Shown here: positions 1 to 64,000 of the stretch, one piece after another
How the letters are laid out: each line of letters starts with the position of its first letter
Position numbering within the stretch: position 1 is the stretch's first letter
Assembly (NCBI GenBank): GCA_905221605.1
Contig: CAJNDS010002486.1
Span: forward strand, 248,001 to 312,000
DNA: 64,000 nucleotides
Direction: 5' to 3'
Source: Symbiodinium natans
Taxonomy: Eukaryota; Sar; Dinophyceae; Suessiales; Symbiodiniaceae
The notes under the pieces: generated by a model
The model's input: only the letters and a program-made list of their open reading frames with translations
Databases searched by the model: none
What the model was told of the DNA's origin: nothing
Program-made: the position numbers and the translations under genes

Positions 1-3000
1 TAATCGAAACAGCAATTGTGGAACCCTGCGTCCCTTAGTGACTTCCTGGAAGCATTGTCCCAAGATTTGCCGGGCTCCCAAGTCCCTTCCAATGCTATGT
101 CATCGTTGTGAAGGTACCTGCATGCAGTCCCATATTTACAACCACCTTGATTGTAATACAGACACAGCCGACCTTTTGGCTCACCCGACGTAGGCTCACC
201 CTTTGATGCACCTTTGCCAAAATTGTACTTGGCCCGGAAGGCTAAATCCTCCCGCTCCTGCTGTGCCTCATCCACTGTACCTTCCTCTGTGGGAGGGTCA
301 CCGATGTTCCCATCCTCATCATCAGCTTCTTGGCTATTCTTTGGATCAGTTGACCCTCCTCCTGGCCAACCTTCACCATAACGACGATGCTCATAGGAAC
401 ACTCATCACCATTGCGACACCTTCCCCGATTGAAGAACTTGCACAGCTTGCTGTAACCAGGTGACAACACAGTCTTTGGTGTCATGTAAGCCTTTTTGTA
501 CTGGTCAGGGTCCATGTAGGCTTCCATTGGCTTGTTCTCCCTTTTGCTCATGGATTGCACTGCACCATCAAGCTCCTGCAAAAATAGCTTGGTGTCCAAC
601 CAAAGCGCGTTCCAAAACTCATCTTCCCCTTGATTCAGCACCGTTGCCACCGCTTCACCCACAACTGGTCGAGAAAATCTCCTTTTTTTGCATGCCAGTT
701 CGAAAAGCGCGTTGTGGTACTGTTTTCGGGAAAAAGTGGTTAACTCCCCCAAGCCTGTGCTTTCTGTACCATCAGGCTTCCAACCACCATTTTGCAAGAT
801 GCCATACGCGCGCCGAGCTTCCGCATTGAGGAATGCCTGATCTGCAACACACTCCTGTAAATCTTCCATCGGGCGACCCAACAGCATCCCTGTAATTTTG
901 CCAACATAGGCTTCCTCTTCGTTTCCATTCTCCAGAAGAGCTTTGTAGATCTTTTCTCCATAAAGTTGTCTTTCTTCTCGTTCTTCAGAGGATAACTCCT
1001 GTACCACAAGCTCCTCATCGGATTGCTCTTCCTCCTGTTTCCAGTCCCATTGACCGTTGGAATCTCGGTACCACTGACCAACATACCATGGATTCGTCCA
1101 CCACGTACTCCAGCCGCTGGGTTTCCACTTCCGCAGCGTTGAGGAAGAGTCCTCCACGTCCTCTTCCAAAACCAGAAAGGTGTCCAAGATTATGGTACCA
1201 TCATCTTCCACTAGTTTCACTGTTCCATTGACAGTATCACCAAATCTGAAATGACACGTATTGTTCCCTTCTGCAGGAATCAATACATTCAAATCACCAA
1301 GGTCCAAAAAGGCTCCATACCCATTGATGCAGCGCACTAGACCCATGATCTCATCTCCCTCTTGATAGCAATGTGTCCCAGGTGATTCCAAGGCTCCCGC
1401 TCGGGGCACTTTCTTTGCGTGCTCTTCAGAAACCACCTCTGTATCATCGGCTCCTGGCGCATCCTTTGTTTTCACCTTTGAGTCACACTGCTCGTCCTGC
1501 TCCACGAGTCCCACAAGCTCATCTTTTTTGTGCTCCTGGACTTCAGGACCTCTCTTTTTCTCCGCCAAAGGCTTTGCCTCATCTGCTGTAATTCGCTCGG
1601 TGTCGACTTCCGGCGAACTTCCAGACGGCAACACTTCTCCCTTCATGGGAGTGGACCCATCATTGGAGTCCTTTGTCACACCTTCTGCAGCAGGCAAATC
1701 TTCCTCCACTGCAGGGCAATTGAGTCGATCATCCACGGCAGGCACGCTTTCTTCCACCGCAGGCTCCTTTGGTTCCATGGCTTCCAAAGGAGAATTTCCA
1801 CCATCGTTGACCACAGCTGCCTCATTGGCTCCGGTGTAGCCCTTGTCATTTCGTTCCTCGCGGCTAACTTCAGGTTGCACCAGTGCGTCCACCTGTGAAC
1901 CTCCATCATCAGCTGCTGCGGAGACCTGCGCCCCATTGTTGCAGTCGCCCGTGGAACGTAACACCATATGCACCTCAACCCGTGCTTCCTTCGCACTCCA
2001 GGTAATATCTGGCGCATCGACCCGCGCATCATTGGCGCTCCAGGCCTCATTTTTCAGATCTTCTGTGTCTCCAGCTATTCCAGAAGCTTCTTTTTCCCTT
2101 TGAATGGCAGGAACCTTGGCACCAAACGAAGAGACCTCCTCAGTCGCAACACACGACCTTTTCCCTCCGTCTTCCAAATCTCCAGGACCACATTCCTGAA
2201 CGACAGGTACCACATCCACCACTCGATCTTCTGCAGCCGACACAGTTCCGATCTCCACATTGGGAATCTTTTCTTCTGGACCTACCGATTCCACCGCTGC
2301 CACACCCTCAGAAAGTGCTCCCATTCCTTCCCGATCCAGATGTTGAGCTCCAGCGATGTCTGTTCGGTTTCCAGGAATCTCCTCCTCATCAGGAGAACCC
2401 GAGGTCGGGGCGTCACACCAGCCCTAGGACCGCTCTCCCTGATAGTAGAGGAAAAATCTTTTTCACCTAAACTATTTACACTACCCTGGAATGCCCTCGT
2501 AGACTCAGTCTTCGGAGTAGAGGATGAAGAATCCAGTGCCGCCTCCACTTCCAGCTCATTGCCCGAAGGAGACCCAACCACCTCGTCACTCTTCATCTTT
2601 TCACCTACCACCGGCAATGTCCACTTGCTTTCCTGCGTATCCAGGCAGTAATAATATTGTCTCCCATCTTCATGGAGGTGCCATTCCCACGTTGTCCCAT
2701 CGCACGCTTTGATCAGATGCTCGTCTTTCCGAAAACCATCCCTTTCAGAGACCTGTCGCATCTCGTCCTCTTCTTCGGACAACTGTCGCAACCTCTCAGC
2801 CTCCATCTGTAGGATCTCCTCCTCCCCCATGGCGTATCCAGCAGCAGGTGCAGCTTCAAAGCTGTCCGCACCCTTCTGTTCATGACCGCTTCCACCACCT
2901 TGGGAACTCGAAGATGGATCCCTTTTGATCTTGTTCAGAGGCCTCCTGGCCGCTTGCAGCACTTCTCCAATCAGATCGGTCTGAGACTCTTGGTCTACCA

Positions 3001-3358
3001 TTCGACCCGAAGTCGAAGACGACGGCTGATACCCGTGTTTGTGCAACACTCGTAAAACAGTCACCTCCATTTCACGATCTATACCACCAGTCGCGTCCCA
3101 GTTCCTTTTCTCACCAGGCTTTGGCGATACAGAAACAGCACGTCCTTCAGCTTCAGCATTGCTAACCATATCCCTATTGGGATTCATACCCACATTGGGG
3201 CTTTCTGCAACCAAGGCCTCTTCCAGATGTTCTTCAGCGCCGGGAATCACCTCTTCCAACACCGATCTTTCACCCAGAGACTCAGCTGCACCATTTCCAG
3301 CTCCACCATCTTGTCCACCATCCGAGGCAAGTTGGAGCCATCGCTTCGGAGAAGGCAT
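1..3358 (-). CDS. WW / S1 / tandem CCCH zinc-finger protein (partial at 3' end)
   Basis: Large protein that probably binds RNA. Translation starts at the ATG at 3358 (MPSPKRW...) and runs leftwards off the window edge, giving about 1,100 residues. The order is: acidic Ser-rich N-terminus; a WW domain at about residues 217-245 (TTWEWHLHEDGRQYYYC, then W and P, at about 2620-2705); a long acidic Glu/Val/Pro linker; an S1/OB-fold segment (GLVRCINGYGAFLDLG ... FGDTVNGTVKL, about 1180-1375); a Trp-rich stretch (about 1040-1130); and two CCCH fingers of spacing C-x7-C-x5-C-x3-H at 387-443 (CKFFNRGRCRNGDECSYEH) and 108-164 (CLYYNQGGCKYGTACRYLH). The frame changes once near 2424-2479. A 56-nt GT-AG intron restores it exactly; an assembly indel is the alternative. 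WW recruits proline-rich partners, S1 and CCCH bind RNA; the combined role is inferred. No telomeric tracts occur in this gene, unlike everything to its right. Confidence 0.85.
2424..2479 (-). other. Candidate 56-nt phase-0 intron in the WW/S1/CCCH gene
   Basis: On the minus strand the segment starts GTAAATAG and ends CCTAG. Removing it joins two long open frames: the WW-containing frame, which otherwise stops at 2282-2284, and the S1/CCCH frame, which otherwise begins after a stop at 2424-2426. The removed length leaves residue 2 modulo 3, exactly the shift needed. It is short for a dinoflagellate intron, so a small sequencing indel cannot be excluded. Confidence 0.55.
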
Positions 3359-3765
3359 TGCTTCTTGATCCCAAAAACCTTGAAAGAACACTTAACCGCA
3401 GGGAGCCTAATTTGGGCTCATAACCTACGGGGGGACAACCAAGGAAGGAAATCAACTCCCCTAATCGCCCTGAACTTATATTTCCCAGATCGAACCAAGA
3501 AACAACCAAGAACACGGATAAGAGCAACCCAGGGGGAAAGGAAAGGGGGAAGGAATCCACACCCTTACCAAACCCTAAGAACCCAGGCACTACTTTTTGA
3601 ACTTGTGGCTTTCTGTTCAAGCCCATCTTGAGCCAAACATGGTTTACGGGTTCATTAACCCTTTCAACTTCCAACACTAACTCCTTTCTACAATACCAAT
3701 TGCAGCTCCGCACCCTAAACCCATAGAGAAGCCCTAAACCCTGAAACCCCACAACCACCCACACG
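3359..3765. promoter_or_regulatory. Divergent strand-switch region between two head-to-head genes
   Basis: The minus-strand gene starts at 3358 and the first plus-strand gene at 3766, leaving 407 nt that must hold both 5' ends. The segment has no convincing coding frame. It carries A/C-rich sequence and three CCCTAAA-like units at 3710-3755 just before the plus-strand ATG. No TATA box or intact spliced-leader copy was recognised. In dinoflagellates, divergent boundaries of unidirectional arrays are thought to be where transcription starts; the assignment here is by position only. Confidence 0.5.
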
Positions 3766-5969
3766 ATGTCTGTGAGATCCCAGGAGCGCATGAGCCTGCA
3801 AGAGGCGCACAGCTTCCTGCGGCAGAGGCGGCCCATTGCAGACCCTCGGCAGGCGCCCGAAGCCCGGTCTTTAGGGTTTGGGATTTCGGCTGGAGGCCTC
3901 CAAGCCTTAAGGTCCAAGTTCAACAAAAAGCATCAGAACAGCACAAGAAAGACGGCAAAAACCCACAACAGGACTCAACTTCTCAAGACCCAAAAGCGGC
4001 CCCCTAGACCTCGAGAGTTAAAACCTCAGCTCCCCCCCCAAAAGGAGCCTAATTTGGCAGAAGCCCCTGGAAGCCCCTGGAAGAGGGAAGTTTGAACATC
4101 ATCTTCAATTTCTTGTTCCCCTTCATCCCCTTAGAATAAATCCTTCTCAGGCCACAAAAATTAAGTTTTTTATAGGGCCCCCCAAAACCTACTACCGCTG
4201 GAAGAGAGGAGTTCCTGGTGCAGCTGGGAAGGCTCGAGTGCCAGCTCTTTGGTCGGGCGGAGCCCTCCCTGAAGGCATCTGAAGGGTTTGGGGGGGGGGG
4301 GGGGGATGGGTTTTGGGCTTATAATCCCTATGAAGGACTGGTTAGTATAATACCCCTATGATGGTCACTGTTAAATAAGTAGGGTTGTAGGGTTTGGGGT
4401 TTAGGAGCTTGGTGGATTTTTTTGGGGTTGGTCTTGATTGGAGCTTCTTGTTGAGAGTCTGAGTTCTGCTTCAGGCGCAGTTGTGGAACCCCCAACCTAG
4501 AACCCCCCAACCCAATAAGCGTGTTTAGGGCTCAGGATTTATGGCTGAGGGTCGGCATGCATTCTGCCCGCCCGGCACAGGCCGACGAGGTTTTCGCCGG
4601 GCGACGCATGCTTCTCGGCCTTGCGTGGAAGTGGAAGCGCGGGAGTCGTGTGGGGGACCTTGCCCCGAAACTGGTGCAAGGTTTCAAGGGGGCTTGATTG
4701 GGCTGGATGCTTTCTACAGGAGCCGATGTAGCTAGCCCGCTTTCCTCCGCCACCCGGAGGAGAACACCCTGGCATGGCTTCAAGCCGCAGTCTGCAATGT
4801 CAAGAACCCCGAAGCCATGGTGCCTTTTGGAGGCCTCTAAACCCGCTAAAGCCCAAAAGCCTCGAAGCCCAAAGAAAGGCTCAATGTGGATGGCGCACCA
4901 AGCCCAGTGCTGCAGGCCGGCACGGAGCATTTGTTGGTGTTCGCAGGCCCAGAAGGGAGGCTGATAGGAGGCCGGGGCCTACAAAATGTCCCAAGAGCAT
5001 CTCCTTGTAGTATGACAAAAAGCAAGAGTAACGCTATTCGCCCCACGGGGCCCGATCCAGCCGGCAGCGTTTGGCAGGAGCCAGGGCATAGCCCAGAGAT
5101 GATGCACGAGCTGGAGGTTCGGGGGAGACTGTCCTCGTCATCTTGTTATTCTTGTACTTCTTTACGTGTGATGATTTCTGTTGCGGGGCAGGGTTGTTAT
5201 TCTTCTTCTTCTTCCAGAAATTGGTTGCTGCCCTTGCTTTTGCTCGAAAACTCCAAGCTCCCCAACAAATCCCCAACAAATCCAGAGACCTCCACAGCCC
5301 AAGAACCCCCTAAACTCTCAACCCTAAATCCTGAGCCAGCCTGTCATTGAGGCCCTGCAGCAAGTCATGCAGAGCTTGAACTCGCAGCTGCAGCTCATCG
5401 GGGCAGAGGCCTGAGGGAGGGGTTTGGGGTTTGGGGTTTAGGGTTTTCAGGGTTCAGGGTTCAGGGTGTATGGTTTAGGGTTTAGGGTGTAGGGTTTCGG
5501 GTTTAGGGTTGAGGGGCTTCGGGCCCAGGGTTGCCAGGGAGCCCGCCTGGTCCCTTCAGGAAGAATATTATCCTTAAAGCATGTAGGGTCTTTTTTTTGC
5601 ATGATTTAAGATTAGTTGAAGGGTGGGGTTTTGGTGACGACCTGGAGCTTAGGGTTGATACCGCTAGGGCCGCTAGGGCACCCTGAGGCAGTGTGCTAGG
5701 TTGTTGGTGTGGTTTGGGGCCTTGGTCTCTCCTGTGCTCCAGGTTACCTAGGCCAAAGGCTTCCAAAACTCCAACTAAGTGGGACCAGCAAAACCTGCTT
5801 TGGAATGAAGTTTCCGGAGACCCGGCGTGTGTTACCCAGAGCTGATCGGGACAGCTTGCCATCCGAACTCCAGGCTGATGCTGCTGCGAAGGAGGTCCAG
5901 CAGAACGCCGATGCAGGCCCGGTGCTGCATATGCTCGAAGGCCGAATCGCAGACTGGAGGTCCTGCAAG
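3766..5969 (+). CDS. Unrecognised multi-exon protein, 5' portion
   Basis: No family recognised. The first exon, 3766-3852, starts MSVRSQERMSLQEAHSFL and ends at a GC donor. Likely following exons, all + strand: 4209-4274 (EFLVQLGRLECQLFGR, GC donor), 4581-about 4630 (ADEVFAGRRMLLGLAWK), 5078-5116 (EPGHSPEMMHELE, GT donor), 5352-5408 (ALQQVMQSLNSQLQLIGAE, GC donor) and 5874-5969 (ADAAAKEVQQNADAG..., GC donor). Most begin after an AG in phase 0, and codons end mostly in G or C. The Glu/Gln/Leu-rich exons look helical, possibly coiled coil. TTTAGGG-like repeats at 5415-5515 lie in the intron after 5408. The end of the third exon and the order of later exons are uncertain. Confidence 0.5.
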
Positions 5970-6767
5970 GCAGGTACTGCAACCCGGCAACCCGCGAAGC
6001 AGCAGTGCAGGTCCTTCATTGTTCTGCTTCCTCGAATCAGGGATTAGCTGCAAGCGAGCAGACATGTCAGCACCTTGTGCCATGAAGCCCGCATGCTAGG
6101 GAAATGACCCTGAGCCCGGCAACTTCCTTAGCACGGTGTATACCCACGGAGTGCATGCAACTGCGGACAAAGGCACGAAGCCTTGCAACCCTTGCTTACA
6201 TCCCTAAACCTTGGGGGGTCCCCGGATTCCAGGACCGAATGTAGAACTCCCAAATCCCCAGCCCTGCAACCCGGAATAGTCTTGTATGTTTTGGGAGCCT
6301 CTTGCGGCAGGCGCCGACGTGGTGCCAAGCTCAGGATTCGTCTTGGACGTTGCTAAACCTAAACTTCCCTAAGCGCTAGGCCTCAAACCCTAAACCTCTT
6401 TCTGCTGTTTGGTGTGGTTTACGGTTGTCCCTTGAATCCCCGCTGCTTTGCCTGCGCATTGAATCAATCGGGCCTGAGACAGTGTGAGACGTAAGGCGGC
6501 AGCATCGTCCCAAACTAGCACACGTGTGGAGGAGGGGAATCGGAAATCTTTGAATTCCAGAAGGCGCTCGACCACGCAGAACCTCAACTCCTGCACCCAA
6601 TTCCTTGCACGTTGTTTAGGATTGTTTAGGCCTCCGAATTTAAGTAAGGTCTGAAATCACTCCTACTGTATGAGGATCTAAACCAGTATGGCTAACGCTT
6701 CTTTCAGACCTCAGCCATACCAAATCCACAGCTTGGAAGCCGGGCCACCTGCTTCCCGTCATCTAAG

Positions 6768-7810
6768 TCCCCGCGGCGTGCGGAGAACGAGATGGCCTTC
6801 GTGGCGAGGAGGTGGGATCCATGGGTGTAGGAGTTCGAGGAAGAGGGCTTAGGGTTGTGGCGCTTGAGGTACATTAATTAATGTATACATGTACATGCAC
6901 AATATGCTGATGCGTGTTATAGGTTCGTTGACGAGCCAGCAGCTAAGACTAAGATGTCGGTTGCTGAGGTGACCGCTGTCAGCGTTTGGGTTGTGCAGAC
7001 ACTTGAGGCTGTACACGGGGATCTGTGTGCAGGGGCATTCCAGGCTCCCCAGAACTACGCGTGTTGTCTTATTAGCAGCAGCTCTACCCCTTTTCCCTCA
7101 TGTCAGATCCCCCTCCCCACTGAACTTCCCCTAATACCCAACCCTAAACCCAAGCCCAGTCCCTCGTTGACGTTGGATGGAAAGCGGCCCCATTTCAAGG
7201 CTCCCTGTATCTTCGAGGCCTCGCATCTCAAACCTTAAACCCGAAACCCCAGACCCTCAACCCTCCGGAAGACCAAGTCTCGGGGGAAATACCTTGTTCC
7301 AGAAACTGCGTAACTTCACTCACAACCCCTTGCACGGCAGGGAAAGACGCGGCCTCCTCAAACGGGGCCATAATGTGGAGAACTGCTCATCTACAGTAGG
7401 CCTGGGACCGATTCCTGAAAGGTATGTGTCGCAGTTGACGCTGCCTCCGAAGCCGATGGACGAGGCTCACAAGGGATTTTCCCTCCCCTCGCCCACCCGG
7501 AACCCAAAACCCTAAACCCCAAACGAGCATCAGCATCCCCCCGAGAGGCTCGCTAAACCGCTTGAGGGGGTTTAGTGTCTGTGAGGCGTCCATGCCGGAA
7601 CTCAAGCGCGAGAGAGATGCCTGTGAGGCGGGGATGTTTCTTGCGGCCGTGATGAACTCTGGGTTGGCTCAGGGTTTTTAGGGTTTAGGGTTTAGGGTTT
7701 AGGCTTTAGGGTTTAGGGTTTCAGGGCTTAGGGTTCAGCCCAAATGGACTGTTCTTGTTGCGCGCAGGCCTTGCTGGACTTCATGACAAGAACAGCAGCA
7801 GTCCTGCTGG
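6768..7810 (+). CDS. Further candidate exons, probably of the gene starting at 3766
   Basis: Short plus-strand open stretches following AG and followed by GT/GC/GA: about 6768-6811 (SPRRAENEMAFVARR), 7422-7473 (YVSQLTLPPKPMDEAHK), about 7594-7665 (ELKRERDACEAGMFLAAV) and from 7768 (ALLDFMTRTAAVLL, after GCGCGCAG). They show the same GC-rich third positions as the 5' exons and no stop codon, but phases were not all reconciled. They could belong to a second gene. CCCTAAA-like sequence at 7505-7520 and TTTAGGG at 7676-7735 border the 7.6 kb exon. Confidence 0.35.
7676..7735. repeat. TTTAGGG interstitial telomeric tract
   Basis: About eight units of TTTAGGG with point variants. It follows the candidate exon at about 7594-7665 and precedes the one at 7768, so it is inferred to be intronic. 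Confidence 0.9.
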
Positions 7811-7865
7811 ATCAGACGCCCGGCAAGTATCAAGTAGGGCGTGCCTTGGTTTGTGCTCACATTGA

Positions 7866-8895
7866 GGAAGTGAAACCCTGCACCCTAAACCCAGAACTGG
7901 ATGACAAGAATAATTTTGGGGTCCTTGTTGGCCTGTCCATTGAGCCGAGGAGAGATCACCTACGCGAGCCTGGGGGCCCAGGAGAGAGGTGTTGACTGAA
8001 GACAGAGAACCCTCGGAGAAGCCCGCAGGGGACGAGTGATTGCGCTCATTGATCGCGTGCGCAGTGCCCACAGCCCAGGTTCAAGGGCTAAAGGGGCCTC
8101 TCGGGTTCCCAATCTGCGCCGAGGCAGCTGCCTGGGCAAAATGCCCCGCACAGCAGCGGAGGCACTGGAGTCTTCTCCCTCTTCGGGTTTAGGGTTTAGG
8201 GTTTAGGGTTTAGGGTCTTGTGTTGAATAGAGCGCTGTTGGGTCTTCCCCTCCAAGCCCCGGCAATAGAAGCGAACCCACGAGTCGTCATGAGCTGGTAT
8301 TTTTCTCAGTAGGTTTTTCTAGGGTCACAGGAATTCGCTCCAAGCATTGCATGTGAAGGGTGCCCGCAAGAATGCACATGAAGCTTTTCCGGGGGATGTT
8401 CGGAGGTCTTGAGGTCTAAGTCTATGTTGGAAGTCGAAAAATCGGCCGCTGATCCGTTCAATGAGTTCAGGGAGACTTTGCCCATGGAAAAACGCGGCGT
8501 GGTCTCCCCCGCCCCAGCCAAACCTCCAAACTTGTCCCTCAAACGCCCATGAAGCCAAGCTAAATCCTAGCCTCTCAGCCCCGAACCCCCAAAAAATGAA
8601 GGCGGCCCCATGCAGAGCATGAGGCGGCCGATCATCTAGGTCCGCATGCTCCGGTGTGGAAAGGGGGTGCCTTTAACCTTTACCTTTTACAAGAAGGGCT
8701 TGTCGCAGCTACAACGCTAAGGCTTAGGCTTTATAGGGTTCGGTCTGTTGTGATTGCTCCATGACGTGGAGAGGTTCAGATCTTGAAGGGGCCAGTAGGC
8801 TGTCCACCGGAGCTTGACCTCCTCTGAGGGGTGCCGCGGAAGGAAGGGCGGTTTTCCAGACCTTCCGTCACAGCTCTGTCGGCGCACAGCGCGGC
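7866..8895 (+). other. Region with two candidate exons and a short TTTAGGG tract
   Basis: Mostly non-coding. Candidate plus-strand exons are about 8105-8168 (SAPRQLPGQNAPHSSGG) and 8851-8910 (TFRHSSVGAQRGCDCTYQ, preceded by TTTTCCAG and followed by GTGCGC). A TTTAGGG tract of about four units lies at 8188-8217. No domain is recognised. Confidence 0.25.
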
Positions 8896-9039
8896 TGTGA
8901 CTGCACATACCAGGTGCGCGGAGAGCGAAATCGCTTCAAAGGGGCGTCGGTCGCAGAGAGCGCCTGACTGTTATGTAGTTACCTTCGATGCCCCGAAAGA
9001 AGGGAGTCGAATCCACCCGTCCTCAGGCTCGGGGTGCAA

Positions 9040-9062
9040 ATGGTCAGTTCTCTAAATTGTGC
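9040..9062. mobile_element. Half copy (one terminus) of MITE-like family B
   Basis: ATGGTCAGTTCTCTAAATT here matches the terminal inverted repeats of the complete elements at 28184-28294 and 41370-41492. The partner terminus is not intact next to it, although AAAGGGACCATAACTT at about 9115 resembles it. Confidence 0.5.
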
Positions 9063-9120
9063 TCGCCTTCTGGGCACCCTAAACATTCGGGCCCCCGTTA
9101 CAATGGTAACCCCAAAAAGG

Positions 9121-9263
9121 GACCATAACTTACTTGGAGGTTCATTGTACTTATTAACTAATCATAACTGTACTTGTCTCTGTACTTGCAGCCATATTAG
9201 GGCACTTGAGGGGATACTATAATTGGTTAATACGCACCATGAACCTCCAAGTAAGGAAGTTAC
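9121..9263. mobile_element. MITE-like element, family C
   Basis: About 143 bp bounded by imperfect inverted repeats of roughly 35 bp. The left end reads ACTTACTTGGAGGTTCAT and then TATTAACTAAT. The right end (about 9225-9263) is its reverse complement with a few mismatches. The interior is AT-rich and has no coding potential. Only one copy was seen in the window. Confidence 0.7.
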
Positions 9264-9541
9264 CCGGATCTCTTTGCGACCTGCGTCCCAGAATTCGGCA
9301 CCCTCAGCGGGATCCCAGTCGGCCGGGGCCCTGCACCCCAAAAGTTCCTCAACGAAGACATGTTGAGAGCCCCCCAAACACCCAAGCAAGGAAGCCCGAA
9401 TGCACCCAAATGTTCCTCAACCAAGACATGTAGACAGCCCTGAAAATCCCCGGGTGCCCTCAAAAAATCACTCCGATAACTCCACAGCCCGTTTTGACAC
9501 CCTGAAACCCTGAAAACCTGGGCCGAAACATTGAAAGATTG

Positions 9542-9656
9542 CCCTAAACCCTAAACCCTACACCCCAAACCCTAAACCCTAAACCCTAAACCCGACAAAC
9601 CCTAAACCCTAAACCCTAAACCCTAAACCCTAAAAACCCTAAACCCTAAACCCTTG
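9542..9656. repeat. CCCTAAA interstitial telomeric tract
   Basis: About fifteen CCCTAAA units with a few interruptions (an ACACCCC and a CGACAAA unit). It lies in intergenic or intronic DNA some 240 bp before the terminal-inverted-repeat element. Confidence 0.95.
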
Positions 9657-10228
9657 AAAGATTGGGTGCAGGCCCCCACCATGCTCCCAAGCGCCGGGAT
9701 CCTTGCGGGCGCACAAGGGCGGTGAGCGTGTGCAACTGGGGCACGGGGCTGGGTCCCTGAGCCTTAAACCCTAAGCCATAAACTCTGAGCCTTATAAATA
9801 AATACATAAGTGAATAAACAAATATAAATAAATACATAAATAAATAAATACATAAATAAATAAATATCAATAAAAAAAAATATATATATATATATGCTAC
9901 CCCCCCCCAGCGACCTACCCTTTTTAGGCCTTTTTAACAAAAAACAACAAAGAAGGCCCAAAAGTCGCGTAGTTAATCACCGGGTAATGAAGGACAGTTA
10001 CTGGGACACCCACCTCACAGACCCCGATAAGCCAGCATTGGAAGAAACTACATTTTGAATCTGAAGCGGACAATGCTGTTTTTAGATGTTTAGATCAGTG
10101 TTTTTCTATGCAAATTGTGCGTTTCAAGAGCAATTAATGTTTTGTTGAGCAACTAATTTATTTATACAATTGTGTTTGTACGAGGCAAAGTATTAATCAA
10201 ATAGTGAAACATTTTTCTTGGTTCTTAT

Positions 10229-10829
10229 CGAATTTAGCTACTAGAGTAATTATTAAGCAAAGAGCCCAATTTGACTCAAGTGAATACTATTTACCTCAAC
10301 CAAGATACGAAATAAACACCATTCTCAACCAAAAAATGGCAAAGTGTGCGTTTAAAGTGCAAATACTGTATTTATTCAATTGTGTTTGTACTAGCAAAGT
10401 ATGCTCTCTGAAAAGTCCACTGAAATACCTTATGTTTACATATTCATGAATCGTTTTTATTTTTGAAATAATCATTTTATGCGAATTTAGCTACTAGAGT
10501 AATTATTAAGCAAATAGCCCAATTTGACTCAAGTGAATACCATTTAAAGGAGCATACTCAACCAAGATACGAAAGAAACACCATATTCAACCAACATATG
10601 GCAAAGTGTGGTTTACAGGGCAAATAGTGCTTTGTTGAGCAACTAATGCATTGAAACAGTTGTGTTTATACCAGGCAAAGTATTATTGAAGTACTATCTG
10701 CAAAGTCAAATGAAACACCTTATGTTTGCATATTCATGAAACAATTGTTTTTGAAGTATTCATTCTATGCGAATTTAACTACTAGAGGAATTCTTACGCA
10801 AATAGCCCAATTTGACTCAAGTGAATACT
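10229..10829. repeat. Three tandem copies of a roughly 250-290 bp AT-rich unit
   Basis: The phrase TTTAGCTACTAGAGTAATT, followed by TAAGCAAA and then CCCAATTTGACTCAAGTG, recurs at 10229, 10482 and 10768 with small changes. The preceding block containing CAATTGTGTTTGTAC also repeats. A fourth, degenerate start is at about 11374. The repeats lie inside the terminal-inverted-repeat element. Confidence 0.85.
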
Positions 10830-10874
10830 GTTTAAAGGACCATACTCAACCAAATACGAAATTAACACTTGCGG

Positions 10875-11570
10875 AAATGGAAACGATTCTACCTACATGA
10901 CAATGAGACAAAGATGGCTGAAGTATTCACTAAAGACCACTTATATACTACGGAAAAGCACAATTTGCATGAGCAAGCTTAAAAATGCACAATAATGGAA
11001 ATAGAAGCGGTTCTACTTACATAACGATGAAACAAAGATGTCTGAAGTATTCAATAAAGACCACATATATACTATGCCTGAAAAGCGCAACTTGCCCAAT
11101 CAGGCTTAAAAAATGCACAAGAATCCTAGAAAAGTACTTAGTGAAGGCCATACACAAGCAAATTCACAAATACATAAAAACATCTCAAAGCGCAAGCTTT
11201 TCAGGAGAATCTCTGGTAAAGTTTGGATTATAGGGTTTTGGGGTATTCCTGGACGAGTAGGAGTCACTTTTTAAGCAAACAGTTCTAAGCAATAAATGCT
11301 TTTTCTCAAGACAAGTATTGCAAATGCTGCTTCTAGATAATTAATCGCATTGAACCAGGCAAATATTATCCATGCGAATTGAGCTACCAGAGCACCAAGT
11401 AATGGCTGAATAAGGTCTACTACACTTGAGTACAACCAAAAGATGCACTAAACACTAGCGGCTCTACTTACATAATAACGAAACAAATAGTTCTGAAGCA
11501 CTAGAAAGACCACTTGTATACTATTTCTGAAAAGCACAATTAGCATAAGCACACTTAAAAAATGCGTAGT
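10875..11570. repeat. Second tandem family, about 115-130 bp unit, three copies
   Basis: Units at about 10875-10990, 10990-11121 and 11445-11570 share a core (TCTAC, CTACATAA, ACAAAGATG, TGAAGTATTCA, AAGACCAC, TATACTA, GAAAAGC and a closing AAAAATGC). They lie inside the same element as the 250-290 bp units and show about 80 percent identity by eye. Confidence 0.75.
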
Positions 11571-11572
11571 TG

Positions 11573-11890
11573 TTGCCTCGCGACCGTGAAGGCGAACCAA
11601 AAAGCCAAAATACCAAAACCAAAACACCAAAAATACCAAAACCAAAACAACCAAAAAAACCAAAAAATCCAAAACCAAAAAACCAAAAAATACCAAAAAA
11701 ACCAATTTTCCGGGACTCTTGGAGAAGCCTCATAGGGATTTCCTGAGAGTCCCGGATTTTTTTTTTGTATTTTTGTTTTTTTTAGTTTTGTTTTTTTTGT
11801 TTTTTTTGGTTTTGGTATTTTTGGTTTTTTGGGTTTTGGCTTTTTGGTTTTTTTTGGTTTTGGTATTTTTGATTTTTCTACTGTCCCGTG
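11573..11890. repeat. Large A/C-rich to T/G-rich inverted repeat (hairpin)
   Basis: The left arm (about 11590-11708) is a slippery array of CCAAAA and CCAAAAA words. The right arm (about 11757-11875) is the complementary TTTTGG array. The centre has a clean stem CCGGGACTCT / AGAGTCCCGG at 11709-11757. The strong strand asymmetry explains the low-complexity open frames here, which are not genes. Confidence 0.85.
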
Positions 11891-12184
11891 TATGCGATTT
11901 TAGTTGTATTTTAGTCTACGCCCTAGGAAATACGCTATATTGCACATCGAGTTTGCTTGCAGTGCAGCTGGGTGACTTGAGACAAGGCGAAAAAGGGTAG
12001 GTCACTGGGGGGGGGGGGTACCATATATATACATATATATATATATATCAAAATCCTTCAGACTCCGAAGCTGCAGCTACGTCGGAAGTTTGCGGGTCTG
12101 CAGGGGCCTTGGGGTCATGTGAGTGTTCTGCAGAGATTTGGCTTGAAGAAACCCGCAAAAACCCTGCACCTTAGACGCCTTGAA

Positions 12185-12365
12185 CCCGAAGCCCTGCAAC
12201 CCTAAAACCCCCTACAGCCCTAAACCCTAAAACCCTAAAACCCTAAAACCCTAAAACCCTAAAGCCCTAGAACCCTAAAACCCTAAAACCCAAAAACCCT
12301 AAAACCCTAAAACCCTAAGCAAAAGTCTAAAGCCCTAGCACCCTAACACCCTAAACCCCTAAACC
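12185..12365. repeat. CCCTAAAA (octamer) telomere-variant tract
   Basis: About sixteen units, most of them CCCTAAAA with one extra A, mixed with CCCTAAAG and CCCAAAAA units. The octamer predominates, unlike neighbouring heptamer tracts. Confidence 0.9.
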
Positions 12366-12907
12366 CTCAGCCCTAAGCCAACGTCTCAGCTTCGAGCGCC
12401 CCAATAAACCTGTCGCAGGAATGTCTTGCAAGATGTCAAGGCATGAAAGGTGTGCCTGTGTCATAGGGTTGATCCGTATTCCCCAAGCCCGCTTTTGATT
12501 CTCGCAGAATTCCTGAGAGCTTTCTTAAGGTTTAGGGTGGATGAGGGTGTAGGGTTTGGTGCACGCAGAAGGCCCAAGATCATCCCCGTGTGAAAGCATG
12601 TCCCACTTGTGAAGGGCCCTGCACGCAGACAGACCAGTTGCCGTAAAGGCATAAAAACATGCTGCACCTTGCCCGCGAGCATCGGCTGTGTGCTTGTCCG
12701 ATCCAGGTTAGCTCATCTTGCGGGACGGTTTTACTCTACGACTCCTCAAATCTGAACCTCCACAATGCTTTTGTGATGGTTTTACTGGTTCCCACATCAA
12801 CATGCTTCTGCGACCCCGAGATCGAGCTGAACCCTCAGCCCCTACTCCCGAATGCCGAAACCGTACATCCCTAAACCCGAAACCCCAAATCCCAAACCCC
12901 AAACACC

Positions 12908-13230
12908 AAAGCCTAAACCCTAAACCCTAAACCCTAAACCCTAAACCCTAAACCCTAAACCCTAAACCCTAAACCCTACACTCTACAAAACGACGCTTGC
13001 TCGTCCCTCTTCGGGGGAAGTGTTTCGGCCCCGGGCTCGCGCAGCGCTGCGCCGAGCATGGCCTTGCTCTCCAAAGGGTCCCCAGCCGCCCGCTTGGGTT
13101 GGGGGGTGAGGGTTTAGGGTTTAGGGTTTAGGGTTTAGGGTTTAGGGTTTAGGGTTTAGGGTTTAGGGGTTAGGGTTTAGGGTTTAGGGTTTAGGGGTTA
13201 GGGTTTAGGGTTTAGGGTTTAGAGTTTAGG
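12908..13230. repeat. CCCTAAA tract, 130-bp island, TTTAGGG tract
   Basis: A nearly perfect CCCTAAA tract (12908-12977) is followed by a GC-rich island (12978-13109) and a TTTAGGG tract (13110-13230). The island could be an exon on either strand: CFGPGLAQRCAEHGLALQR on plus, or KRAAGDPLESKAMLGAALR on minus. No family is recognised, so the island is left unassigned. Confidence 0.85.
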
Positions 13231-13348
13231 GTCATATAAGGTCATATCAGGTCATATAAGGTGTTATAAGGTGTTCTGAGGTCATAGAAGGTCATACAAG
13301 GTCATGCAAGGTCATATAAGGTCATACAAGGGCATATAAAGTCTAGGG
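13228..13348. repeat. 11-bp tandem repeat, about ten copies
   Basis: Units of AGGTCATATAA with substitutions (AGGTGTTATAA, AGGTCATACAA, AGGTCATGCAA). It begins directly at the end of the TTTAGGG tract. Confidence 0.9.
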
Positions 13349-14805
13349 TTCAGGATTGAGCGCGTGGAGGGGCGTAAGTGATGGGAGGCTTTTGTGTTGG
13401 TGGCCGACATGCTATGCTCTTCTTCTTGGGTTTTTGGAGAGGCAGCCTTTTTGGAAGCTTGAACGGTAACCTCGACATTCCTCAACGCAGCCTGAAGCTG
13501 AAGCATTCAGCAAGCCGACGAGAGAGCCCTGTGGCGTTCAAAGAAACCTCCCTCCCCCCGAAGAAGAAACCCAGGCCGCGTCCCAACCACAAGCCCCAAG
13601 CCTTGAACCCTACGCCCCTACGCCTTCGGCATGCCAGGGGTTACGGGGACAGCCGCGGCTTCGGGGGAACGTCCGGCTGGGTCCCGAGCAAATTTCAGGT
13701 TTCGGGTGTGGGGGGGGTAGGAGGTTTGAGGGTTCAGGGAGGGGGTTAAGGGCGAAGGCATCGAGGTATCGGATGCCCTGCGCTAGAAGAACCCATCGAG
13801 TGATCACCGCTTGGGGGGAGAAGGCTGGCAAGAGTCTGAAGTCCAGATATAGACAAGCAACAGCATAAATGCCAACTTGCTATTCGTTTCAAGGCTTCGG
13901 CAGTACATCTCGGAGCGGCGGTGGCCGCGACCTCGAAAGAGTCGGGTCCACTTCGAGCTTCCTTTTCTTTTTTTGGGTTTAGGGTTTAGGGTTTAGGGTT
14001 GAAGAGGGGGGGAGCTACCAAAACTCAGGGACCACGGGGGGATGCAACTGCCTGCGCGTGGGCGCACGAAACCAATAGACCCAACCTCCAGGGTTCCCCC
14101 TGCCACACCCGAAGCTTGGGATGTTCCCCCTCATACTAGCAGGGGATGATAATAGGGGGTTACTAGAATCCCTGTAACAGTCCTTCGTAGGGATCATGCT
14201 AGGTGGTACGGGAATCCCGACTAAGGATTGTTAGTATAAGGGGGAAACATCCCAAGCCGAAGCCCAAACCCAAAAAGCCCCAATGCATGGCTGTGTAGGC
14301 CTCGGTGGCCTCGGCGGTGGAGGCTGCGGGAGATTAGAGGGTTTCGGGTTTAGGGTTTAGGGTTTAGGGTTTCGGGTTTAAGGTTTAGGGTTTAGGGTTT
14401 AGGGTTGTGGCTGCTTGAGAGTTCACTTAGCGTAGGCCCCCCCCCCCACGGAAGGAAGGAGACTCTCGGGTAGTTCCTGTGTTCCGGGATGGCTTCTGGA
14501 TTATGCTCGTTGTTTCAGGGATTGTAATAGCTCAGGGTGCTTGAACAATGGCTAGGCACTTTTTGCCCAGCGATTCGGAGGGGGGGGATCCGGATAGTAG
14601 AGCCCGGATCTTGAGGCATTCGAGACCCTACACTGTTCAAGGGGCGCTTGATACGAAAACCCTTGTCACGTACACGATGTTAGCTGCTGGGGGGCTGTAA
14701 ATAGTAAAGAAGCTTGCCTCTGAGTTGCTGCGTTGCTTCGGGTGCCCTTTGAGGCCCAAGGATTTGCAGTGGCTTGGTCGGCACTTCAGGGCCAAGGTGT
14801 CTGCG
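13349..14805. other. Mostly non-coding stretch before the BTB gene
   Basis: Holds TTTAGGG tracts at 13977-14000 and 14338-14406, one MITE-like family A element (14119-14253) and a C run near 14437-14448. A possible plus-strand exon lies at about 13885-13950 (after TTTCAAG). No gene could be assigned. Confidence 0.4.
14119..14253. mobile_element. MITE-like family A, copy 1
   Basis: The ends are inverted: GGATGTTCCCCCT... at left and AGGGGGAAACATCCC at right. Inner arms carry CTAGCAG and GGATTGTTAGTATAA. Related copies are at 30992-31087 and 56531-56636, with partial copies at about 4318-4370 and 21355-21381. It has no coding capacity. Confidence 0.75.
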
Positions 14806-15504
14806 ATGTCGGTCCGAACGGAGGCGACAGCAGCCACTCTGGAGCAAGTCGGCGATGTGCGTCTGGAGTTTGGCGAAGACTCTGAGAGCTGTGGAGAAAG
14901 CTCTGACGTCTCTATGTTGGCAAGCTCTCATCTGCTCCGCTTGGCTTCCCCCGTGTTCAACGGCATGCTTCAGAGTGGCATGAAGGAAGCACAGCAGAGC
15001 GTCATAAAGGTGGTCGTGGCCACCAAGCAAGAATTCATGACCTTCTATAACTTGCTCGGACTTTGGGCATGGAGCACCGACAAAGTGACGAAGGACAATG
15101 TGGATTCGCTTCTTGCAATCAGTGATTACTACCAGGTGGATATCATCAAAGACGCCTGCGTGAAGCTGCTGCTTACTCTCCCAGTCACTGGCGCTCGCCT
15201 CCTGCAAGCGCACAAGCACGGTCTCAAGGAGCAATACCAAAGATGCATTGATCATCTGGCCGGGAACAGCACCAATGAGGACCTGACGGTGCTCCGATCC
15301 GAGCCAGACATTTTGCTTGAGGTGGCCCTCAGAAAGCAAGAAGTCTTGAATCCGAGTCTGATTCTCAAGAGAGCACGGAAGGAGATCGAAAAATGCAGAG
15401 AGGCAGCCATTTTTGATTCTGATTCTTCTGATGATGAGGACGACGCGAAGAATCGAAAGCGAGTGAAGAAAGTCCTCACACTGGTGCTGACCGCTTTGAA
15501 GTGA
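14806..15504 (+). CDS. BTB/POZ-domain protein
   Basis: A single uninterrupted open frame of 232 residues from the ATG at 14806 (MSVRTEATAATLEQ) to the TGA ending at 15504. Residues about 18-115 look like a BTB/POZ fold: GDVRLEFGEDSESC, then ASSHLLRLASPVFNGML (the helix pattern in which BTB proteins keep S-P-V-F), then VDSLLAISDYYQVDIIKDAC. A BACK-like helical region follows, and the C-terminus is acidic then basic (DSDSSDDEDDAKNRKRVKK). BTB proteins usually dimerise or act as Cullin-3 adaptors; that role is family knowledge only. The lack of introns contrasts with its neighbours and might reflect retroposition, which is common in dinoflagellates. An in-frame stop lies upstream at 14698, so the start is well placed. 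Confidence 0.8.
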   Translation: MSVRTEATAATLEQVGDVRLEFGEDSESCGESSDVSMLASSHLLRLASPVFNGMLQSGMKEAQQSVIKVVVATKQEFMTFYNLLGLWAWSTDKVTKDNVDSLLAISDYYQVDIIKDACVKLLLTLPVTGARLLQAHKHGLKEQYQRCIDHLAGNSTNEDLTVLRSEPDILLEVALRKQEVLNPSLILKRARKEIEKCREAAIFDSDSSDDEDDAKNRKRVKKVLTLVLTALK

Positions 15505-17572
15505 TCTTCGATGTGGGCGAGTTGGGCGGGGGCAGCTGGCAAGGAGTTGATGTCGAGGCGGTGGCATCAAGAAAACTTAAAATATCCGCACCTTCGGGAT
15601 GTCGCGCTCGGAGAGCTGCGCAGTTCTTTGAAACAGTGCCTGTTTCGGTGGTCCTCTTAAGAGGGCAAATAACCACACAAGGCGAGTAAATCCGCTTGTT
15701 CAGTAGCAGTTTGCACAAGGGACATGTGAACAGTTTGGGTATCCCGGGCCTGAAGTATTATCTTTTTCAGGGGAAACCTCCTCGGTTTGTGGCTTTGACG
15801 GTTCACGGTCTAAGGATGTGGGGTTCTGTCTTCACTGACCAGTAAGGGAAAAAACGACTGTGGCTGCCATGAACTATCATGGTTTTGACTTGATCATGAC
15901 CATCCTCATGCTGAAAGGGCCCTTCACCCGGAGCAGGAGGGTTTGGTGTCGGCCCAGAGTAGCGCCACTGGGATTCGGGTACCGGGAGCACAACGGAATG
16001 AGACGTCGTTCTCTGAATCCCCAAACCTTGCAATAGAAAATAACATGTACATACATATATGTGTGAATATGTATATATATATATATATACCGATGCAAAG
16101 CTAGATATGCAGATATACATATTTAGGTTTACAGACCCTCGGCCCCTCGTTCATAATCGTGGTCCCGCCCTGCACCCAGTCCTGGCTCGCGCGGGGCCGC
16201 GGGGGCCTCGGGTGCTGCGGTTGGTAGGCAAGGGCCCCTACTGGAAGGCAGAGTGAGCAAAGACCAGGTCGGTTAAGTGAACCACAAGATGCCAAAGATG
16301 AGCGCTCAAGGAATTGGGGTTAGGTGTTCAGGGTTAGGGCTTGAGGGTCAAGGCTCAGAGACCAAGAGTTTGGCAAAGAGTGCAGGTGCAAGCCGGGAAT
16401 GTAGTAGGCCTCAACAGGGCGTGGGATGCGATACTGCAGCCAGACTTAGTTTCAGAGGTACATATTGCCTTGACAACTCGAATCCTCAGCTCCGCAGCCT
16501 CAACCCTCAACCCTCGACCCTCACCCTCAACCCTCAAACCTGCACCCTAAGACCCTAAACCCTAAAACCTAAAACCGAAAGCATGAACCCTAAACCGTAA
16601 GGCCTAGGGGTGGACCCTGAAGAGTGGATCCTCTCAAGGCAGGGCCGCACCACGCGAAAGCCCAACACGAGGCCTTGGTGTCGGAAGGTGAATGGGGTAC
16701 AGATTCTCGGGGTTTGGGGTTTAGGGTCAGGGTTTAGGGTTTAGGGTTTAGGGTTCAGGGTTCAGGGTTCAGAGTTCAGGGGTAAGGGTTTAGGGACTTT
16801 AGGGTGCGTTTTGTTGTTTTTTCTGGGCGTTGGTGGCGGGGAGGGGTGGGTTTCGGTAAGAGTCGACTGTGGGGTCTCATAGGGGTCTGATAGTGCAGAT
16901 ATGCCCAGAATACCCTTGAACCCTAACCCTTACTGGATTTCCGCACATGAAAAACCTCACAGAAACAGCGATACCCGAATTCCGCGCTTGCAAAAACCTC
17001 GCATGCCATGGTGACGGAAGTCCACGCTTACAAAGCCCTCGCAAATACCGTGCTGACGGAATTCGGCGCGTACATTCACACAATACCCTGGCAAACGGCG
17101 TGGCGATGGAATTCTGGATGACGTATGCCGCAAACATTCTGACAAAGGAGGCTTGGTGGTACACGGGTCGTGCGCCTTGTGTGTGTGTGTGATCATGTAC
17201 TTCGTTTTCTTGGCTCGCCTGTTGATTGGCTTCGCAACCTTCACTGTGCTCTCGAGTAGTTGTCTTCATGAAAACTCAGAGTTCTCTCACAGGCGACCTC
17301 AGTTGTCGCGCTGATCTCTTCGCAATTTACAGCTTGTAGTTCCAAACGTAGGAAGAAAACCAGCCAGATCTTGAGCATCAGTTCCATCTGATGGGCCTGG
17401 TGTCTGTCGAGGGATCCTGATGGACAACAACAAAGAGTGTTGCTCCCGAGTCATGGTCTGGGGGCTATATCGCACGCGCATTTCATCCGCGATCCGCTGC
17501 GAACAGCTCGGTCAGAGACTTTGACGACAAAATGCTTGGCTGCTTGGAGCATCTTCTGCAAGTATCCGCAAC
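15505..17572. other. Intergenic or intronic stretch with one good candidate exon
   Basis: A plus-strand exon candidate at 16639-16687 (AGPHHAKAQHEALVSE, after CTCAAG and before GTGAAT) is followed by a TTTAGGG tract at 16712-16775, and CCCTAAA-like words precede it at 16500-16600. TA repeats lie at 16071-16090. Otherwise no gene is seen until the centrin start. Confidence 0.4.
16930..17120. repeat. Degenerate 42-50 bp tandem repeat, about four units
   Basis: Successive units contain GGAATTCCGCGC, a TTGCAAAAACCTCGCA-like block and GCGTGGTGACG, diverged from one another. It lies just upstream of the centrin gene. Open frames across it appear to come from the repeat. Confidence 0.6.
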
Positions 17573-20500
17573 ATGAAGTCTCGACTAAGGTCAAGTCGCA
17601 GGATGGCATGCTGGCAATTGCACTTCAAGAGCTGATGCTGGACTCAAAGGAAACTTATGAAGTTGTGAGTGCTCGCCTCCTTGTACTACGGCCCCCCATC
17701 CCCCAAACTACGTTTATCCCATGAGGGTATCGCGTCGCAGATGACATGGGCGGTCTCTCCTGTCAGGCGTGTCCTGCAGAATTATGGAACTTTTTCACCT
17801 GTTTAACATCTAGCCCTCTACTGCGCACTGCTGCCTTCGTTTCGTTGGGATGGTGCGAAGCCCCTCCGCCGAATGTCGATTCGAACACATTGCTTCCGAA
17901 CCCTCATGCGCCGCTGCGAATTGTTGCGTGCACTGGGCAACGCAGTCATGTGGGACTTTCCGGCGGTCGTGTATTTTATGGTCCTTACTGGGATGAGAAG
18001 GAAACCGTCAACCCTATACCCGTACTTAGGCAAAAGGTTTGGTTGACAAGGGCCAGCCCAGTGCAGGTTTCGGGGTTCAGGCTTGGCGTCCCTCGGGTCA
18101 TTCTTGAGCCGTCGGTCGGTACAGCAAGCAGTGTAGTGATGCTGGTAAATATTGATAGGTCCAGGCAAAGAGCAAAACGCCTGTTGACGAACTCGCGTTG
18201 CTTTTCTTGCTATCAACCCCCTTCCCTGGCGTTGTCCTGGCCTCCATGACTACAGGCAAGGCCTGGACGACGAGCAGATCGAAGAGATCCGCGAGGAAGC
18301 TTGGTCGAAGCTGAAAGTTTCAATTCAAAGGTTTTGAATAGATTGGGCTGTCTTAGCTTTGCGTGGCCTGGCGCCCAAACTTGATGGAGCGCTTGGTTGT
18401 AGGGTGCTGACATCAGAAGAGGGGGTGGTTGACATGAGGAGGGTTCTGGATGCTTCAGCTTGATGTGAATGTAATCAGTTGCATCAATCATGACTGTTCT
18501 TCACGGACGCGCTTGCACGCAGCAGTCCGCCAGTTTACTGCAATGGGTTGACTTACAACAAGGTTCTTGACTAAGTGTTTCTGGAACGAGATGGGAAAGA
18601 GGTCTCGACCCACATCCAGGCATTTAACCTCTTTGACACGGAGCAATCCGGCGCAATTGATGCGCGCGAGCTGAAGGCCTCGAGCTTTTGGCTCCTCAAC
18701 CCTCATGAGCCCGACCCAGGGAGCCCCAATCCTCTTTGATTCAGGAACTGTAACATGCCTTGTGTCCCTTTGCCAGCCAAAGGCGTATTCCTTGTTGGAC
18801 CCGATTAACTTCCAACCCCTTAACACCCTAAACCCGAAACCCTAAACCCTAAACCCTAAACCCTAAACCCTACACCCTAAACCCTAAACCCTAAACCCTA
18901 AACCCTAAACCCTAAACCCTACACCCTAAACCCTAAACCCTAAACCCTTATGCTCCGGAGGCGGCGCTCAGAGCGCTGGGCTTCGAAGTCAAGAAGGAAG
19001 ATGCCCGACTCCGAGACTCGACATTGGGTTTAGGGTTCAGGGGTTCAGGGGTTTAGGGTTTAGGGTTTAGGGTTTCGGGTTTAGGGTTTAGGGTTTAGGG
19101 TTTAGGGTTCAGGGTTTAGGGTTTAGGGTTTGGGGTTGCGACAAGTGGCAGCGAACTTGGAGTTCAGTCCCCGGGTTCAAAAGCTGGTTAGGGAGCCCTT
19201 GCCGCAATGTTCCTCAGAGGAACTGGAATCCACATCCATTCCTTCAGCCTAGGCGCTCACCCGACGCCCTAAGCCGCAAACTCTAGGGCGTAGCCAAAAC
19301 CTAAACCCTGAACCCCTGAACCCCTGAACCCCTGAACCCCTGAACCCCTGAACCCCTGAACCCCTGAACCCCTGAGCCGGAGCCCCTAACAGCCAAAACC
19401 TAACCCCCTAAAAACCCTAAACTTAAAAAGCCCGCAAGGTCCGAAAGATGCTAGCTGACATTGGCAAAGCCCGGCGGCCGAGGGGGGCTACGGCTCACAG
19501 GGTAAGTAGCAATGGAGCGGTTAGGAGACAGAGGATTCGGGAACTGTCGGGATATAGGGATTTAGGGGGTTCAGGGTTTACCCTAAACCCGAAACCCTAA
19601 ACCCTAAACCCTAAACCCTAAACCCTAAACCCTAAACCCTAAACCCTAAGCCCTAAGCCCTAAACCCTAAACCCTGAACCCTGAACCCTGAACCCTAAAC
19701 CCTAAACCCTAAACCCTAAACCCTAACCCTAAACCCTAATGTAGGGTTTGGGTTCCAGTGTGCGCTTTTCAGGGATGGGGTGGTGTCGGGCCTGGGCACG
19801 GGAAGTGCCGAGGTGTTGGGGGATGTTGTGTATAGAGGTCTAGGATGTCCACTCCTATAGCAAGAGCCCTCCTTCGAAGCTTAAAGCACGTCGCCTCCAA
19901 AACCCTAAGCTCTTTGAGTGTACCATGGGGAGTCTTGGAGTTTTTGGGTCTGGGGGGGGGGAGGGGGTACGGAAGGTCTCTGCGCGTGCCCAGAGTGGAG
20001 GATTTAGGGTAGTTCAGCTCATCTCTAATTCAGGGACCCCTTTGTGGCACCATGCGATATTGTTCAGGGTGCCCAGCAACGGACCAACACGTAGAAAACC
20101 ACCTTTTCTGACAAGGGCGACCAAAGCTGTTCCTTTGAAGCGGGTTTGGGGGGGGCCTTCCTAACCTCTGGACCCTGACTCGAGGATCGACAGACTTCAA
20201 TTACGGGGTTTTTGGGGGCTTGAGCGGGCCGCAGCTTCAGACTCACTCCGGCAGCAGTCCCCTCAAGCATCACACTAAGCCCGAGAAGCAGTGGCTTGTG
20301 ACCCACTCTTGCCCGTACTTTGGCTTTTGTCAGAGGGTATTAGGTTCCTCAAAGCAAACCCCACGAAGCAGAGAAGGGGTACCCTTCTTCGTGCTGAGGG
20401 TTGTCTGGAACCATCCCAAGCTCGACAGGACCCGTCGCAGCCCATTGATTTCAATGAGTTCTGCGAGATGATGAAGGGGAGGCCCGTGAAGCCCGCGCGG

Positions 20501-22094
20501 TCGAGCTGCTCCTGCCCTTGACAAGCCTTGGAAGCCGTTTGTTGAAGCCAGGAGACCCTATATAAGCCCAAATCCTAGACCCCAACTACTTTTGACCATT
20601 TTTAGGACTTTGAAGAAGACAACTTTCAAGCGCTAAGCGCTGCAGCCCATACACCCGTCCGTACTTGTCAAGCGCCCCTCTGAACCCTGAACCCTAAAAG
20701 TGGCGAGAGCGCGGCTTGTGGGCGCTCGAGCCTCTGCTGTTGGTGAATCTACGGGCCTGGGAGGGTAAGCCCTTACACAGGAGCGTAGCTGCCTGTAAGC
20801 AGTATCCCCGGTCGGGTCCCTCCTGGCCAGGATGCCCGACAAGAACTCTCGGGTGGAGATCGACAAGGCCTCCAGGGCACTGCAGTACCTCGAAAACTGC
20901 CGTGGAACTCTGTGAGGCTCAGCCCCAAACCCCATCCCCATGTCGCGAGCTCAGCTTGCGTTCCCTTCCCCCCCTGCGAAAAGCCACAGGCTCATTGGAC
21001 CACAAACAATCCTAAGCCCTGAAATTCGAAACGTCCTGGGCCCTAAGCCACATTTGAGCCTGCACCCGTAAGTCGGGTCCCTTAAGGCGGGGTCGCTTGC
21101 GAGGTCTTTGCCCTCTTCGACGAGGACGAGACGGGCAAGATCTCCTTCCGCAATCTCAAGAGAATCGCGCAGGATGGTAGGGGGGGAGAAGTTGGGGACC
21201 CTATGACAGGATGGAGTTCCGTTTATTGTTGGGATTCAGGGCGTCTTTCGGAGGTCTTGATCCAGGAGCGTTGCAAGTCGGCAGACACCTCTCTGCCCGG
21301 AATGTTCTCATTACCCAAGAAACCTCGAGCCACTGCAACGTGACCCGAAGCTTGGTATGTTCCCCCCTAAACTAGCAGTCCAACCCGAAGCCCGCAGTCC
21401 ATACAACACTCCCCGCATCCCAAGTCCTCATACCTTTCCGCTTCAGAGGAGCTCGGCGAGAGCCTTACAGACGAAGAGCTTCAGGAAATGATCGAAGAGG
21501 TCTCCCTTGCGAGCTTATCGAGGGCTTGCGTTTTTTGCCTTGAGGGCTTGGGGTTTGGGCTTGGGGATCAAAGACATGGTGGAGATATCCTCTACTTTTA
21601 TCATAAACAGGGCCTGCTCGAACTGCACGGGCTCACGCTGCGCCAACAACTTGTTTTTTTTTGTTTTTGGGCGGGGGGTTGGGGTTGCGAGATAGTGTGG
21701 GGCTTGAAGCATCGCGGCAGCGTCATCGAGGAGTGTGCTCAGCCTGCACCCGCCGATGACAGGCCGATCGCGACGGGGACGGCCTCATCAGCCCCGAGGA
21801 ATTTTACCGGGTGATGCGGAAGCCCCATCCTGAGATGAAGCCGTGTGGGGGCAGCCGATCACGTGTGAGATGAGGTGCGCGGCCAAGAGCTGCAGTCCTA
21901 AAGGCTAAGGCTTTGCTTGCCCAGATTTGGTACTGCTATAGTATATAGTCTACTCAAATTACACCGTGGTTTAATGTAGCGCATATACTATGTTATACTA
22001 GATTCAGTTGTACGACATTTCGCCCCCCCCTTTGAGACGAAGAACGAGGCGCGGTGGCAACCCACTGGACGACTGGGACAGCGACGAGGACTGA
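17573..22094 (+). CDS. Centrin (caltractin), 11 exons
   Basis: EF-hand Ca2+-binding protein of basal bodies, centrosomes and contractile fibres. Exons: 17573-17601, 18256-18298, 18620-18676, 18961-19002, 19439-19468, 20429-20478, 20831-20867, 21104-21172, 21449-21499, 21763-21821, 22049-22094. They total 513 nt in one continuous frame, 170 residues, the usual centrin length. Landmarks: basic N-terminus MKSRLRSSRR, QGLDDEQIEEIREE, EF1 DTEQSGAIDARE, AALRALGFEVKKED, EF3 DEDETGKISFRN, ELGESLTDEELQEMIEE, EF4 DRDGDGLISPEE and the tail GGNPLDDWDSDED. The EF2 loop (GKDPSQPIDFNE) lacks the first Asp and the central Gly, so it probably does not bind Ca2+; EF3 ends in Asn rather than Glu. Donors are GA (17602, 20479, 21173), GC (18299, 18677, 19003, 19469, 21822) and GT (20868 is GC, 21500 is GT). 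All acceptors are AG. Introns are 227-960 nt, and three carry telomeric tracts. Confidence 0.93.
18826..18949. repeat. CCCTAAA tract at the 3' end of centrin intron 3
   Basis: About seventeen CCCTAAA units with two ACACCCT variants. The tract ends 11 bp upstream of centrin exon 4 (18961-19002). Confidence 0.95.
19025..19135. repeat. TTTAGGG tract at the 5' end of centrin intron 4
   Basis: Begins about 22 bp after centrin exon 4 and consists of TTTAGGG with TTCAGGG and TTTCGGG variants. The same intron ends in a CCCCTGAA octamer array (19306-19372) and CCCTAAA words before exon 5. Confidence 0.95.
19306..19372. repeat. CCCCTGAA octamer array
   Basis: Eight nearly identical CCCCTGAA units, a telomere-like variant homogenised locally inside centrin intron 4. 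Confidence 0.9.
19570..19748. repeat. Head-to-head telomeric junction and CCCTAAA tract in centrin intron 5
   Basis: A short TTTAGGGGG / TTCAGGG stretch runs directly into CCCTAAACCC at 19580/19581, followed by about twenty CCCTAAA units with CCCTGAA variants. Confidence 0.9.
21355..21381. mobile_element. Partial MITE-like family A terminus inside centrin intron 8
   Basis: TATGTTCCCCCCTAAACTAGCAG matches the left end of the element at 14119-14253, including the preceding flank CCCGAAGCTTGG. The opposite terminus is missing. Confidence 0.5.
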
Positions 22095-23342
22095 GGCGCC
22101 TTGAACCCCTCGTTGCAGCGCTGCGAGAGGTACGTACACCCTCAACTCGACCCCGAAACCCTGAAGTACGGCTCCCTGCAACCCGGACCTGATAGAAGCC
22201 TTGATGCCTGACGTAATTATTCTTGCAAGGCCATATGCCAGATCCCTGGACGTAGAGTACAAAGCACAGTTCTTCCCCGAGTATGTCAGGTCCTCCGTGC
22301 TCCTGAGTCTTCAGCCGGCAGTGGCTGGCGTTCGTAGCCCGCTGCCCGCTCCACAGCCCTCACACAACAAGGGTGCTGTAGGATTTCGGTCTTTTTTTGG
22401 AGGTTCACGTTCCAGAACATAGAATAGGGTTAGTGGCTGAGGTCGGATGTCCAACCCTAAGCCGACCCTGCCGTGTTTGACCTCGAAGCCGCCCGAAGCC
22501 GCCCGAAGCCTTCATTCAAAGCCTCCGGGCCCCATCTCGAACGCCCGCCACACTGTGAAGCCTGGGGAGATTCCTCCAATCGCAGCGAGTAGGCGACACC
22601 AGATCGCACCCAAGGCATGATACTGACATTCATCTTGCCCGTCAGGGAGTTGAGGAATCTTGCCGCCAACGTCACCGCACCCCCGGGGAGCACAGCGAAA
22701 CTGCTGTGGAGCATGCGAAAAGGGAAGGAGGGAAGGAAGGTTTTTTTTTTTTCTCCATGCGCTGCTTTTATGTTTGCTGCTGTGTTGCGATGGACTTCTT
22801 AGACTCTTCGACGAGGCTCGACCATTTTTTCGGGTTCCTTCGCAAGGCGCTGTCTGCAAGCACAGCCCCGCCTGCTCAGTCAATGACCCACAGCACACCA
22901 ATTCACAGAAAAGTGCTCCCTTTCACGCAGAAGTGTGAAATTTTGAAATGGTTGTGTCTCAGGTTTTTGGGCATGCCAAGAGCGACGCAGGAGCTGATCC
23001 AAAAAGCTCCCGTGCAGCATCGGCTTAAGCGTGTGCAGCTGCGTCGATAACCGGACGCTCTGAACCTTGCTAGACGCCCAAGCCTCCTAACCAAAACCTC
23101 AGAGTCCTAGAATACCAGAGCTCCCTGAACTTTATAGAAACCCAAACCCTCAACCCCAAACCCTAGCTCCCCTGCCCTCCTCCGCCCTGAAGCCCTAGCC
23201 CAAGCGCTCGAGATTCCCTTGAGCCCTTAAGATCCGAAACCCTCAACCACCCCAAGCCCTGAACCCTGAACCCTAAACCCTAAACCCTAAACCCTAACCC
23301 TAAACCCTAAACCGTGAACCCTTAAAAAGAACAAAGTGTCAG
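22095..23342. other. Centrin 3' flank and intergenic stretch
   Basis: No convincing exon. It includes a GGGAAGGAGGGAAGGAAGG purine stretch followed by T13 near 22720-22755. Degenerate CCCTAAA words start at about 23150 and become a tract at 23265-23310. Open frames of 80-130 codons here lack the GC-rich third positions seen in real exons. Confidence 0.4.
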
Positions 23343-26300
23343 CGAGCCATGGCCAAGTGACGAGGAGCCGCCGCAGACCAGGCACTGCCCTGAACCCTGA
23401 ACCTTAAAGCCCTGAACCCTGAGCCCTGAACCCCTAAACCCTAACCCCTTAAATCCTAAAGCCTATATACATATATATATATACATATACATATACATAT
23501 ACATTATACATGATACATTATACATTATACATTATACACATAAAGTATATATATATATATTATATTATATTATATTATATTTAATGTACACATATACCTT
23601 GACATCATCTCCCAGGCCCAGATGTTCGCGTGGCTCTCTGGCATCGAGCAGTGCGTCTGCTCCCATGCCCAGGACAGAGGCAGCCCGGAGCCAAGATGGG
23701 GGGATGGGCATGGGATGGTTTAGGGTTTAGGGTTTAGGGTTTAGGGTTTGGGGTTTAAGGTTTGGGGTTTAGGGTTTGGGGTTTAGAGTTTAGGGTGGTT
23801 TAGGATTTTGCGGCTGAGGGAGACGGATGTGTTGGTTTGGCGGCTTCATAGCGGATCGCTTGGTTGCAGCCAAGCCCGGAGGACGCCTCCGAGAGCCCGC
23901 GTAACTTTCACAACCTGACGGTCCTTTCGGGGCCTTGTTTTGCGGGACCGTCTTGGCCCTTTTTGGCATCACGAGGGCGGCGCTCTCGGTCGTTTCGAGC
24001 ACTTCGCAGCCTCATCTCCCTACAACCGACACTCTAGCCAGCACCACCTGCGGCGAAAGCATGTTTCCTCAGCCCTGCACTCAAAAACACCCTCTAAACA
24101 TAATGACCCAAAAACGACATCTTTCTCAGCTTATGTGTGGACCCCCAGCCCTACACCTTGATCTAAAGCGTGGGTTTTGCTTGGTAGCCTCAGCCATGCC
24201 AACAGAACCCCAAAAAGGGCTCATCCTTCAGCCCTTGAACCCTTAAACCCGAAAACGCCCTTGAACCGCTTGAACCCTGTAAACCCTTAAAACCGCTTGA
24301 GCCCTTGAACCCTTTAAACCCTCAAAAGCCCTTGAGCCCTCAAAAGCCCTTGAACCCTTGATCTCTTAGAAGCCCTTGAACCCTGAACAAGACCAAACCC
24401 CCAAACCCCTAAACCTTACACCCTTAACCCCGTAAACCCAAACCCTAAACCCTAAACAAACCCCCTCCTTCAGCTGTCTGGGACACGAACCTGGAGATCA
24501 ACGACAGCTTCCCAGCGGTACCCGGGTTCAAGGCTGGCACCCGGTTTAGGGTTTAGGGCTAGGGTTCACTGGTTCTTCGCAGTGAAGGAGGGTCTAGGGT
24601 TTAGGGTTTAGGGTTTAGGGTTTAGGGTTTAGGGTTTAGGTCCCCTGGAGAATCCCTTAACGCGTATCTGCGTATCTAGAGGGGCATGTAAGGTGCTTCA
24701 TTCCCGATGAAGAGCCAGTAGGATTCAGAATCAGTATGGTTGTGCATGGCTCCCCTGGTTTGGGCGTTCGGGGTCTTGGTGAGGGATTATTTCTCAGCGG
24801 GCCCAGAGGCGTTGAAGACCCGGCCTAGTAGCCTCGCGAGGCGTACTCGTTTTCAGGGACGAACCTGGATGAACTGGGAATAGGCCAAACTGGGTTTAGG
24901 GTTTCAGGGTGTAGTGTTAAGGGTTCAGGGTTTAGGGTCAAGAAGCTCAAACTAACTTGGGCTGATGTGGGGTTGGGCCAAGCGCCCAAACTTTGCACCA
25001 TTGACCCCGAAACCCCCAAACCCTCAACCTTAAGACCCTACACCCCCAAAACCTGAGGCTCCCTAAACCCTAATGAAACCCTAAACCGCCCCAAACCCTG
25101 AGAATGAAACGCGTGCCCTGCGTGGGCGCTCACTTCAAGTCTGCTGGCGAGCATGTGTGTAGGACAGGTGTGGAGATGACAATGCCTCCGTTGATTGCGG
25201 ATGCGTGGTTTGTGGAGTTTAGGTGTTCGCGCTTCTATACCCAGAGAGCTCAATGCCCCTGAATGGAGGACATGTCCTTTCAGGGCTATGAAGGATTCTT
25301 GTGTAGTTTCAAGGCGTAATCATGCTGAAGCCCCCTTGGTTCCCTGAACCCTAAACCCTAAACCCTAAACCCTAAACCCTAAACCCTAAACCCTAAACCC
25401 TAAACCCTAAACCCTAAACCCTAAACCCTAAACCCTAAACCCTAAACCCTAAACCCTAAACCCTAAACCCTAAACCCTAATTAAGCCCTAAACCCTAAAC
25501 CCTAAACCCTTGCGGGGTCTGTTGCAGGACTCGCTGGTCTTGCAGAGTACGGAGTACCCGGAGACCCTTCCTCGCAGGGAGCTCCCAGACAATGGAGTGG
25601 TTGCTAGTTTTTGGGGGTTTAGGCTTAGTGCTTAGGGTCTGGCTTTGGGGGTGTCGGATTCAGGATTTGGGGGGTCAGGGAGGCTTGGTTTGGGGGTTCG
25701 AACTTACAGCCACAGCTGCTTGTGCAAGAAGCCCACCAAGCACAACAAGCATGTTTGAACCTGGACTGGCTGGTCTTGACCCTTACCCCAACCACTAGAG
25801 CTCACCATGGCGCCTTAAATCCTAGACCCTAACCCCTAGACCCTGAACCCCAAATCCTAAACCCTAAACCCCAAACCCCAAGTTCTAAACCCTAAACCCC
25901 AAGCCCTAAACCCTAAACCCTAAACCCTAAACCCTAAACCCTAAACCCTAAACCCTAAACCCTAAACCCTAAACCCTAAACCCTAAACCCTAAACATTTC
26001 TGGAAAGGGCTACGTGGAAAGCTGCCGCCCGGCCCGCGGCTGCGGTCCGCTGGGGCCTTGGCGTGTGGATTTGGTGTGTGGGTTTCAGGGTCATGGTCGG
26101 GAAGTAGGGTTTAGGGTTTAGGGTTTAGGGGTTAGGGGTTAGGGTTTAGGGTGTAGGGTTTAGGGTGTAGGGTTTAGGGTTTAGGGTCTAGGGTTACGGC
26201 TTACAGTAGCGAGTCGGGCCCGCTAACTAGAGGTACCTAGCGCCTGAATTCCAAGCGAAGAGCGAGCAGGGGATTGTCCTGGTGGGTGGGGGGTCCTTTG

Positions 26301-26547
26301 GAAAGGAGTCCTGCAATGAGAGGTGCCTCTGCTGAATATGGGCGCCTGGGCTAGGCCTTCGATTGGCTCAATCCTTTCTGGCATCCATTCTGATTTCACC
26401 AAATCTACACGAAGCAGGACGTCCTTCCATCAAGGAACCCTGAACCCCAAAACCCTAACCCTGAACCCTAAACCTTACCAACGAGCAGGTTCTCTTTAAG
26501 TTCCTAAGAAGCCTTCAGAGCCCACCGGCAAAAGCCCCGCGCGCAAG
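23343..26547 (+). CDS. Unrecognised protein, chain of candidate exons
   Basis: Plus-strand exons: about 23343-23381 (EPWPSDEEPPQT), about 23610-23650 (AQMFAWLSGIEQC), 23870-23900 (PSPEDASESP, GT donor), 24474-24532 (VWDTNLEINDSFPAVPGFK, GC donor), from 25528 (DSLVLQSTEYPETLP), about 25711-25752 (HSCLCKKPTKHNKH), 26008-26044 (GYVESCRPARGC, GT donor) and 26519-26547 (PTGKSPARK, GT donor). Phases agree for 23870 to 24474 to 25528 and for 26008 to 26519, which supports the reading. Each of 24474 and 26008 has a CCCTAAA tract upstream and TTTAGGG downstream. No family is recognised; the several Cys residues and Pro/Ser content are the only hints. It might be the 5' part of the PH gene at 29773. 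Confidence 0.45.
23466..23585. repeat. TA / ATAC / TATTA microsatellite
   Basis: Compound AT-rich array (ATATAC, ATTATAC, TATTA units) inside an inferred intron. Confidence 0.9.
25340..25512. repeat. Long CCCTAAA tract
   Basis: About 23 nearly perfect units, ending 15 bp before the exon at 25528. One of the longest homogeneous heptamer arrays in the window. Confidence 0.95.
25855..26200. repeat. CCCTAAA tract, exon, TTTAGGG tract
   Basis: CCCTAAA units (25855-25995) precede the exon at 26008-26044. TTTAGGG units with GTGTAGGG and TTAGGGG variants (26107-26190) follow it. Confidence 0.95.
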
Positions 26548-26799
26548 GTGCCCACCTTCCGAGCCTCTGAGTCCGAGACGATGCATGGCGAGCCGACGCT
26601 CGGCGGCTTTTGTTGGAGCCCGTTCTGACCGAAGCAAATGCGGGTTACGATAATAAGGGTACCCTACAAAAGGCCCCCAGATAGTAGGATAGGTACCCCA
26701 GATATCGTAAGCCCACAAAGAAAGACATGGGGTTTCCGAAAGTAGGCTGGGGCGCCCTGTTGGGGGTCCCGACAAGTTTAAGAGCGGCAAGGTTGTGTG

Positions 26800-26912
26800 G
26801 GCGCGCCGCATCGCTTTTTGGACGTTTGGGCTCACCAAATTACTGTCATCGCTTTTGGACGTTTGGGCTCGCGAACTGCCAAACTGTGCTGGCTTTTGGA
26901 CTTCTGGGCGCA
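26800..26912. repeat. Roughly 45-bp direct repeat, three copies
   Basis: GCTTTTGGACGTTTGGGCTC recurs (one copy with an extra T, the last reading GACTTCTGGGC) near 26812, 26850 and 26892, separated by diverged spacers. Confidence 0.7.
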
Positions 26913-26989
26913 TATGGTCTCTTACTGCCGGCATAAGTTTTTGTTTTCGGAGCAAGTTATTGACATTGTTTTGAACGTTATACAGATAT

Positions 26990-27140
26990 ATATCTCTCTC
27001 TATATTTATGTATCTATAAATAAATGAAAAATAATTAATTAGATAAATAGATAAATAGATAAACACATAGATAGATGAATAAATAAGCAAATAGAAAGTA
27101 AATAAATAGAAAAAAAATATATATATATATGTATATATTG
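26990..27140. repeat. AT-rich (TA, ATAA, ATAG) microsatellite block
   Basis: TATATCTCTC, AATAAATG, AGATAAAT and TATATA arrays. No coding content. It is the core of an otherwise empty stretch from about 26548 to 27570. Confidence 0.85.
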
Positions 27141-27570
27141 TTGAGGGGGTTGAATTCCACTCGGTAGGGCTTTCAGATTCTTGTGTTTTGGTGGCGGTGG
27201 TGGGAGGGGGGTTGTTAGTTTGTTTTCTGAGGGTTTCGGAGGTTCAGGAGTTCTGGGTTTGACTGCTTGAGGTTCAGCGGCCTAGAGTTTAGAATTCCGG
27301 AGTGTCGGGCTTTTCAGACTCAGAGGCTTAGGGGTTTGCAAAGGGTGGCAGGGCTTGCGGGGGAGCTTCCGTGAACAAGTGTAAACAACCCATCCCTTAT
27401 CCCTGAAGCCTTGAGCCCCAAACCCTCACTCCCACCACCCGAAGCGCCAAACGCAAGAAACACTCTAAAGCCCCAGATCCTACATCTCCAAGCCCTCCAG
27501 AGAACAAGGCCCCGTAATGCTTTTTAAGCGGAAGTTGGTGGGTATCGGAGTCTCTGGATGTCCGTGTAGT

Positions 27571-29772
27571 TGCAGGCTGCTGCTTGGCACGCTGATGCAT
27601 ATCAAGCTGGAGGTCGGGCGTAGTGGTGCTCGTGGTTAAGGGGTTGGGGGGGCTCAAACCCTAAACCCTAAACCCTAAACCCTAAACCCCAAACCCGAAA
27701 CCCTAAACCCTAAACCCTAAACCCTAAACCCTAAACCCTAAACCCTAAAGGTTTTGGGTGTATCTTCGGGGGGCTTTTGGGACCCTAAACCCTAAGCCTT
27801 AAACTCCTAAACCCCAAGCCCGAAACCGTATAAGCCCAGCTAAGCCCTCGAACTCTTGTTTTCGCGGTCGCACGATGTTTGGTCTCCTCGCGACCTGTCT
27901 GTGTTTGGGGGAAATTGCAGGCATGCCCAAACCCAGAGAAGGGGGATCGCATGCGTTGATGACGCTTGGAACAACAATCTTGGCTACATTCTTCCCACCG
28001 AAAATGGGGAAGATTTTCCATGTTCAGTAGCATGCTTTCGCCATGTTCGAAGAGCTTGGCGTGTGAGGAATCCGTTCAGCAGATGACGGTCACGCTCTAT
28101 GCTTGGGACTCGGACACTCTGAAGCCACGCAAGGACAACCATATGTTACACATACGTCACATGGTGAATCTTCTCACGATGGTTGTATGGTCACTTCTCT
28201 AAAAATACGGTCTCCTGTGGGGTTACTTCAGAAGGCGGCCCCGAACAGTCAGGGTAGCCAACAAGGGACCATAATTTAGAGAACTCACTATACAAATAAA
28301 TACCTAGATAAATAGGAAAGAAAGAAAGATAAATAGGTAGGTAGGTAGGTATATATATATACACACGTGCAGTTGTCAGGGTGCCCTTTTCTTTTGGCCT
28401 CAGACTCCGCCCTCTCTCTCGGGTTTAGGTTTGGGATTCAGGGTTCAGGAGAAATCCCCCCCCCCCCTGCCTGGCCTCCTTTTACCTTAAACCCTAAATC
28501 TCAGCAACCCTGGAGGTCATTTCCAGCCGCCTGACCTGAGTGCCGAGTTTGTGAGGTTATAGGGCGTAGCGCAACCCGAGGGCTCTACGCTTTTCGGGGT
28601 TTATGGTTGGGGCAGCTCGGGGGCTTGCATGTCTTCTGAGGCCAACGGCTTTTCAATGTCGCCGATGGCCGGAGGACGCTGCCGTCAGGGTTCAGGAATA
28701 AACTCTAAACCCTCAACCCTAAACCCGTAGGTTTTGGACTGGCGTTCCTCATGTTGCGTGTAAGGAGGCCCCTTACTTGGGTACTTAGCCGTTTCAGGTA
28801 GAAACCGGGAGCTACAGCCCCAAGAGCCCTAAGCCCCAAACCCTAAACAAAAAGCCCAGACCCATAAACTCTAAACCTTAAACAGTGCAACCCTCGACTC
28901 GCAGGAAGTGATACGAAGCGAGTGAACCGGGCCTGGTCACCCTTTTCCCTTGTGGAGAAGTGCCAGGCGTCCTGCGCGCATGCCACATTGTGGTCTCAAC
29001 TGTTTGTTGGGGCCTGGTTTTACTTTTAGCGTTTCGGGTTTAGGGTTCACCCTGAGCGCGAGACCCTGTGGGGTTGAGTGTTGTTTAAGGTTGCGCGACT
29101 GATCCGGAGCGATGGGGGCACTTCTTATGCCTCTGTTATGGTCTATTCGTGTGGGCTTTGCAGGGAACCCTTTGCAGGGAACCCCCCCCCCCCCCCCCCC
29201 CAGTAGAATGCTCTGAGTCACTGCAAACCGGCGGCTGCACGCTACATGCTTAACAGGGGCGAGGCAGCTTTCGGGAGCCTCTGGAGTCCCTTTTGTAAGA
29301 GCCCGTGAAGAGCTGCAGGTCAAAACCTTGCAGCACTCTGCCTACTGGGCGGTATTCAAGCTCACAGCGGGGAGCCCAGAAGAAGTGATTCAAATTGTGG
29401 GGCCTCTCGTGGACTCAATATACACAGGTTCCCAGGTACTGTACCCACAAGAACGGACACGTTCGGGAACTTCACCAGATGGTCTTGAAAATGTTTGGGG
29501 CACCTTTTCAGACGTCCACGGCGGCACGGGCGATGCCTTTCGGCCTTTTGATAGATATTCAATAAGTTCTATGATGGATGGAGTGTTGCCAAAGCAGGTT
29601 TAGGGTTCAGGGCCTGATGCGGGGTGTCGGTAGGGTAAGGAGCTACCAGAGGAAGGGTTCCTCACCAGTTCAGGTGAGCCTGGGTTGCATGCAACATGTA
29701 ACCCCAAACCCCAAAACCCAAACCCAAAACCCCAAACCCAAAACCCCAAACCCCAAACCCTAAACCCTTGAG
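27571..29772. other. Stretch with weak exon candidates and a CCCTAAA tract
   Basis: Candidate plus exons: about 27579-27616 (LLLGTLMHIKLE, after GTTGCAG), about 28915-28990 (VNRAWSPFSLVEKC) and about 29550-29598 (FYDGWSVAKA before GTTTAGGG). One of these may supply the missing first strands of the PH gene. A CCCTAAA tract lies at 27657-27750, a 20-nt C run at 29182-29201 and CCCCAAA-type repeats at 29700-29766. Confidence 0.35.
28184..28294. mobile_element. MITE-like family B, copy 1
   Basis: About 110 bp with terminal inverted repeats of about 30 bp: left TATGGTCACTTCTCTAAAAA, and right AAGGGACCATAATTTAGAG followed by AACTCACTATA. The centre carries AAGGCGGCCCC, shared with the copy at 41370-41492. 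Confidence 0.75.
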
Positions 29773-32700
29773 GTCTTCCGTTCGGGAGGGCACGACCTCT
29801 GCCTCTACTTCGCCTGCACGGGAGGCAATGCCTACAAGGACCATCCGCAGCCCTGCCTCAGTGGTTTCGACTGTCGTAGATTCCGGGTCCCAAGAGAGGC
29901 GAACAAGGCCAGCCACATGAAACTTAAGCCTCAGGCCCGAAAAATCCTGAATCTTACCGACTCTCCTGAATCTTGCCCCCCCCCGCCCCCCCCCCACCCC
30001 CGAGCCTCAAAGCCCCAAAGTCCTGTCTGGCGCCACGCCTTTTTTTGCGCGCAGGAGCGCGACCGGTGGGTGGAGAAGATCGGTTCGCTTTGCGGTGAGG
30101 TGGGGGAGAGATGAGCCTGAAACAGCTTTGAAGATGGTGTAACCTCCACCGAAAGGCTGGAACACCCGTCACGAATTCATGCAAGCCCTGAGGCCTTACT
30201 TTCCTGGGTCTTACCTTCAGTCACACGGCTAAAGATGTGGACACAACCCGAGAATTTGGACATGCCTTGAAGCAAGGGAAGCCAAGCATGTTCATTTAAA
30301 AAGTCAGGCAATTCAGCGTTCATTGCTTTTCTTAAACGTTGCGTGTCAGTATCATGTACTTAGTTTTCGTGACGTCTAAGTTTAAGCCGTAATGCTACAT
30401 AGCATGAGCACTAAGAGCATTTAGTACCAACTTCGGTGTTCCATTCCAATTTCACTCTTGTCCCCTTCGTTCTTGGAAAAGCACAGAATGAACTCATTGT
30501 GAAACAAAAGACGTCGAAGATTTCCTCATTCCCTCCTCCCACCAAGCTGCAATCTTTAAACTCCCTAAATTCCCTATATAAATTCCCTAAACTCCCTATA
30601 TAAATTCCCTAAACTCCCTAAACTCCTTAAACCCCGAATCCTAAACCCCCAGAGCTCGGAACCCCTGCGCCCGAAACCTCAAACCCCTTGAGGCCTAAGC
30701 GTTTCGGACCCCAAGCCCCTTGAGCCCTGGAGATCTTTGGTGGGCTTGCTTGGGTCCCGAGATGCCCATGGCTCACGACACAGTCGGGAACCCTGAACCC
30801 TGAACAACCCTAAACCCTAAACCCTAAACCCTAAACCCTAAACCCTAAACCCTAAACCCTAAACCCTAAACCCTAAACCCCTTGGGCAGCAGAGTGCCTG
30901 GAGGTGACCCGATCCCTCTTCCCACCGGCAGCCGAGATCAAGGCGCTCTCGTCGGGTTCGGCCGGGATAGGGCTGGTAGGGTTTTTGGTTGGGGTGTTCG
31001 CCCCTTATCCTAGCAGTCCTTAAGTGGGGCTATGGTACCTCTTGCTGTAATCCCGATTAAGGATGTTTAGTGTAAGGAGGAACATCCAAAAATTAAGGGT
31101 TTTATGAGCCTTGGCCTGCCGTGCGGCTTTGGCCTCGAAGCACCGAACGCTAAACACTAAGCCCTAGACCCTGGACCCTAGACCCTAAACCCTGAGCCTA
31201 AAACCCTGAGCCTAAACGTACACCCCTTAAGCCCCAAGGCCTAAACCCAAAGCCCTTAGGCAACTGAAGCCCTCAACCTCTAAACCCTCTCTACACCCTT
31301 AGGTCTTGGCCTGTCGAAGTTTTCTGTGGCCTTGGCGTGTCGGGTTTAGGGTGTAGGGTTTCGGGTTTCGGGTGTAGGGTTTGGGGCCAAGGAGGGGGTT
31401 GAGGTGTTTGAGGGGGTTTATTGGCTTCAGGGTCTTGGGGGTTCGGGGTGTCGAGCTTAGGGTTTGGGGGCTTTCGGGCCCCTGCGTTCTTCTGGCAGGT
31501 CCAACCCCTGCCGGGCATCGAATCAACCTCCACCCGGATATTGGTCGGGGTCTCAGGGCTTTGGGGCCTTAAAGGGCCTTGGGCCTTGGAGAGTTTACAG
31601 GTTCATGGTTCAGGGTAACGGGCACCGTCCCTTGTGAGCAGGTTCTTAATTCGGGTTGCAAGGCTCAGATTCGGATGCTCTTCGTTCCAAGTCCAAAAAT
31701 CCCCACTGAGTTTGTTTTAGGGCACCGCCGTGGCCTCTCCCTTCACCCGAATCCCTACAAGCCCGTAGGCCCCCAAGACCCTGCCCCGCGCAGGCCGGCT
31801 TTCTCCTCCAAGGGTGCAACATGGACACCTGCCAGCTCGTCTACGCCGAGCTCCACGCGTGCGCACGCAGGATGCTGCCATGGTCTTGGCTGCGGCGGAT
31901 GGGCTGCTGGGGGACCCTAGACCCTCAACCCTAAACCCTAATCCCTAACCCCTAAACCCTAAACCCTAAACCCAAAACTCTACCACGGCTCCAGGTACGT
32001 TGCAGGAGAGGCGAAGTTAACTCTCTATCGGGACGAGTGGTGCGACCGAGAGGTGCGCGGGTCTTGTAGTGGGCGGGAAGCTTGAAACCTTAGATCTCGA
32101 ACTCCTAAACCCTAAGCCCCCCCAAGAAACTCGGAAGTTTATGGTGTTAAGTGGCATCCGTCCATGAAGCTTGTGTGCTGCTGGCAGGCCCAACCCAACA
32201 CGCAAATCCCCCCTTCCAGCATGCCGCAGTTGTCGACGATCATTCTTTCCAATGCGTCCACTGCCGCGGGCCTGGCTCCTCTCCGTGCAGTGACAAGGGG
32301 AGGCTTGCATGATCCCGGACTACACCTCTGAAGGATTGCTGGGCCAACCCCCCTCACCCCCGAAGTAAAGGCGAAGAACGGGACTAGAAGACTTGTCACC
32401 GAGACCTCAGTCATGGTCCCTCGGCCCTCAGAGCCTTAAGCCTCCACTCCACCAAGGTCAGCACGCGGTCCGGCGTCCACTGCAATGTCTTCGGTATCGA
32501 CCAGCCCCGCTGAACGCAATCAGAGTTTGGAGGGTTTAGAGGTCCGAGGGTTTAGGGGCGCCCTTTGGGCTGGGGATTCTGGCTTCAGGCCTAAACCCTA
32601 AACCTTGCCTAGAGTCTTCAACTCTTCAAAATCACACCACCAAAGCCTTCAACCCCCTAAACCATGGGCTACCCTCAGCCCTAAAATCAAGGTCCCTTGA

Positions 32701-35700
32701 ACCCTAAACCCTGAACCCTAAACGCTATTCATATCAACCGCAGCATCGCCTGTGCCCAGTCACCGCTTCTGTGCCCGCGATGCCGACGAGAAGGAGCTCT
32801 GGCTCCGGGCCGTCAGCAACGTCAAGGAGCGGCCCCCCGGGACCGGTTTAGGGTTCAGGGTTCAGGGTTTAGGGTTTAGGGTTGAGGGTTGAGGGTCGAG
32901 GGTGTAGTGTTAGGGGCCGTCTCCAATAGCTCAAAATTCAGGAAGCCTCTTCTATTCATGCCGGATCCTTGTTGCATTGTAAGGAAGATCCTTGAACTCA
33001 GGCGTAGAGGAGGGTGCAGATGGAATCCGGTCGCCTGCTAGAACACCATCTCTCAAGATCCCTCTTTAAGATTGTTGAAGGCCCTGGACCCTAAGCATCA
33101 ATTGAAGGCGCTAAGCCCTGAGCATCTGCTTGAAGCCCTAACAGGTGAAGCTGATGTTCGAGGCGCCGGATCCGACGCCTGAGGCAGAGAGGGTTCGGGG
33201 CGTTGTGGGTGGAACAAGGCCCAAGAGCATGGGGCCTGAGGGTCTTTAGGGTTTAGGCTTCCGGGTTCAGTGCTGGGCCAGGAGCTGTGGATCTTCCGCC
33301 ACTCCGTCCAAGAGCGGATAGCGCTGCTGGACGGCTTGAACCTCAGGGGCGCGCCGGGCTTCCCTGAGCCCTAAACCCCTAAACCCCAAACCCGAAACCC
33401 TAAACCAAACTCCAGGTACGGGGTGCCCGTAAGAGTTGGGTTAAGTATTTTCACCTCCGGCTTGCCAACCCCTGTGCCTTGAAACCCCTCAACCCTACCC
33501 CGCTGACCCAACTCCCAAACCCTTAGCCCGCAACCCGAGGCTCGAAACCCTCAACTCCAGCCCCTAAAGCCCCTGAACCGTAAATCCTATACCCCCCCCC
33601 CGACTCCCCAACCAACCCCAACCCTCTAAACCCTAACTCCTAAACAAGATCCCCGTGCAAACAAAGACACATTGATTCAAATACGCATTCTTAGTTTTCG
33701 CGTGCAATTGGGCACTCCAGGGAGTCTCTGGGGTTGGGCACTCCAGGAGTCTCTGGGGTTGGGCACAGGAGAAGTTGAGTTCAAAATCTAACGACCCCAC
33801 ACCGAAGGTGGGAAAAAGTTCACAACCCCAAGAAGCTAAAAACCACCCTACCCCTCGACCCACCCAAAACCCAAACCCTAGACCCTAAACCCCTAAACCC
33901 CTAAACCCCTAAACCCCTAAACCCCTAAACCCCTAAACCCCTAAACCCCTAAACCCCTAAACCCCTAAAACCCCTACCCCTAAACCCGTAAACCCCTAAA
34001 CCCCTGAACCCCTAAACCCCTAAATCCTACAAACCCTAAACCCCTGAACCCCTAAACCCCTCAACTCCTAAACCCCTAAACCCCTAACCCCTAAATCCGA
34101 CAAACCCTAAAACCCTAACCCCCTGAACCCCTAAACCCCTAAACACCGAAATCCTACAAACCCTAAACCCCTAAACCCCTAAACCCCTGAACCCCTAAAC
34201 CCTTAAAACCCACACAGTCCCTGCGCCCAAGGCACCCGCGCCACTCAGACCACCGAGGCTCTCCTCTTGGAGGCCCCGGGGGGTTCTCTTTCTGGGCTTC
34301 TTCGGGTTTAGGGTTTAGGGTTTAGGGTTTGGGGTTTAGGGTTTAGGGTTTGGGGTTTGGGGTTTAGGGTTTAGGGTTTGGGGCTGATCCGAAACCGCAG
34401 CCCTGAACTTCCCCTCAACAAATCCTCAACCCCCAAGTGCGACTTTTCTATCCCCTAGACCCTTAAGCTCCTAAACCCTAAAACCCTGAACGCCCTGAAA
34501 CCCTACAACCCAAAAACCCTAAACCATAAAACCCTAAAACCCTAAAACGATAAAACCCTAGAGCCCTAACACCCTAAAACCCTAAAACCCCATAAGCCGA
34601 TAAGCCCGAATCCCAAGCTGGGGCCGGAGGTCACGAACCGGCCGCCAGTGAGCCCCAATGGCGACTCGGTGGACCCAGATCCCATTGAGGCCGACGGTTC
34701 GCATTTAGGGGTTCAGGGGGTTTAGGGTTTAGGGTTTTAGGGTTTAGGAGTTTAGGGTTTAGGGTTCAATTTTGGGGGGTTCAGGTTTAGGGGTTTGGGG
34801 GTTTGGGGGTTTAGGCCTCCGGGGACCAGGGAGCAAGGCCTTTCAGCGGGCCTAGGGCTTGAGGGTGTTTGTGGAAATGAGGGTTCAGGAGCATTGAGGC
34901 TCATGAATGGCCAGGAAAGGCCCGAGCCAAAGCTTAAACCCTAAACCCTGTTAACCCTTAACCCCGAGCCTTAAACCCTAAACCCTAAACCCTAAACCCT
35001 AAACCCTACACCCTAAACCCTTAACCCTGAACCCTGAACCCTAAACCCTAAACCCTAAACCAGCCTTGAACCCACCCTCTGGAATGTACCTGAAAGCTGG
35101 GGCTTATCGGATATTCCTTCATGAGGGGCTCTCTGAGCCCTCTGAGGCCCTCCAAAAAAGAAGCCCGAAACCCACCAATGTGTTTTTTTTGGCACGAATC
35201 CGTTTTTCAGAAATGGTCCACCACTCTACACCCCAAATGCCCACAAGCACTGCACAGCAAGAAGCCCTAAACCCCGAAACCCTAACCCCAAAACACCGAG
35301 AGCCCTACCACGGTTCGCAAGCCCGGAGGATCCGCACCCCGAGGGTCCGACTCCGAAAGCGGAGGCGTTTCGGCAAGGCGGAACCCTTCGTGGAACTTAA
35401 GGTTCGGAGTTTCAGGGTTTCGGGTCTAGGAGTGTCGATAAGGATGGAAGATCTGGATATCCCCCGGCAAAGACATTTTTCACGCTTCTTCGGTCTGTTT
35501 AAAGGTGACAGAGAAGCTTCAGGTCGGGCAGAAGAATTCTGATGATCTTGGGTTTCTTGTTTTGTGGGGAAGCTTTGGGGCTCAGATTTTCATTTGGGAA
35601 TTATGGGGGGTTGTCACTTGAGGGTTGTAAATATTCTTTTTGTTTTTGTATTTATTTGTGTCTTTGTTTATGTGTTGGGTGGGTGGGGGTCGCTTGGCAT

Positions 35701-36171
35701 TTTGGGGGGCTTTGGGGGGCTTAGAGTGTAGGGTTTAGTTCATTGAGGGTTTGAAATTCTTCAGGTTCAGCCCCAGACCCTAGGAAGGATCCCACGAGAT
35801 TCGACAGACTGCACAAAAGCTCACACCCCAGAGTTCATGGTCATGAGTCCACATGCTGCGAACTCTTCGCAACCCTGGTCACTCTAAACATCCCTAAACC
35901 CTGAACAGATTCCCTAAACTCAGAACACTCAACTCCAAACCCTAAACTCCAAACCCTAAACCCCAAACCCTAAACCCCTAAAACCCTAAACCCCAAACCC
36001 TAAACCCCTAAAACCCTAAACCCCAAACCCTAAACCCCAAACCCTAAACCCCAAACCCTAAACCCTAAACCCGCAGGGGGAGGCAGCGGCGATGTCGCTG
36101 CCGGCCCAGCCAATGCTTCCAACCCTCCCGCGCCGGCGCAGGCCCCCCTGGGTCGTCGGAACAATTACTGA
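29773..36171 (+). CDS. Tandem PH-domain protein, 3' part of a many-exon gene
   Basis: Pleckstrin-homology modules usually bind phosphoinositides or proteins at membranes. Exons: 29773-29838, 30055-30094, 30890-30942, 31499-31543, 31794-31870, 31995-32052, 32457-32508, 32744-32826, 33145-33192, 33282-33348, 34232-34269, 34618-34696, 35303-35377, 36077-36171, all in one frame with a TGA at 36169-36171. The first PH-like half has VFRSGGHDLCLYFACTGG and then the C-terminal helix ERDRWVEKIGSLC. The second starts AGFLLQGCNMDTCQLVYAEL, continues AKLTLYRDEWCDRE and VSTRSGVHCNVFGID, and ends in the helix DADEKELWLRAVSNVK, whose Trp is the PH hallmark. The C-terminus is disordered (Pro/Gly/Ser) and ends PLGRRNNY. 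Donors are GT, GC (30943, 32509, 33349, 35378) and GA (29839, 31871, 32827, 34270). The 5' end is not resolved and may reach 23.3 kb. Confidence 0.75.
30805..30880. repeat. CCCTAAA tract before a PH-gene exon
   Basis: Ten nearly perfect heptamers ending 9 bp upstream of the exon at 30890. Confidence 0.95.
30992..31087. mobile_element. MITE-like family A, copy 2
   Basis: Left end GTGTTCGCCCCTTATCCTAG, right end TAAGGAGGAACATCC, with inner CAGTCCTTAA and TTAAGGATGTTTAGTG. It lies inside an intron of the PH gene. Confidence 0.75.
33716..33763. repeat. 28-bp direct repeat, two copies
   Basis: GGGCACTCCAGGAGTCTCTG plus GGGTT repeated with a one-to-two base difference, inside an intron of the PH gene. 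Confidence 0.85.
33886..34205. repeat. CCCCTAAA (octamer) telomere-variant array
   Basis: Starts with about thirteen consecutive C-C-C-C-T-A-A-A octamers, then degenerates into CCCCTGAA, CCCCTCAA and ATCCTACAAA-containing higher-order units (34020-34180). It ends about 25 bp upstream of the PH exon at 34232, and TTTAGGG follows that exon from 34303. Confidence 0.95.
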
Positions 36172-36260
36172 GGTTTAGGGTTTAGGGTTTAGGGTTTAGG
36201 GTTTAGGGTTAGGGTTAGGGTTTAGGGTTTAGGGTTTCGGGCTTCGGGTTGAGGGTTTAG
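35935..36260. repeat. CCCTAAA / CCCCAAA tract, last PH exon, TTTAGGG tract
   Basis: The upstream array alternates CCCTAAA and CCCCAAA and stops 4 bp before the AG acceptor at 36076. TTTAGGG (with two TTAGGG hexamers) starts within 2 bp of the stop codon at 36171. Confidence 0.95.
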
Positions 36261-38213
36261 CGTTCCCTTATGGCCCCCATATACTTACACTATAACAACC
36301 CCCCCCCCCCCGCCCCCTCCTAAGACCCGATATTCCAATTGGAGAGGCTACGGTGGTCTTGAGAGTTCAAGAGCTTAGGGCTTGGGACCTATTTAGGGTT
36401 TAGGATTTGGGGTGGGGGCCTGTGTCCAGATGTTGAAGAGTTGGGTTGGGTAGACTACATTGTGCTCAAATTATTTGTGAAGCTTGCATGGGCATGGCGG
36501 AACCTCGGAGTCTCTGCGGTCCCTGCTGGTGGCCTTCGCCCTAAACCCAGCCCTAAGCCCTCAAGGTGCACACGCTGAAGGTTCCGGAACCAGCCGAGGC
36601 GGACTTCGGGTTCGGACTCTCTGGGCTACCGGGGTTGAGGCTTTAGGGATTGGGGTTTAGGGTTTAAGTTTTAGGGCTTCTATTTGCTGAGATCCCGATT
36701 ACTAGCATCAGAGGTTTCGGGAACTCCCATAGCCGGAGCGTCCATGAGCAGAATGACGAAGGAGGCGGCTGTTTAAGCAGAACCGGCTACTCATGAGTGT
36801 CATTGTCTCCCCCGACAGCATCATTGGGATGATAGGGCCCGCTACGAATTGGACACTATGGTGGGAGGCTAGACATCGGCGTTCAAGAAGCTTGTTGGGA
36901 GGCTTTGAAACACCCCAGAAACTTCGTTTCGCTGGGAAGAACACATACTGGATGAATTCCATTCTCAAGGATCTCCTTCCCTTTCGTCCTTCGTGATCTT
37001 TGCTTTATAGGTCCTTGCCGTAGGTATTGACATGCAGGAGACCATACAAGAAAAGAACGGAGATGTCTTAAGGGGGCCTGAAGCATTTAGGTGGTTTACG
37101 GGATGAGAACTAGCGTCGCTCCCCGATTCTGTGTGCCTATCAGCCACCATTTCCCTTTGTGGATTGTGCCCCCCCCCCCCCCCCCCTCATCCGTTTTGTT
37201 GATCGAGGGCCGCTAACGCCTGACTTCAGAGCCAGACTCCAAAATCCGAATAGCCGTACCAGCCAGTGTGAGAGCCAAAATCCCAGGTCAAGCTCCTCAG
37301 AACTCCAGTGAGAGTGCGTGAGCCGTAGAATAGTACGGCCAACCTTCAACAAAAATACCAGAAGAAACTCGCTTAAAAAGTCATAAGCCCTTTGCACAAG
37401 CCCTACAGGCACCTGATGGTTCCCCCCTAAACTCCAAAAAATGCGGTTCCCCGGACTCAACAGCCAAGGCCCCTGGACACCCGATCGTCGAACGTGACTT
37501 CCCATCTAATTCCTGGTTGTTCGAATGAGGGAATGAGGGCACTATACGCTTAAAGGGATTAAAAAAGGGTACTCATTCCCTCATTCCCTACTAAGAACCA
37601 GCCAGTCCATCCTTCAGGGTTTAGGGTTTTCAGGGTTTTGGGTTTTCAGGGATTTGGGTTTTGGGTTTTGGGTTTTGGGTTTTGGGTTTTGGGTGCCTTA
37701 AGTAGCAACCCACCCAGTCTGTCAGAGCCTGTGCAGGGCGACTTGTCCGAAGGGCTCGGCGGCCCGGTGGGATGTTTTTTCTTTAAGCCCTAAACCCTAA
37801 ACCCTAAGCCCTAAACCCTAAGCCCTAAACCCTGAACCCTAAACCCTAAACCCTAAACCCTACACAGTCTCTTTGTTCGGGAGGGAGGGTTGTTGATGGT
37901 CTAGCAAGTCGATCTTCCAGCTTTGGGGCAATCTTTGGGCTCTGACAATCATCCCCCTGCCGTCCATCCTGGGCCCTGAGCCATGAAAGAGGAGCCTTAG
38001 CCAAGACCATCCAAGGGGCCGCAAGGCCCTAAACCTTACACCCTAACACCATCTAAGCCCTAAGACCATCTAAGACCCAAGGACCCAAAACCCTAAACCC
38101 TAAAGCCCCTAAGTACCCCGAAGTATCCTAAAGACGCTGAGGGCCCTGACAAGCCCAAGGACCCTAAGGACCCTAGCAACACCCGAACCCCGTAAGTGGC
38201 CCTCAACCTCCAG
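36261..38213. other. Stretch between the PH gene and the next exon chain
   Basis: Weak candidate exons: about 36488-36530 (GTSESLRSLLVAFA) and 36569-36602 (VHTLKVPEPAE, after CTCAAG). It also holds a C run at about 37170-37186, a TTTTGGG heptamer array (37640-37692) and a CCCTAAA tract (37786-37865). Open frames on the minus strand near 37140-37505 look non-coding. Confidence 0.4.
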
Positions 38214-40091
38214 GCCGGCGGCCGAAGCTGTTGATGCCAAGGCCTCACCAGGGAAGGGAGTCGGACGGGCACCCCCCTCTCCAAAGAAGTTAAAGCCTTA
38301 AGAACGGTGAGGTCTTTAGGGGGTTTAGGGTTTAGGGTTCAGTGTTTCGGGGTTCAGAGGCCCCAAAGCCCCAAACGTGGGAGGGCGGGGAGGGGCGGGC
38401 TTTGGGTTCCGCATTTCGGCTTGTCGGTATTCGGCTGAGACAAGGGGAAAGCGAGAAGTCGCTGCTGATGATGATGATGATGATGATGAGCTTAGCTTAA
38501 ACACCTACGCTCCCCGCAAAGCCCTCCTTCTACTAGAACTGCTGCAATGACGCCCTAAACTCGACACCCGAAACCCTGTACCCCTAAACCCTAAACCCTA
38601 AACCCTAAACCCTAAACCCTAAACCCTGGATTTTCAGTCCTTTTAACAGTTTAAACCCTACAGGAGGTGGCCGCAGAGCAAACCGATGAGCAGCTCCACC
38701 CTGGCGAAGGCTTGGCTCTTTGGGGTCTTAGGATTTAGGGGGGTTTAGGGTATAGGGTTTTCGGGTTTTAAGGGTTTAGGTTGTTAGGGTGGTAGGGGGG
38801 TTGATAGGGTTCATAGACTTAGGGTTTCAGGCTTTTAGGGCTTGGGTTTGGGTGTCAAGAAGAACGAGAGGGCCGGCCCTCCAATAGGCTAAACCTACAC
38901 ACGAATCCCTAAACCTCTAAGCCCCTAAACCTGAACCCCGAAAATCCTAAACCCCCATAAGCCCTAAACCCTAAACCCTAAACCCTAGACCCTAGACCCT
39001 AAACCCTAAACCCTAAACCCTAAACCCTAAACCCTAAGCCCCTAAACCCTAAAGCCTAAAGCCTAAAGCCTAAACCCTAAGCTGAAGATGTCAGGCTCCG
39101 TGGCCGCTCGCGTTCCCCGGGCCCGAGCTGCCCCGAGGCGACTCAAAGATGTGGCGACCCACGAGGCCGGCTGAGTTCAGGGCTTAGGGCTTAGGGCTTA
39201 GGGTTTAGGGTTCAGGGTTTTGGGGTTTAGGGTTCAGGATTTAGGGATTAGGGTTTAGGTTTAGGGTTTTAGGCTTTTGGGTTTTAGGCTTTCGGGTTTA
39301 GGGTCTAGGGTCTCGGGTTCAGGCTGTTGAGGACCTTGCATGATGTTGCCCCTGACATGGATGTATACATCAGGGAATTGTGCTTTGCCGGGCCAGGCCC
39401 AAGCCCCGAAAACCCTAGACCCTGAACACCCTGCACACCTCAATCAGATCATCTCCCACCTAAACCCTGAACCCTGAACCCTGAATCCTAAACCCTAAAC
39501 CCTGAACCCTGAACCCTAAACCCTAAACCCTAAACCCTAAACCCTAAACCCTGAACCCTGAACCCTCAACCCTGAAAACCTAAACCCCAAGTCTGCTCTG
39601 GGTTCCCCCCACCCTCACCCCCCGTCCCCAAAGTGCCTTCAGGCAACGCTCCGCACGAACACGACCGAGGAGGCGTTTTGGGGGGGTCCTTTTCGGTTTG
39701 GGCTCGAAGGCTGAGGGTTTAGGGTTTAGGGTTTAGGGTTTGGGGTTAGGGTTTGCGGTTGAGGAGGGAGGAGCGAAGAGGCAGCCCGCAAGCCTGCATG
39801 ACTCGCCGCCTAAACCGCCTAAACCCTCTGAGTCCCCAAAACCCTGAAATTGGCAAGCTGGTTTAGGGTTTAGGGTTTAGGGTTTAGGGTTCAGGGTGCA
39901 CACCCCAAACTCCAAACCCCAAACCGCCAAGATGTCCGGATGGAGCATCGCTTAGCACACAGGTGGAGGAGCCAGATGTGGCGGCGGAGAGCCTGCAGGC
40001 CCATCCTTGCCTCGGCGCCCATCTTCGTAGTCTCATGAGCCGTTCTCTGAGGTTGAGGGGCTTGGGGTTCACTACCTTCTACTTTCTTTAG
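38214..40091 (+). CDS. Basic Ser/Pro/Arg-rich protein, 3' exons
   Basis: Unrecognised. Four exons join in frame: 38214-38288 (AEAVDAKASPGKGVGRAPP, GT donor), 38664-38709 (RWPQSKPMSSSTLAK, GC donor), 39088-39165 (MSGSVAARVPRARAAPRRLK, GC donor) and 39643-39672 (ATLRTNTTEE, GC donor). A likely last exon at 39932-40091 (DGASLSTQVEEPDVAAESL) ends in TAG. Its phase requires one more small exon, or a different boundary, between 39672 and 39932. The sequence is low in hydrophobic residues and probably disordered. CCCTAAA tracts end just before 39088 and TTTAGGG-type tracts begin just after it. Confidence 0.5.
38960..39080. repeat. CCCTAAA tract with CCTAAAG variants
   Basis: Heptamers end in four CCTAAAG units a few bases before the exon at 39088. 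A TTAGGGC / TTTAGGG array (39176-39320) follows the exon. Confidence 0.95.
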
Positions 40092-40964
40092 GATAGGGGC
40101 TTGGGGTTCAGAACTTTCTACTTGCTTTAGGGTTGCAGCAAGCTTTCGGAAGAGGTTCACTTTGGGATTGCAGCAAGCAGCCATTCTCACCCGTTTCCGA
40201 AACCGTTGGCAGCATCTGTGCTTTGGTTGTCACGTTTCATGAAGCTCAGGGTGGTGTTGTACCACAGTGAGGTGACTTGCTAGTGCGGGATGGAAGAATT
40301 CTGGAGGGCGTTGGCCGCAACAGCATAGACAGCCGAATCAATGGGGCTCTATCAGCAAGCTCTGTAGGCTTCAAGCTTCAGAACCCCATATCCAGAACCC
40401 CAAAGGCCATTTGCTGTCCTTTCGAGAATGCCGAGGGCCTGTTCACCTCTCGAAGAAGGTGTAGCGTTGGAGGTCAGCTCACCGACAATTCCTTACCACA
40501 GCCAGAACCAGGCTTGGCAAGGCACAAAGTAGCAGCAAACACCAAGCAGCACAACTTCTTTCCTCACTTCCTGCTGCCGTTTGCCAAAGTAGCAGATCAT
40601 TTTTCAGACGTGTGAACCGTTTCAGGTAGCAGTGGCAGTCGTGTAACGATGGGCATCGCAGCAAGAAAAGTGATGATAGCAAGAAGAAGAGCCCGAATTC
40701 CAGAACGACAACGGTAACACCAGCAATCTCTCCAACCGCTTACTTTTTGATTTGCTTTTTGGGCGCGACACTACGTTGCGCTCTCGAAACGCTCAGTGCG
40801 GTCAGTCGGTAGACGAAAAAGCACAGCTGCCGACCACCTCGTAGCGTCTCTTCGTTCCCTCGTTTAGTCAGTGCAGGCGACCTCAGCCACATATGGGGCA
40901 CCATACACTATGCCGTATGCAGTAGGGCAGGTATCGAGAGGTTCGACGTAGCGCGGGGGCGGGA
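40092..40964. other. Intergenic stretch without telomeric repeats
   Basis: The start contains a near-duplicate (GGGGCTTGGGGTTCA with following TTTCTACTT, near 40058 and 40096) overlapping the end of the preceding exon. The rest, about 50 percent GC, probably includes the 3' UTR of the previous gene and the 5' region of the membrane protein. No exon is supported. Confidence 0.4.
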
Positions 40965-41351
40965 ATGTACCTACTGAAGTGGCTCCTTCTCGTCCTTTCT
41001 GCCATTGAGCTGCTGCCGCTGACGCGGCTATGGGCGCTTCAGGAGCAGCCCTGCGACGTGTCGCTCTTCATCGCGCCGCGCCACTCTAACGACGACGTCA
41101 AAGTTCTCCTGACCTTGTTCCTTTCGACGATGGTCGTGCTTCGCTTTGTGGGCTTCGCGCGCGGAGCCGCCATGTCTCTGCCGGAGAAGTGGGGCCTCAT
41201 CGTCGCCCACGCGATGGAGGCCGTACTTATGGGCACGCTGTACAGGGCAAACGTGCTGCCGCGACGGCACGTGCTACCGTCCCTCAAGCGCATCGAGGTG
41301 GACGTCATTATGGGCTTCTGGGTTGCAGCCAGGAGCGGAATACAAAAATAG
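40965..41351 (+). CDS. Small multi-pass membrane protein
   Basis: A single-exon frame of 128 residues with ATG at 40965 and TAG at 41349-41351. Three or four hydrophobic segments: residues 3-20 (LLKWLLLVLSAIELLPL), 47-65 (VLLTLFLSTMVVLRFVGFA), 75-93 (KWGLIVAHAMEAVLMGTLY) and a short C-terminal one (VDVIMGFWVAA). A basic loop RANVLPRRHVLPSLKR precedes the last. Codons are strongly G/C-ending, supporting a real gene. Size and layout recall ERG28-type ER membrane proteins, but the sequence similarity I can judge is weak, so no name is given. It has no telomeric tract. Confidence 0.65.
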   Translation: MYLLKWLLLVLSAIELLPLTRLWALQEQPCDVSLFIAPRHSNDDVKVLLTLFLSTMVVLRFVGFARGAAMSLPEKWGLIVAHAMEAVLMGTLYRANVLPRRHVLPSLKRIEVDVIMGFWVAARSGIQK

Positions 41352-41369
41352 TAGAGTAACTTATAGCTG

Positions 41370-41492
41370 ATATGGCCTTTTCTCTCAATTATGGTCCCGT
41401 TTGCGGGGTCCTCATTCTAAGGCGGCCCCTCCTACTTAAGGCATCTAAGGTTCCCTGCAAGAAGGGACCCATTATTTTGAGAACTGACCATG
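41370..41492. mobile_element. MITE-like family B, copy 2
   Basis: Inverted ends: TATGGCCTTTTCTCTCAATT then ATGGTCCC at left, and GGGACCCATTATTTTGAG then AACTGACCAT at right. The centre holds AAGGCGGCCCC as in copy 1. It begins 18 bp after the stop codon of the membrane protein. Confidence 0.7.
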
Positions 41493-42749
41493 TGGTTTGT
41501 TTTGTATGGCAGAGTTGAAGCAAGCCAAGGCTTCATTGCCGTCAACCCCTGGCTCCTGCTGCTTCTGAGAACTTCGGAGGGGTCCTCTTCCAAGTCGAAA
41601 GCCGAGTGAGACGCCTGTTGAGCTGCGTCTTAGGGTTGAGGGCTTAGGGTTCTGAAGCTAGAAAAGCAGTATGAAGAGTTGAGCATTAGGATGCGAACGT
41701 GTTAAGTTCATGCTACTGCTTGTCGTGATGTCACATGCTGCAATCCATTCCATGAATAAAGTCTGCTGAGTTCACAAGCGGCCACTGTCGTGGACCCCGA
41801 AGCCTCCCCCGAATGCTAGCTGCTTTCCTCATCCGCCGCACGGTTGGAACGAAATGCGTCCTGCAAAGCTCCACTGGGCATGGCTACAGTGATCTCTGAA
41901 CACATTGAAGCTCTTTGAGCCTTTTCACGAGCTTCGCGGCTCCGGGCTCTCAGCGATTTAGGCTTTATGCCCGGAAGCCGACATCACAAAAGTAGAGCTG
42001 CAAGCCTAAAGCCAAAGAACCCCAACGGCAGAGTTCAGGCTTTAGGGTTTCGGCGGTTCAGGGCTTAGGGTTCAAGCGAAGCACCCAAACGCTCCCAAGC
42101 GTGCCAGGCGCCTCCAACGCACGCGGCGCCGGGGCCTCTCAAACTTGTCCCTTTTATTATTATTTTTTTTTTTGAAAAATGGCTTTAGGGGGATGAGGGG
42201 TTACTTAGGGGTTTAGGGTTTAGGGTTTAGGGTTTAGGGGTGTACGGGGCCTGGGATGCAGGCGGAGGTTTAGGGACTTCCCCGCATCCCGCTTCCCGGG
42301 ATATGGCAGGAGGAGCCCAGGGGCATGATCCCTAAATCATGCAGGGATCCTCTTCGCTCATGCAGGGAACAGTCCCCCAAAACCCTAAACCCTAGACCCT
42401 ACCCCTAAGCCCTAAACCCTAAACCCTAAACCCTAAGCCCTAAGCCCTAAACCCAAAACCGGACGTTCCACGCCGTGGCCTAGTTTTTGGGAATCTTCCT
42501 GAACCTTTTTCTCAAGATGGTAGGCGACCTGGGGAACTGCTGTGGCTCCTTAGCCCTTTACGCGCACAAGACCCTTATCCTCATGGGACTCTCCCTTGAA
42601 CACTTAAGGTTGTACCCTTGGGTTTGGGGACCTCTTTTAAAAGATCCTCTGAGGGAAGATTAGGAGAACCTCTGAGGGGTACATCTTTGGCGGTTCAAAT
42701 TTTTAACTCCCTGGAGATCCCTGACCATCCTCGCCGAGGTCGCACCAAG
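41493..42749. other. Non-coding stretch with telomeric tracts
   Basis: TTTAGGG at 42205-42240 and CCCTAAA at 42380-42455. A weak exon candidate lies at about 42107-42146 after GTGCCAG. An A/T-rich run (TTATTATTATTTTTT) is at 42155-42172. No gene is assigned. Confidence 0.4.
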
Positions 42750-45059
42750 CTCTGGTGCCCCAGCTGAGCCTGGAAGGCCACGAGATCAGTGAAAAGGCTG
42801 GAGCGTGCACGGGAGTTTAGGATTTGGGGTTAGGGTCTTAGGGTTTTAGAGTTTAGGGTTTGGGGTTTGAGGGTTTAGGGCCAGAAGCAGAAGATACCCC
42901 AGCCCGGAACTTGGTTTAGGAGAAGCCAGTCTGCGGAGCTTAGGGTGAAGGATTCAGGGTCTTTGTTCCCCAGGGAAAGGGGAACTAGGTACCGTGTAGA
43001 ATCCCGTTGAGGGACTCCTTGAGGTAGCTAATAGTACGTAGTAACTTTATATAATCTGCTTCGATCACCCTTTAAGGGGCATTGGGGTGACGGGATTGCT
43101 ATCGGTTAGTCAGGGCCTTCTTGGGGGGGGGGGGGGGGGGGGGGTGCTTAAGCTGCTCGACCTTAGTCACGTATAGACGGCGTGGGGTTGGATGAAAGAA
43201 AGAATAGCTCTCGATCATCAAAACGAAGCATCGGGCTGCTTGGACAGCTGCGCAACACTTCTGGATGTGATGCATTCACAACCTTGTGAGAGAGAGATGC
43301 CGTCCACTGTCAGGCTTTCACAGCATATCGCATGGCACGATGCACTCGATGTCACCCTCTTTGAACAAAACTCCTCAGCATACACGCCCATTTACGACAA
43401 CACCCTAAACCCTTTACCCTAAACACCCTGAACCCTAAACACCCTAAACGCCCTAAGCCGTTTTGGTTTTGGGAGGAGGTGTGGGGTCTCCCCCTTGCTG
43501 AGAGACACAGGCCCTGGAGTGCATCGCCAGCTGTAGCGGCGCGCAGCCTCGCCTCGTGGCCCCGCCCGCGGACCCAGTGTCCTTGACGCGCCCCAAGCCC
43601 TAGAAACACCTAAAGCCCAAAGCATCCTAAACCCCTTTCCCCCGAAAAGCCCTAAACCCCCCAAACCGCTAAACCCCGAAAAGCCCTGAACCCAGAAAAA
43701 CCCTAAACCCCTAAAGCCGCCAACCCCTAAACCCCTAAAACCCTAAGGTGCTTAAAACTTAATTCCGCACATCCCCCAACGCTTTGCCCCTGGAAACCTA
43801 AGAGGTGCCTGTTCGAGCCAAGGGCCTCAATGCCTTAGAAGCCCTGAGACGTGAGACCCTCGCCACATCGGAACTGCGACGCGCCATGAACTGGTTTAGG
43901 GTTTAGGGTTGCATCGGCACACTAAACTCCCCTTCTGGTCGACTAAAGAGGGTTTGGTTGAGGGTGCTTGAACCACTTTGGGGTATCGCTTTCGCTGGAG
44001 GAGCGCAGATCGTACGTGGTGCTCGGGGTGGCAGGTTCTCAGGGCCTTGTTTTCAGCTTCCGTGATGTTTAAGGTTGCCTTTGTCTTGTTTGAGTGAGGG
44101 TCCCTCCATACCTCCCCCCCTCCAAACGGTACTCAAGAACGTCTGAGGGAAGATTGGCCCTAAACCCTGAACCCAGACCCCCTTTGGCCCTGCGACCATG
44201 GGTGGGTCGGTGTGCCTTTCCAAGGATTGAGGCCCTTGTCTCGGCATCGGTAGTTGTAGTTGCCTAGGGTCAAAAGGTTGGTGACCTCCAAAGCCTTCAA
44301 CTTAAGCTGGCAATTAGGCACCTTCTATCCCCTTATACATTGCCCCTTAAGGGGTTCTGTCAGGTGCCTCCTTACCCCAGCCCCGACGCTGGGATCAAAA
44401 CCGCGCACCCCCATGTGCGCCGAGGAGTCACCCACATCAGGGCATTGCCATCTGAGGGACCCGAAAGGCCGCCTGATCGAGACACAAAAGGGGGCCTAAG
44501 CAGAAAACATCAGAAAACAATTGAATAGTATAAATAAAAGGTAGGAACCACAAAAGAAGAAAACGATACTGGGAAGAACGCGAATAAAGACTAAAGAGAA
44601 CTGGAACCACAAGAATAATCTAGGACAATCCCATCCTTCCGCGTGCAAGCAAGATGCTTGCCAGTTTCACCCCTGAGAGCTCAATGAGGCGCTCCTGCTG
44701 GGATTTGCGACCTTGGCCTACCCGAGTTTAACCGCCCAAAGTGCCTGGTGCCGCAGTTGCCTATACAGATCCCCCCTCAATGGCGTAAGCACCCCTAAGC
44801 CCTCAGCCCTAAACCCCAAACCCTAAACCCTAAACCCCAAACCCCAAACCCTTAAGGGTATGTGTGCTCAGCATAGAACCTGCGTCCCAGGAAAGAGCAG
44901 AGAGCTTAATGTCTCCCAACGGCTGCCGAAGAGGCCCCGAAAATGAAGGATTGGAGCGCGGCTGAGTGGCTACAAGCCTTGGGGGCTTCCAGGGTTGCAG
45001 CACAAGTAGTCATACCTAACGGAAGAGAATACATGCATAGCATGCAAAATTTATCATAG
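42750..45059 (+). CDS. Exon chain ending in a SAM-like segment
   Basis: Plus-strand exons: 42750-42796 (LVPQLSLEGHEISEK, GC donor), 43511-43576 (ALECIASCSGAQPRLV, GT donor), 43842-43893 (LRRETLATSELRRAMN, donor GTTTAGGG) and about 43994-44028 (ERRSYVVLGVA). A last exon at about 44930-45059 (MKDWSAAEWLQALGASRVAA) has TAG at 45057-45059. The last resembles the first two helices of a sterile-alpha-motif domain (W-x5-WL-x2-LG), a protein-interaction module, but the remaining helices are not evident. Phases between 43576 and 43842 are not reconciled, so an exon may be missing. The middle exon cluster is flanked by CCCTAAA- and TTTAGGG-type repeats. Confidence 0.4.
43123..43144. repeat. Poly-G run, 22 nt
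   Basis: Uninterrupted G22 in an inferred intron. Its length may be unreliable in the assembly. Confidence 0.95.
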
Positions 45060-45071
45060 CAATATTCGAGA

Positions 45072-45494
45072 TTATACAAGATAACAACACATAATGTACA
45101 ACATAGCCATCATAGTCACAATAATAGTAAGAATAATGAATGCAAGAACCTGCGGCTTCATGGGAGTCCGACAGCACATAAAGTAAGGCTGCTTGTTTTC
45201 ATAATGCCCCCCACATACATGAGAGAAGCTAGGCGGGTTGTGAACTGAATCGTGGCAAGGAGAGGGCCCAACAAAGCTACAACTGCTAATAAATGGACCC
45301 AATTTGCTCCCCCGAAGTGTGTGAACACAGGGAGCGGTGTATGCCAGCTTTAGTTTCGTGCCGCCCTTTGAGAAGTAGGCGGCTTCACTCGAGGGCCTAT
45401 TTGAACTTGCAGGTTCGCTCTTTGTCCAGTCTCGGTGCTGCCCTGAGAAGCAATATTTCTTGTTAACCTTCGACATGATTGAATTTTGCTCCAT
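45072..45494 (-). CDS. Hypothetical open frame with C-terminal hydrophobic helix
   Basis: 140 codons from an ATG at 45494 to TAA at 45072. The last 25 residues (AFIILTIIVTMMAMLYIMC...) are hydrophobic like a tail anchor, and several Cys residues lie before it. Against it: third positions are not G/C-biased, it is antisense to its neighbours, and it begins right behind the stop of the preceding plus-strand exon. It may be a chance frame. Confidence 0.2.
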   Translation of the reverse strand: MEQNSIMSKVNKKYCFSGQHRDWTKSEPASSNRPSSEAAYFSKGGTKLKLAYTAPCVHTLRGSKLGPFISSCSFVGPSPCHDSVHNPPSFSHVCGGHYENKQPYFMCCRTPMKPQVLAFIILTIIVTMMAMLYIMCCYLV

Positions 45495-48400
45495 CTGTCT
45501 GCAAGCTGTCCTGCATTCTCTTCCAATTATCCTGACCGTTTAAACAGTCGAGCTTGTTCAAGAAATGCACTTAACATCCAAGTATATAAAGCAACCCAAC
45601 CACTACGGTTGCATTCTAAACTTGGGGAACGACTTTCTAGTTGGAAGGGAAAGCTCGTATGCTTTCTGTTCGGTACACTTTATATGAGAGATCGTTAACG
45701 TTGTTATTGTAATTCAGTGAGTATAGACAGCCCCAACTAGAAGGCGAGAATGAGCAACTGTCCTCTGATTAGAAATGTTCTCGCGTCGGTTAGCAGCTAT
45801 CCTTCCTTCCTTCTCATCATTCCCGGCCACGCAAACAATACCACTTCAAACTCATACTTGGCCTCGAGTTATGTTAACCAAATTACTTGCACTTTTCTGG
45901 AACGTAGGGTGGGGCTTGTAACGTTCCCGACCTTTAAGTAATAGAACTCATTCAAGAAACAAGTTGACCGCCAATTGGAGTAACAAATAAACTTGTGCGC
46001 ACTGATTTTTCGTAAAGGTATAACCCCATAGGGTCTATTCTTTCCATTTAATCCAACGAATATAACTAGCCCTCTCTTCAAAAAGAAGACTAGAGCCTTT
46101 TTGTTGGCGCAGCTGCAAGACCAAGCTCTCCGGCTCCAGCGTGGCCAAGCCATGACGGGGCATACGGGGCCATGGATGAGGCATTCCAGTCAAGCAACAG
46201 AAGGAAAGACGGGCAGTTCAGCGTGTACGGTTTCGGAGCGGAGACACCAAGCAGAGGAAGCCACGATGCTTCAAGTGGAGGTGCCCAGCACGCTCAGCGA
46301 CACTTAGTTCCACCTCCCACAGCAGGAGGGAGCAGCTGTGTTTCTTGACCCAGACCGTTTAGGATTTAGGGTTTAGGGTTTTTAGGGTTTAAGGTAGACC
46401 GACAGTTCAAGCCAGAACATCTGCCCCAAACGCATCCGCGGGAGCCGACGCCGCGGCCGTGGCATGGAACTGAGGCGCGGCGCTGACTTTCCAAGCTTGA
46501 AGGTCCCCCCCCACACCTCTCATCCTTCAAGCCCTAAACCCTAAACCCTAAACCCTAAACCCTATAAACCCTAAACCCTAAACCCTAAACCGCAGCTCTA
46601 CACCCCAACGCTCAACCCTTAGGACAGCCAACTCCCAAACTCTTAGCCCGTAAGTCCTGGCAGTCGTCAACCCCAGCTCTGGGTTAAAACCCGCCTACCC
46701 CCCCAATCTGAAAAATCCTGCGTATACTCTACTGTAACTGTTAAGGCAGTATTTAGGGTTTAGGGTTTAGGGTTTAGGGGTTTGTGGTACTGTACCGTAA
46801 CTGTAACTGTGACTTTTTAAGGCAGTATTTAGTACTAAGGGGTAGGGGGGGTTGTAGTATTAGGGGGAGGGATACAGGAGAAAGAAAACACATCAAGTGC
46901 AGCTGTACCAGACTGAATGGCGGGTGGGGCTTCAGAGCTTAAAAACTTGCATCTTCTCATGAAATACGCGTAACCCTCATCCCCCCCCCCCCCCCCCACA
47001 CCCTACACCCTGAGCCCTAAGCCCTAAACCCGCAGCCTTACTTGGAACATCCCTTCATAGGGTCGTAGATGTAGGAAAGAATGAGATGATCACGGCTAAT
47101 TTTTTGTTGCACCCCCACGGAGCGGTTGTAAATGTCAGGTTCGCCACTGCTTTTCCTTTCGTGCCCCCTAAGCCCGAAACCCCAAACCCAAAACCCAAAG
47201 CCCTGCACCCCCAAACGCAAAATCCTAAATCGGCCCAAGCCCTAAACCCCCCTAAACCTGGAGTATTTTCAACACGAACCCTAAACCCTAAACCCCAAAC
47301 CCCCTAAACCCTAAACCCCAAACCCTCAACCGAGGTAGGGCCTCTGCGACGAGGCATGCCCAAGTGCCTGGAGCCGACCAGGCCCCATGTGGTCGGGGTT
47401 TGGGGTTTGGGGGGTTTGGGGTTTAGGGTTTGGGGTTTGGGGTTTAGGCTTTGGGGTTTAGGGTTTAGGGTTTAGGAGGTTTGGGGTTTAGGGTTTAGGG
47501 TTTGGGTTTAGGGGTTTTAGGGGCAGAGGGGGGTCAGGGGGTTGAGTGTTTTAGAGGTCTAGGGGTTTAGGGGGTTCAGGGTTTGGGGGCTTGAAGGTTG
47601 TTTTCTTGTAAGGTTGTTTTCTTGTCTTCGGGAGTTTGAGGGGTGTAAAAAAGTGACATGTCAGGGGGGTTGGATGGCTTTGGGTTTCAGATGGGGTGTA
47701 GACTTTTCAGGGCTTCGGGGCGGTTTAGGGGTTTTGAGGCACCCCAAGAGGGAGCCTCATTCAGAGAGCAGGCTTCTAGGGCGTCACCCTAAGCCTGAAC
47801 CCTGAGCCGGCTCAAACAAACTTTAGGGTTTAGGGTTTAGGGTTTAGGGTTTAGGGTTTAGGGTTTAGGGTTTAGGGTTTAGTTTAGGGTTTAGGGTTTA
47901 GGGTTTAGGAGCCCTAAACCCCTAAACCCTAAACCCTGGACCCTACACCCACAGCCCTATCTTCCACGACCTGCAACGCCGAAGATTTACTTTCCCCAGT
48001 CTGCCGACACTAGGGCCGCTGCTCCGTGACCCGCCAAACCCCCAACACCAAACCCTCAAACTTGAAACCCTGCATCCTAACCCGAAAGGGCCTAAACGAC
48101 CCTAGAACCCTAAAGCCCACACCCCCTTGTGAAGCCATCCTCCGCTTAAAACCGAAATTCTGGCAGAGGTGGGGTTTTGGGGTTTGAGCCCTAAACCTCA
48201 TAAACCCGAAGCCCTAAACCTTAAAACCCTACACCCTAAACCCTAAACCCTAAAACCCTAAACCCTAAACCCTAAACCCTAAACCCTAAACCCTAAACCC
48301 GAAACTGTAGACTGCAATCCAGGTTGGGGCCGTCGCGCACGGCCATTGCGGGGGCCGGGCGGGACCAGGCCTGTTTAGGGTTTAGGGTTTGGGGTTTAGG

Positions 48401-48891
48401 GTTTAGGGATTGAGGGGGTTTTGGGGATTCTAGGGCTCCTTGAGAGGTTTTTAGAGGCCGTCAGAGGTTTTAGGGTTTCTTTTGGTTTTTTGAGGGGGTT
48501 AGGGGGTTTGACGATGTCTTAAGGGGGGTTGCAGGGGGGTTCAGGGCTTTGGGGTTTTCGGGGGTTTCAGGAGGTTTTGGTTGTAGGGTTGTAGGGTAGG
48601 GTTCGCGCTAGTTGTGTCACTTTGGTCGGGGTTCAGACTGCAGTTGAGGGGCCGGGCAGCGGAATTGGGTGTAGGGAACTTTGTATGGGTCTATCCATGT
48701 CTATACCCGACCCAAGTCTTGAAATCTCTGTTCTCAGGCGTAGAGTTCTATATCCCGCAGGAGAGTGTGGCCCCAATGGATTGTAAAGGGTTTCAGCCCC
48801 CAGCTCAATACACAGCCACTATCTGCAGACTCGGTGCTCGCGCTTGCAGCGCGGCGGTGCTGGGTGTAGAAGAACCTGGTTTGGAGAAGCC
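45495..48891. other. Intergenic and intronic stretch before the PPR gene
   Basis: 45495-46090 is AT-richer and repeat-free, with nothing recognisable. Candidate plus exons: about 46110-46155 (LQDQALRLQRGQAMT), 46406-46471 (FKPEHLPQTHPREPTPRPW, after CCGACAG) and about 47367-47405 (MPKCLEPTRPHV). Telomeric tracts: 46362-46390, 46525-46590, 46752-46785, 47280-47330, 47398-47520, 47820-47945, 48225-48300, 48372-48410. C17 lies at 46981-46997. The exons' gene is unknown. Confidence 0.4.
47820..47945. repeat. TTTAGGG tract fused head-to-head to a CCCTAAA tract
   Basis: Twelve TTTAGGG units (one truncated) run to 47910 and are followed directly by CCCTAAACCCCTAAACCC. The sequence can fold on itself as one long hairpin. 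Confidence 0.95.
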
Positions 48892-50879
48892 ATGGCTTCT
48901 GAAGATTGGGAGGCTGCGGTCAGCAAGCTGGCGGCTCCCTCACATTCCTCGCGTTCCACACGGGACTTCAACGAGGTTATCGGGCTGTGTAGCCGGGCGA
49001 GAGCCTGGCAGGCGGCAATAGGCCTCTTCGCAGCCATGCCGCTGGCGGACGTGGCGCCGGACGTCGTCAGCTTCAACGCCGCCCTCAGCGCGTGCGGGCG
49101 CGCCGGCAAGTGGCAGTTGGCGCTCCGGCTGTTTCAAGACTTGGCAGGCAGGACGAGTCTGGCGCCGAATGTGGTCAGCTTCGGCGCCGCCATCAGCGCC
49201 TGCGAGCGAGGCAGCCAGTGGCAGGCAGCGCTTGGCTTGCTCTTCGATATGCAAGACTTCAGTGTGCAAGCGAACGAAATCAGCACCAACGCAGCCATCA
49301 CTGCATGTGACAGGGCCGGATGTTGGCAGCTGGCGCTGCTGTTGTTGTACGGCATGGAGAGGTTCAGGGCCGCCGCAAATGTGGTCAGCTTCGGTGCTGC
49401 CATCTCTGCATGCGCCAGGGGTGGACGCTGGCAACTGGCGCTGCACCTCTTGTCTTCCATGCCCGAGGCAGGTGTAACGAGGAACGAGATCAGCTTCAAC
49501 GCTGCAATCAGCGCCTGTGAGAAAGCCGGGAACTGGCAGACGGCACTGCAGCTGCTCTTCGACATGCCCGCGGAAGGGCTGGCGTCGAACGTGATCAGCT
49601 TCAACGCGGCGATCAGCGCTTGCCAGAAAGGTGGCCAGTGGCAGGCGGCGCTCCACCTTCTCGTGGCCATGCAGGGCGCCCGGGTGAGGGCGGACGATAT
49701 CAGCTGCAATGCTGCCATCGGCGCCTGTGCAGAGGCCGGCCTCTGGCAGATGGCGCTCTGCTTGCTTGCCGAGCTTTGCTTCAACAGCATGAGGGCTGAT
49801 CAGTTCAGCTACGGTGCTTCGATCAGCGCCTGTGAGAGGGCGGGGGCGTGGCAAACGGCTCTGCAGCACATGATGGTCTGCTCGCAGGAGCATGTGCGGG
49901 TGAACGAAATCATCTTCAACGCAGCCAGCAGTGCCTCTGAGAAGGGTGGCCGATGGCAGGCAGCACAACATCTTCTGTGGGACATGACAGGCACAGGCCT
50001 TCGTCAGGATGTGATCAGCTTTAATGCGACGCTGAGTGCTTTTCAAAGGGCGCCGTGGTGGGGCACGGCCCTGCAACTGCTCCAGGTCATGCCGGAGTTT
50101 GGGCTGAGTGCCAACGTGGTCAGCTTCAATGCCGCTGTCAGCTGCTGTGAGAAGGGTGGACAATGGCGGTTTGCCCTGAAGCTGGCACCGCTACCTTGGG
50201 CACCTTTGGCACCTCGCAGCTCCGGCACGGGCTTCAACGCTGCCATCAGCGCCTGCGAGAAGAGCGGCGAGTGGCAGTTGGCACTTCCACTCTTGTGCAA
50301 CATGCGCCGCGCGGCCGTCCAGGAAGACCGGATAAGCTTTAGTGCCAGCATCAGCGCCTGTGAGAAGCGCGGAAGGTGGCAAAGAGCGGTCCACTTGTTT
50401 CGGACGATGCAGGGCTTGAACGTGTCTGCAGATGAGGTTGCCTTCGGTGCCATCATCAGTGCCTGCGAGAAGGGAGGGCAGTGGCAGCTGGCCTTTCAAC
50501 CGCTCTCCCAGCTTCGTGCCATGGGACGAGAGCCCGACGAGATCAGCTTTTGTGCAGCCATCAGCGCCTGTGAGAAAGCCGGACAGTGGCAAGCAGCCTC
50601 GCAACTCGTCACGGGCATGTTAGAGGTCCAGGCTCGGGAGGGGGGGGAAACATTGGGAAACTTAACCAGGATCCCAGTTTTTCAGGATAGATCCCCCCAC
50701 CATTTCCCCAAGATGTTCGTAACCTTAGTCAGAGATGTGGGACCACCCTGGGATGTCATTCGCGTGTTGCGGTGTGGACTCCTCAAGCTAGCTTCTAGCA
50801 CTGGACATTGCAGGTGGATGTCGTGGAGGTGAGCTTCAACGCCGCCATCGGTGCATGCCACAAAGCCATGCAGGCCTGA
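48892..50879 (+). CDS. Pentatricopeptide-repeat (PPR) protein, two exons
   Basis: PPR proteins bind organellar RNA with one repeat per base, mostly in plastids and mitochondria. Exon 1, 48892-50625, starts at an ATG in good context (GCCATGGCT). Exon 2, 50814-50879, ends in TGA. The 188-nt GT-AG intron interrupts a repeat and its removal restores it (TGMLE joined to VDVVEVSFNAAIGACHK), giving 599 residues. About 17 repeats of 34-36 residues follow the dinoflagellate pattern V(V/I)SFNAAISACEKGGQWQ.AL.LL..M, with very regular WQ at helix ends. One repeat (about 50170-50225, PLPWAPLAPRSSGTGFN) is disrupted. The N-terminus (MASEDWEAAVSKLAAPSHSS) is not a clear transit peptide. Residues at the RNA-code positions vary little between repeats. 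A GC donor at 50874 could alternatively extend the gene. Confidence 0.92.
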
Positions 50880-51495
50880 CTTCGGGTCGAGCTCGGCCCC
50901 CAACTACTTCCTTGACCTTTCCCTGCGGAGTCGTCTGGCCAGGAGGCTCTTGTCCCGACTCCTCCACAGGCAAATGCCAAGGAAGAAGTTGTGGCCGGGC
51001 ATCGCCCACGGCTCGGACCCCCTATGGGCAGCTTGCGCGATGGTTTAAGCGGGGAACGCTGCTCTCATAGGCCGCTTCCGACGATGCCGCACTTTCTGGG
51101 CCCTCCTTCGTGCACGGGGGCGTTTCCTCTCACAGGTGTGGGTCCCCTTGTACGTTCCCATTGTAAATACGGAGCCTTGTTTTTCGGGTACCCCAAACGG
51201 GGAGAAGCTGCCCGCATGAGGTCCCATAGATGCGTTCAGGAGTCCTGAGGCAAGGGTTCGGAACCTCCTTTCTTCCGAGACCAGACCGAACCTCCAAACC
51301 TTGGACCTTAGACCTCCCCTAAACCCCCCAAAACCACCCCAAGAAACCCTCAAGCGCAAAAGCCCTAAACCCCAGGCGCCTGACCTCGTCAGGGTGTCAA
51401 GTTAGTGACCCCAAACCCTAAACCCTAAAACCTAAACCCTGCTGAACCCTGAACCCTAAACCATGAACCCTAAACCCAAACCCCAAACCCTCAAG
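50880..51495. other. PPR 3' flank
   Basis: No supported exon. A CCCTAAA/CCTAAACC array with CCCTGAA variants begins at about 51410 and leads to the exon candidate at 51496. Confidence 0.4.
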
Positions 51496-52022
51496 AAAGC
51501 CGGAGGTCCGGACGCTTTACTACAGCACCACCACCGCGAGAGCCTACGGTCCGGCAGACCCGGGTGATGTGGCCCGGGGTCTCAGGGCTAGGATGTGTGT
51601 TGTTTTGGGTTCGGGGTTTAGGGTTTTGGGGTTTGGGGTTTAGGGTTTAGGGGTTTAGGTTTTAGGGGTTAGGGTTAGGATCTTGGGATGTTTCTTTTGG
51701 GGAGATGTAGGGTATGCCACGGGGCCCAAGCAAGGCAGGATTCTTTTTTGTATTTTCTTTTGGAGGGTGAGGTGTTAGGGGGCTCAGGGTTCACCAGTGT
51801 CCCTTGAACATGTCGCGGCCAACCTTTTCAGCCACAGCCCCGCAGTCTTCAGAAGACGTGACCCTCCCACCTTATCGCACCCTGAAGTGACAACCCTAAA
51901 CCCTGAACCTTAATCCGCAGGGTTTAGGGGCTTCGTCTGCTTGTTTTCAGATGCGCCTCGGAAAAGTGCGAGACAGAACCGCGACTAGCCCAAAGATGGA
52001 CGTCATGGGCCTCATCGGTCAC
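51496..52022 (+). CDS. Two candidate 3' exons of an unrecognised gene
   Basis: 51496-51578 encodes KPEVRTLYYSTTTARAYGPA and then DPGDVARG, with GT donor, bordered by CCCTAAA before and TTTAGGG (51610-51675) after. The next exon starts at 51951 after TTTTCAG. In the phase left by the first exon it reads DAPRKSARQNRD then stop (about 51951-51989); in phase 0 it reads MRLGKVRDRTATSPKMDVMG and stops at about 52025. No family is recognised. Confidence 0.35.
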
Positions 52023-52524
52023 TGATCCCAGAAGGAAAGAGATACTTCGTCGGAAGTTCAGAAAGCTGGCTCTTTCTCACTCGGCTTTGTGTGTTTGTGT
52101 GTGTGTGTTGGTTTCCACGATGGTGTGGGGTTTGCTGCCCTCCTTGTCTTTTTTGCTATGACTTCTGGTATTCAAGTCTCACTTTGTTTCTCAGATGATG
52201 AGGTCCTGGGCAATTCTTTGCCCCATTAAGTGGCCTTGCGGAGCCTCAGTCGAACGGGTCTGGCAGAGTAGAGCCCATACGAGCAGAAGGCGGGTCATGT
52301 ACTCTCCGAAGATCCAGGCGCATTCAGGTACTTTTCCACCTCTGTGACTCACGTTGCCCTTCTTGCTGCAGCAGACTGAGGCAGCGGCAACCGTCGAGAA
52401 CTTCATTGATGTGCCACATCCCTGGTCTGGCGTTCGTGCTTCCTCAAGTCTGGCCTAGGTCTGATAGTTGTTCGAAGCTGTTCTCATTTTGCCAAAACTT
52501 TCAAGTCCCAAATGGTGGACGTTT

Positions 52525-52665
52525 CGCAAGTACTGTTGCTGCTACTGCTATAGCTACTGCTACTGCTACGTTACTGCTACTATTGCTGCTACTAGTCCAA
52601 GTACTAGTACTAGTACTTGTACTACGATTACCGCTGCTGCAAGTCTGGCACTAGTACTAGGGTAG
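52525..52665. repeat. CTA/CTG (TACTGC, TACTAG) trinucleotide array
   Basis: Imperfect 3-bp periodicity, mostly TGCTAC and TACTAG units. It pairs in character with the ACT/ACC array at 53158-53350. Confidence 0.85.
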
Positions 52666-52693
52666 ATCGCGTCCGTTCGCCCTGCGCATTTGT

Positions 52694-52884
52694 GGGACCA
52701 GCACATGCAATGCCCACTGCATCCACGCTCAAGGGTGACAACGCCCATGGTACAGGCACATACATTGCCCCCCCCCCCCCCCCCCCCCCCCCGGCATCCA
52801 TGGCCGAAGGTGGTAACGTCCATGCTTCCAGCACATACGTTTCCCACTGGATCCATGCCCCTAAGGTGGCGGTCATGCCCATGC
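52694..52884. repeat. Roughly 63-bp tandem repeat, three copies, with a poly-C expansion
   Basis: Each unit contains AGCACATAC.TT, CCCACTG.ATCCA and GGTG.CAACGCCCATG. In the second copy the TTGCCC has expanded to a C run of about 24 (52769-52792). Confidence 0.8.
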
Positions 52885-53157
52885 TTCTGCAGATACGAAA
52901 AGAGAATTCTGGACATAAATCTCGAGTTTCTCGTGTTTCTAGGTCATGCACATCCAGAATCTACTCTGCATAGAAATTCGAAACACAAAGCCACAGACGT
53001 TGGCAGCGCCAAAATGTCGAGTTTTGGTGGTTTGTTGGTACAACTCCACACGACGGCGACGCACATTGAAAGCATACCAACACATCTTTGCGTCGGCCCG
53101 CCATGCTTTGCAGCATGTGACCACATGCGATGCGAGGCAAACGGATACGATCCGTCC

Positions 53158-53350
53158 TTGTACTAGTACCAGTACTTGGACGACGACTACTACTAGTATT
53201 GGCACTAGCACGACCACAACCGCATCCACTAACCACTACCACTATCCACTACCACTACCACTGCCGCTACCACTGCCGTTGCCACCACTACAACTACTGC
53301 CACTGCTACCACTCCCACGACTCGCACCACTACCACCACCACTACTGCTG
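53158..53350. repeat. ACT/ACC trinucleotide array
   Basis: Starts with TACTAGTACCAGTACTTGG and changes to CACTACCACTACC and GCCACTGCTACC words. About 190 bp of imperfect 3-bp periodicity. Confidence 0.85.
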
Positions 53351-53707
53351 GTGCTCTTAAAGAGCTTACGCTTTCAACTTTTTGCAACTTGCTATTGCCA
53401 ACCACCGAAGCCATCAGCCCCCCCAGCAAGCAATTTGTCGGAGATTTTCCCAGGCACGGAATCGGGCAGCGGAGTGGCAAGTACTTGAAGTACCAGAAGA
53501 AGAGGCCTCTCAGGGTCGCTGCAAGTCCGAAGCCAGCCTCAGGAGCTGAACCTCAAGACCTGGTAGGCTCCAATTTTTGTGGGGAGAGCCTACTTACTGC
53601 CACTCGAGGCCCTGCCTCTTCAGTTTAGGGTCTAGGGTTTAGGGTTTAGGGTTTAGGGTGCAGCGCCCCCCAGAATCGGAATCGCAGTGATTCGGAGACC
53701 CGGCCAG

Positions 53708-54190
53708 GGCTCCGCTCCTCGACCGATCGTCGGTGGGCTACTACACGGACTACATCGCCGCTTCCTTGGTGCAGTGGAAAGGTGTAGGGTTTCGGGTTTG
53801 AGGACTTGGTAGCCCAATTGTGCCCTTTTTCTAGGATCCCGTGTAAAAGTGGACCGAAGCCCTTAAGAAGGGTATGGTTGCCGGGCTAGCAAGCTTCCTC
53901 GGATGCTGCGCCGCGATCGGCCTGTCGGCTTCTGAGGGTTGGTTCTTAGGGATCTTAGGGTGATTCCTGAAGAGCCCTAAACCAACAGCAGGCCTTCTCT
54001 TTCCCAACTCGCCATGTCGGTTGATGTTTATAACATTTAAATGGCACCCTCAAGTTGAAGGGCCTGGTAGATGTTTAGGTGCCCCAGAAAGGGATCCACA
54101 GACCATGTGTCGTGGCAAGGGCAGCTCCGCCATGCGTGAAGGCCCTGCCCCTGGATGATGCGCCGGTGACCAGAGCCCTTGCCAAGGAGA
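53708..54190 (+). CDS. Candidate exons of an unrecognised membrane-type protein
   Basis: 53708-53781 (SSVGYYTDYIAASLVQWK, GT donor) joins in phase to 53860-about 53930 (KGMVAGLASFLGCCAAIGLS), a short hydrophobic Gly/Ala/Cys-rich helix. A third, about 54123-54185 (VKALPLDDAPVTRALAKE), follows with uncertain phase. TTTAGGG at 53627-53660 precedes the first exon. No domain is recognised. Confidence 0.4.
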
Positions 54191-55205
54191 GCTCAAGACC
54201 TGAAAAGCATACGGGTTGTGCTAAGTTGGGGCCCCTTGGATAGCACTTACACCCCCGGGTTATCGGGGCATGTGGTCTCGCGAAGTTTTACGCTGCGTGA
54301 TTGGCGCGACCCTGAGTCTGCACCCCGGGAGGGGTGTTCTGCCCTTCTCCACAGCACATCTATGACATGGGACCCCTCAGGTTTCCCCTCAGACCTGGCG
54401 CTCCCTCTGTACACGGCTGCAGCAACGAATGCACTGGGTCTCGACGCTCAGTGACATTCCACCTGCAGCCTTCAGGGGCATGTTTAACTGGAATGCAGAC
54501 AAAACTTTTTGCAGTGCACTTGGTATGCATTTCGAGGAACAGACTTTCAGCAAAACAAGCTCCTGAGAAACTCCCCGAAGGTCACCGTGCTGTGCTAGGG
54601 ACAGCAAGGACATCGCGCGAATCCTCGAATTCATGTCGGGGCTCCATGTAGACCTCCGGTAGTGAACCGACCATAGTAGAGGCACCGTGCGCCTGGTAGG
54701 TCCCCCCATAAACAAGCGAGCCGATGACCAATTATATAAGGGTGCAGACTGCCGACTGCCAGATCTTGCACATACAATGTTACAAGCATGATCAACACAT
54801 TCCCCTGAAGCGCATCCGCATGGGTTGGCGAATAGCCATAATCAATTGCTAGGAGGAAAATCAGGCACGAAAACCCATTGCAATCTTTCGTGGAGGCAAA
54901 GTCTTCCGTTGTGCCGGATTGGGCGGTCTTCCCTCTCTAACAGCTGGGCGTTCTCTCCGCTGTGCATCCTGGGTAGGATAGGCCCTTCTTAATCCTCTTC
55001 TTGGCTCTCTTAAAAAGGACCTTATTCAAAGGGTCTATATCCCCAAGGGTCCCCCTAATCCTATCAAGCCCTAAACCCTAAGCCCTAAATCCTGATTATA
55101 ATTCTAAACCCAAAACCCAAAACCCAAAACCCAAAACCCTAAACCCTAAACCCTAAACCCTAAACCCTAAACCCTAATCCTATCCCCTAGTGCAGGAGAA
55201 CAAGC
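54191..55205. other. Stretch without supported exons
   Basis: Ends in a compound tract at 55100-55190: CCCAAAA heptamers followed by CCCTAAA heptamers. The rest is unique sequence without recognised content. Confidence 0.4.
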
Positions 55206-56815
55206 TGCGCAGCAACCCTCAGCATGCCAGCAGCGGCCCCGGATGTCGATCACGGCATTTGGGGCTTCAGTGGGAAATTACACCCTGAGACCCCAATGAA
55301 CCCTAAACCCTAAACCCCAAACCCTAAACCCTGAACTCTTAAACCCTAAACCCTAAACCCTAAACCCTAAAACCCCAAACCCCAAACCCCAAACCCCAAA
55401 CCCCAAACCCCAAACCCCAAACCTCAGCCCAGTGCCCGTCGTCCCAAGAATCAGGTGGGTCGGCAGCGAAGTTCGACGACCAGACCGCCAGCAAGGAGTG
55501 CCAGGGCCACGATCGGAGTAAGCCCTAAGCCCTAAACCTTAAGCCCTAAACCCTAAACCCTCAAGCCCTAAGCCCTAAGCCCTGAACCCTAAGCCCTAAA
55601 ACCCTAACCCTAAACCCTAAACCCTAAACCCTTAAACCTAAACCCTAGAACCTAAAACCTCAAACCTAAAACCTAAAACCTAAAACCTAAAACCTGAAAC
55701 CTGACACCTGAAACCTGAAACCTGAAACCTGAAACCTGAAACCTGGAACCTAAACCGCCTCAGCCCGTAAACCCCTACCCCTAAACCTCAAAGCCTTCAG
55801 CCGCCTAAACGCCCACGAAGCCAAAACCACCCACCCACGAAGGAGGCATGGAGGCGCTACTCGCGCAAGGAGGCGTGGTCCAACTGGGAGACGCACGTGG
55901 GGTTTAGGGTTTGGAGTTTAGGGTTTAGGGTTTAGGGTTGGGGTGTAGGGTTTAGGGCATAGGGTAAACCCTAAACCCTAAACCCCAAACCCTAAACCCT
56001 AAACCCCAAACCCGGTGGTCGGACTTTCCTGGCAGGCCGCCCGGGCGCGGCAGAAGAGCGCCAAGCCAAAGGTCCATTCCTTTTTTGGATTTAGGGTTTA
56101 GGGTTTAGGGTTTAGGGTTTAGGGTTTAGCTTTTGGTTGGTTCCTTCGTTCGGCTACTGGGCAACCTTGTGCGCAGGTCGGGCGCAGCAGCACGCTGCCC
56201 TCAGGTGATCTCCTGATGAAGAGGCGGCCAGCCCTAATCACCTATCTTCGAACCCCAAAACCCCATAGCCCTACAACCCTGAAACTCTGGACCCCCAAAA
56301 CCCTGCATTCATGAGGATTCCTTTTTTGAGTTCAGGGGTGAAGCTCCTTAACCAGCGAGAAAGCCCAAGCCCCAAGCCCTAAGCCCTCCATGGAGGTCCC
56401 TTGTTGAGGAACTTAACACAGCTACCACAATTCGGACACCACGTGATTTAGGATGCGCTACCTAACATACACATTCTCAAAAAGGCCCCATGGCCTAAAG
56501 CCGAAACCCTGAACTCCAAGCCCTGGACTCGGAATGCTCCCCCCTTACGCTAACAGTCCTTCATAGGGATTATAGTACCCCCGACTACAATCCTTATTAA
56601 GGACTGTTAGTATAACTGTATAAGGGGGAACATCTCAACCTAAACCCTAAACCTAAACAATAAACCCTAAACCCTCAACCCTCTGCAGTATCTTGGGGCT
56701 GTCAATCCTGAGATGCGCTGATCTGTTGCAAATCCGCAGGTCTGTCACCCATCAGGCTTTTGGGCCCCCGTATCGGGCGCGCGAGCCTCAGCCCCTCCTG
56801 CTTAAGCGGCAAGCT
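55206..56815 (+). CDS. Chain of candidate exons, basic protein, unrecognised
   Basis: Plus-strand islands between telomeric tracts: about 55197-55260 (ENKLRSNPQHASSGPGC), 55449-about 55517 (SGGSAAKFDDQTASKECQ), 55843-about 55898 (EAWRRYSRKEAWSNWETH), about 56028-56063 (AARARQKSAKPK, GT donor), about 56178-56230 (VGRSSTLPSGDLLMKRRP) and about 56740-56812 (SVTHQAFGPPYRAREPQPL). Each follows AG and shows G/C-rich third positions, but not all phases were reconciled. Lys/Arg/Ser-rich and probably disordered. It may continue into the exons at 57.6-60.4 kb. Confidence 0.35.
55290..55425. repeat. CCCTAAA tract passing into a CCCCAAA array
   Basis: The first half is CCCTAAA. The second (55371-55422) is about eight identical CCCCAAA heptamers, showing an abrupt change of variant. 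Confidence 0.95.
55520..55750. repeat. CCCTAAA/CCCTAAG tract passing into AAACCTA/AAACCTG heptamers
   Basis: From 55640 the unit becomes AAAACCT and then GAAACCT, each repeated several times, so the array drifts in steps. Confidence 0.9.
55900..56017. repeat. Intron-sized head-to-head telomeric hairpin
   Basis: TTTAGGG units (55900-55965) meet AAACCCTAAACCC units (55966-56012) directly. The block lies between the candidate exons at 55843 and 56028. Confidence 0.95.
56531..56636. mobile_element. MITE-like family A, copy 3
   Basis: The best-preserved copy: left ATGCTCCCCCCTTACGCTAA then CAGTCCTTCATAGGG, right AAGGACTGTTAGTATAA ... TAAGGGGGAACATC. The inner 20 bp arms are complementary, giving a two-stem fold. 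Confidence 0.8.
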
Positions 56816-56990
56816 TCAGGGTTTTAGGGTTTAGGTAAACCCTAAACCCTAAACCGTAAACCCTAAACCCTAAACCCTAAACCCTAAACCCTAAACCCTA
56901 AACCCTGAACCCTAAACCCTAAACCCTAAACCCTAAACCCTACACCCTAAACCCTAGACCCTAAACGGTTTGGGGTTTAGGGTTGAGGGC
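56816..56990. repeat. Head-to-head junction then CCCTAAA tract then TTTAGGG
   Basis: TTTTAGGGTTTAGGT meets AAACCCTAAACCC at 56836/56837. The CCCTAAA array runs to 56965 and is followed within 3 bp by GGTTTGGGGTTTAGGG, so both junction types occur within 150 bp. Confidence 0.95.
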
Positions 56991-57180
56991 AGCGCGACGT
57001 GAATTTTCTGCAGAGGTCTTTGCAACGAAAGCCTAGGTCGTCTCGCACTGAACCCAAACAACTCAGCCCCAGGTTTAGGGTTCGGGGTTTAGGGAACCCT
57101 CAGCGCAAGCCCGAAACCTGCAACGCTCACAGGATGCTCAGCTCTTGGAGACGTGGAGAATTGGAGAGTTATGATTGTGA

Positions 57181-57183
57181 ATT

Positions 57184-57258
<75 letters not shown>
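57181..57258. repeat. (ATG)n microsatellite
   Basis: About 26 ATG/GAT triplets, followed by TTATTATTA, TA and TG arrays to about 57350. Confidence 0.97.
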
Positions 57259-57589
57259 ATTTATTATTATACATAATTTGAGAATTATGTATTTATTGTT
57301 ATATATATATATATAGTGTGTGTGTGTGTGTTTGTGTTGTTTGTGTTGTTTGTTTAGGTGTTGTTGAAGTTTTTAGGGTGCGATTGGGTTTAGGGTTTAG
57401 GGTTGAAAGCCCGAGCCCTAAGCCCCAAGCGCCAAGGTTACGATGCAGCAAACGCTAAACCCTAAACCCTAAGCCCTAAACCCTACACCCTAGACCCTAA
57501 ACCCTAAACCCAAGCCCCTAAGCCCAAAAACATATATTCCTCAACCCTAGGAGCCCTCCTCTCCTCCTCCTAGTCCCAAGTGCAGCTAC

Positions 57590-60405
57590 CCAGGTTCAAG
57601 AGCGAGCCGGCCAAGCCGCCCAGGACCGCCATCACAACGTTTAAGGGGTTTAGGGTTTAGGGTTTAGGGTTAAGGGTTAAGGGTTTAGGGTTTAGGGTTT
57701 AGGGTTTAGGGTTTAGGGAGTATCGATGGTGCCCTTACAATATTTTCCAGGCTATTCTGGGGGGAGGTTCGAACATTCCGGGGGAAGGGCCTGCCCAGTG
57801 AAGGGTTTCGGGTGGGCGAGGCACCCTATAGCCTGCGAGTGTTTCTTGTGAGCCAGCGGCAGCCCAGACAGCATGCGGAGGCCGAATCTCTTCCTTCCGG
57901 GCCGAAACCATCCGTGCACGGCTCGGCTAGGGGGTGTGCCGTCTAAGGTTCATAGGACCTGTGGGGCTTCAGGGCTTACAGGGCGTTTAGGGGGTCTTAC
58001 AGGGCTTATAGCTTATCGGGCTTAAAGGGCTTAAAGGGCTTAAAGGGCTTAAAGGGCTTATAGGGTAGGGCTTATAGGGCTTTGTAGGGCTTAATCCTAA
58101 ACCCTCGGTGCGGCCGGTCGGGACAGACATTTAGCATGGGCTAGGGCGGCCGTCATGGCAGGATGTAGCAGGTCACCAGAGGGTATAGGAATGTAATATT
58201 TCATGTGTAGATCATGGGGCTAGGTTTGCGTGAGTTGTGCTTGCCAGACTAGAGCAGGCAGGCAGGTAGGTTGATAGGTTAAACCAGGTTTAGGTTAGCA
58301 CAGGTTGCCTGCAGTGGAGAAGGGTTCGACAGGTTATGTGCGAGTATCAGGGAGGACGTTCGTGCAGCGGGCTTCAGGGTAGTTGGGCAGGGCCGGGGGG
58401 ACGAGGAACGAACGCCCGAAACTGTATGGAAACCTGAAGCCCCAAACCCTGAAGCCTTAACCCCGAACCCTAGATCCTACTAGCCACCACCTTAAAAGCC
58501 CTTCAAGCCGCACGTTCCGAGGGGTTTGACGAGTCCCCTCTGAACTGAGGCCCTCAACAGCCTACCGATCTGAGTTCACCGACCCCGGAGCGCAGAGGCC
58601 TTGTTGGTTGAGTCAGGGTTTAGGGTTTAGGGTTTAGGGTTTAGGGTTTAGGGTTTAGGGTTTAGGGTTAGGGTTTAGGGTTTCGGGTTTAGGGTTTAGG
58701 GTTTAGGGTTTAGGGTTTAAGGTTTAGGGTTTAGGGTGGCCTCGGGGGTTCATCCGGGTGCCCTTCTTTGAGTACTGTGGTAGAGTTGTAGCAGGCAAGG
58801 ATGCGAGAGTAGAGCCGGCCCCTTCCCCCCCCCCTTTTCCCCCAAAGATTTAGGGGGGCGATTTAGGTAAAATTTAGGTTTCTTCTGTTCTGTTTCTGTG
58901 CGGACTCACAAACTAAATTCGGGTGAAACGGGTTGGGTCGTGCAGCCCAGAAACATGCTGCACTTGATCGTGGCCACTCTTTACTGCCCTGTGCAAAGTC
59001 AATGCACTGAAAAAGACGATATAAGGTATATACAGAGGGGTTATGTAGGGGAAGAAGATTAAGGATCCCTTCGGCTTGGGTGAGCTATTACATCATTGCC
59101 CGCGGAATCCCCAAACCCTCCAACCCCGAGCCACTGAAACCCCCCCCTCTAACAGCGCGCGACCGGTTTGGTCCAAGCCACCGAATTCACCAAAGCCCCA
59201 AACCCATCACAGCCCGAAACCCATCATAACCCAAAACCTCAAACCCTAAACCCCAAACCTCAACCCCCAAGACCCCACCCAGCTGCTCATGCCAGACCCG
59301 AGACGCCGAGCGCCCAGCGCCCATCCACGGCCACGGCCAGGCTGGCAGCCTCGGGTCTTTGAGGTTTAGGGTTTAGGGTTAGGGTTAGGGTTTAGGGTTT
59401 AGGGTTTAGGGTTTAGGGTTTAGGGTTTAGGGTTTAGGGTTTAGGGTTTAGGGTTCCTCTTCTGGGTGCCTCTTTTGGGTGCCTCGTATTGGGTTCCTCT
59501 TTTGGGTTCCTCTTCTGGGCCAAGGTCAACAATATAGGTGGTGGGGGATTTTGGGAGGACAATTACCACCCCGCAGACCTCCATACTTCGTGCTGGAGCC
59601 CTGGACTCTTCTGCAAAGCCTTCGAATCATCTGGCTGTGCGAAAAAATGGGTTTCCGCGTTATGTTGACTTAACTTTCAAGTTCCTGAACATCGACCAAA
59701 CGGCCCGAGGCCCCCCTGCCAAGCCAAACGTCAGTGGACGCCAGCATGTCCTTTTGTTAGACATGTGCTTGCAGCGAAAAACCCTAAACCCTAAACCCTA
59801 AACCCTAAACGCTAAACCCTAAACCCTAAACCCCAAACCCCAAACCCTAAACCCTAAACCCTAAACCCTCATGGGGCAAGACGCAGTATGCACATGGCTT
59901 CGGGTTCTGGGTGAGCAGGGAAGCCGTGGAAAGGGGGCTTGGAAAGGGCGGCTGCCATGAAAGGGGTCGTCCTCCGCCCCTCACCCTAATCCCACAAAAC
60001 CTAATCCCACAAAACCCAAGGGTTTAGGGTTTAGGGTCTAGGGTCTAGGGTCTAGGGTTTCGGGTTTAGGGTTTAGGGTTTCGGATTTAGGGCCTTTTCG
60101 GCCCGGGATGCTTGAAAAGCCTGCAGGCTCCAGTCGGCCAGCGGTGCCGCGCAGCCTGCCGCCCCGAGGCAGAGTAGGGGTCTGGGGTGTAGGGTTCGGG
60201 GTTTCAACCCTAAACTCTATAAACCCTAAACCCTGAACCTTAAAACCTTCCCCCTTTTCCCCAAACCCTAAACCCTAAACCCGAAACCCAAAACTCTAAA
60301 CCCTAAACCCTCGCCCACAGGAAGCCTGCCCGCTGCCAATCTGCCCCCGCCGGTGGCCGCAAGCCGGTCTCGCCGCCCTCGGAAGACTGGGGCGAAGGAC
60401 CTTGG
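57590..60405 (+). CDS. Chain of candidate exons, Ser/Pro/Arg-rich, unrecognised
   Basis: Islands: about 57584-57638 (FKSEPAKPPRTAITTFK), about 57831-57930 (VFLVSQRQPRQHAEAESLP), about 58555-58603 (YRSEFTDPGAQRPCW), about 59291-59362 (TRDAERPAPIHGHGQAGS, donor GTTTAGGG), about 60129-60172 (SSRPAVPRSLPPRGR) and about 60321-60400 (SLPAANLPPPVAASRSRRP). All are on plus, each after AG, between CCCTAAA and TTTAGGG tracts. Composition suggests a long disordered protein; whether this is one gene or several is not established. Confidence 0.35.
57960..58092. repeat. GGGCTTAAA / GGGCTTATA nonamer repeat
   Basis: Six or more GGGCTTAAA units in a row (58018-58060) within a longer GGGCTTA-rich stretch. 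It is unrelated in period to the telomeric heptamer. Confidence 0.9.
58617..58737. repeat. TTTAGGG tract
   Basis: About sixteen units with one TTAGGG hexamer and one TTTCGGG. It starts 14 bp after the candidate exon at about 58555-58603. Confidence 0.95.
59365..59456. repeat. TTTAGGG tract starting at an exon boundary
   Basis: Begins at the GT of the candidate donor at 59363. It includes two TTAGGG hexamers followed by about ten perfect heptamers. Confidence 0.95.
59780..60092. repeat. CCCTAAA tract, short island, TTTAGGG/TCTAGGG tract
   Basis: CCCTAAA (59780-59870), island 59871-60018 (candidate exon MGQDAVCTWLRVL at about 59875-59915), then TTTAGGG with three identical TCTAGGG units (60020-60090). 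Confidence 0.9.
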
Positions 60406-60469
60406 GGGCTTCAGGGGTTTAGGGTTTAGGGTTTAGGGTCTAGGGTTTAGGGTTTAGGGTTATTAGCTA

Positions 60470-60999
60470 CCTTGGCATATTTTCTGTTTTTCCTTATTGG
60501 GTTGAAGAGGTTTACGTTTAGGACTCTTTTTCAGGGGTTTTCAGGGGCTATCCTAGATAAAGAGTTGGGGTCTTAGGGCTTGAGTGCTTCAGGGCATTAG
60601 GGTCTTGGGGGCTTGCGGGCTTCGTGGTACACCGGGATTCAGGGCTTAGTGCTTCAGGGCATTTTTTTGGGGGCTTTCGGGGTTGTTTGGGATTTCGTGG
60701 GCACATCGGTCTGGTCGAAATGACCTGCGATTGAAAACACTCAGGGGTTTGAAAACATGCATGGCTAGACCGCTAGCAAGCCTAACAAACTTGAACCTCC
60801 AGGGTTTAGGGGAGGTTTCTAGAAGGATTGCATGCGAGGTGGACGCACTCCATGTCAGCCTTTTTTTCTTTAGTACGGGGATGTGCATGAACTGTCTCGC
60901 CCGCCTCTGCTAGGAATCGAATCGCTTTCCGAAGCCCATTTCAGCTTCCGAGTTGCTCGTAGTTTCCGATTTTCATCTCCCTTTGCTTCGTCCTCCGCC
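60470..60999. other. 5' flank of the cysteine-rich peptide gene
   Basis: No supported exon. CCATTTCAG at 60937-60944 is a good acceptor 56 nt before the ATG at 61000 and could be the trans-splice site for a leader. The leader itself is not encoded here. Confidence 0.35.
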
Positions 61000-61137
61000 A
61001 TGCGCCGCTGCGCCCTGATCCTGGCGCTGCTGCTTTGCTGCGAGGGTGCCCGCGACAGCCAGAAGGAGCTGTTGAACCTCGTCGCCGAGGAGCGCGAGGA
61101 AGATGCCTCCCGGCTTCAGAACGTGGCTAACAGCTAG
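61000..61137 (+). CDS. Signal-peptide ORF, first part of a split cysteine-rich secreted-type protein
   Basis: 45 codons from the ATG at 61000 (context GCCATGCGC) to TAG at 61135-61137. The N-terminus MRRCALILALLLCCEGA is a clear signal peptide; a Glu-rich segment (LLNLVAEEREEDASRL) follows, like a propeptide. The same frame continues open after the TAG into a Cys-rich stretch (61138-61419). Either the TAG lies in a short in-frame intron (a GC donor at 61127 is possible), or it is read through, or the gene is broken. No joined product is proposed here. Confidence 0.6.
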   Translation: MRRCALILALLLCCEGARDSQKELLNLVAEEREEDASRLQNVANS

Positions 61138-61419
61138 CAGACCCCCCATCCCAAGGAGAGCAGTTTTTCCTTAGTAAGAACTTTCGGGTGCAAGAAAAAG
61201 ACCGTGGGTCGCCAGGCGTCGGGCAAGGCAGTGGAGGACCACGGCCATGATCAGAGCGATGCGAACCCCTGGAGATGCAGCGGCGGTGCATGGATCGAGG
61301 GGGGGCATGGCAACCACCAGTGCAGCTCAGACAGCGACTGCTGCAACAAGAGGGACTACAGCTACTGCTGCTGCAAGGACCAGTGTGCCCGTTGTGGGTA
61401 CGGCCCCTGCAAACGCTAG
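61138..61419 (+). CDS. Cysteine-rich domain in frame with the upstream signal peptide
   Basis: 93 in-frame codons from just after the TAG at 61137 to the TAG at 61417-61419. The last 48 residues hold ten cysteines spaced C-x14-C-x5-CC-x7-CCC-x3-C-x2-C-x4-C. This is a disulfide-rich framework reminiscent of knottin or defensin-like secreted peptides, but the exact spacing is not one I recognise. Function is unknown; a toxin-like, antimicrobial or cell-wall role would be speculation. Confidence 0.5.
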   Translation, partial: QTPHPKESSFSLVRTFGCKKKTVGRQASGKAVEDHGHDQSDANPWRCSGGAWIEGGHGNHQCSSDSDCCNKRDYSYCCCKDQCARCGYGPCKR

Positions 61420-62377
61420 TCACCGAGTTGAGCTGCAAGGCACCTAAGTTTGGCCTCACCGCTTGGATGCGCCGTGGACCTCGAAAAGTCGGCATACTGT
61501 TTCGGTGAAAGGGCGCGTAGGGAGTGTGGGCAATAAGAGAGGGCATCGGCATAAACGCTGGCGAGCCTTGATACCAGGATTTGACGTCTTCTGGGGTCAC
61601 GCCGCAGTACTCGTTCGTTGGCAAAGACTGGACGGCGTTGTAGGTTTGGAGTTCACGATTGTTGGGATTTTGGTCTTCTCGTCCTGTCGCATCCGAGCCT
61701 GAAGCCCAAAACCAGAAACTTAAACCCCAAACCCTCAACCCTAGGAGCCCTAAACCCCAAGCTCCTGCTCCTGAGTGCCAGGCTCTTCCACCACTGCGTC
61801 CGTCGCGCCCCGGCCGGCCTCGGCCGTCGCGCGGTTGCAGGCCGGCGGGACTCTGCGCTGAACTAGTCAGAGGCTTCGGGATCCAAAAGAAGGGGTCGCT
61901 CAGATACATCCCCAAGCCATATTATCATCCTGATTCTAGGAGGCCCCAAATTAGGGGGAAGCCACCCACTTGCTTTCACCGAAAGCACAGGGAAGCGCCA
62001 GGTGTTCAGAGAAAGGGTGTGGGGGCGTTGATCTAAAGGTCCTTGTAGAGGTACAAAGGAAGACGCGCCTTGAGCTGTTTGTCAAGCACTTCCGACCCTG
62101 AACCCTGAACTCCCGAAACCCCTCCATGGCTCATCTTGCTCTTGTGTGGGAGGCTCCGATCTCTCGAAACCCCAACCTCTGGTCCCGAGCTCCACCTGCT
62201 TTTGAATTCGGAGGGTCGTCTCTTAAAGGGTTTTGATGTATGGGCCCTTCATCTGCATAGGGTACAAAAGGGGCATTCAAGGGGCCTCTGTAAGGGGCAC
62301 CCTTCTAAGGGCCCATACTAGGGGACCATGGAACTACCCTTGAGATTTCGGGGTTTTGGCTGGGTGTTACTCGCCAG
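61420..62377. other. Stretch with one candidate terminal exon
   Basis: About 61780-61866 follows GAGTGCCAG and reads LFHHCVRRAPAGLGRR with TAG at 61864-61866; Arg-rich readings in other frames are equally open. The remaining sequence shows nothing recognisable. Confidence 0.3.
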
Positions 62378-62960
62378 GCGCTCTTGTGCCGAAACGAGGA
62401 GATCTTCAAGGCCCTCTTGGGTTTGTGGTAGGGTTTAGGGGTTTAGGGGCTTAGGGAGTTAGGGGTTTAGGGGTTTAGGGGTTTAGGGGTTTAGGGGTTT
62501 AGGGGTTTAGGGGTTTAGGGGTTTAGGGGTTTAGGGGTTTAGGGGTTTAGGGGTTTAGGGGTTTAGGGGTTTAGGGGTTTAGGTTTAGGGGTTTAGGGGT
62601 TTAGGGGTTTAGGGGTTTAGGGTTTGGGGTTCCTGGACAGCTTTCGAGTTGCCGGTTCCGCAACGCAAGTAGAGAGCGTCCGGGAAAGTCTTTTGCTGCC
62701 TCAGGTGCGCCGCGCCTGCTATCTGAGCCCCGGCCAGTGACCGGGGTTACGGGGTTTAGGTTCCATACGACCTATAGGGTTTAGGGTTTAGGGTTTAGGG
62801 TTTAGGGTTTAGGGTTACCCTCAGCGCTAGGCTCTGTGATCGCGCATCGATGCGCTTCCGGGACCTAGACCCATGACCCCAAGGGAAATGCATGCAATTC
62901 AAGTGGTGCAAGACGCACTTCTGGCCCCCTTCGGGCATTTCCCAAAATAGACCCTAAACC
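62378..62960 (+). CDS. Candidate exons of an unrecognised gene
   Basis: 62378-62410 (ALLCRNEEIFK, after CTCGCCAG, GC donor), about 62725-62755 (VRRACYLSPGQ) and about 62888-62945 (KCMQFKWCKTHFWPPSG). The latter two are Cys/Trp-containing and G/C-ending. TTTAGGGG and TTTAGGG tracts separate them, and CCCTAAA (62950-63008) follows. Phases are not resolved. Confidence 0.3.
62440..62628. repeat. TTTAGGGG (octamer) telomere-variant array
   Basis: About twenty-two consecutive TTTAGGGG octamers with one internal TTTAGG. It is the reverse-complement variant of the array at 33886-34205. Confidence 0.97.
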
Positions 62961-63146
62961 CTAAACCCTAAACCCTAAACCCTAAACCCTAAACCCTAAA
63001 CCCTAATCCCCTTATATGCAGTCCTGGCAGGATTTTGGGGGTACTTCCTATTTTTGGGAAGCTCCCGATTTGGCCTTTGCAAGACACGATCTGTCCCTGG
63101 ACTAGGGCAATAAAGAGCATCCTCTTCGAGGCCCTATAACACTGGG

Positions 63147-63212
63147 GTTTAGGGTTTAGGGTTTAGGGTTTAGGGTTTAGGGTTTAGGGTTTAGGGTTTA
63201 GGGTTTAGAGCA
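63147..63212. repeat. TTTAGGG tract
   Basis: Nine perfect heptamers ending in TTTAGAG, following a 135-bp island bounded on its left by the CCCTAAA tract at 62950-63008. Confidence 0.95.
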
Positions 63213-64000
63213 CAGAGGTGGGGACTTTGTTGGGCTGAAGGATGTTGAAGGCTGAGGCCTAGAAGGACTTGAAAGCTACCAGAGGGTATTGTTGAGACTT
63301 TTTACGCCCCAAAAACCCAGAAGCCCCCAAAACCCCTGATCCCACCGAAAGGCTGAGGGTTTAATTTCAGGGTTCAGGGTTTTGGGGCTTCAGTACATGT
63401 AGCGTTTCAGGCTTGGGCTTAGTTTGGAATTGGCGCGATTAGGCATCACCAGGGGTGAAGTTTGGGCAGTTCAGGTCGGCTTCGCGTGACGCCCGTGTCT
63501 TGGGAGGTCTGCTAGCGAACGGACGGCACCCAAAGCCCTCGCCTGGCTATGTTTCTGCTGGCGACCGGTGCTGGTTGGCGGCTCTTGAACGCGAGAGCCG
63601 TTTCTTCCCGAGGCCCAAAGCCTTCGCCCCCCCCGCAGCTTCCTGGACCCAGTATGGGAGGCTCCGGGGTGTGTGGATTTCCCGTGTACACTACTTCAGT
63701 GAACCCCGCAGCACTCATCGCTCTCGCGTCAGCTTGAGACCTTGGAATGCGCCATCGCAATGCCTCCTTAGAGTTTCATAGCCTAGCACAGAATGTGGAA
63801 TCCGAGCTGCAGTAGCTGCAGGGCTCGCAAAGCCGTCGGCATCAGACGAACGTCTGCTGCGTCTCAAGCCCTCACGGTCTCCGACGCCCTTGGTAAGCCT
63901 TTGTAAGAGCAAGTACCCTGTAGCCCTGTCGACTTGGTAAAACCGTGAAATCCCAACTCTAAACCCTAGTAGACAGTCCGATCATGATTTGTTGAGACAT
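63213..64000. other. Right end of the window, no assigned gene
   Basis: Open frames on both strands at 63455-63781 overlap each other and lack a recognised domain or consistent codon bias. No telomeric tract after 63212. Confidence 0.35.

Follow-up and report, generated by a model that had tools for sequence, protein, structure and literature searches.

The question raised by this locus is whether telomeric repeats stand in a fixed orientation around the exons of Symbiodinium natans and, if so, whether the exon or the intron is the unit to which they belong. We addressed it in one genomic region, a 64,000-nt window (the whole stretch of DNA that was analysed), which holds 282 exact TTTAGGG and 390 exact CCCTAAA units; tracts of the former are called F and tracts of the latter R. 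Among the 99 tracts of at least two units, 24 of 29 gaps leading from R to F do not exceed 200 bp (range 76-169 bp), where 12.6 would be expected, an excess reached by none of 20,000 label shuffles (p 5e-5), and gaps leading from F to R are at chance level (12 of 28 within 200 bp, 12.6 expected). Viral contigs scanned for R-N80-110-F and F-N80-110-R gave no match to either.

Exons were taken from two genes on the plus strand, mapped with a spliced aligner weighted to favour AG acceptors and GT, GC or GA donors. Gene 1 (3777..22091), a multi-exon gene, is by spliced alignment the ortholog of P0156 of Symbiodinium sp. KB8, which combines a phosphatase-like N-terminal part with a centrin, the latter also found by tblastn; 28 of its 33 aligned blocks were kept, and five that were tiny, without an AG acceptor or poorly matched were dropped before counting. 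The 33 spliced exons of gene 2 (23622..40612) encode exactly the S. natans protein P0121 (619 aa), named Caltractin, some homologs of which carry the name PH domain-containing; the window thus belongs to S. natans or to something that cannot be told apart from it. Exons that the earlier note had named in these genes are exons of the mapped models once boundaries are corrected: 34232-34269 becomes 34232-34272, 34618-34696 becomes 34630-34689, 36077-36171 becomes 36077-36141, and the exon placed at 39088 begins at 39095 (39095-39165). A further candidate, 51496, falls within an R-F island (51495-51601) outside both mapped genes. Pfam searches of plus-strand frames in 3500-13500, 22000-32000, 31500-37500, 36200-46200 and 53800-63800 gave no convincing exon-level domain, the few matches having E values of 0.11 or worse and all falling below cut-offs, and none of the solved structures matched the stitched gene 2 peptide significantly (best E 0.24).

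The flanks of these 61 exons were classed as RF, FR, RR, FF, one-sided or none, according to the tracts within 60 bp on each side. A full bracket, with R upstream and F downstream, surrounds 21 exons (24 at up to 100 bp), and the reverse arrangement four; random intronic segments yield 0.7 RF per 61, with a maximum of 5 in 300 trials. Gene 1 contributes 6 RF, 1 FR, 11 one-sided and 10 tract-free exons, and gene 2 contributes 15 RF, 3 FR, 1 RR, 1 FF, 5 one-sided and 8 tract-free. Where both sides carry a tract, the pair is inverted in 25 of 27 cases, and no circular shift of the exon set gave a polarity score as high as the one observed (gene 2, 0 of 2529; gene 1, 0 of 2629). The polarity CCCTAAA-exon-TTTAGGG proposed in the earlier note is thus real in this window, and so is the tendency of introns to run from TTTAGGG to CCCTAAA, an order seen in 22 of the 25 introns that hold both tracts. 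Islands between CCCTAAA and the next TTTAGGG are likewise mostly exons: within the two mapped genes an exon lies inside 24 of 28 R-F islands of 61-180 bp, as against 4 of 17 F-R, 1 of 8 R-R and 1 of 4 F-F islands of that size. What went too far was the extension of the pattern to every exon island, as it holds for about a third, four exons being flanked in the opposite sense and 18, conserved centrin exons among them, having neither tract within 60 bp. A codon-bias exon scan, since replaced by the protein-mapped exons, had shown a trend in the right direction on the plus strand (48 segments; RF 10 vs 2.5 expected, FR 5 vs 3.3); on the minus strand it returned 36 segments, possibly shadows of plus-strand exons, with RF 11 vs 1.7.

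All bracketed exons lie on the plus strand, and each bracket runs from the first base of its R tract to the last base of its F tract. In gene 1 they are 3777-3852 (R 3712-3754, F 3870-3889), 5352-5408 (R 5305-5334, F 5419-5532), 13638-13675 (R 13586-13620, F 13695-13752), 14299-14322 (R 14257-14276, F 14338-14406), 16639-16671 (R 16498-16606, F 16710-16805) and the centrin exon 18961-19002 (R 18814-18949, F 19025-19137), which tblastn recovers too. In gene 2 they begin with 24474-24532 (R 24230-24457, F 24543-24566), 25528-25573 (R 25342-25510, F 25608-25680; in 0 of 31 other homologs), 26008-26048 (R 25813-25995, F 26069-26203), 28905-28966 (R 28826-28883, F 29017-29047; in 25 of 31), 30904-30942 (R 30789-30881, F 30977-30995) and 32760-32826 (R 32642-32727, F 32845-32915; in 30 of 31). 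There follow 34232-34272 (R 33862-34211, F 34301-34383; in 1 of 31), 34630-34689 (R 34452-34612, F 34704-34815; in 25 of 31), 35329-35377 (R 35262-35295, F 35397-35430), 36077-36141 (R 35892-36072, F 36172-36264), 36566-36598 (R 36539-36563, F 36632-36679; in 0 of 31), 38664-38709 (R 38553-38627, F 38719-38853), 39095-39165 (R 38889-39080, F 39175-39323), 39643-39672 (R 39459-39590, F 39692-39764) and 39963-40014 (R 39902-39925, F 40051-40069). The exons of reverse polarity, also on the plus strand, are 7768..7814 in gene 1 and 28641..28674, 33282..33333 and 37737..37753 in gene 2, the last being 17 bp long and backed by P0121 only.

The two tracts of a bracket are coupled to each other across the exon. 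Over both genes 21 exons have both, 5 only R, 8 only F, and 27 lack both (odds ratio 14, p 8.5e-6); in gene 1 alone p is 0.095 at 60 bp and 0.0015 at 100 bp. Across the intron, in contrast, no coupling links a tract after the donor with one preceding the next acceptor (odds ratio 1.6, p 0.43; counts 14/15/11/19), nor is there any in three intron-length classes (n = 17, 20 and 21; p 1.0, 1.0 and 0.40), and the correlation of flank lengths is 0.67 across the 61 exons vs 0.03 across 28 introns longer than 400 bp. This coupling across the exon, and not across the intron, is a new observation. It argues against introner-like elements and against the healing of breaks followed by fusion, because in both of these the unit is the intron, so that the causes first proposed for the polarity are probably wrong.

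From the polarity, the exon association and the cross-exon coupling we infer that interstitial telomeric repeats are kept as inverted brackets that aid the definition of very short exons, a reading to which we assign a probability of roughly 0.45. The unit would be the exon: a very short one, flanked at a distance of about 20 bp on either side by (CCCTAAA)n upstream and (TTTAGGG)n downstream. Telomeric repeats would enter Symbiodinium introns in both orientations, and those that came to flank an exon in the R-exon-F arrangement would be retained, since the spliceosome would find such an exon more easily. Dinoflagellates splice many very short exons from unusual donor sites. Pyrimidine-rich or branch-point-like (CUAAA) regions and G-run enhancers are splicing signals, and the upstream C-rich repeat could be a source of the former and the downstream G-rich repeat of the latter. 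The R and F arms might moreover pair as an RNA stem, the loop of which would consist of the exon with both its splice sites, and such a stem could serve as structural exon definition where exons are very short and their donors mostly the non-canonical GC. Exon-enclosing stems elsewhere favour exon skipping, which counts against this reading, as does the back-splicing that they also favour in other systems according to parts of the literature. Furthermore, the 18 tract-free exons must be recognised without a telomeric tract.

Pairing across exons exceeds chance. Inverted repeats of at least 8 nt link the 100-nt flanks of 31 of 61 exons vs 20.4 after swapping of flanks (maximum 29 in 500), and repeats of 14 nt link those of 10 exons vs 4.4 (maximum 9); at 10 nt there are 18 vs 11.3, but the maximum of 500 is also 18. 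Flank complementarity of this kind is what is expected of the Alu-type inverted repeats that flank exons in back-splicing and circular RNA formation, although here the repeats are telomeric and in tandem, have a preferred polarity and recur at many exons of one gene. Predicted folds contain a mean of 65 flank-to-flank pairs in the 21 RF exons vs 29 in 39 others, and exon 39095-39165 is enclosed by a predicted RNA stem, its bracket folding 6.4 sd below shuffles. When exons 29-32 are folded together, 108 pairs span their own exon vs 156 from other tract combinations, and exon bases of RF exons are not clearly freer in predicted folds (0.73 vs 0.66, p 0.17). A slight excess of cross-exon pairing over swapped flanks among the 34 exons flanked by one tract or none (-51.2 vs -48.7, p 0.04) was not relied on. 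Intron-level RNA pairing was rejected as a selected feature (duplex energy of own pairs -69.4 vs swapped pairs -65.4, not clearly better, p 0.15). A hairpin mechanism in which one arm templates the other was rejected as well: the arms of one exon have no variants in common and are not alike in purity (rho 0.07, n=21), and thus do not resemble a single copied event. As to splice sites, none of 21 RF exons has a GT donor vs 9 of 38 others (p 0.02, one of several comparisons), but donor type is unrelated to a downstream F taken by itself (GT donors: 4 of 29 with F vs 5 of 30 without), which makes the donor argument weak. RF exons are not shorter than others (median 46 vs 43 bp, p 0.16), and their homolog coverage is somewhat lower (p 0.11).

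A bolder form of the bracket reading, which we consider doubtful, would have the telomere repeat act as two-sided exon punctuation: inverted brackets would either place every micro-exon in an RNA loop or, in a genome that has hardly any nucleosomes or none, serve at the DNA level as binding sites for telomere-repeat proteins, in either case supplying a structural code that offsets degenerate GC and GA donors.

The polarity could also arise in the absence of selection. If exon DNA were spared while the flanking intron DNA was nicked or broken, telomerase would extend the 3' ends facing away from the exon before rejoining; the top strand, extended rightward, would gain TTTAGGG, and the bottom strand, extended leftward, would appear as CCCTAAA on top, so that telomerase chemistry alone would set the orientation. 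This scheme, which we regard as unlikely, predicts exactly R-exon-F and coupling per exon, and there is indeed a weak correlation between the arm lengths of RF exons (rho 0.43, p 0.054, n=21). Telomerase acting at free 3' ends has a precedent in what parts of Gaspin et al. 2010 (PMC3022908) propose for the spread of plant telo boxes and interstitial telomeric sequences, in which the motif AAACCCTA occurs within genes, as here. Telo boxes are short motifs that occur singly and are enriched in 5' UTRs, whereas the tracts found here are 19-350 bp long and flank internal exons in opposite orientations. A single event should however yield arms alike in purity and variants, and they are alike in neither; the four F-exon-R exons and the scarcity of exon-free R-F islands (4 of 28 in the mapped genes) would be left unexplained, and an unknown mark of exons on DNA would be required.

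Fusion of new telomeres added to both ends of double-strand breaks in introns, giving exon-TTTAGGGn-CCCTAAAn-exon, is improbable. It predicts the polarity seen, and near-direct F|R junctions resembling the scars of chromosome healing or telomere fusion are present in places (8 of 63 F-R gaps are no longer than 15 bp, e.g. 55963/55966). Yet R|F, the mirror junction, cannot arise by fusion and is similarly frequent (6 of 63); what separates F from R is mostly non-telomeric, unrelated sequence, and within the introns of the mapped genes F and R are not coupled.

Still less probable are introner-like or transposon-derived introns ending in telomeric inverted repeats, TTTAGGG...CCCTAAA, even if the F-then-R order of introns holding both tracts would suit them. 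Introners are documented in dinoflagellates in parts of PMC7789003, PMC11453091 and PMC10666404, and those of dinoflagellates and other protists (Amoebophrya, Prorocentrum, Polarella) resemble the present case in that dinoflagellate genes with non-canonical splice sites carry inverted repeats in their introns. Introner repeats, however, pair one end of an intron with its other end, lie within 30 nt of these ends and belong to sequence families, whereas here the exon is the pairing unit, the tracts begin about 20 nt away and the window showed no interiors in common: masked self-comparison of the 64 kb revealed no intron-interior family, only 4 of 36 matches joining distant places (26-82 bp). 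Farhat 2021, cited for P. cordatum in part of PMC10666404, asks for inverted repeats of 8-20 nt that lie no more than 30 nt from either end of the intron; among the 56 introns shorter than 1500 bp, one has such a repeat of at least 8 nt, vs 1.6 by end swapping. Direct repeats of 3-5 nt do occur at the junctions of 36 of 56 introns, though AGG, reported in part of the same source at 97% of S. natans acceptors, could account for them.

That predicted exons are mere islands left between masked, locally clustered repeats has very little to recommend it, for although the S. natans annotation used a masked genome (according to part of PMC8045281) and several RF exons occur in just 0-2 of 31 other homologs, masking takes no account of orientation, random intronic segments lack the pattern, clustering should couple short introns too (17 introns of up to 260 bp, p 1.0), and the coupling survives in gene 1 plus the 22 gene 2 exons found in at least five other homologs (14/5/8/23, odds ratio 8, p 0.0013).

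Taken together, these findings indicate that inverted repeats in dinoflagellate introns need not be the ends of introners, those described here being associated with exons and not with introns. If the bracket reading is true, a two-sided, oriented repeat would constitute a readable and directly testable exon signal, and interstitial telomeric DNA would have acquired a new role.

The polarity claimed in the earlier note, with CCCTAAA tracts (R) before exons and TTTAGGG tracts (F) after them, stood up when a small hidden Markov model for both repeats was run on the window; it called 201 tracts comprising 7865 R and 5229 F bases. The analysis covers one 64-kb window of one species, in which two plus-strand genes were mapped. 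Among their 61 exons, 21 carry R upstream and F downstream within 60 bp (RF exons), 4 have the opposite polarity (FR), and one each has direct pairs (RR and FF). Random exon-sized segments, drawn from these two gene spans clear of tracts and no closer than 20 bp to an exon, gave means per 61 of 0.7, 1.5, 1.0 and 0.4 for RF, FR, RR and FF, respectively, with an RF maximum of 5 in 300 trials. Likewise, when the two exon sets were slid around their own regions, none of 2529 shifts (gene 2) or 2629 shifts (gene 1) reached the observed score, and the tract map alone, before any exon mapping, had R-to-F gaps of at most 200 bp in 24 of 29 cases against 12.6 expected. Within gene 2, R makes up about 42% and F 8% of the sequence 21-100 nt upstream of acceptors, and F about 42% and R 11% at the same distances downstream of donors; the regional background is 19% R and 11% F. 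The 20 nt adjoining the splice sites are poorer in tracts, with 14% R on the acceptor side and 7% F on the donor side. What did not survive is universality: 18 of the 61 exons have no tract within 60 bp, and others have one on a single side only (R upstream 4, F downstream 7, F upstream 1, R downstream 4).

Gene 2 (23622-40612) was mapped with P0121, a 619-aa Symbiodinium natans protein found among 35 matches of a search with stitched exon peptides as query. A purpose-written spliced alignment reproduced all 619 residues with 33 plus-strand exons bearing AG acceptors and GC, GT or GA donors, which the alignment itself scored higher. By this match the window belongs to S. natans or, over this stretch, cannot be told apart from it. 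RNA-seq and IsoSeq transcripts went into the published annotation of S. natans, which was made on a masked genome (PMC8045281); GC donors account for 58% in this species, and its introns average 486 bp (PMC10666404). The last P0121 exon (40272-40612) is covered by 0 of 31 other homologs, and the C-terminus of the homolog P0123 (residues 537-555) matches 43508-43564, so that the end of the database gene model may be wrong. P0121 is named Caltractin, yet centrin sits in the adjoining gene; a transfer error or a different model may lie behind the name.

That adjoining gene, gene 1 (3777-22091), was mapped with P0156 of Symbiodinium sp. KB8, the single match of the last protein search, whose tblastn matches span 3784-22091 and include the centrin recognized earlier. 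Since P0156 comes from another species, the gene 1 exons are independent of the S. natans annotation; their boundaries depend on our own alignment, of which 28 of 33 blocks were kept (blocks 1, 9, 15, 16 and 17 were dropped as tiny, without an AG acceptor or poorly matched). P0156 combines a phosphatase-like part (Pfam PF00782) with EF-hand/centrin domains, which is either a true Symbiodinium fusion or a product of merged gene models. Introns of the centrin part (18256-21821) have GA, GC and GT donors, all of which are reported for dinoflagellates. Between mapped exons of this gene lies a block (9129-12038) whose local repeats, both direct and inverted, are 77-88% alike and unrelated to the telomeric tracts.

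Where could the brackets come from? An improbable reading is that of telomere-fusion scars, for which abutting F/R junctions are expected, because such junctions (gaps of at most 15 bp; 8/63) are matched by the mirror R/F arrangement (6/63). Near-direct head-to-head TTTAGGG/CCCTAAA junctions that resemble such scars occur at 19579/19581, 47909/47912, 55963/55966, 56834/56837 and 60204/60206, and mirror junctions are present elsewhere in the window.

The suggestion that the introns arose as introner-like elements, or by healing and fusion of breaks, implies a single event for the F behind a donor and the R ahead of the following acceptor; with the exon as the unit, it is the R upstream and the F downstream of one exon that should occur together. 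Over both genes, tracts are coupled across exons (21/5/8/27, odds ratio 14, p 8.5e-6) and not across introns (14/15/11/19, odds ratio 1.6, p 0.43, a few gene 1 "introns" in this count bridging dropped blocks), which speaks against both origins. These p values are exploratory, exons of one gene not being independent. The contrast was first noticed in gene 2 and then tested in gene 1, where the counts at 60 bp were 6/3/5/14 across exons (p 0.095) and 3/8/5/11 across introns (p 1), and those at 100 bp 9/2/3/14 across exons (p 0.0015) and 3/9/7/8 across introns (p 0.42). It persists when gene 1 is combined with the 22 gene 2 exons that 5 or more of 31 other homologs cover (14/5/8/23, p 0.0013), and that subset by itself gives 8/2/3/9 (p 0.03). 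The 17 short introns, up to 260 bp, are uncoupled (p 1.0), and mere closeness is thus insufficient to explain the exon coupling. The pairing unit is the exon, not the intron.

Other observations also speak against an origin in single events. Repeat-variant likeness in gene 2 is 0.462 for arms (flanking tracts) of the same exon vs 0.464 for different exons (n=19), and 0.485 vs 0.497 for arms within one intron (n=17). Around the same exon, the purity of the two arms, which serves as a rough clock, shows no correlation (rho 0.07), though their lengths show a weak one (rho 0.43, p 0.054; n=21 for both). Intron interiors formed no family within the window by masked self-comparison, whose 36 self-matches lie mostly within a PPR gene and the repeat block at 9-12 kb, with four between distant places (26-82 bp).

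Where an exon has tracts on both sides (27 cases), the pair is inverted in 25 and direct in 2, and R lies downstream in 4 of the 5 exons that have F upstream and any downstream tract; complementarity across the exon itself is therefore favoured, with one polarity preferred. Inverted 8-mers are common to both flanks of 31 of 61 exons, above all 500 swaps, and intron ends are not distinct in this respect (22/56 vs 19.2 with swaps). In folds predicted for naked RNA, flank-to-flank pairs average 65 for RF exons vs 29 for other exons, and one example bracket folds far below its shuffles (z -6.4). Two predicted multi-exon folds contain 108 and 198 tract pairs across the own exon, 156 and 46 in other tract combinations and 0, in both, across the intron between neighbouring exons; own-exon pairs are thus a minority in one of the two.

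Elsewhere, 41000-63900 holds 13 more R-F islands (61-180 bp) vs 6 F-R islands, and the former, e.g. 43747-43892, 51495-51601 and 60312-60406, may be exons belonging to genes other than the two mapped. Around the intronless PPR gene (48787-50832) the order is opposite to that of the exon brackets, with F tracts on its upstream side and an R tract on its downstream side. Translated genes of the window have dinoflagellate matches; for the PPR gene, 1214 of 7992 scored candidates are relatives at E 1e-20 or better, and the best named ones, among the best 120, are from Polarella, Symbiodinium and Effrenium. A minus-strand open frame at 2282-3391, opposite in direction to genes 1 and 2, shows a WW match that is weak (E 0.039) and misses the cut-off.

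We found no description of such brackets in the available portions of the literature on telomeric repeats in introns and splicing, introners, Symbiodinium introns and exon-flanking inverted repeats; Roy et al. 2023, on dinoflagellate introners, may contain relevant observations. The main text of the S. natans genome paper has no word beginning "telomer". FISH in Karenia revealed interstitial telomere signals only rarely (PMC6395649), and short tracts may escape FISH.

The main rival to the reading preferred here is a DNA process acting on exon-bounded 3' ends. RF exons are no shorter than the others among the 61 of the two genes, and brackets are not essential, given the 18 exons without one; GC donors are found in 20 of 21 RF exons. 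The pattern, the exon as its unit and the inversion are the observed steps; beyond them, the repeats would enter by telomerase or recombination, RNA pairing of the arms would play a role, and the brackets would affect splicing. We think that the repeats are retained in the form of paired brackets, and that these help very short exons, most of them with GC donors, to be recognized.
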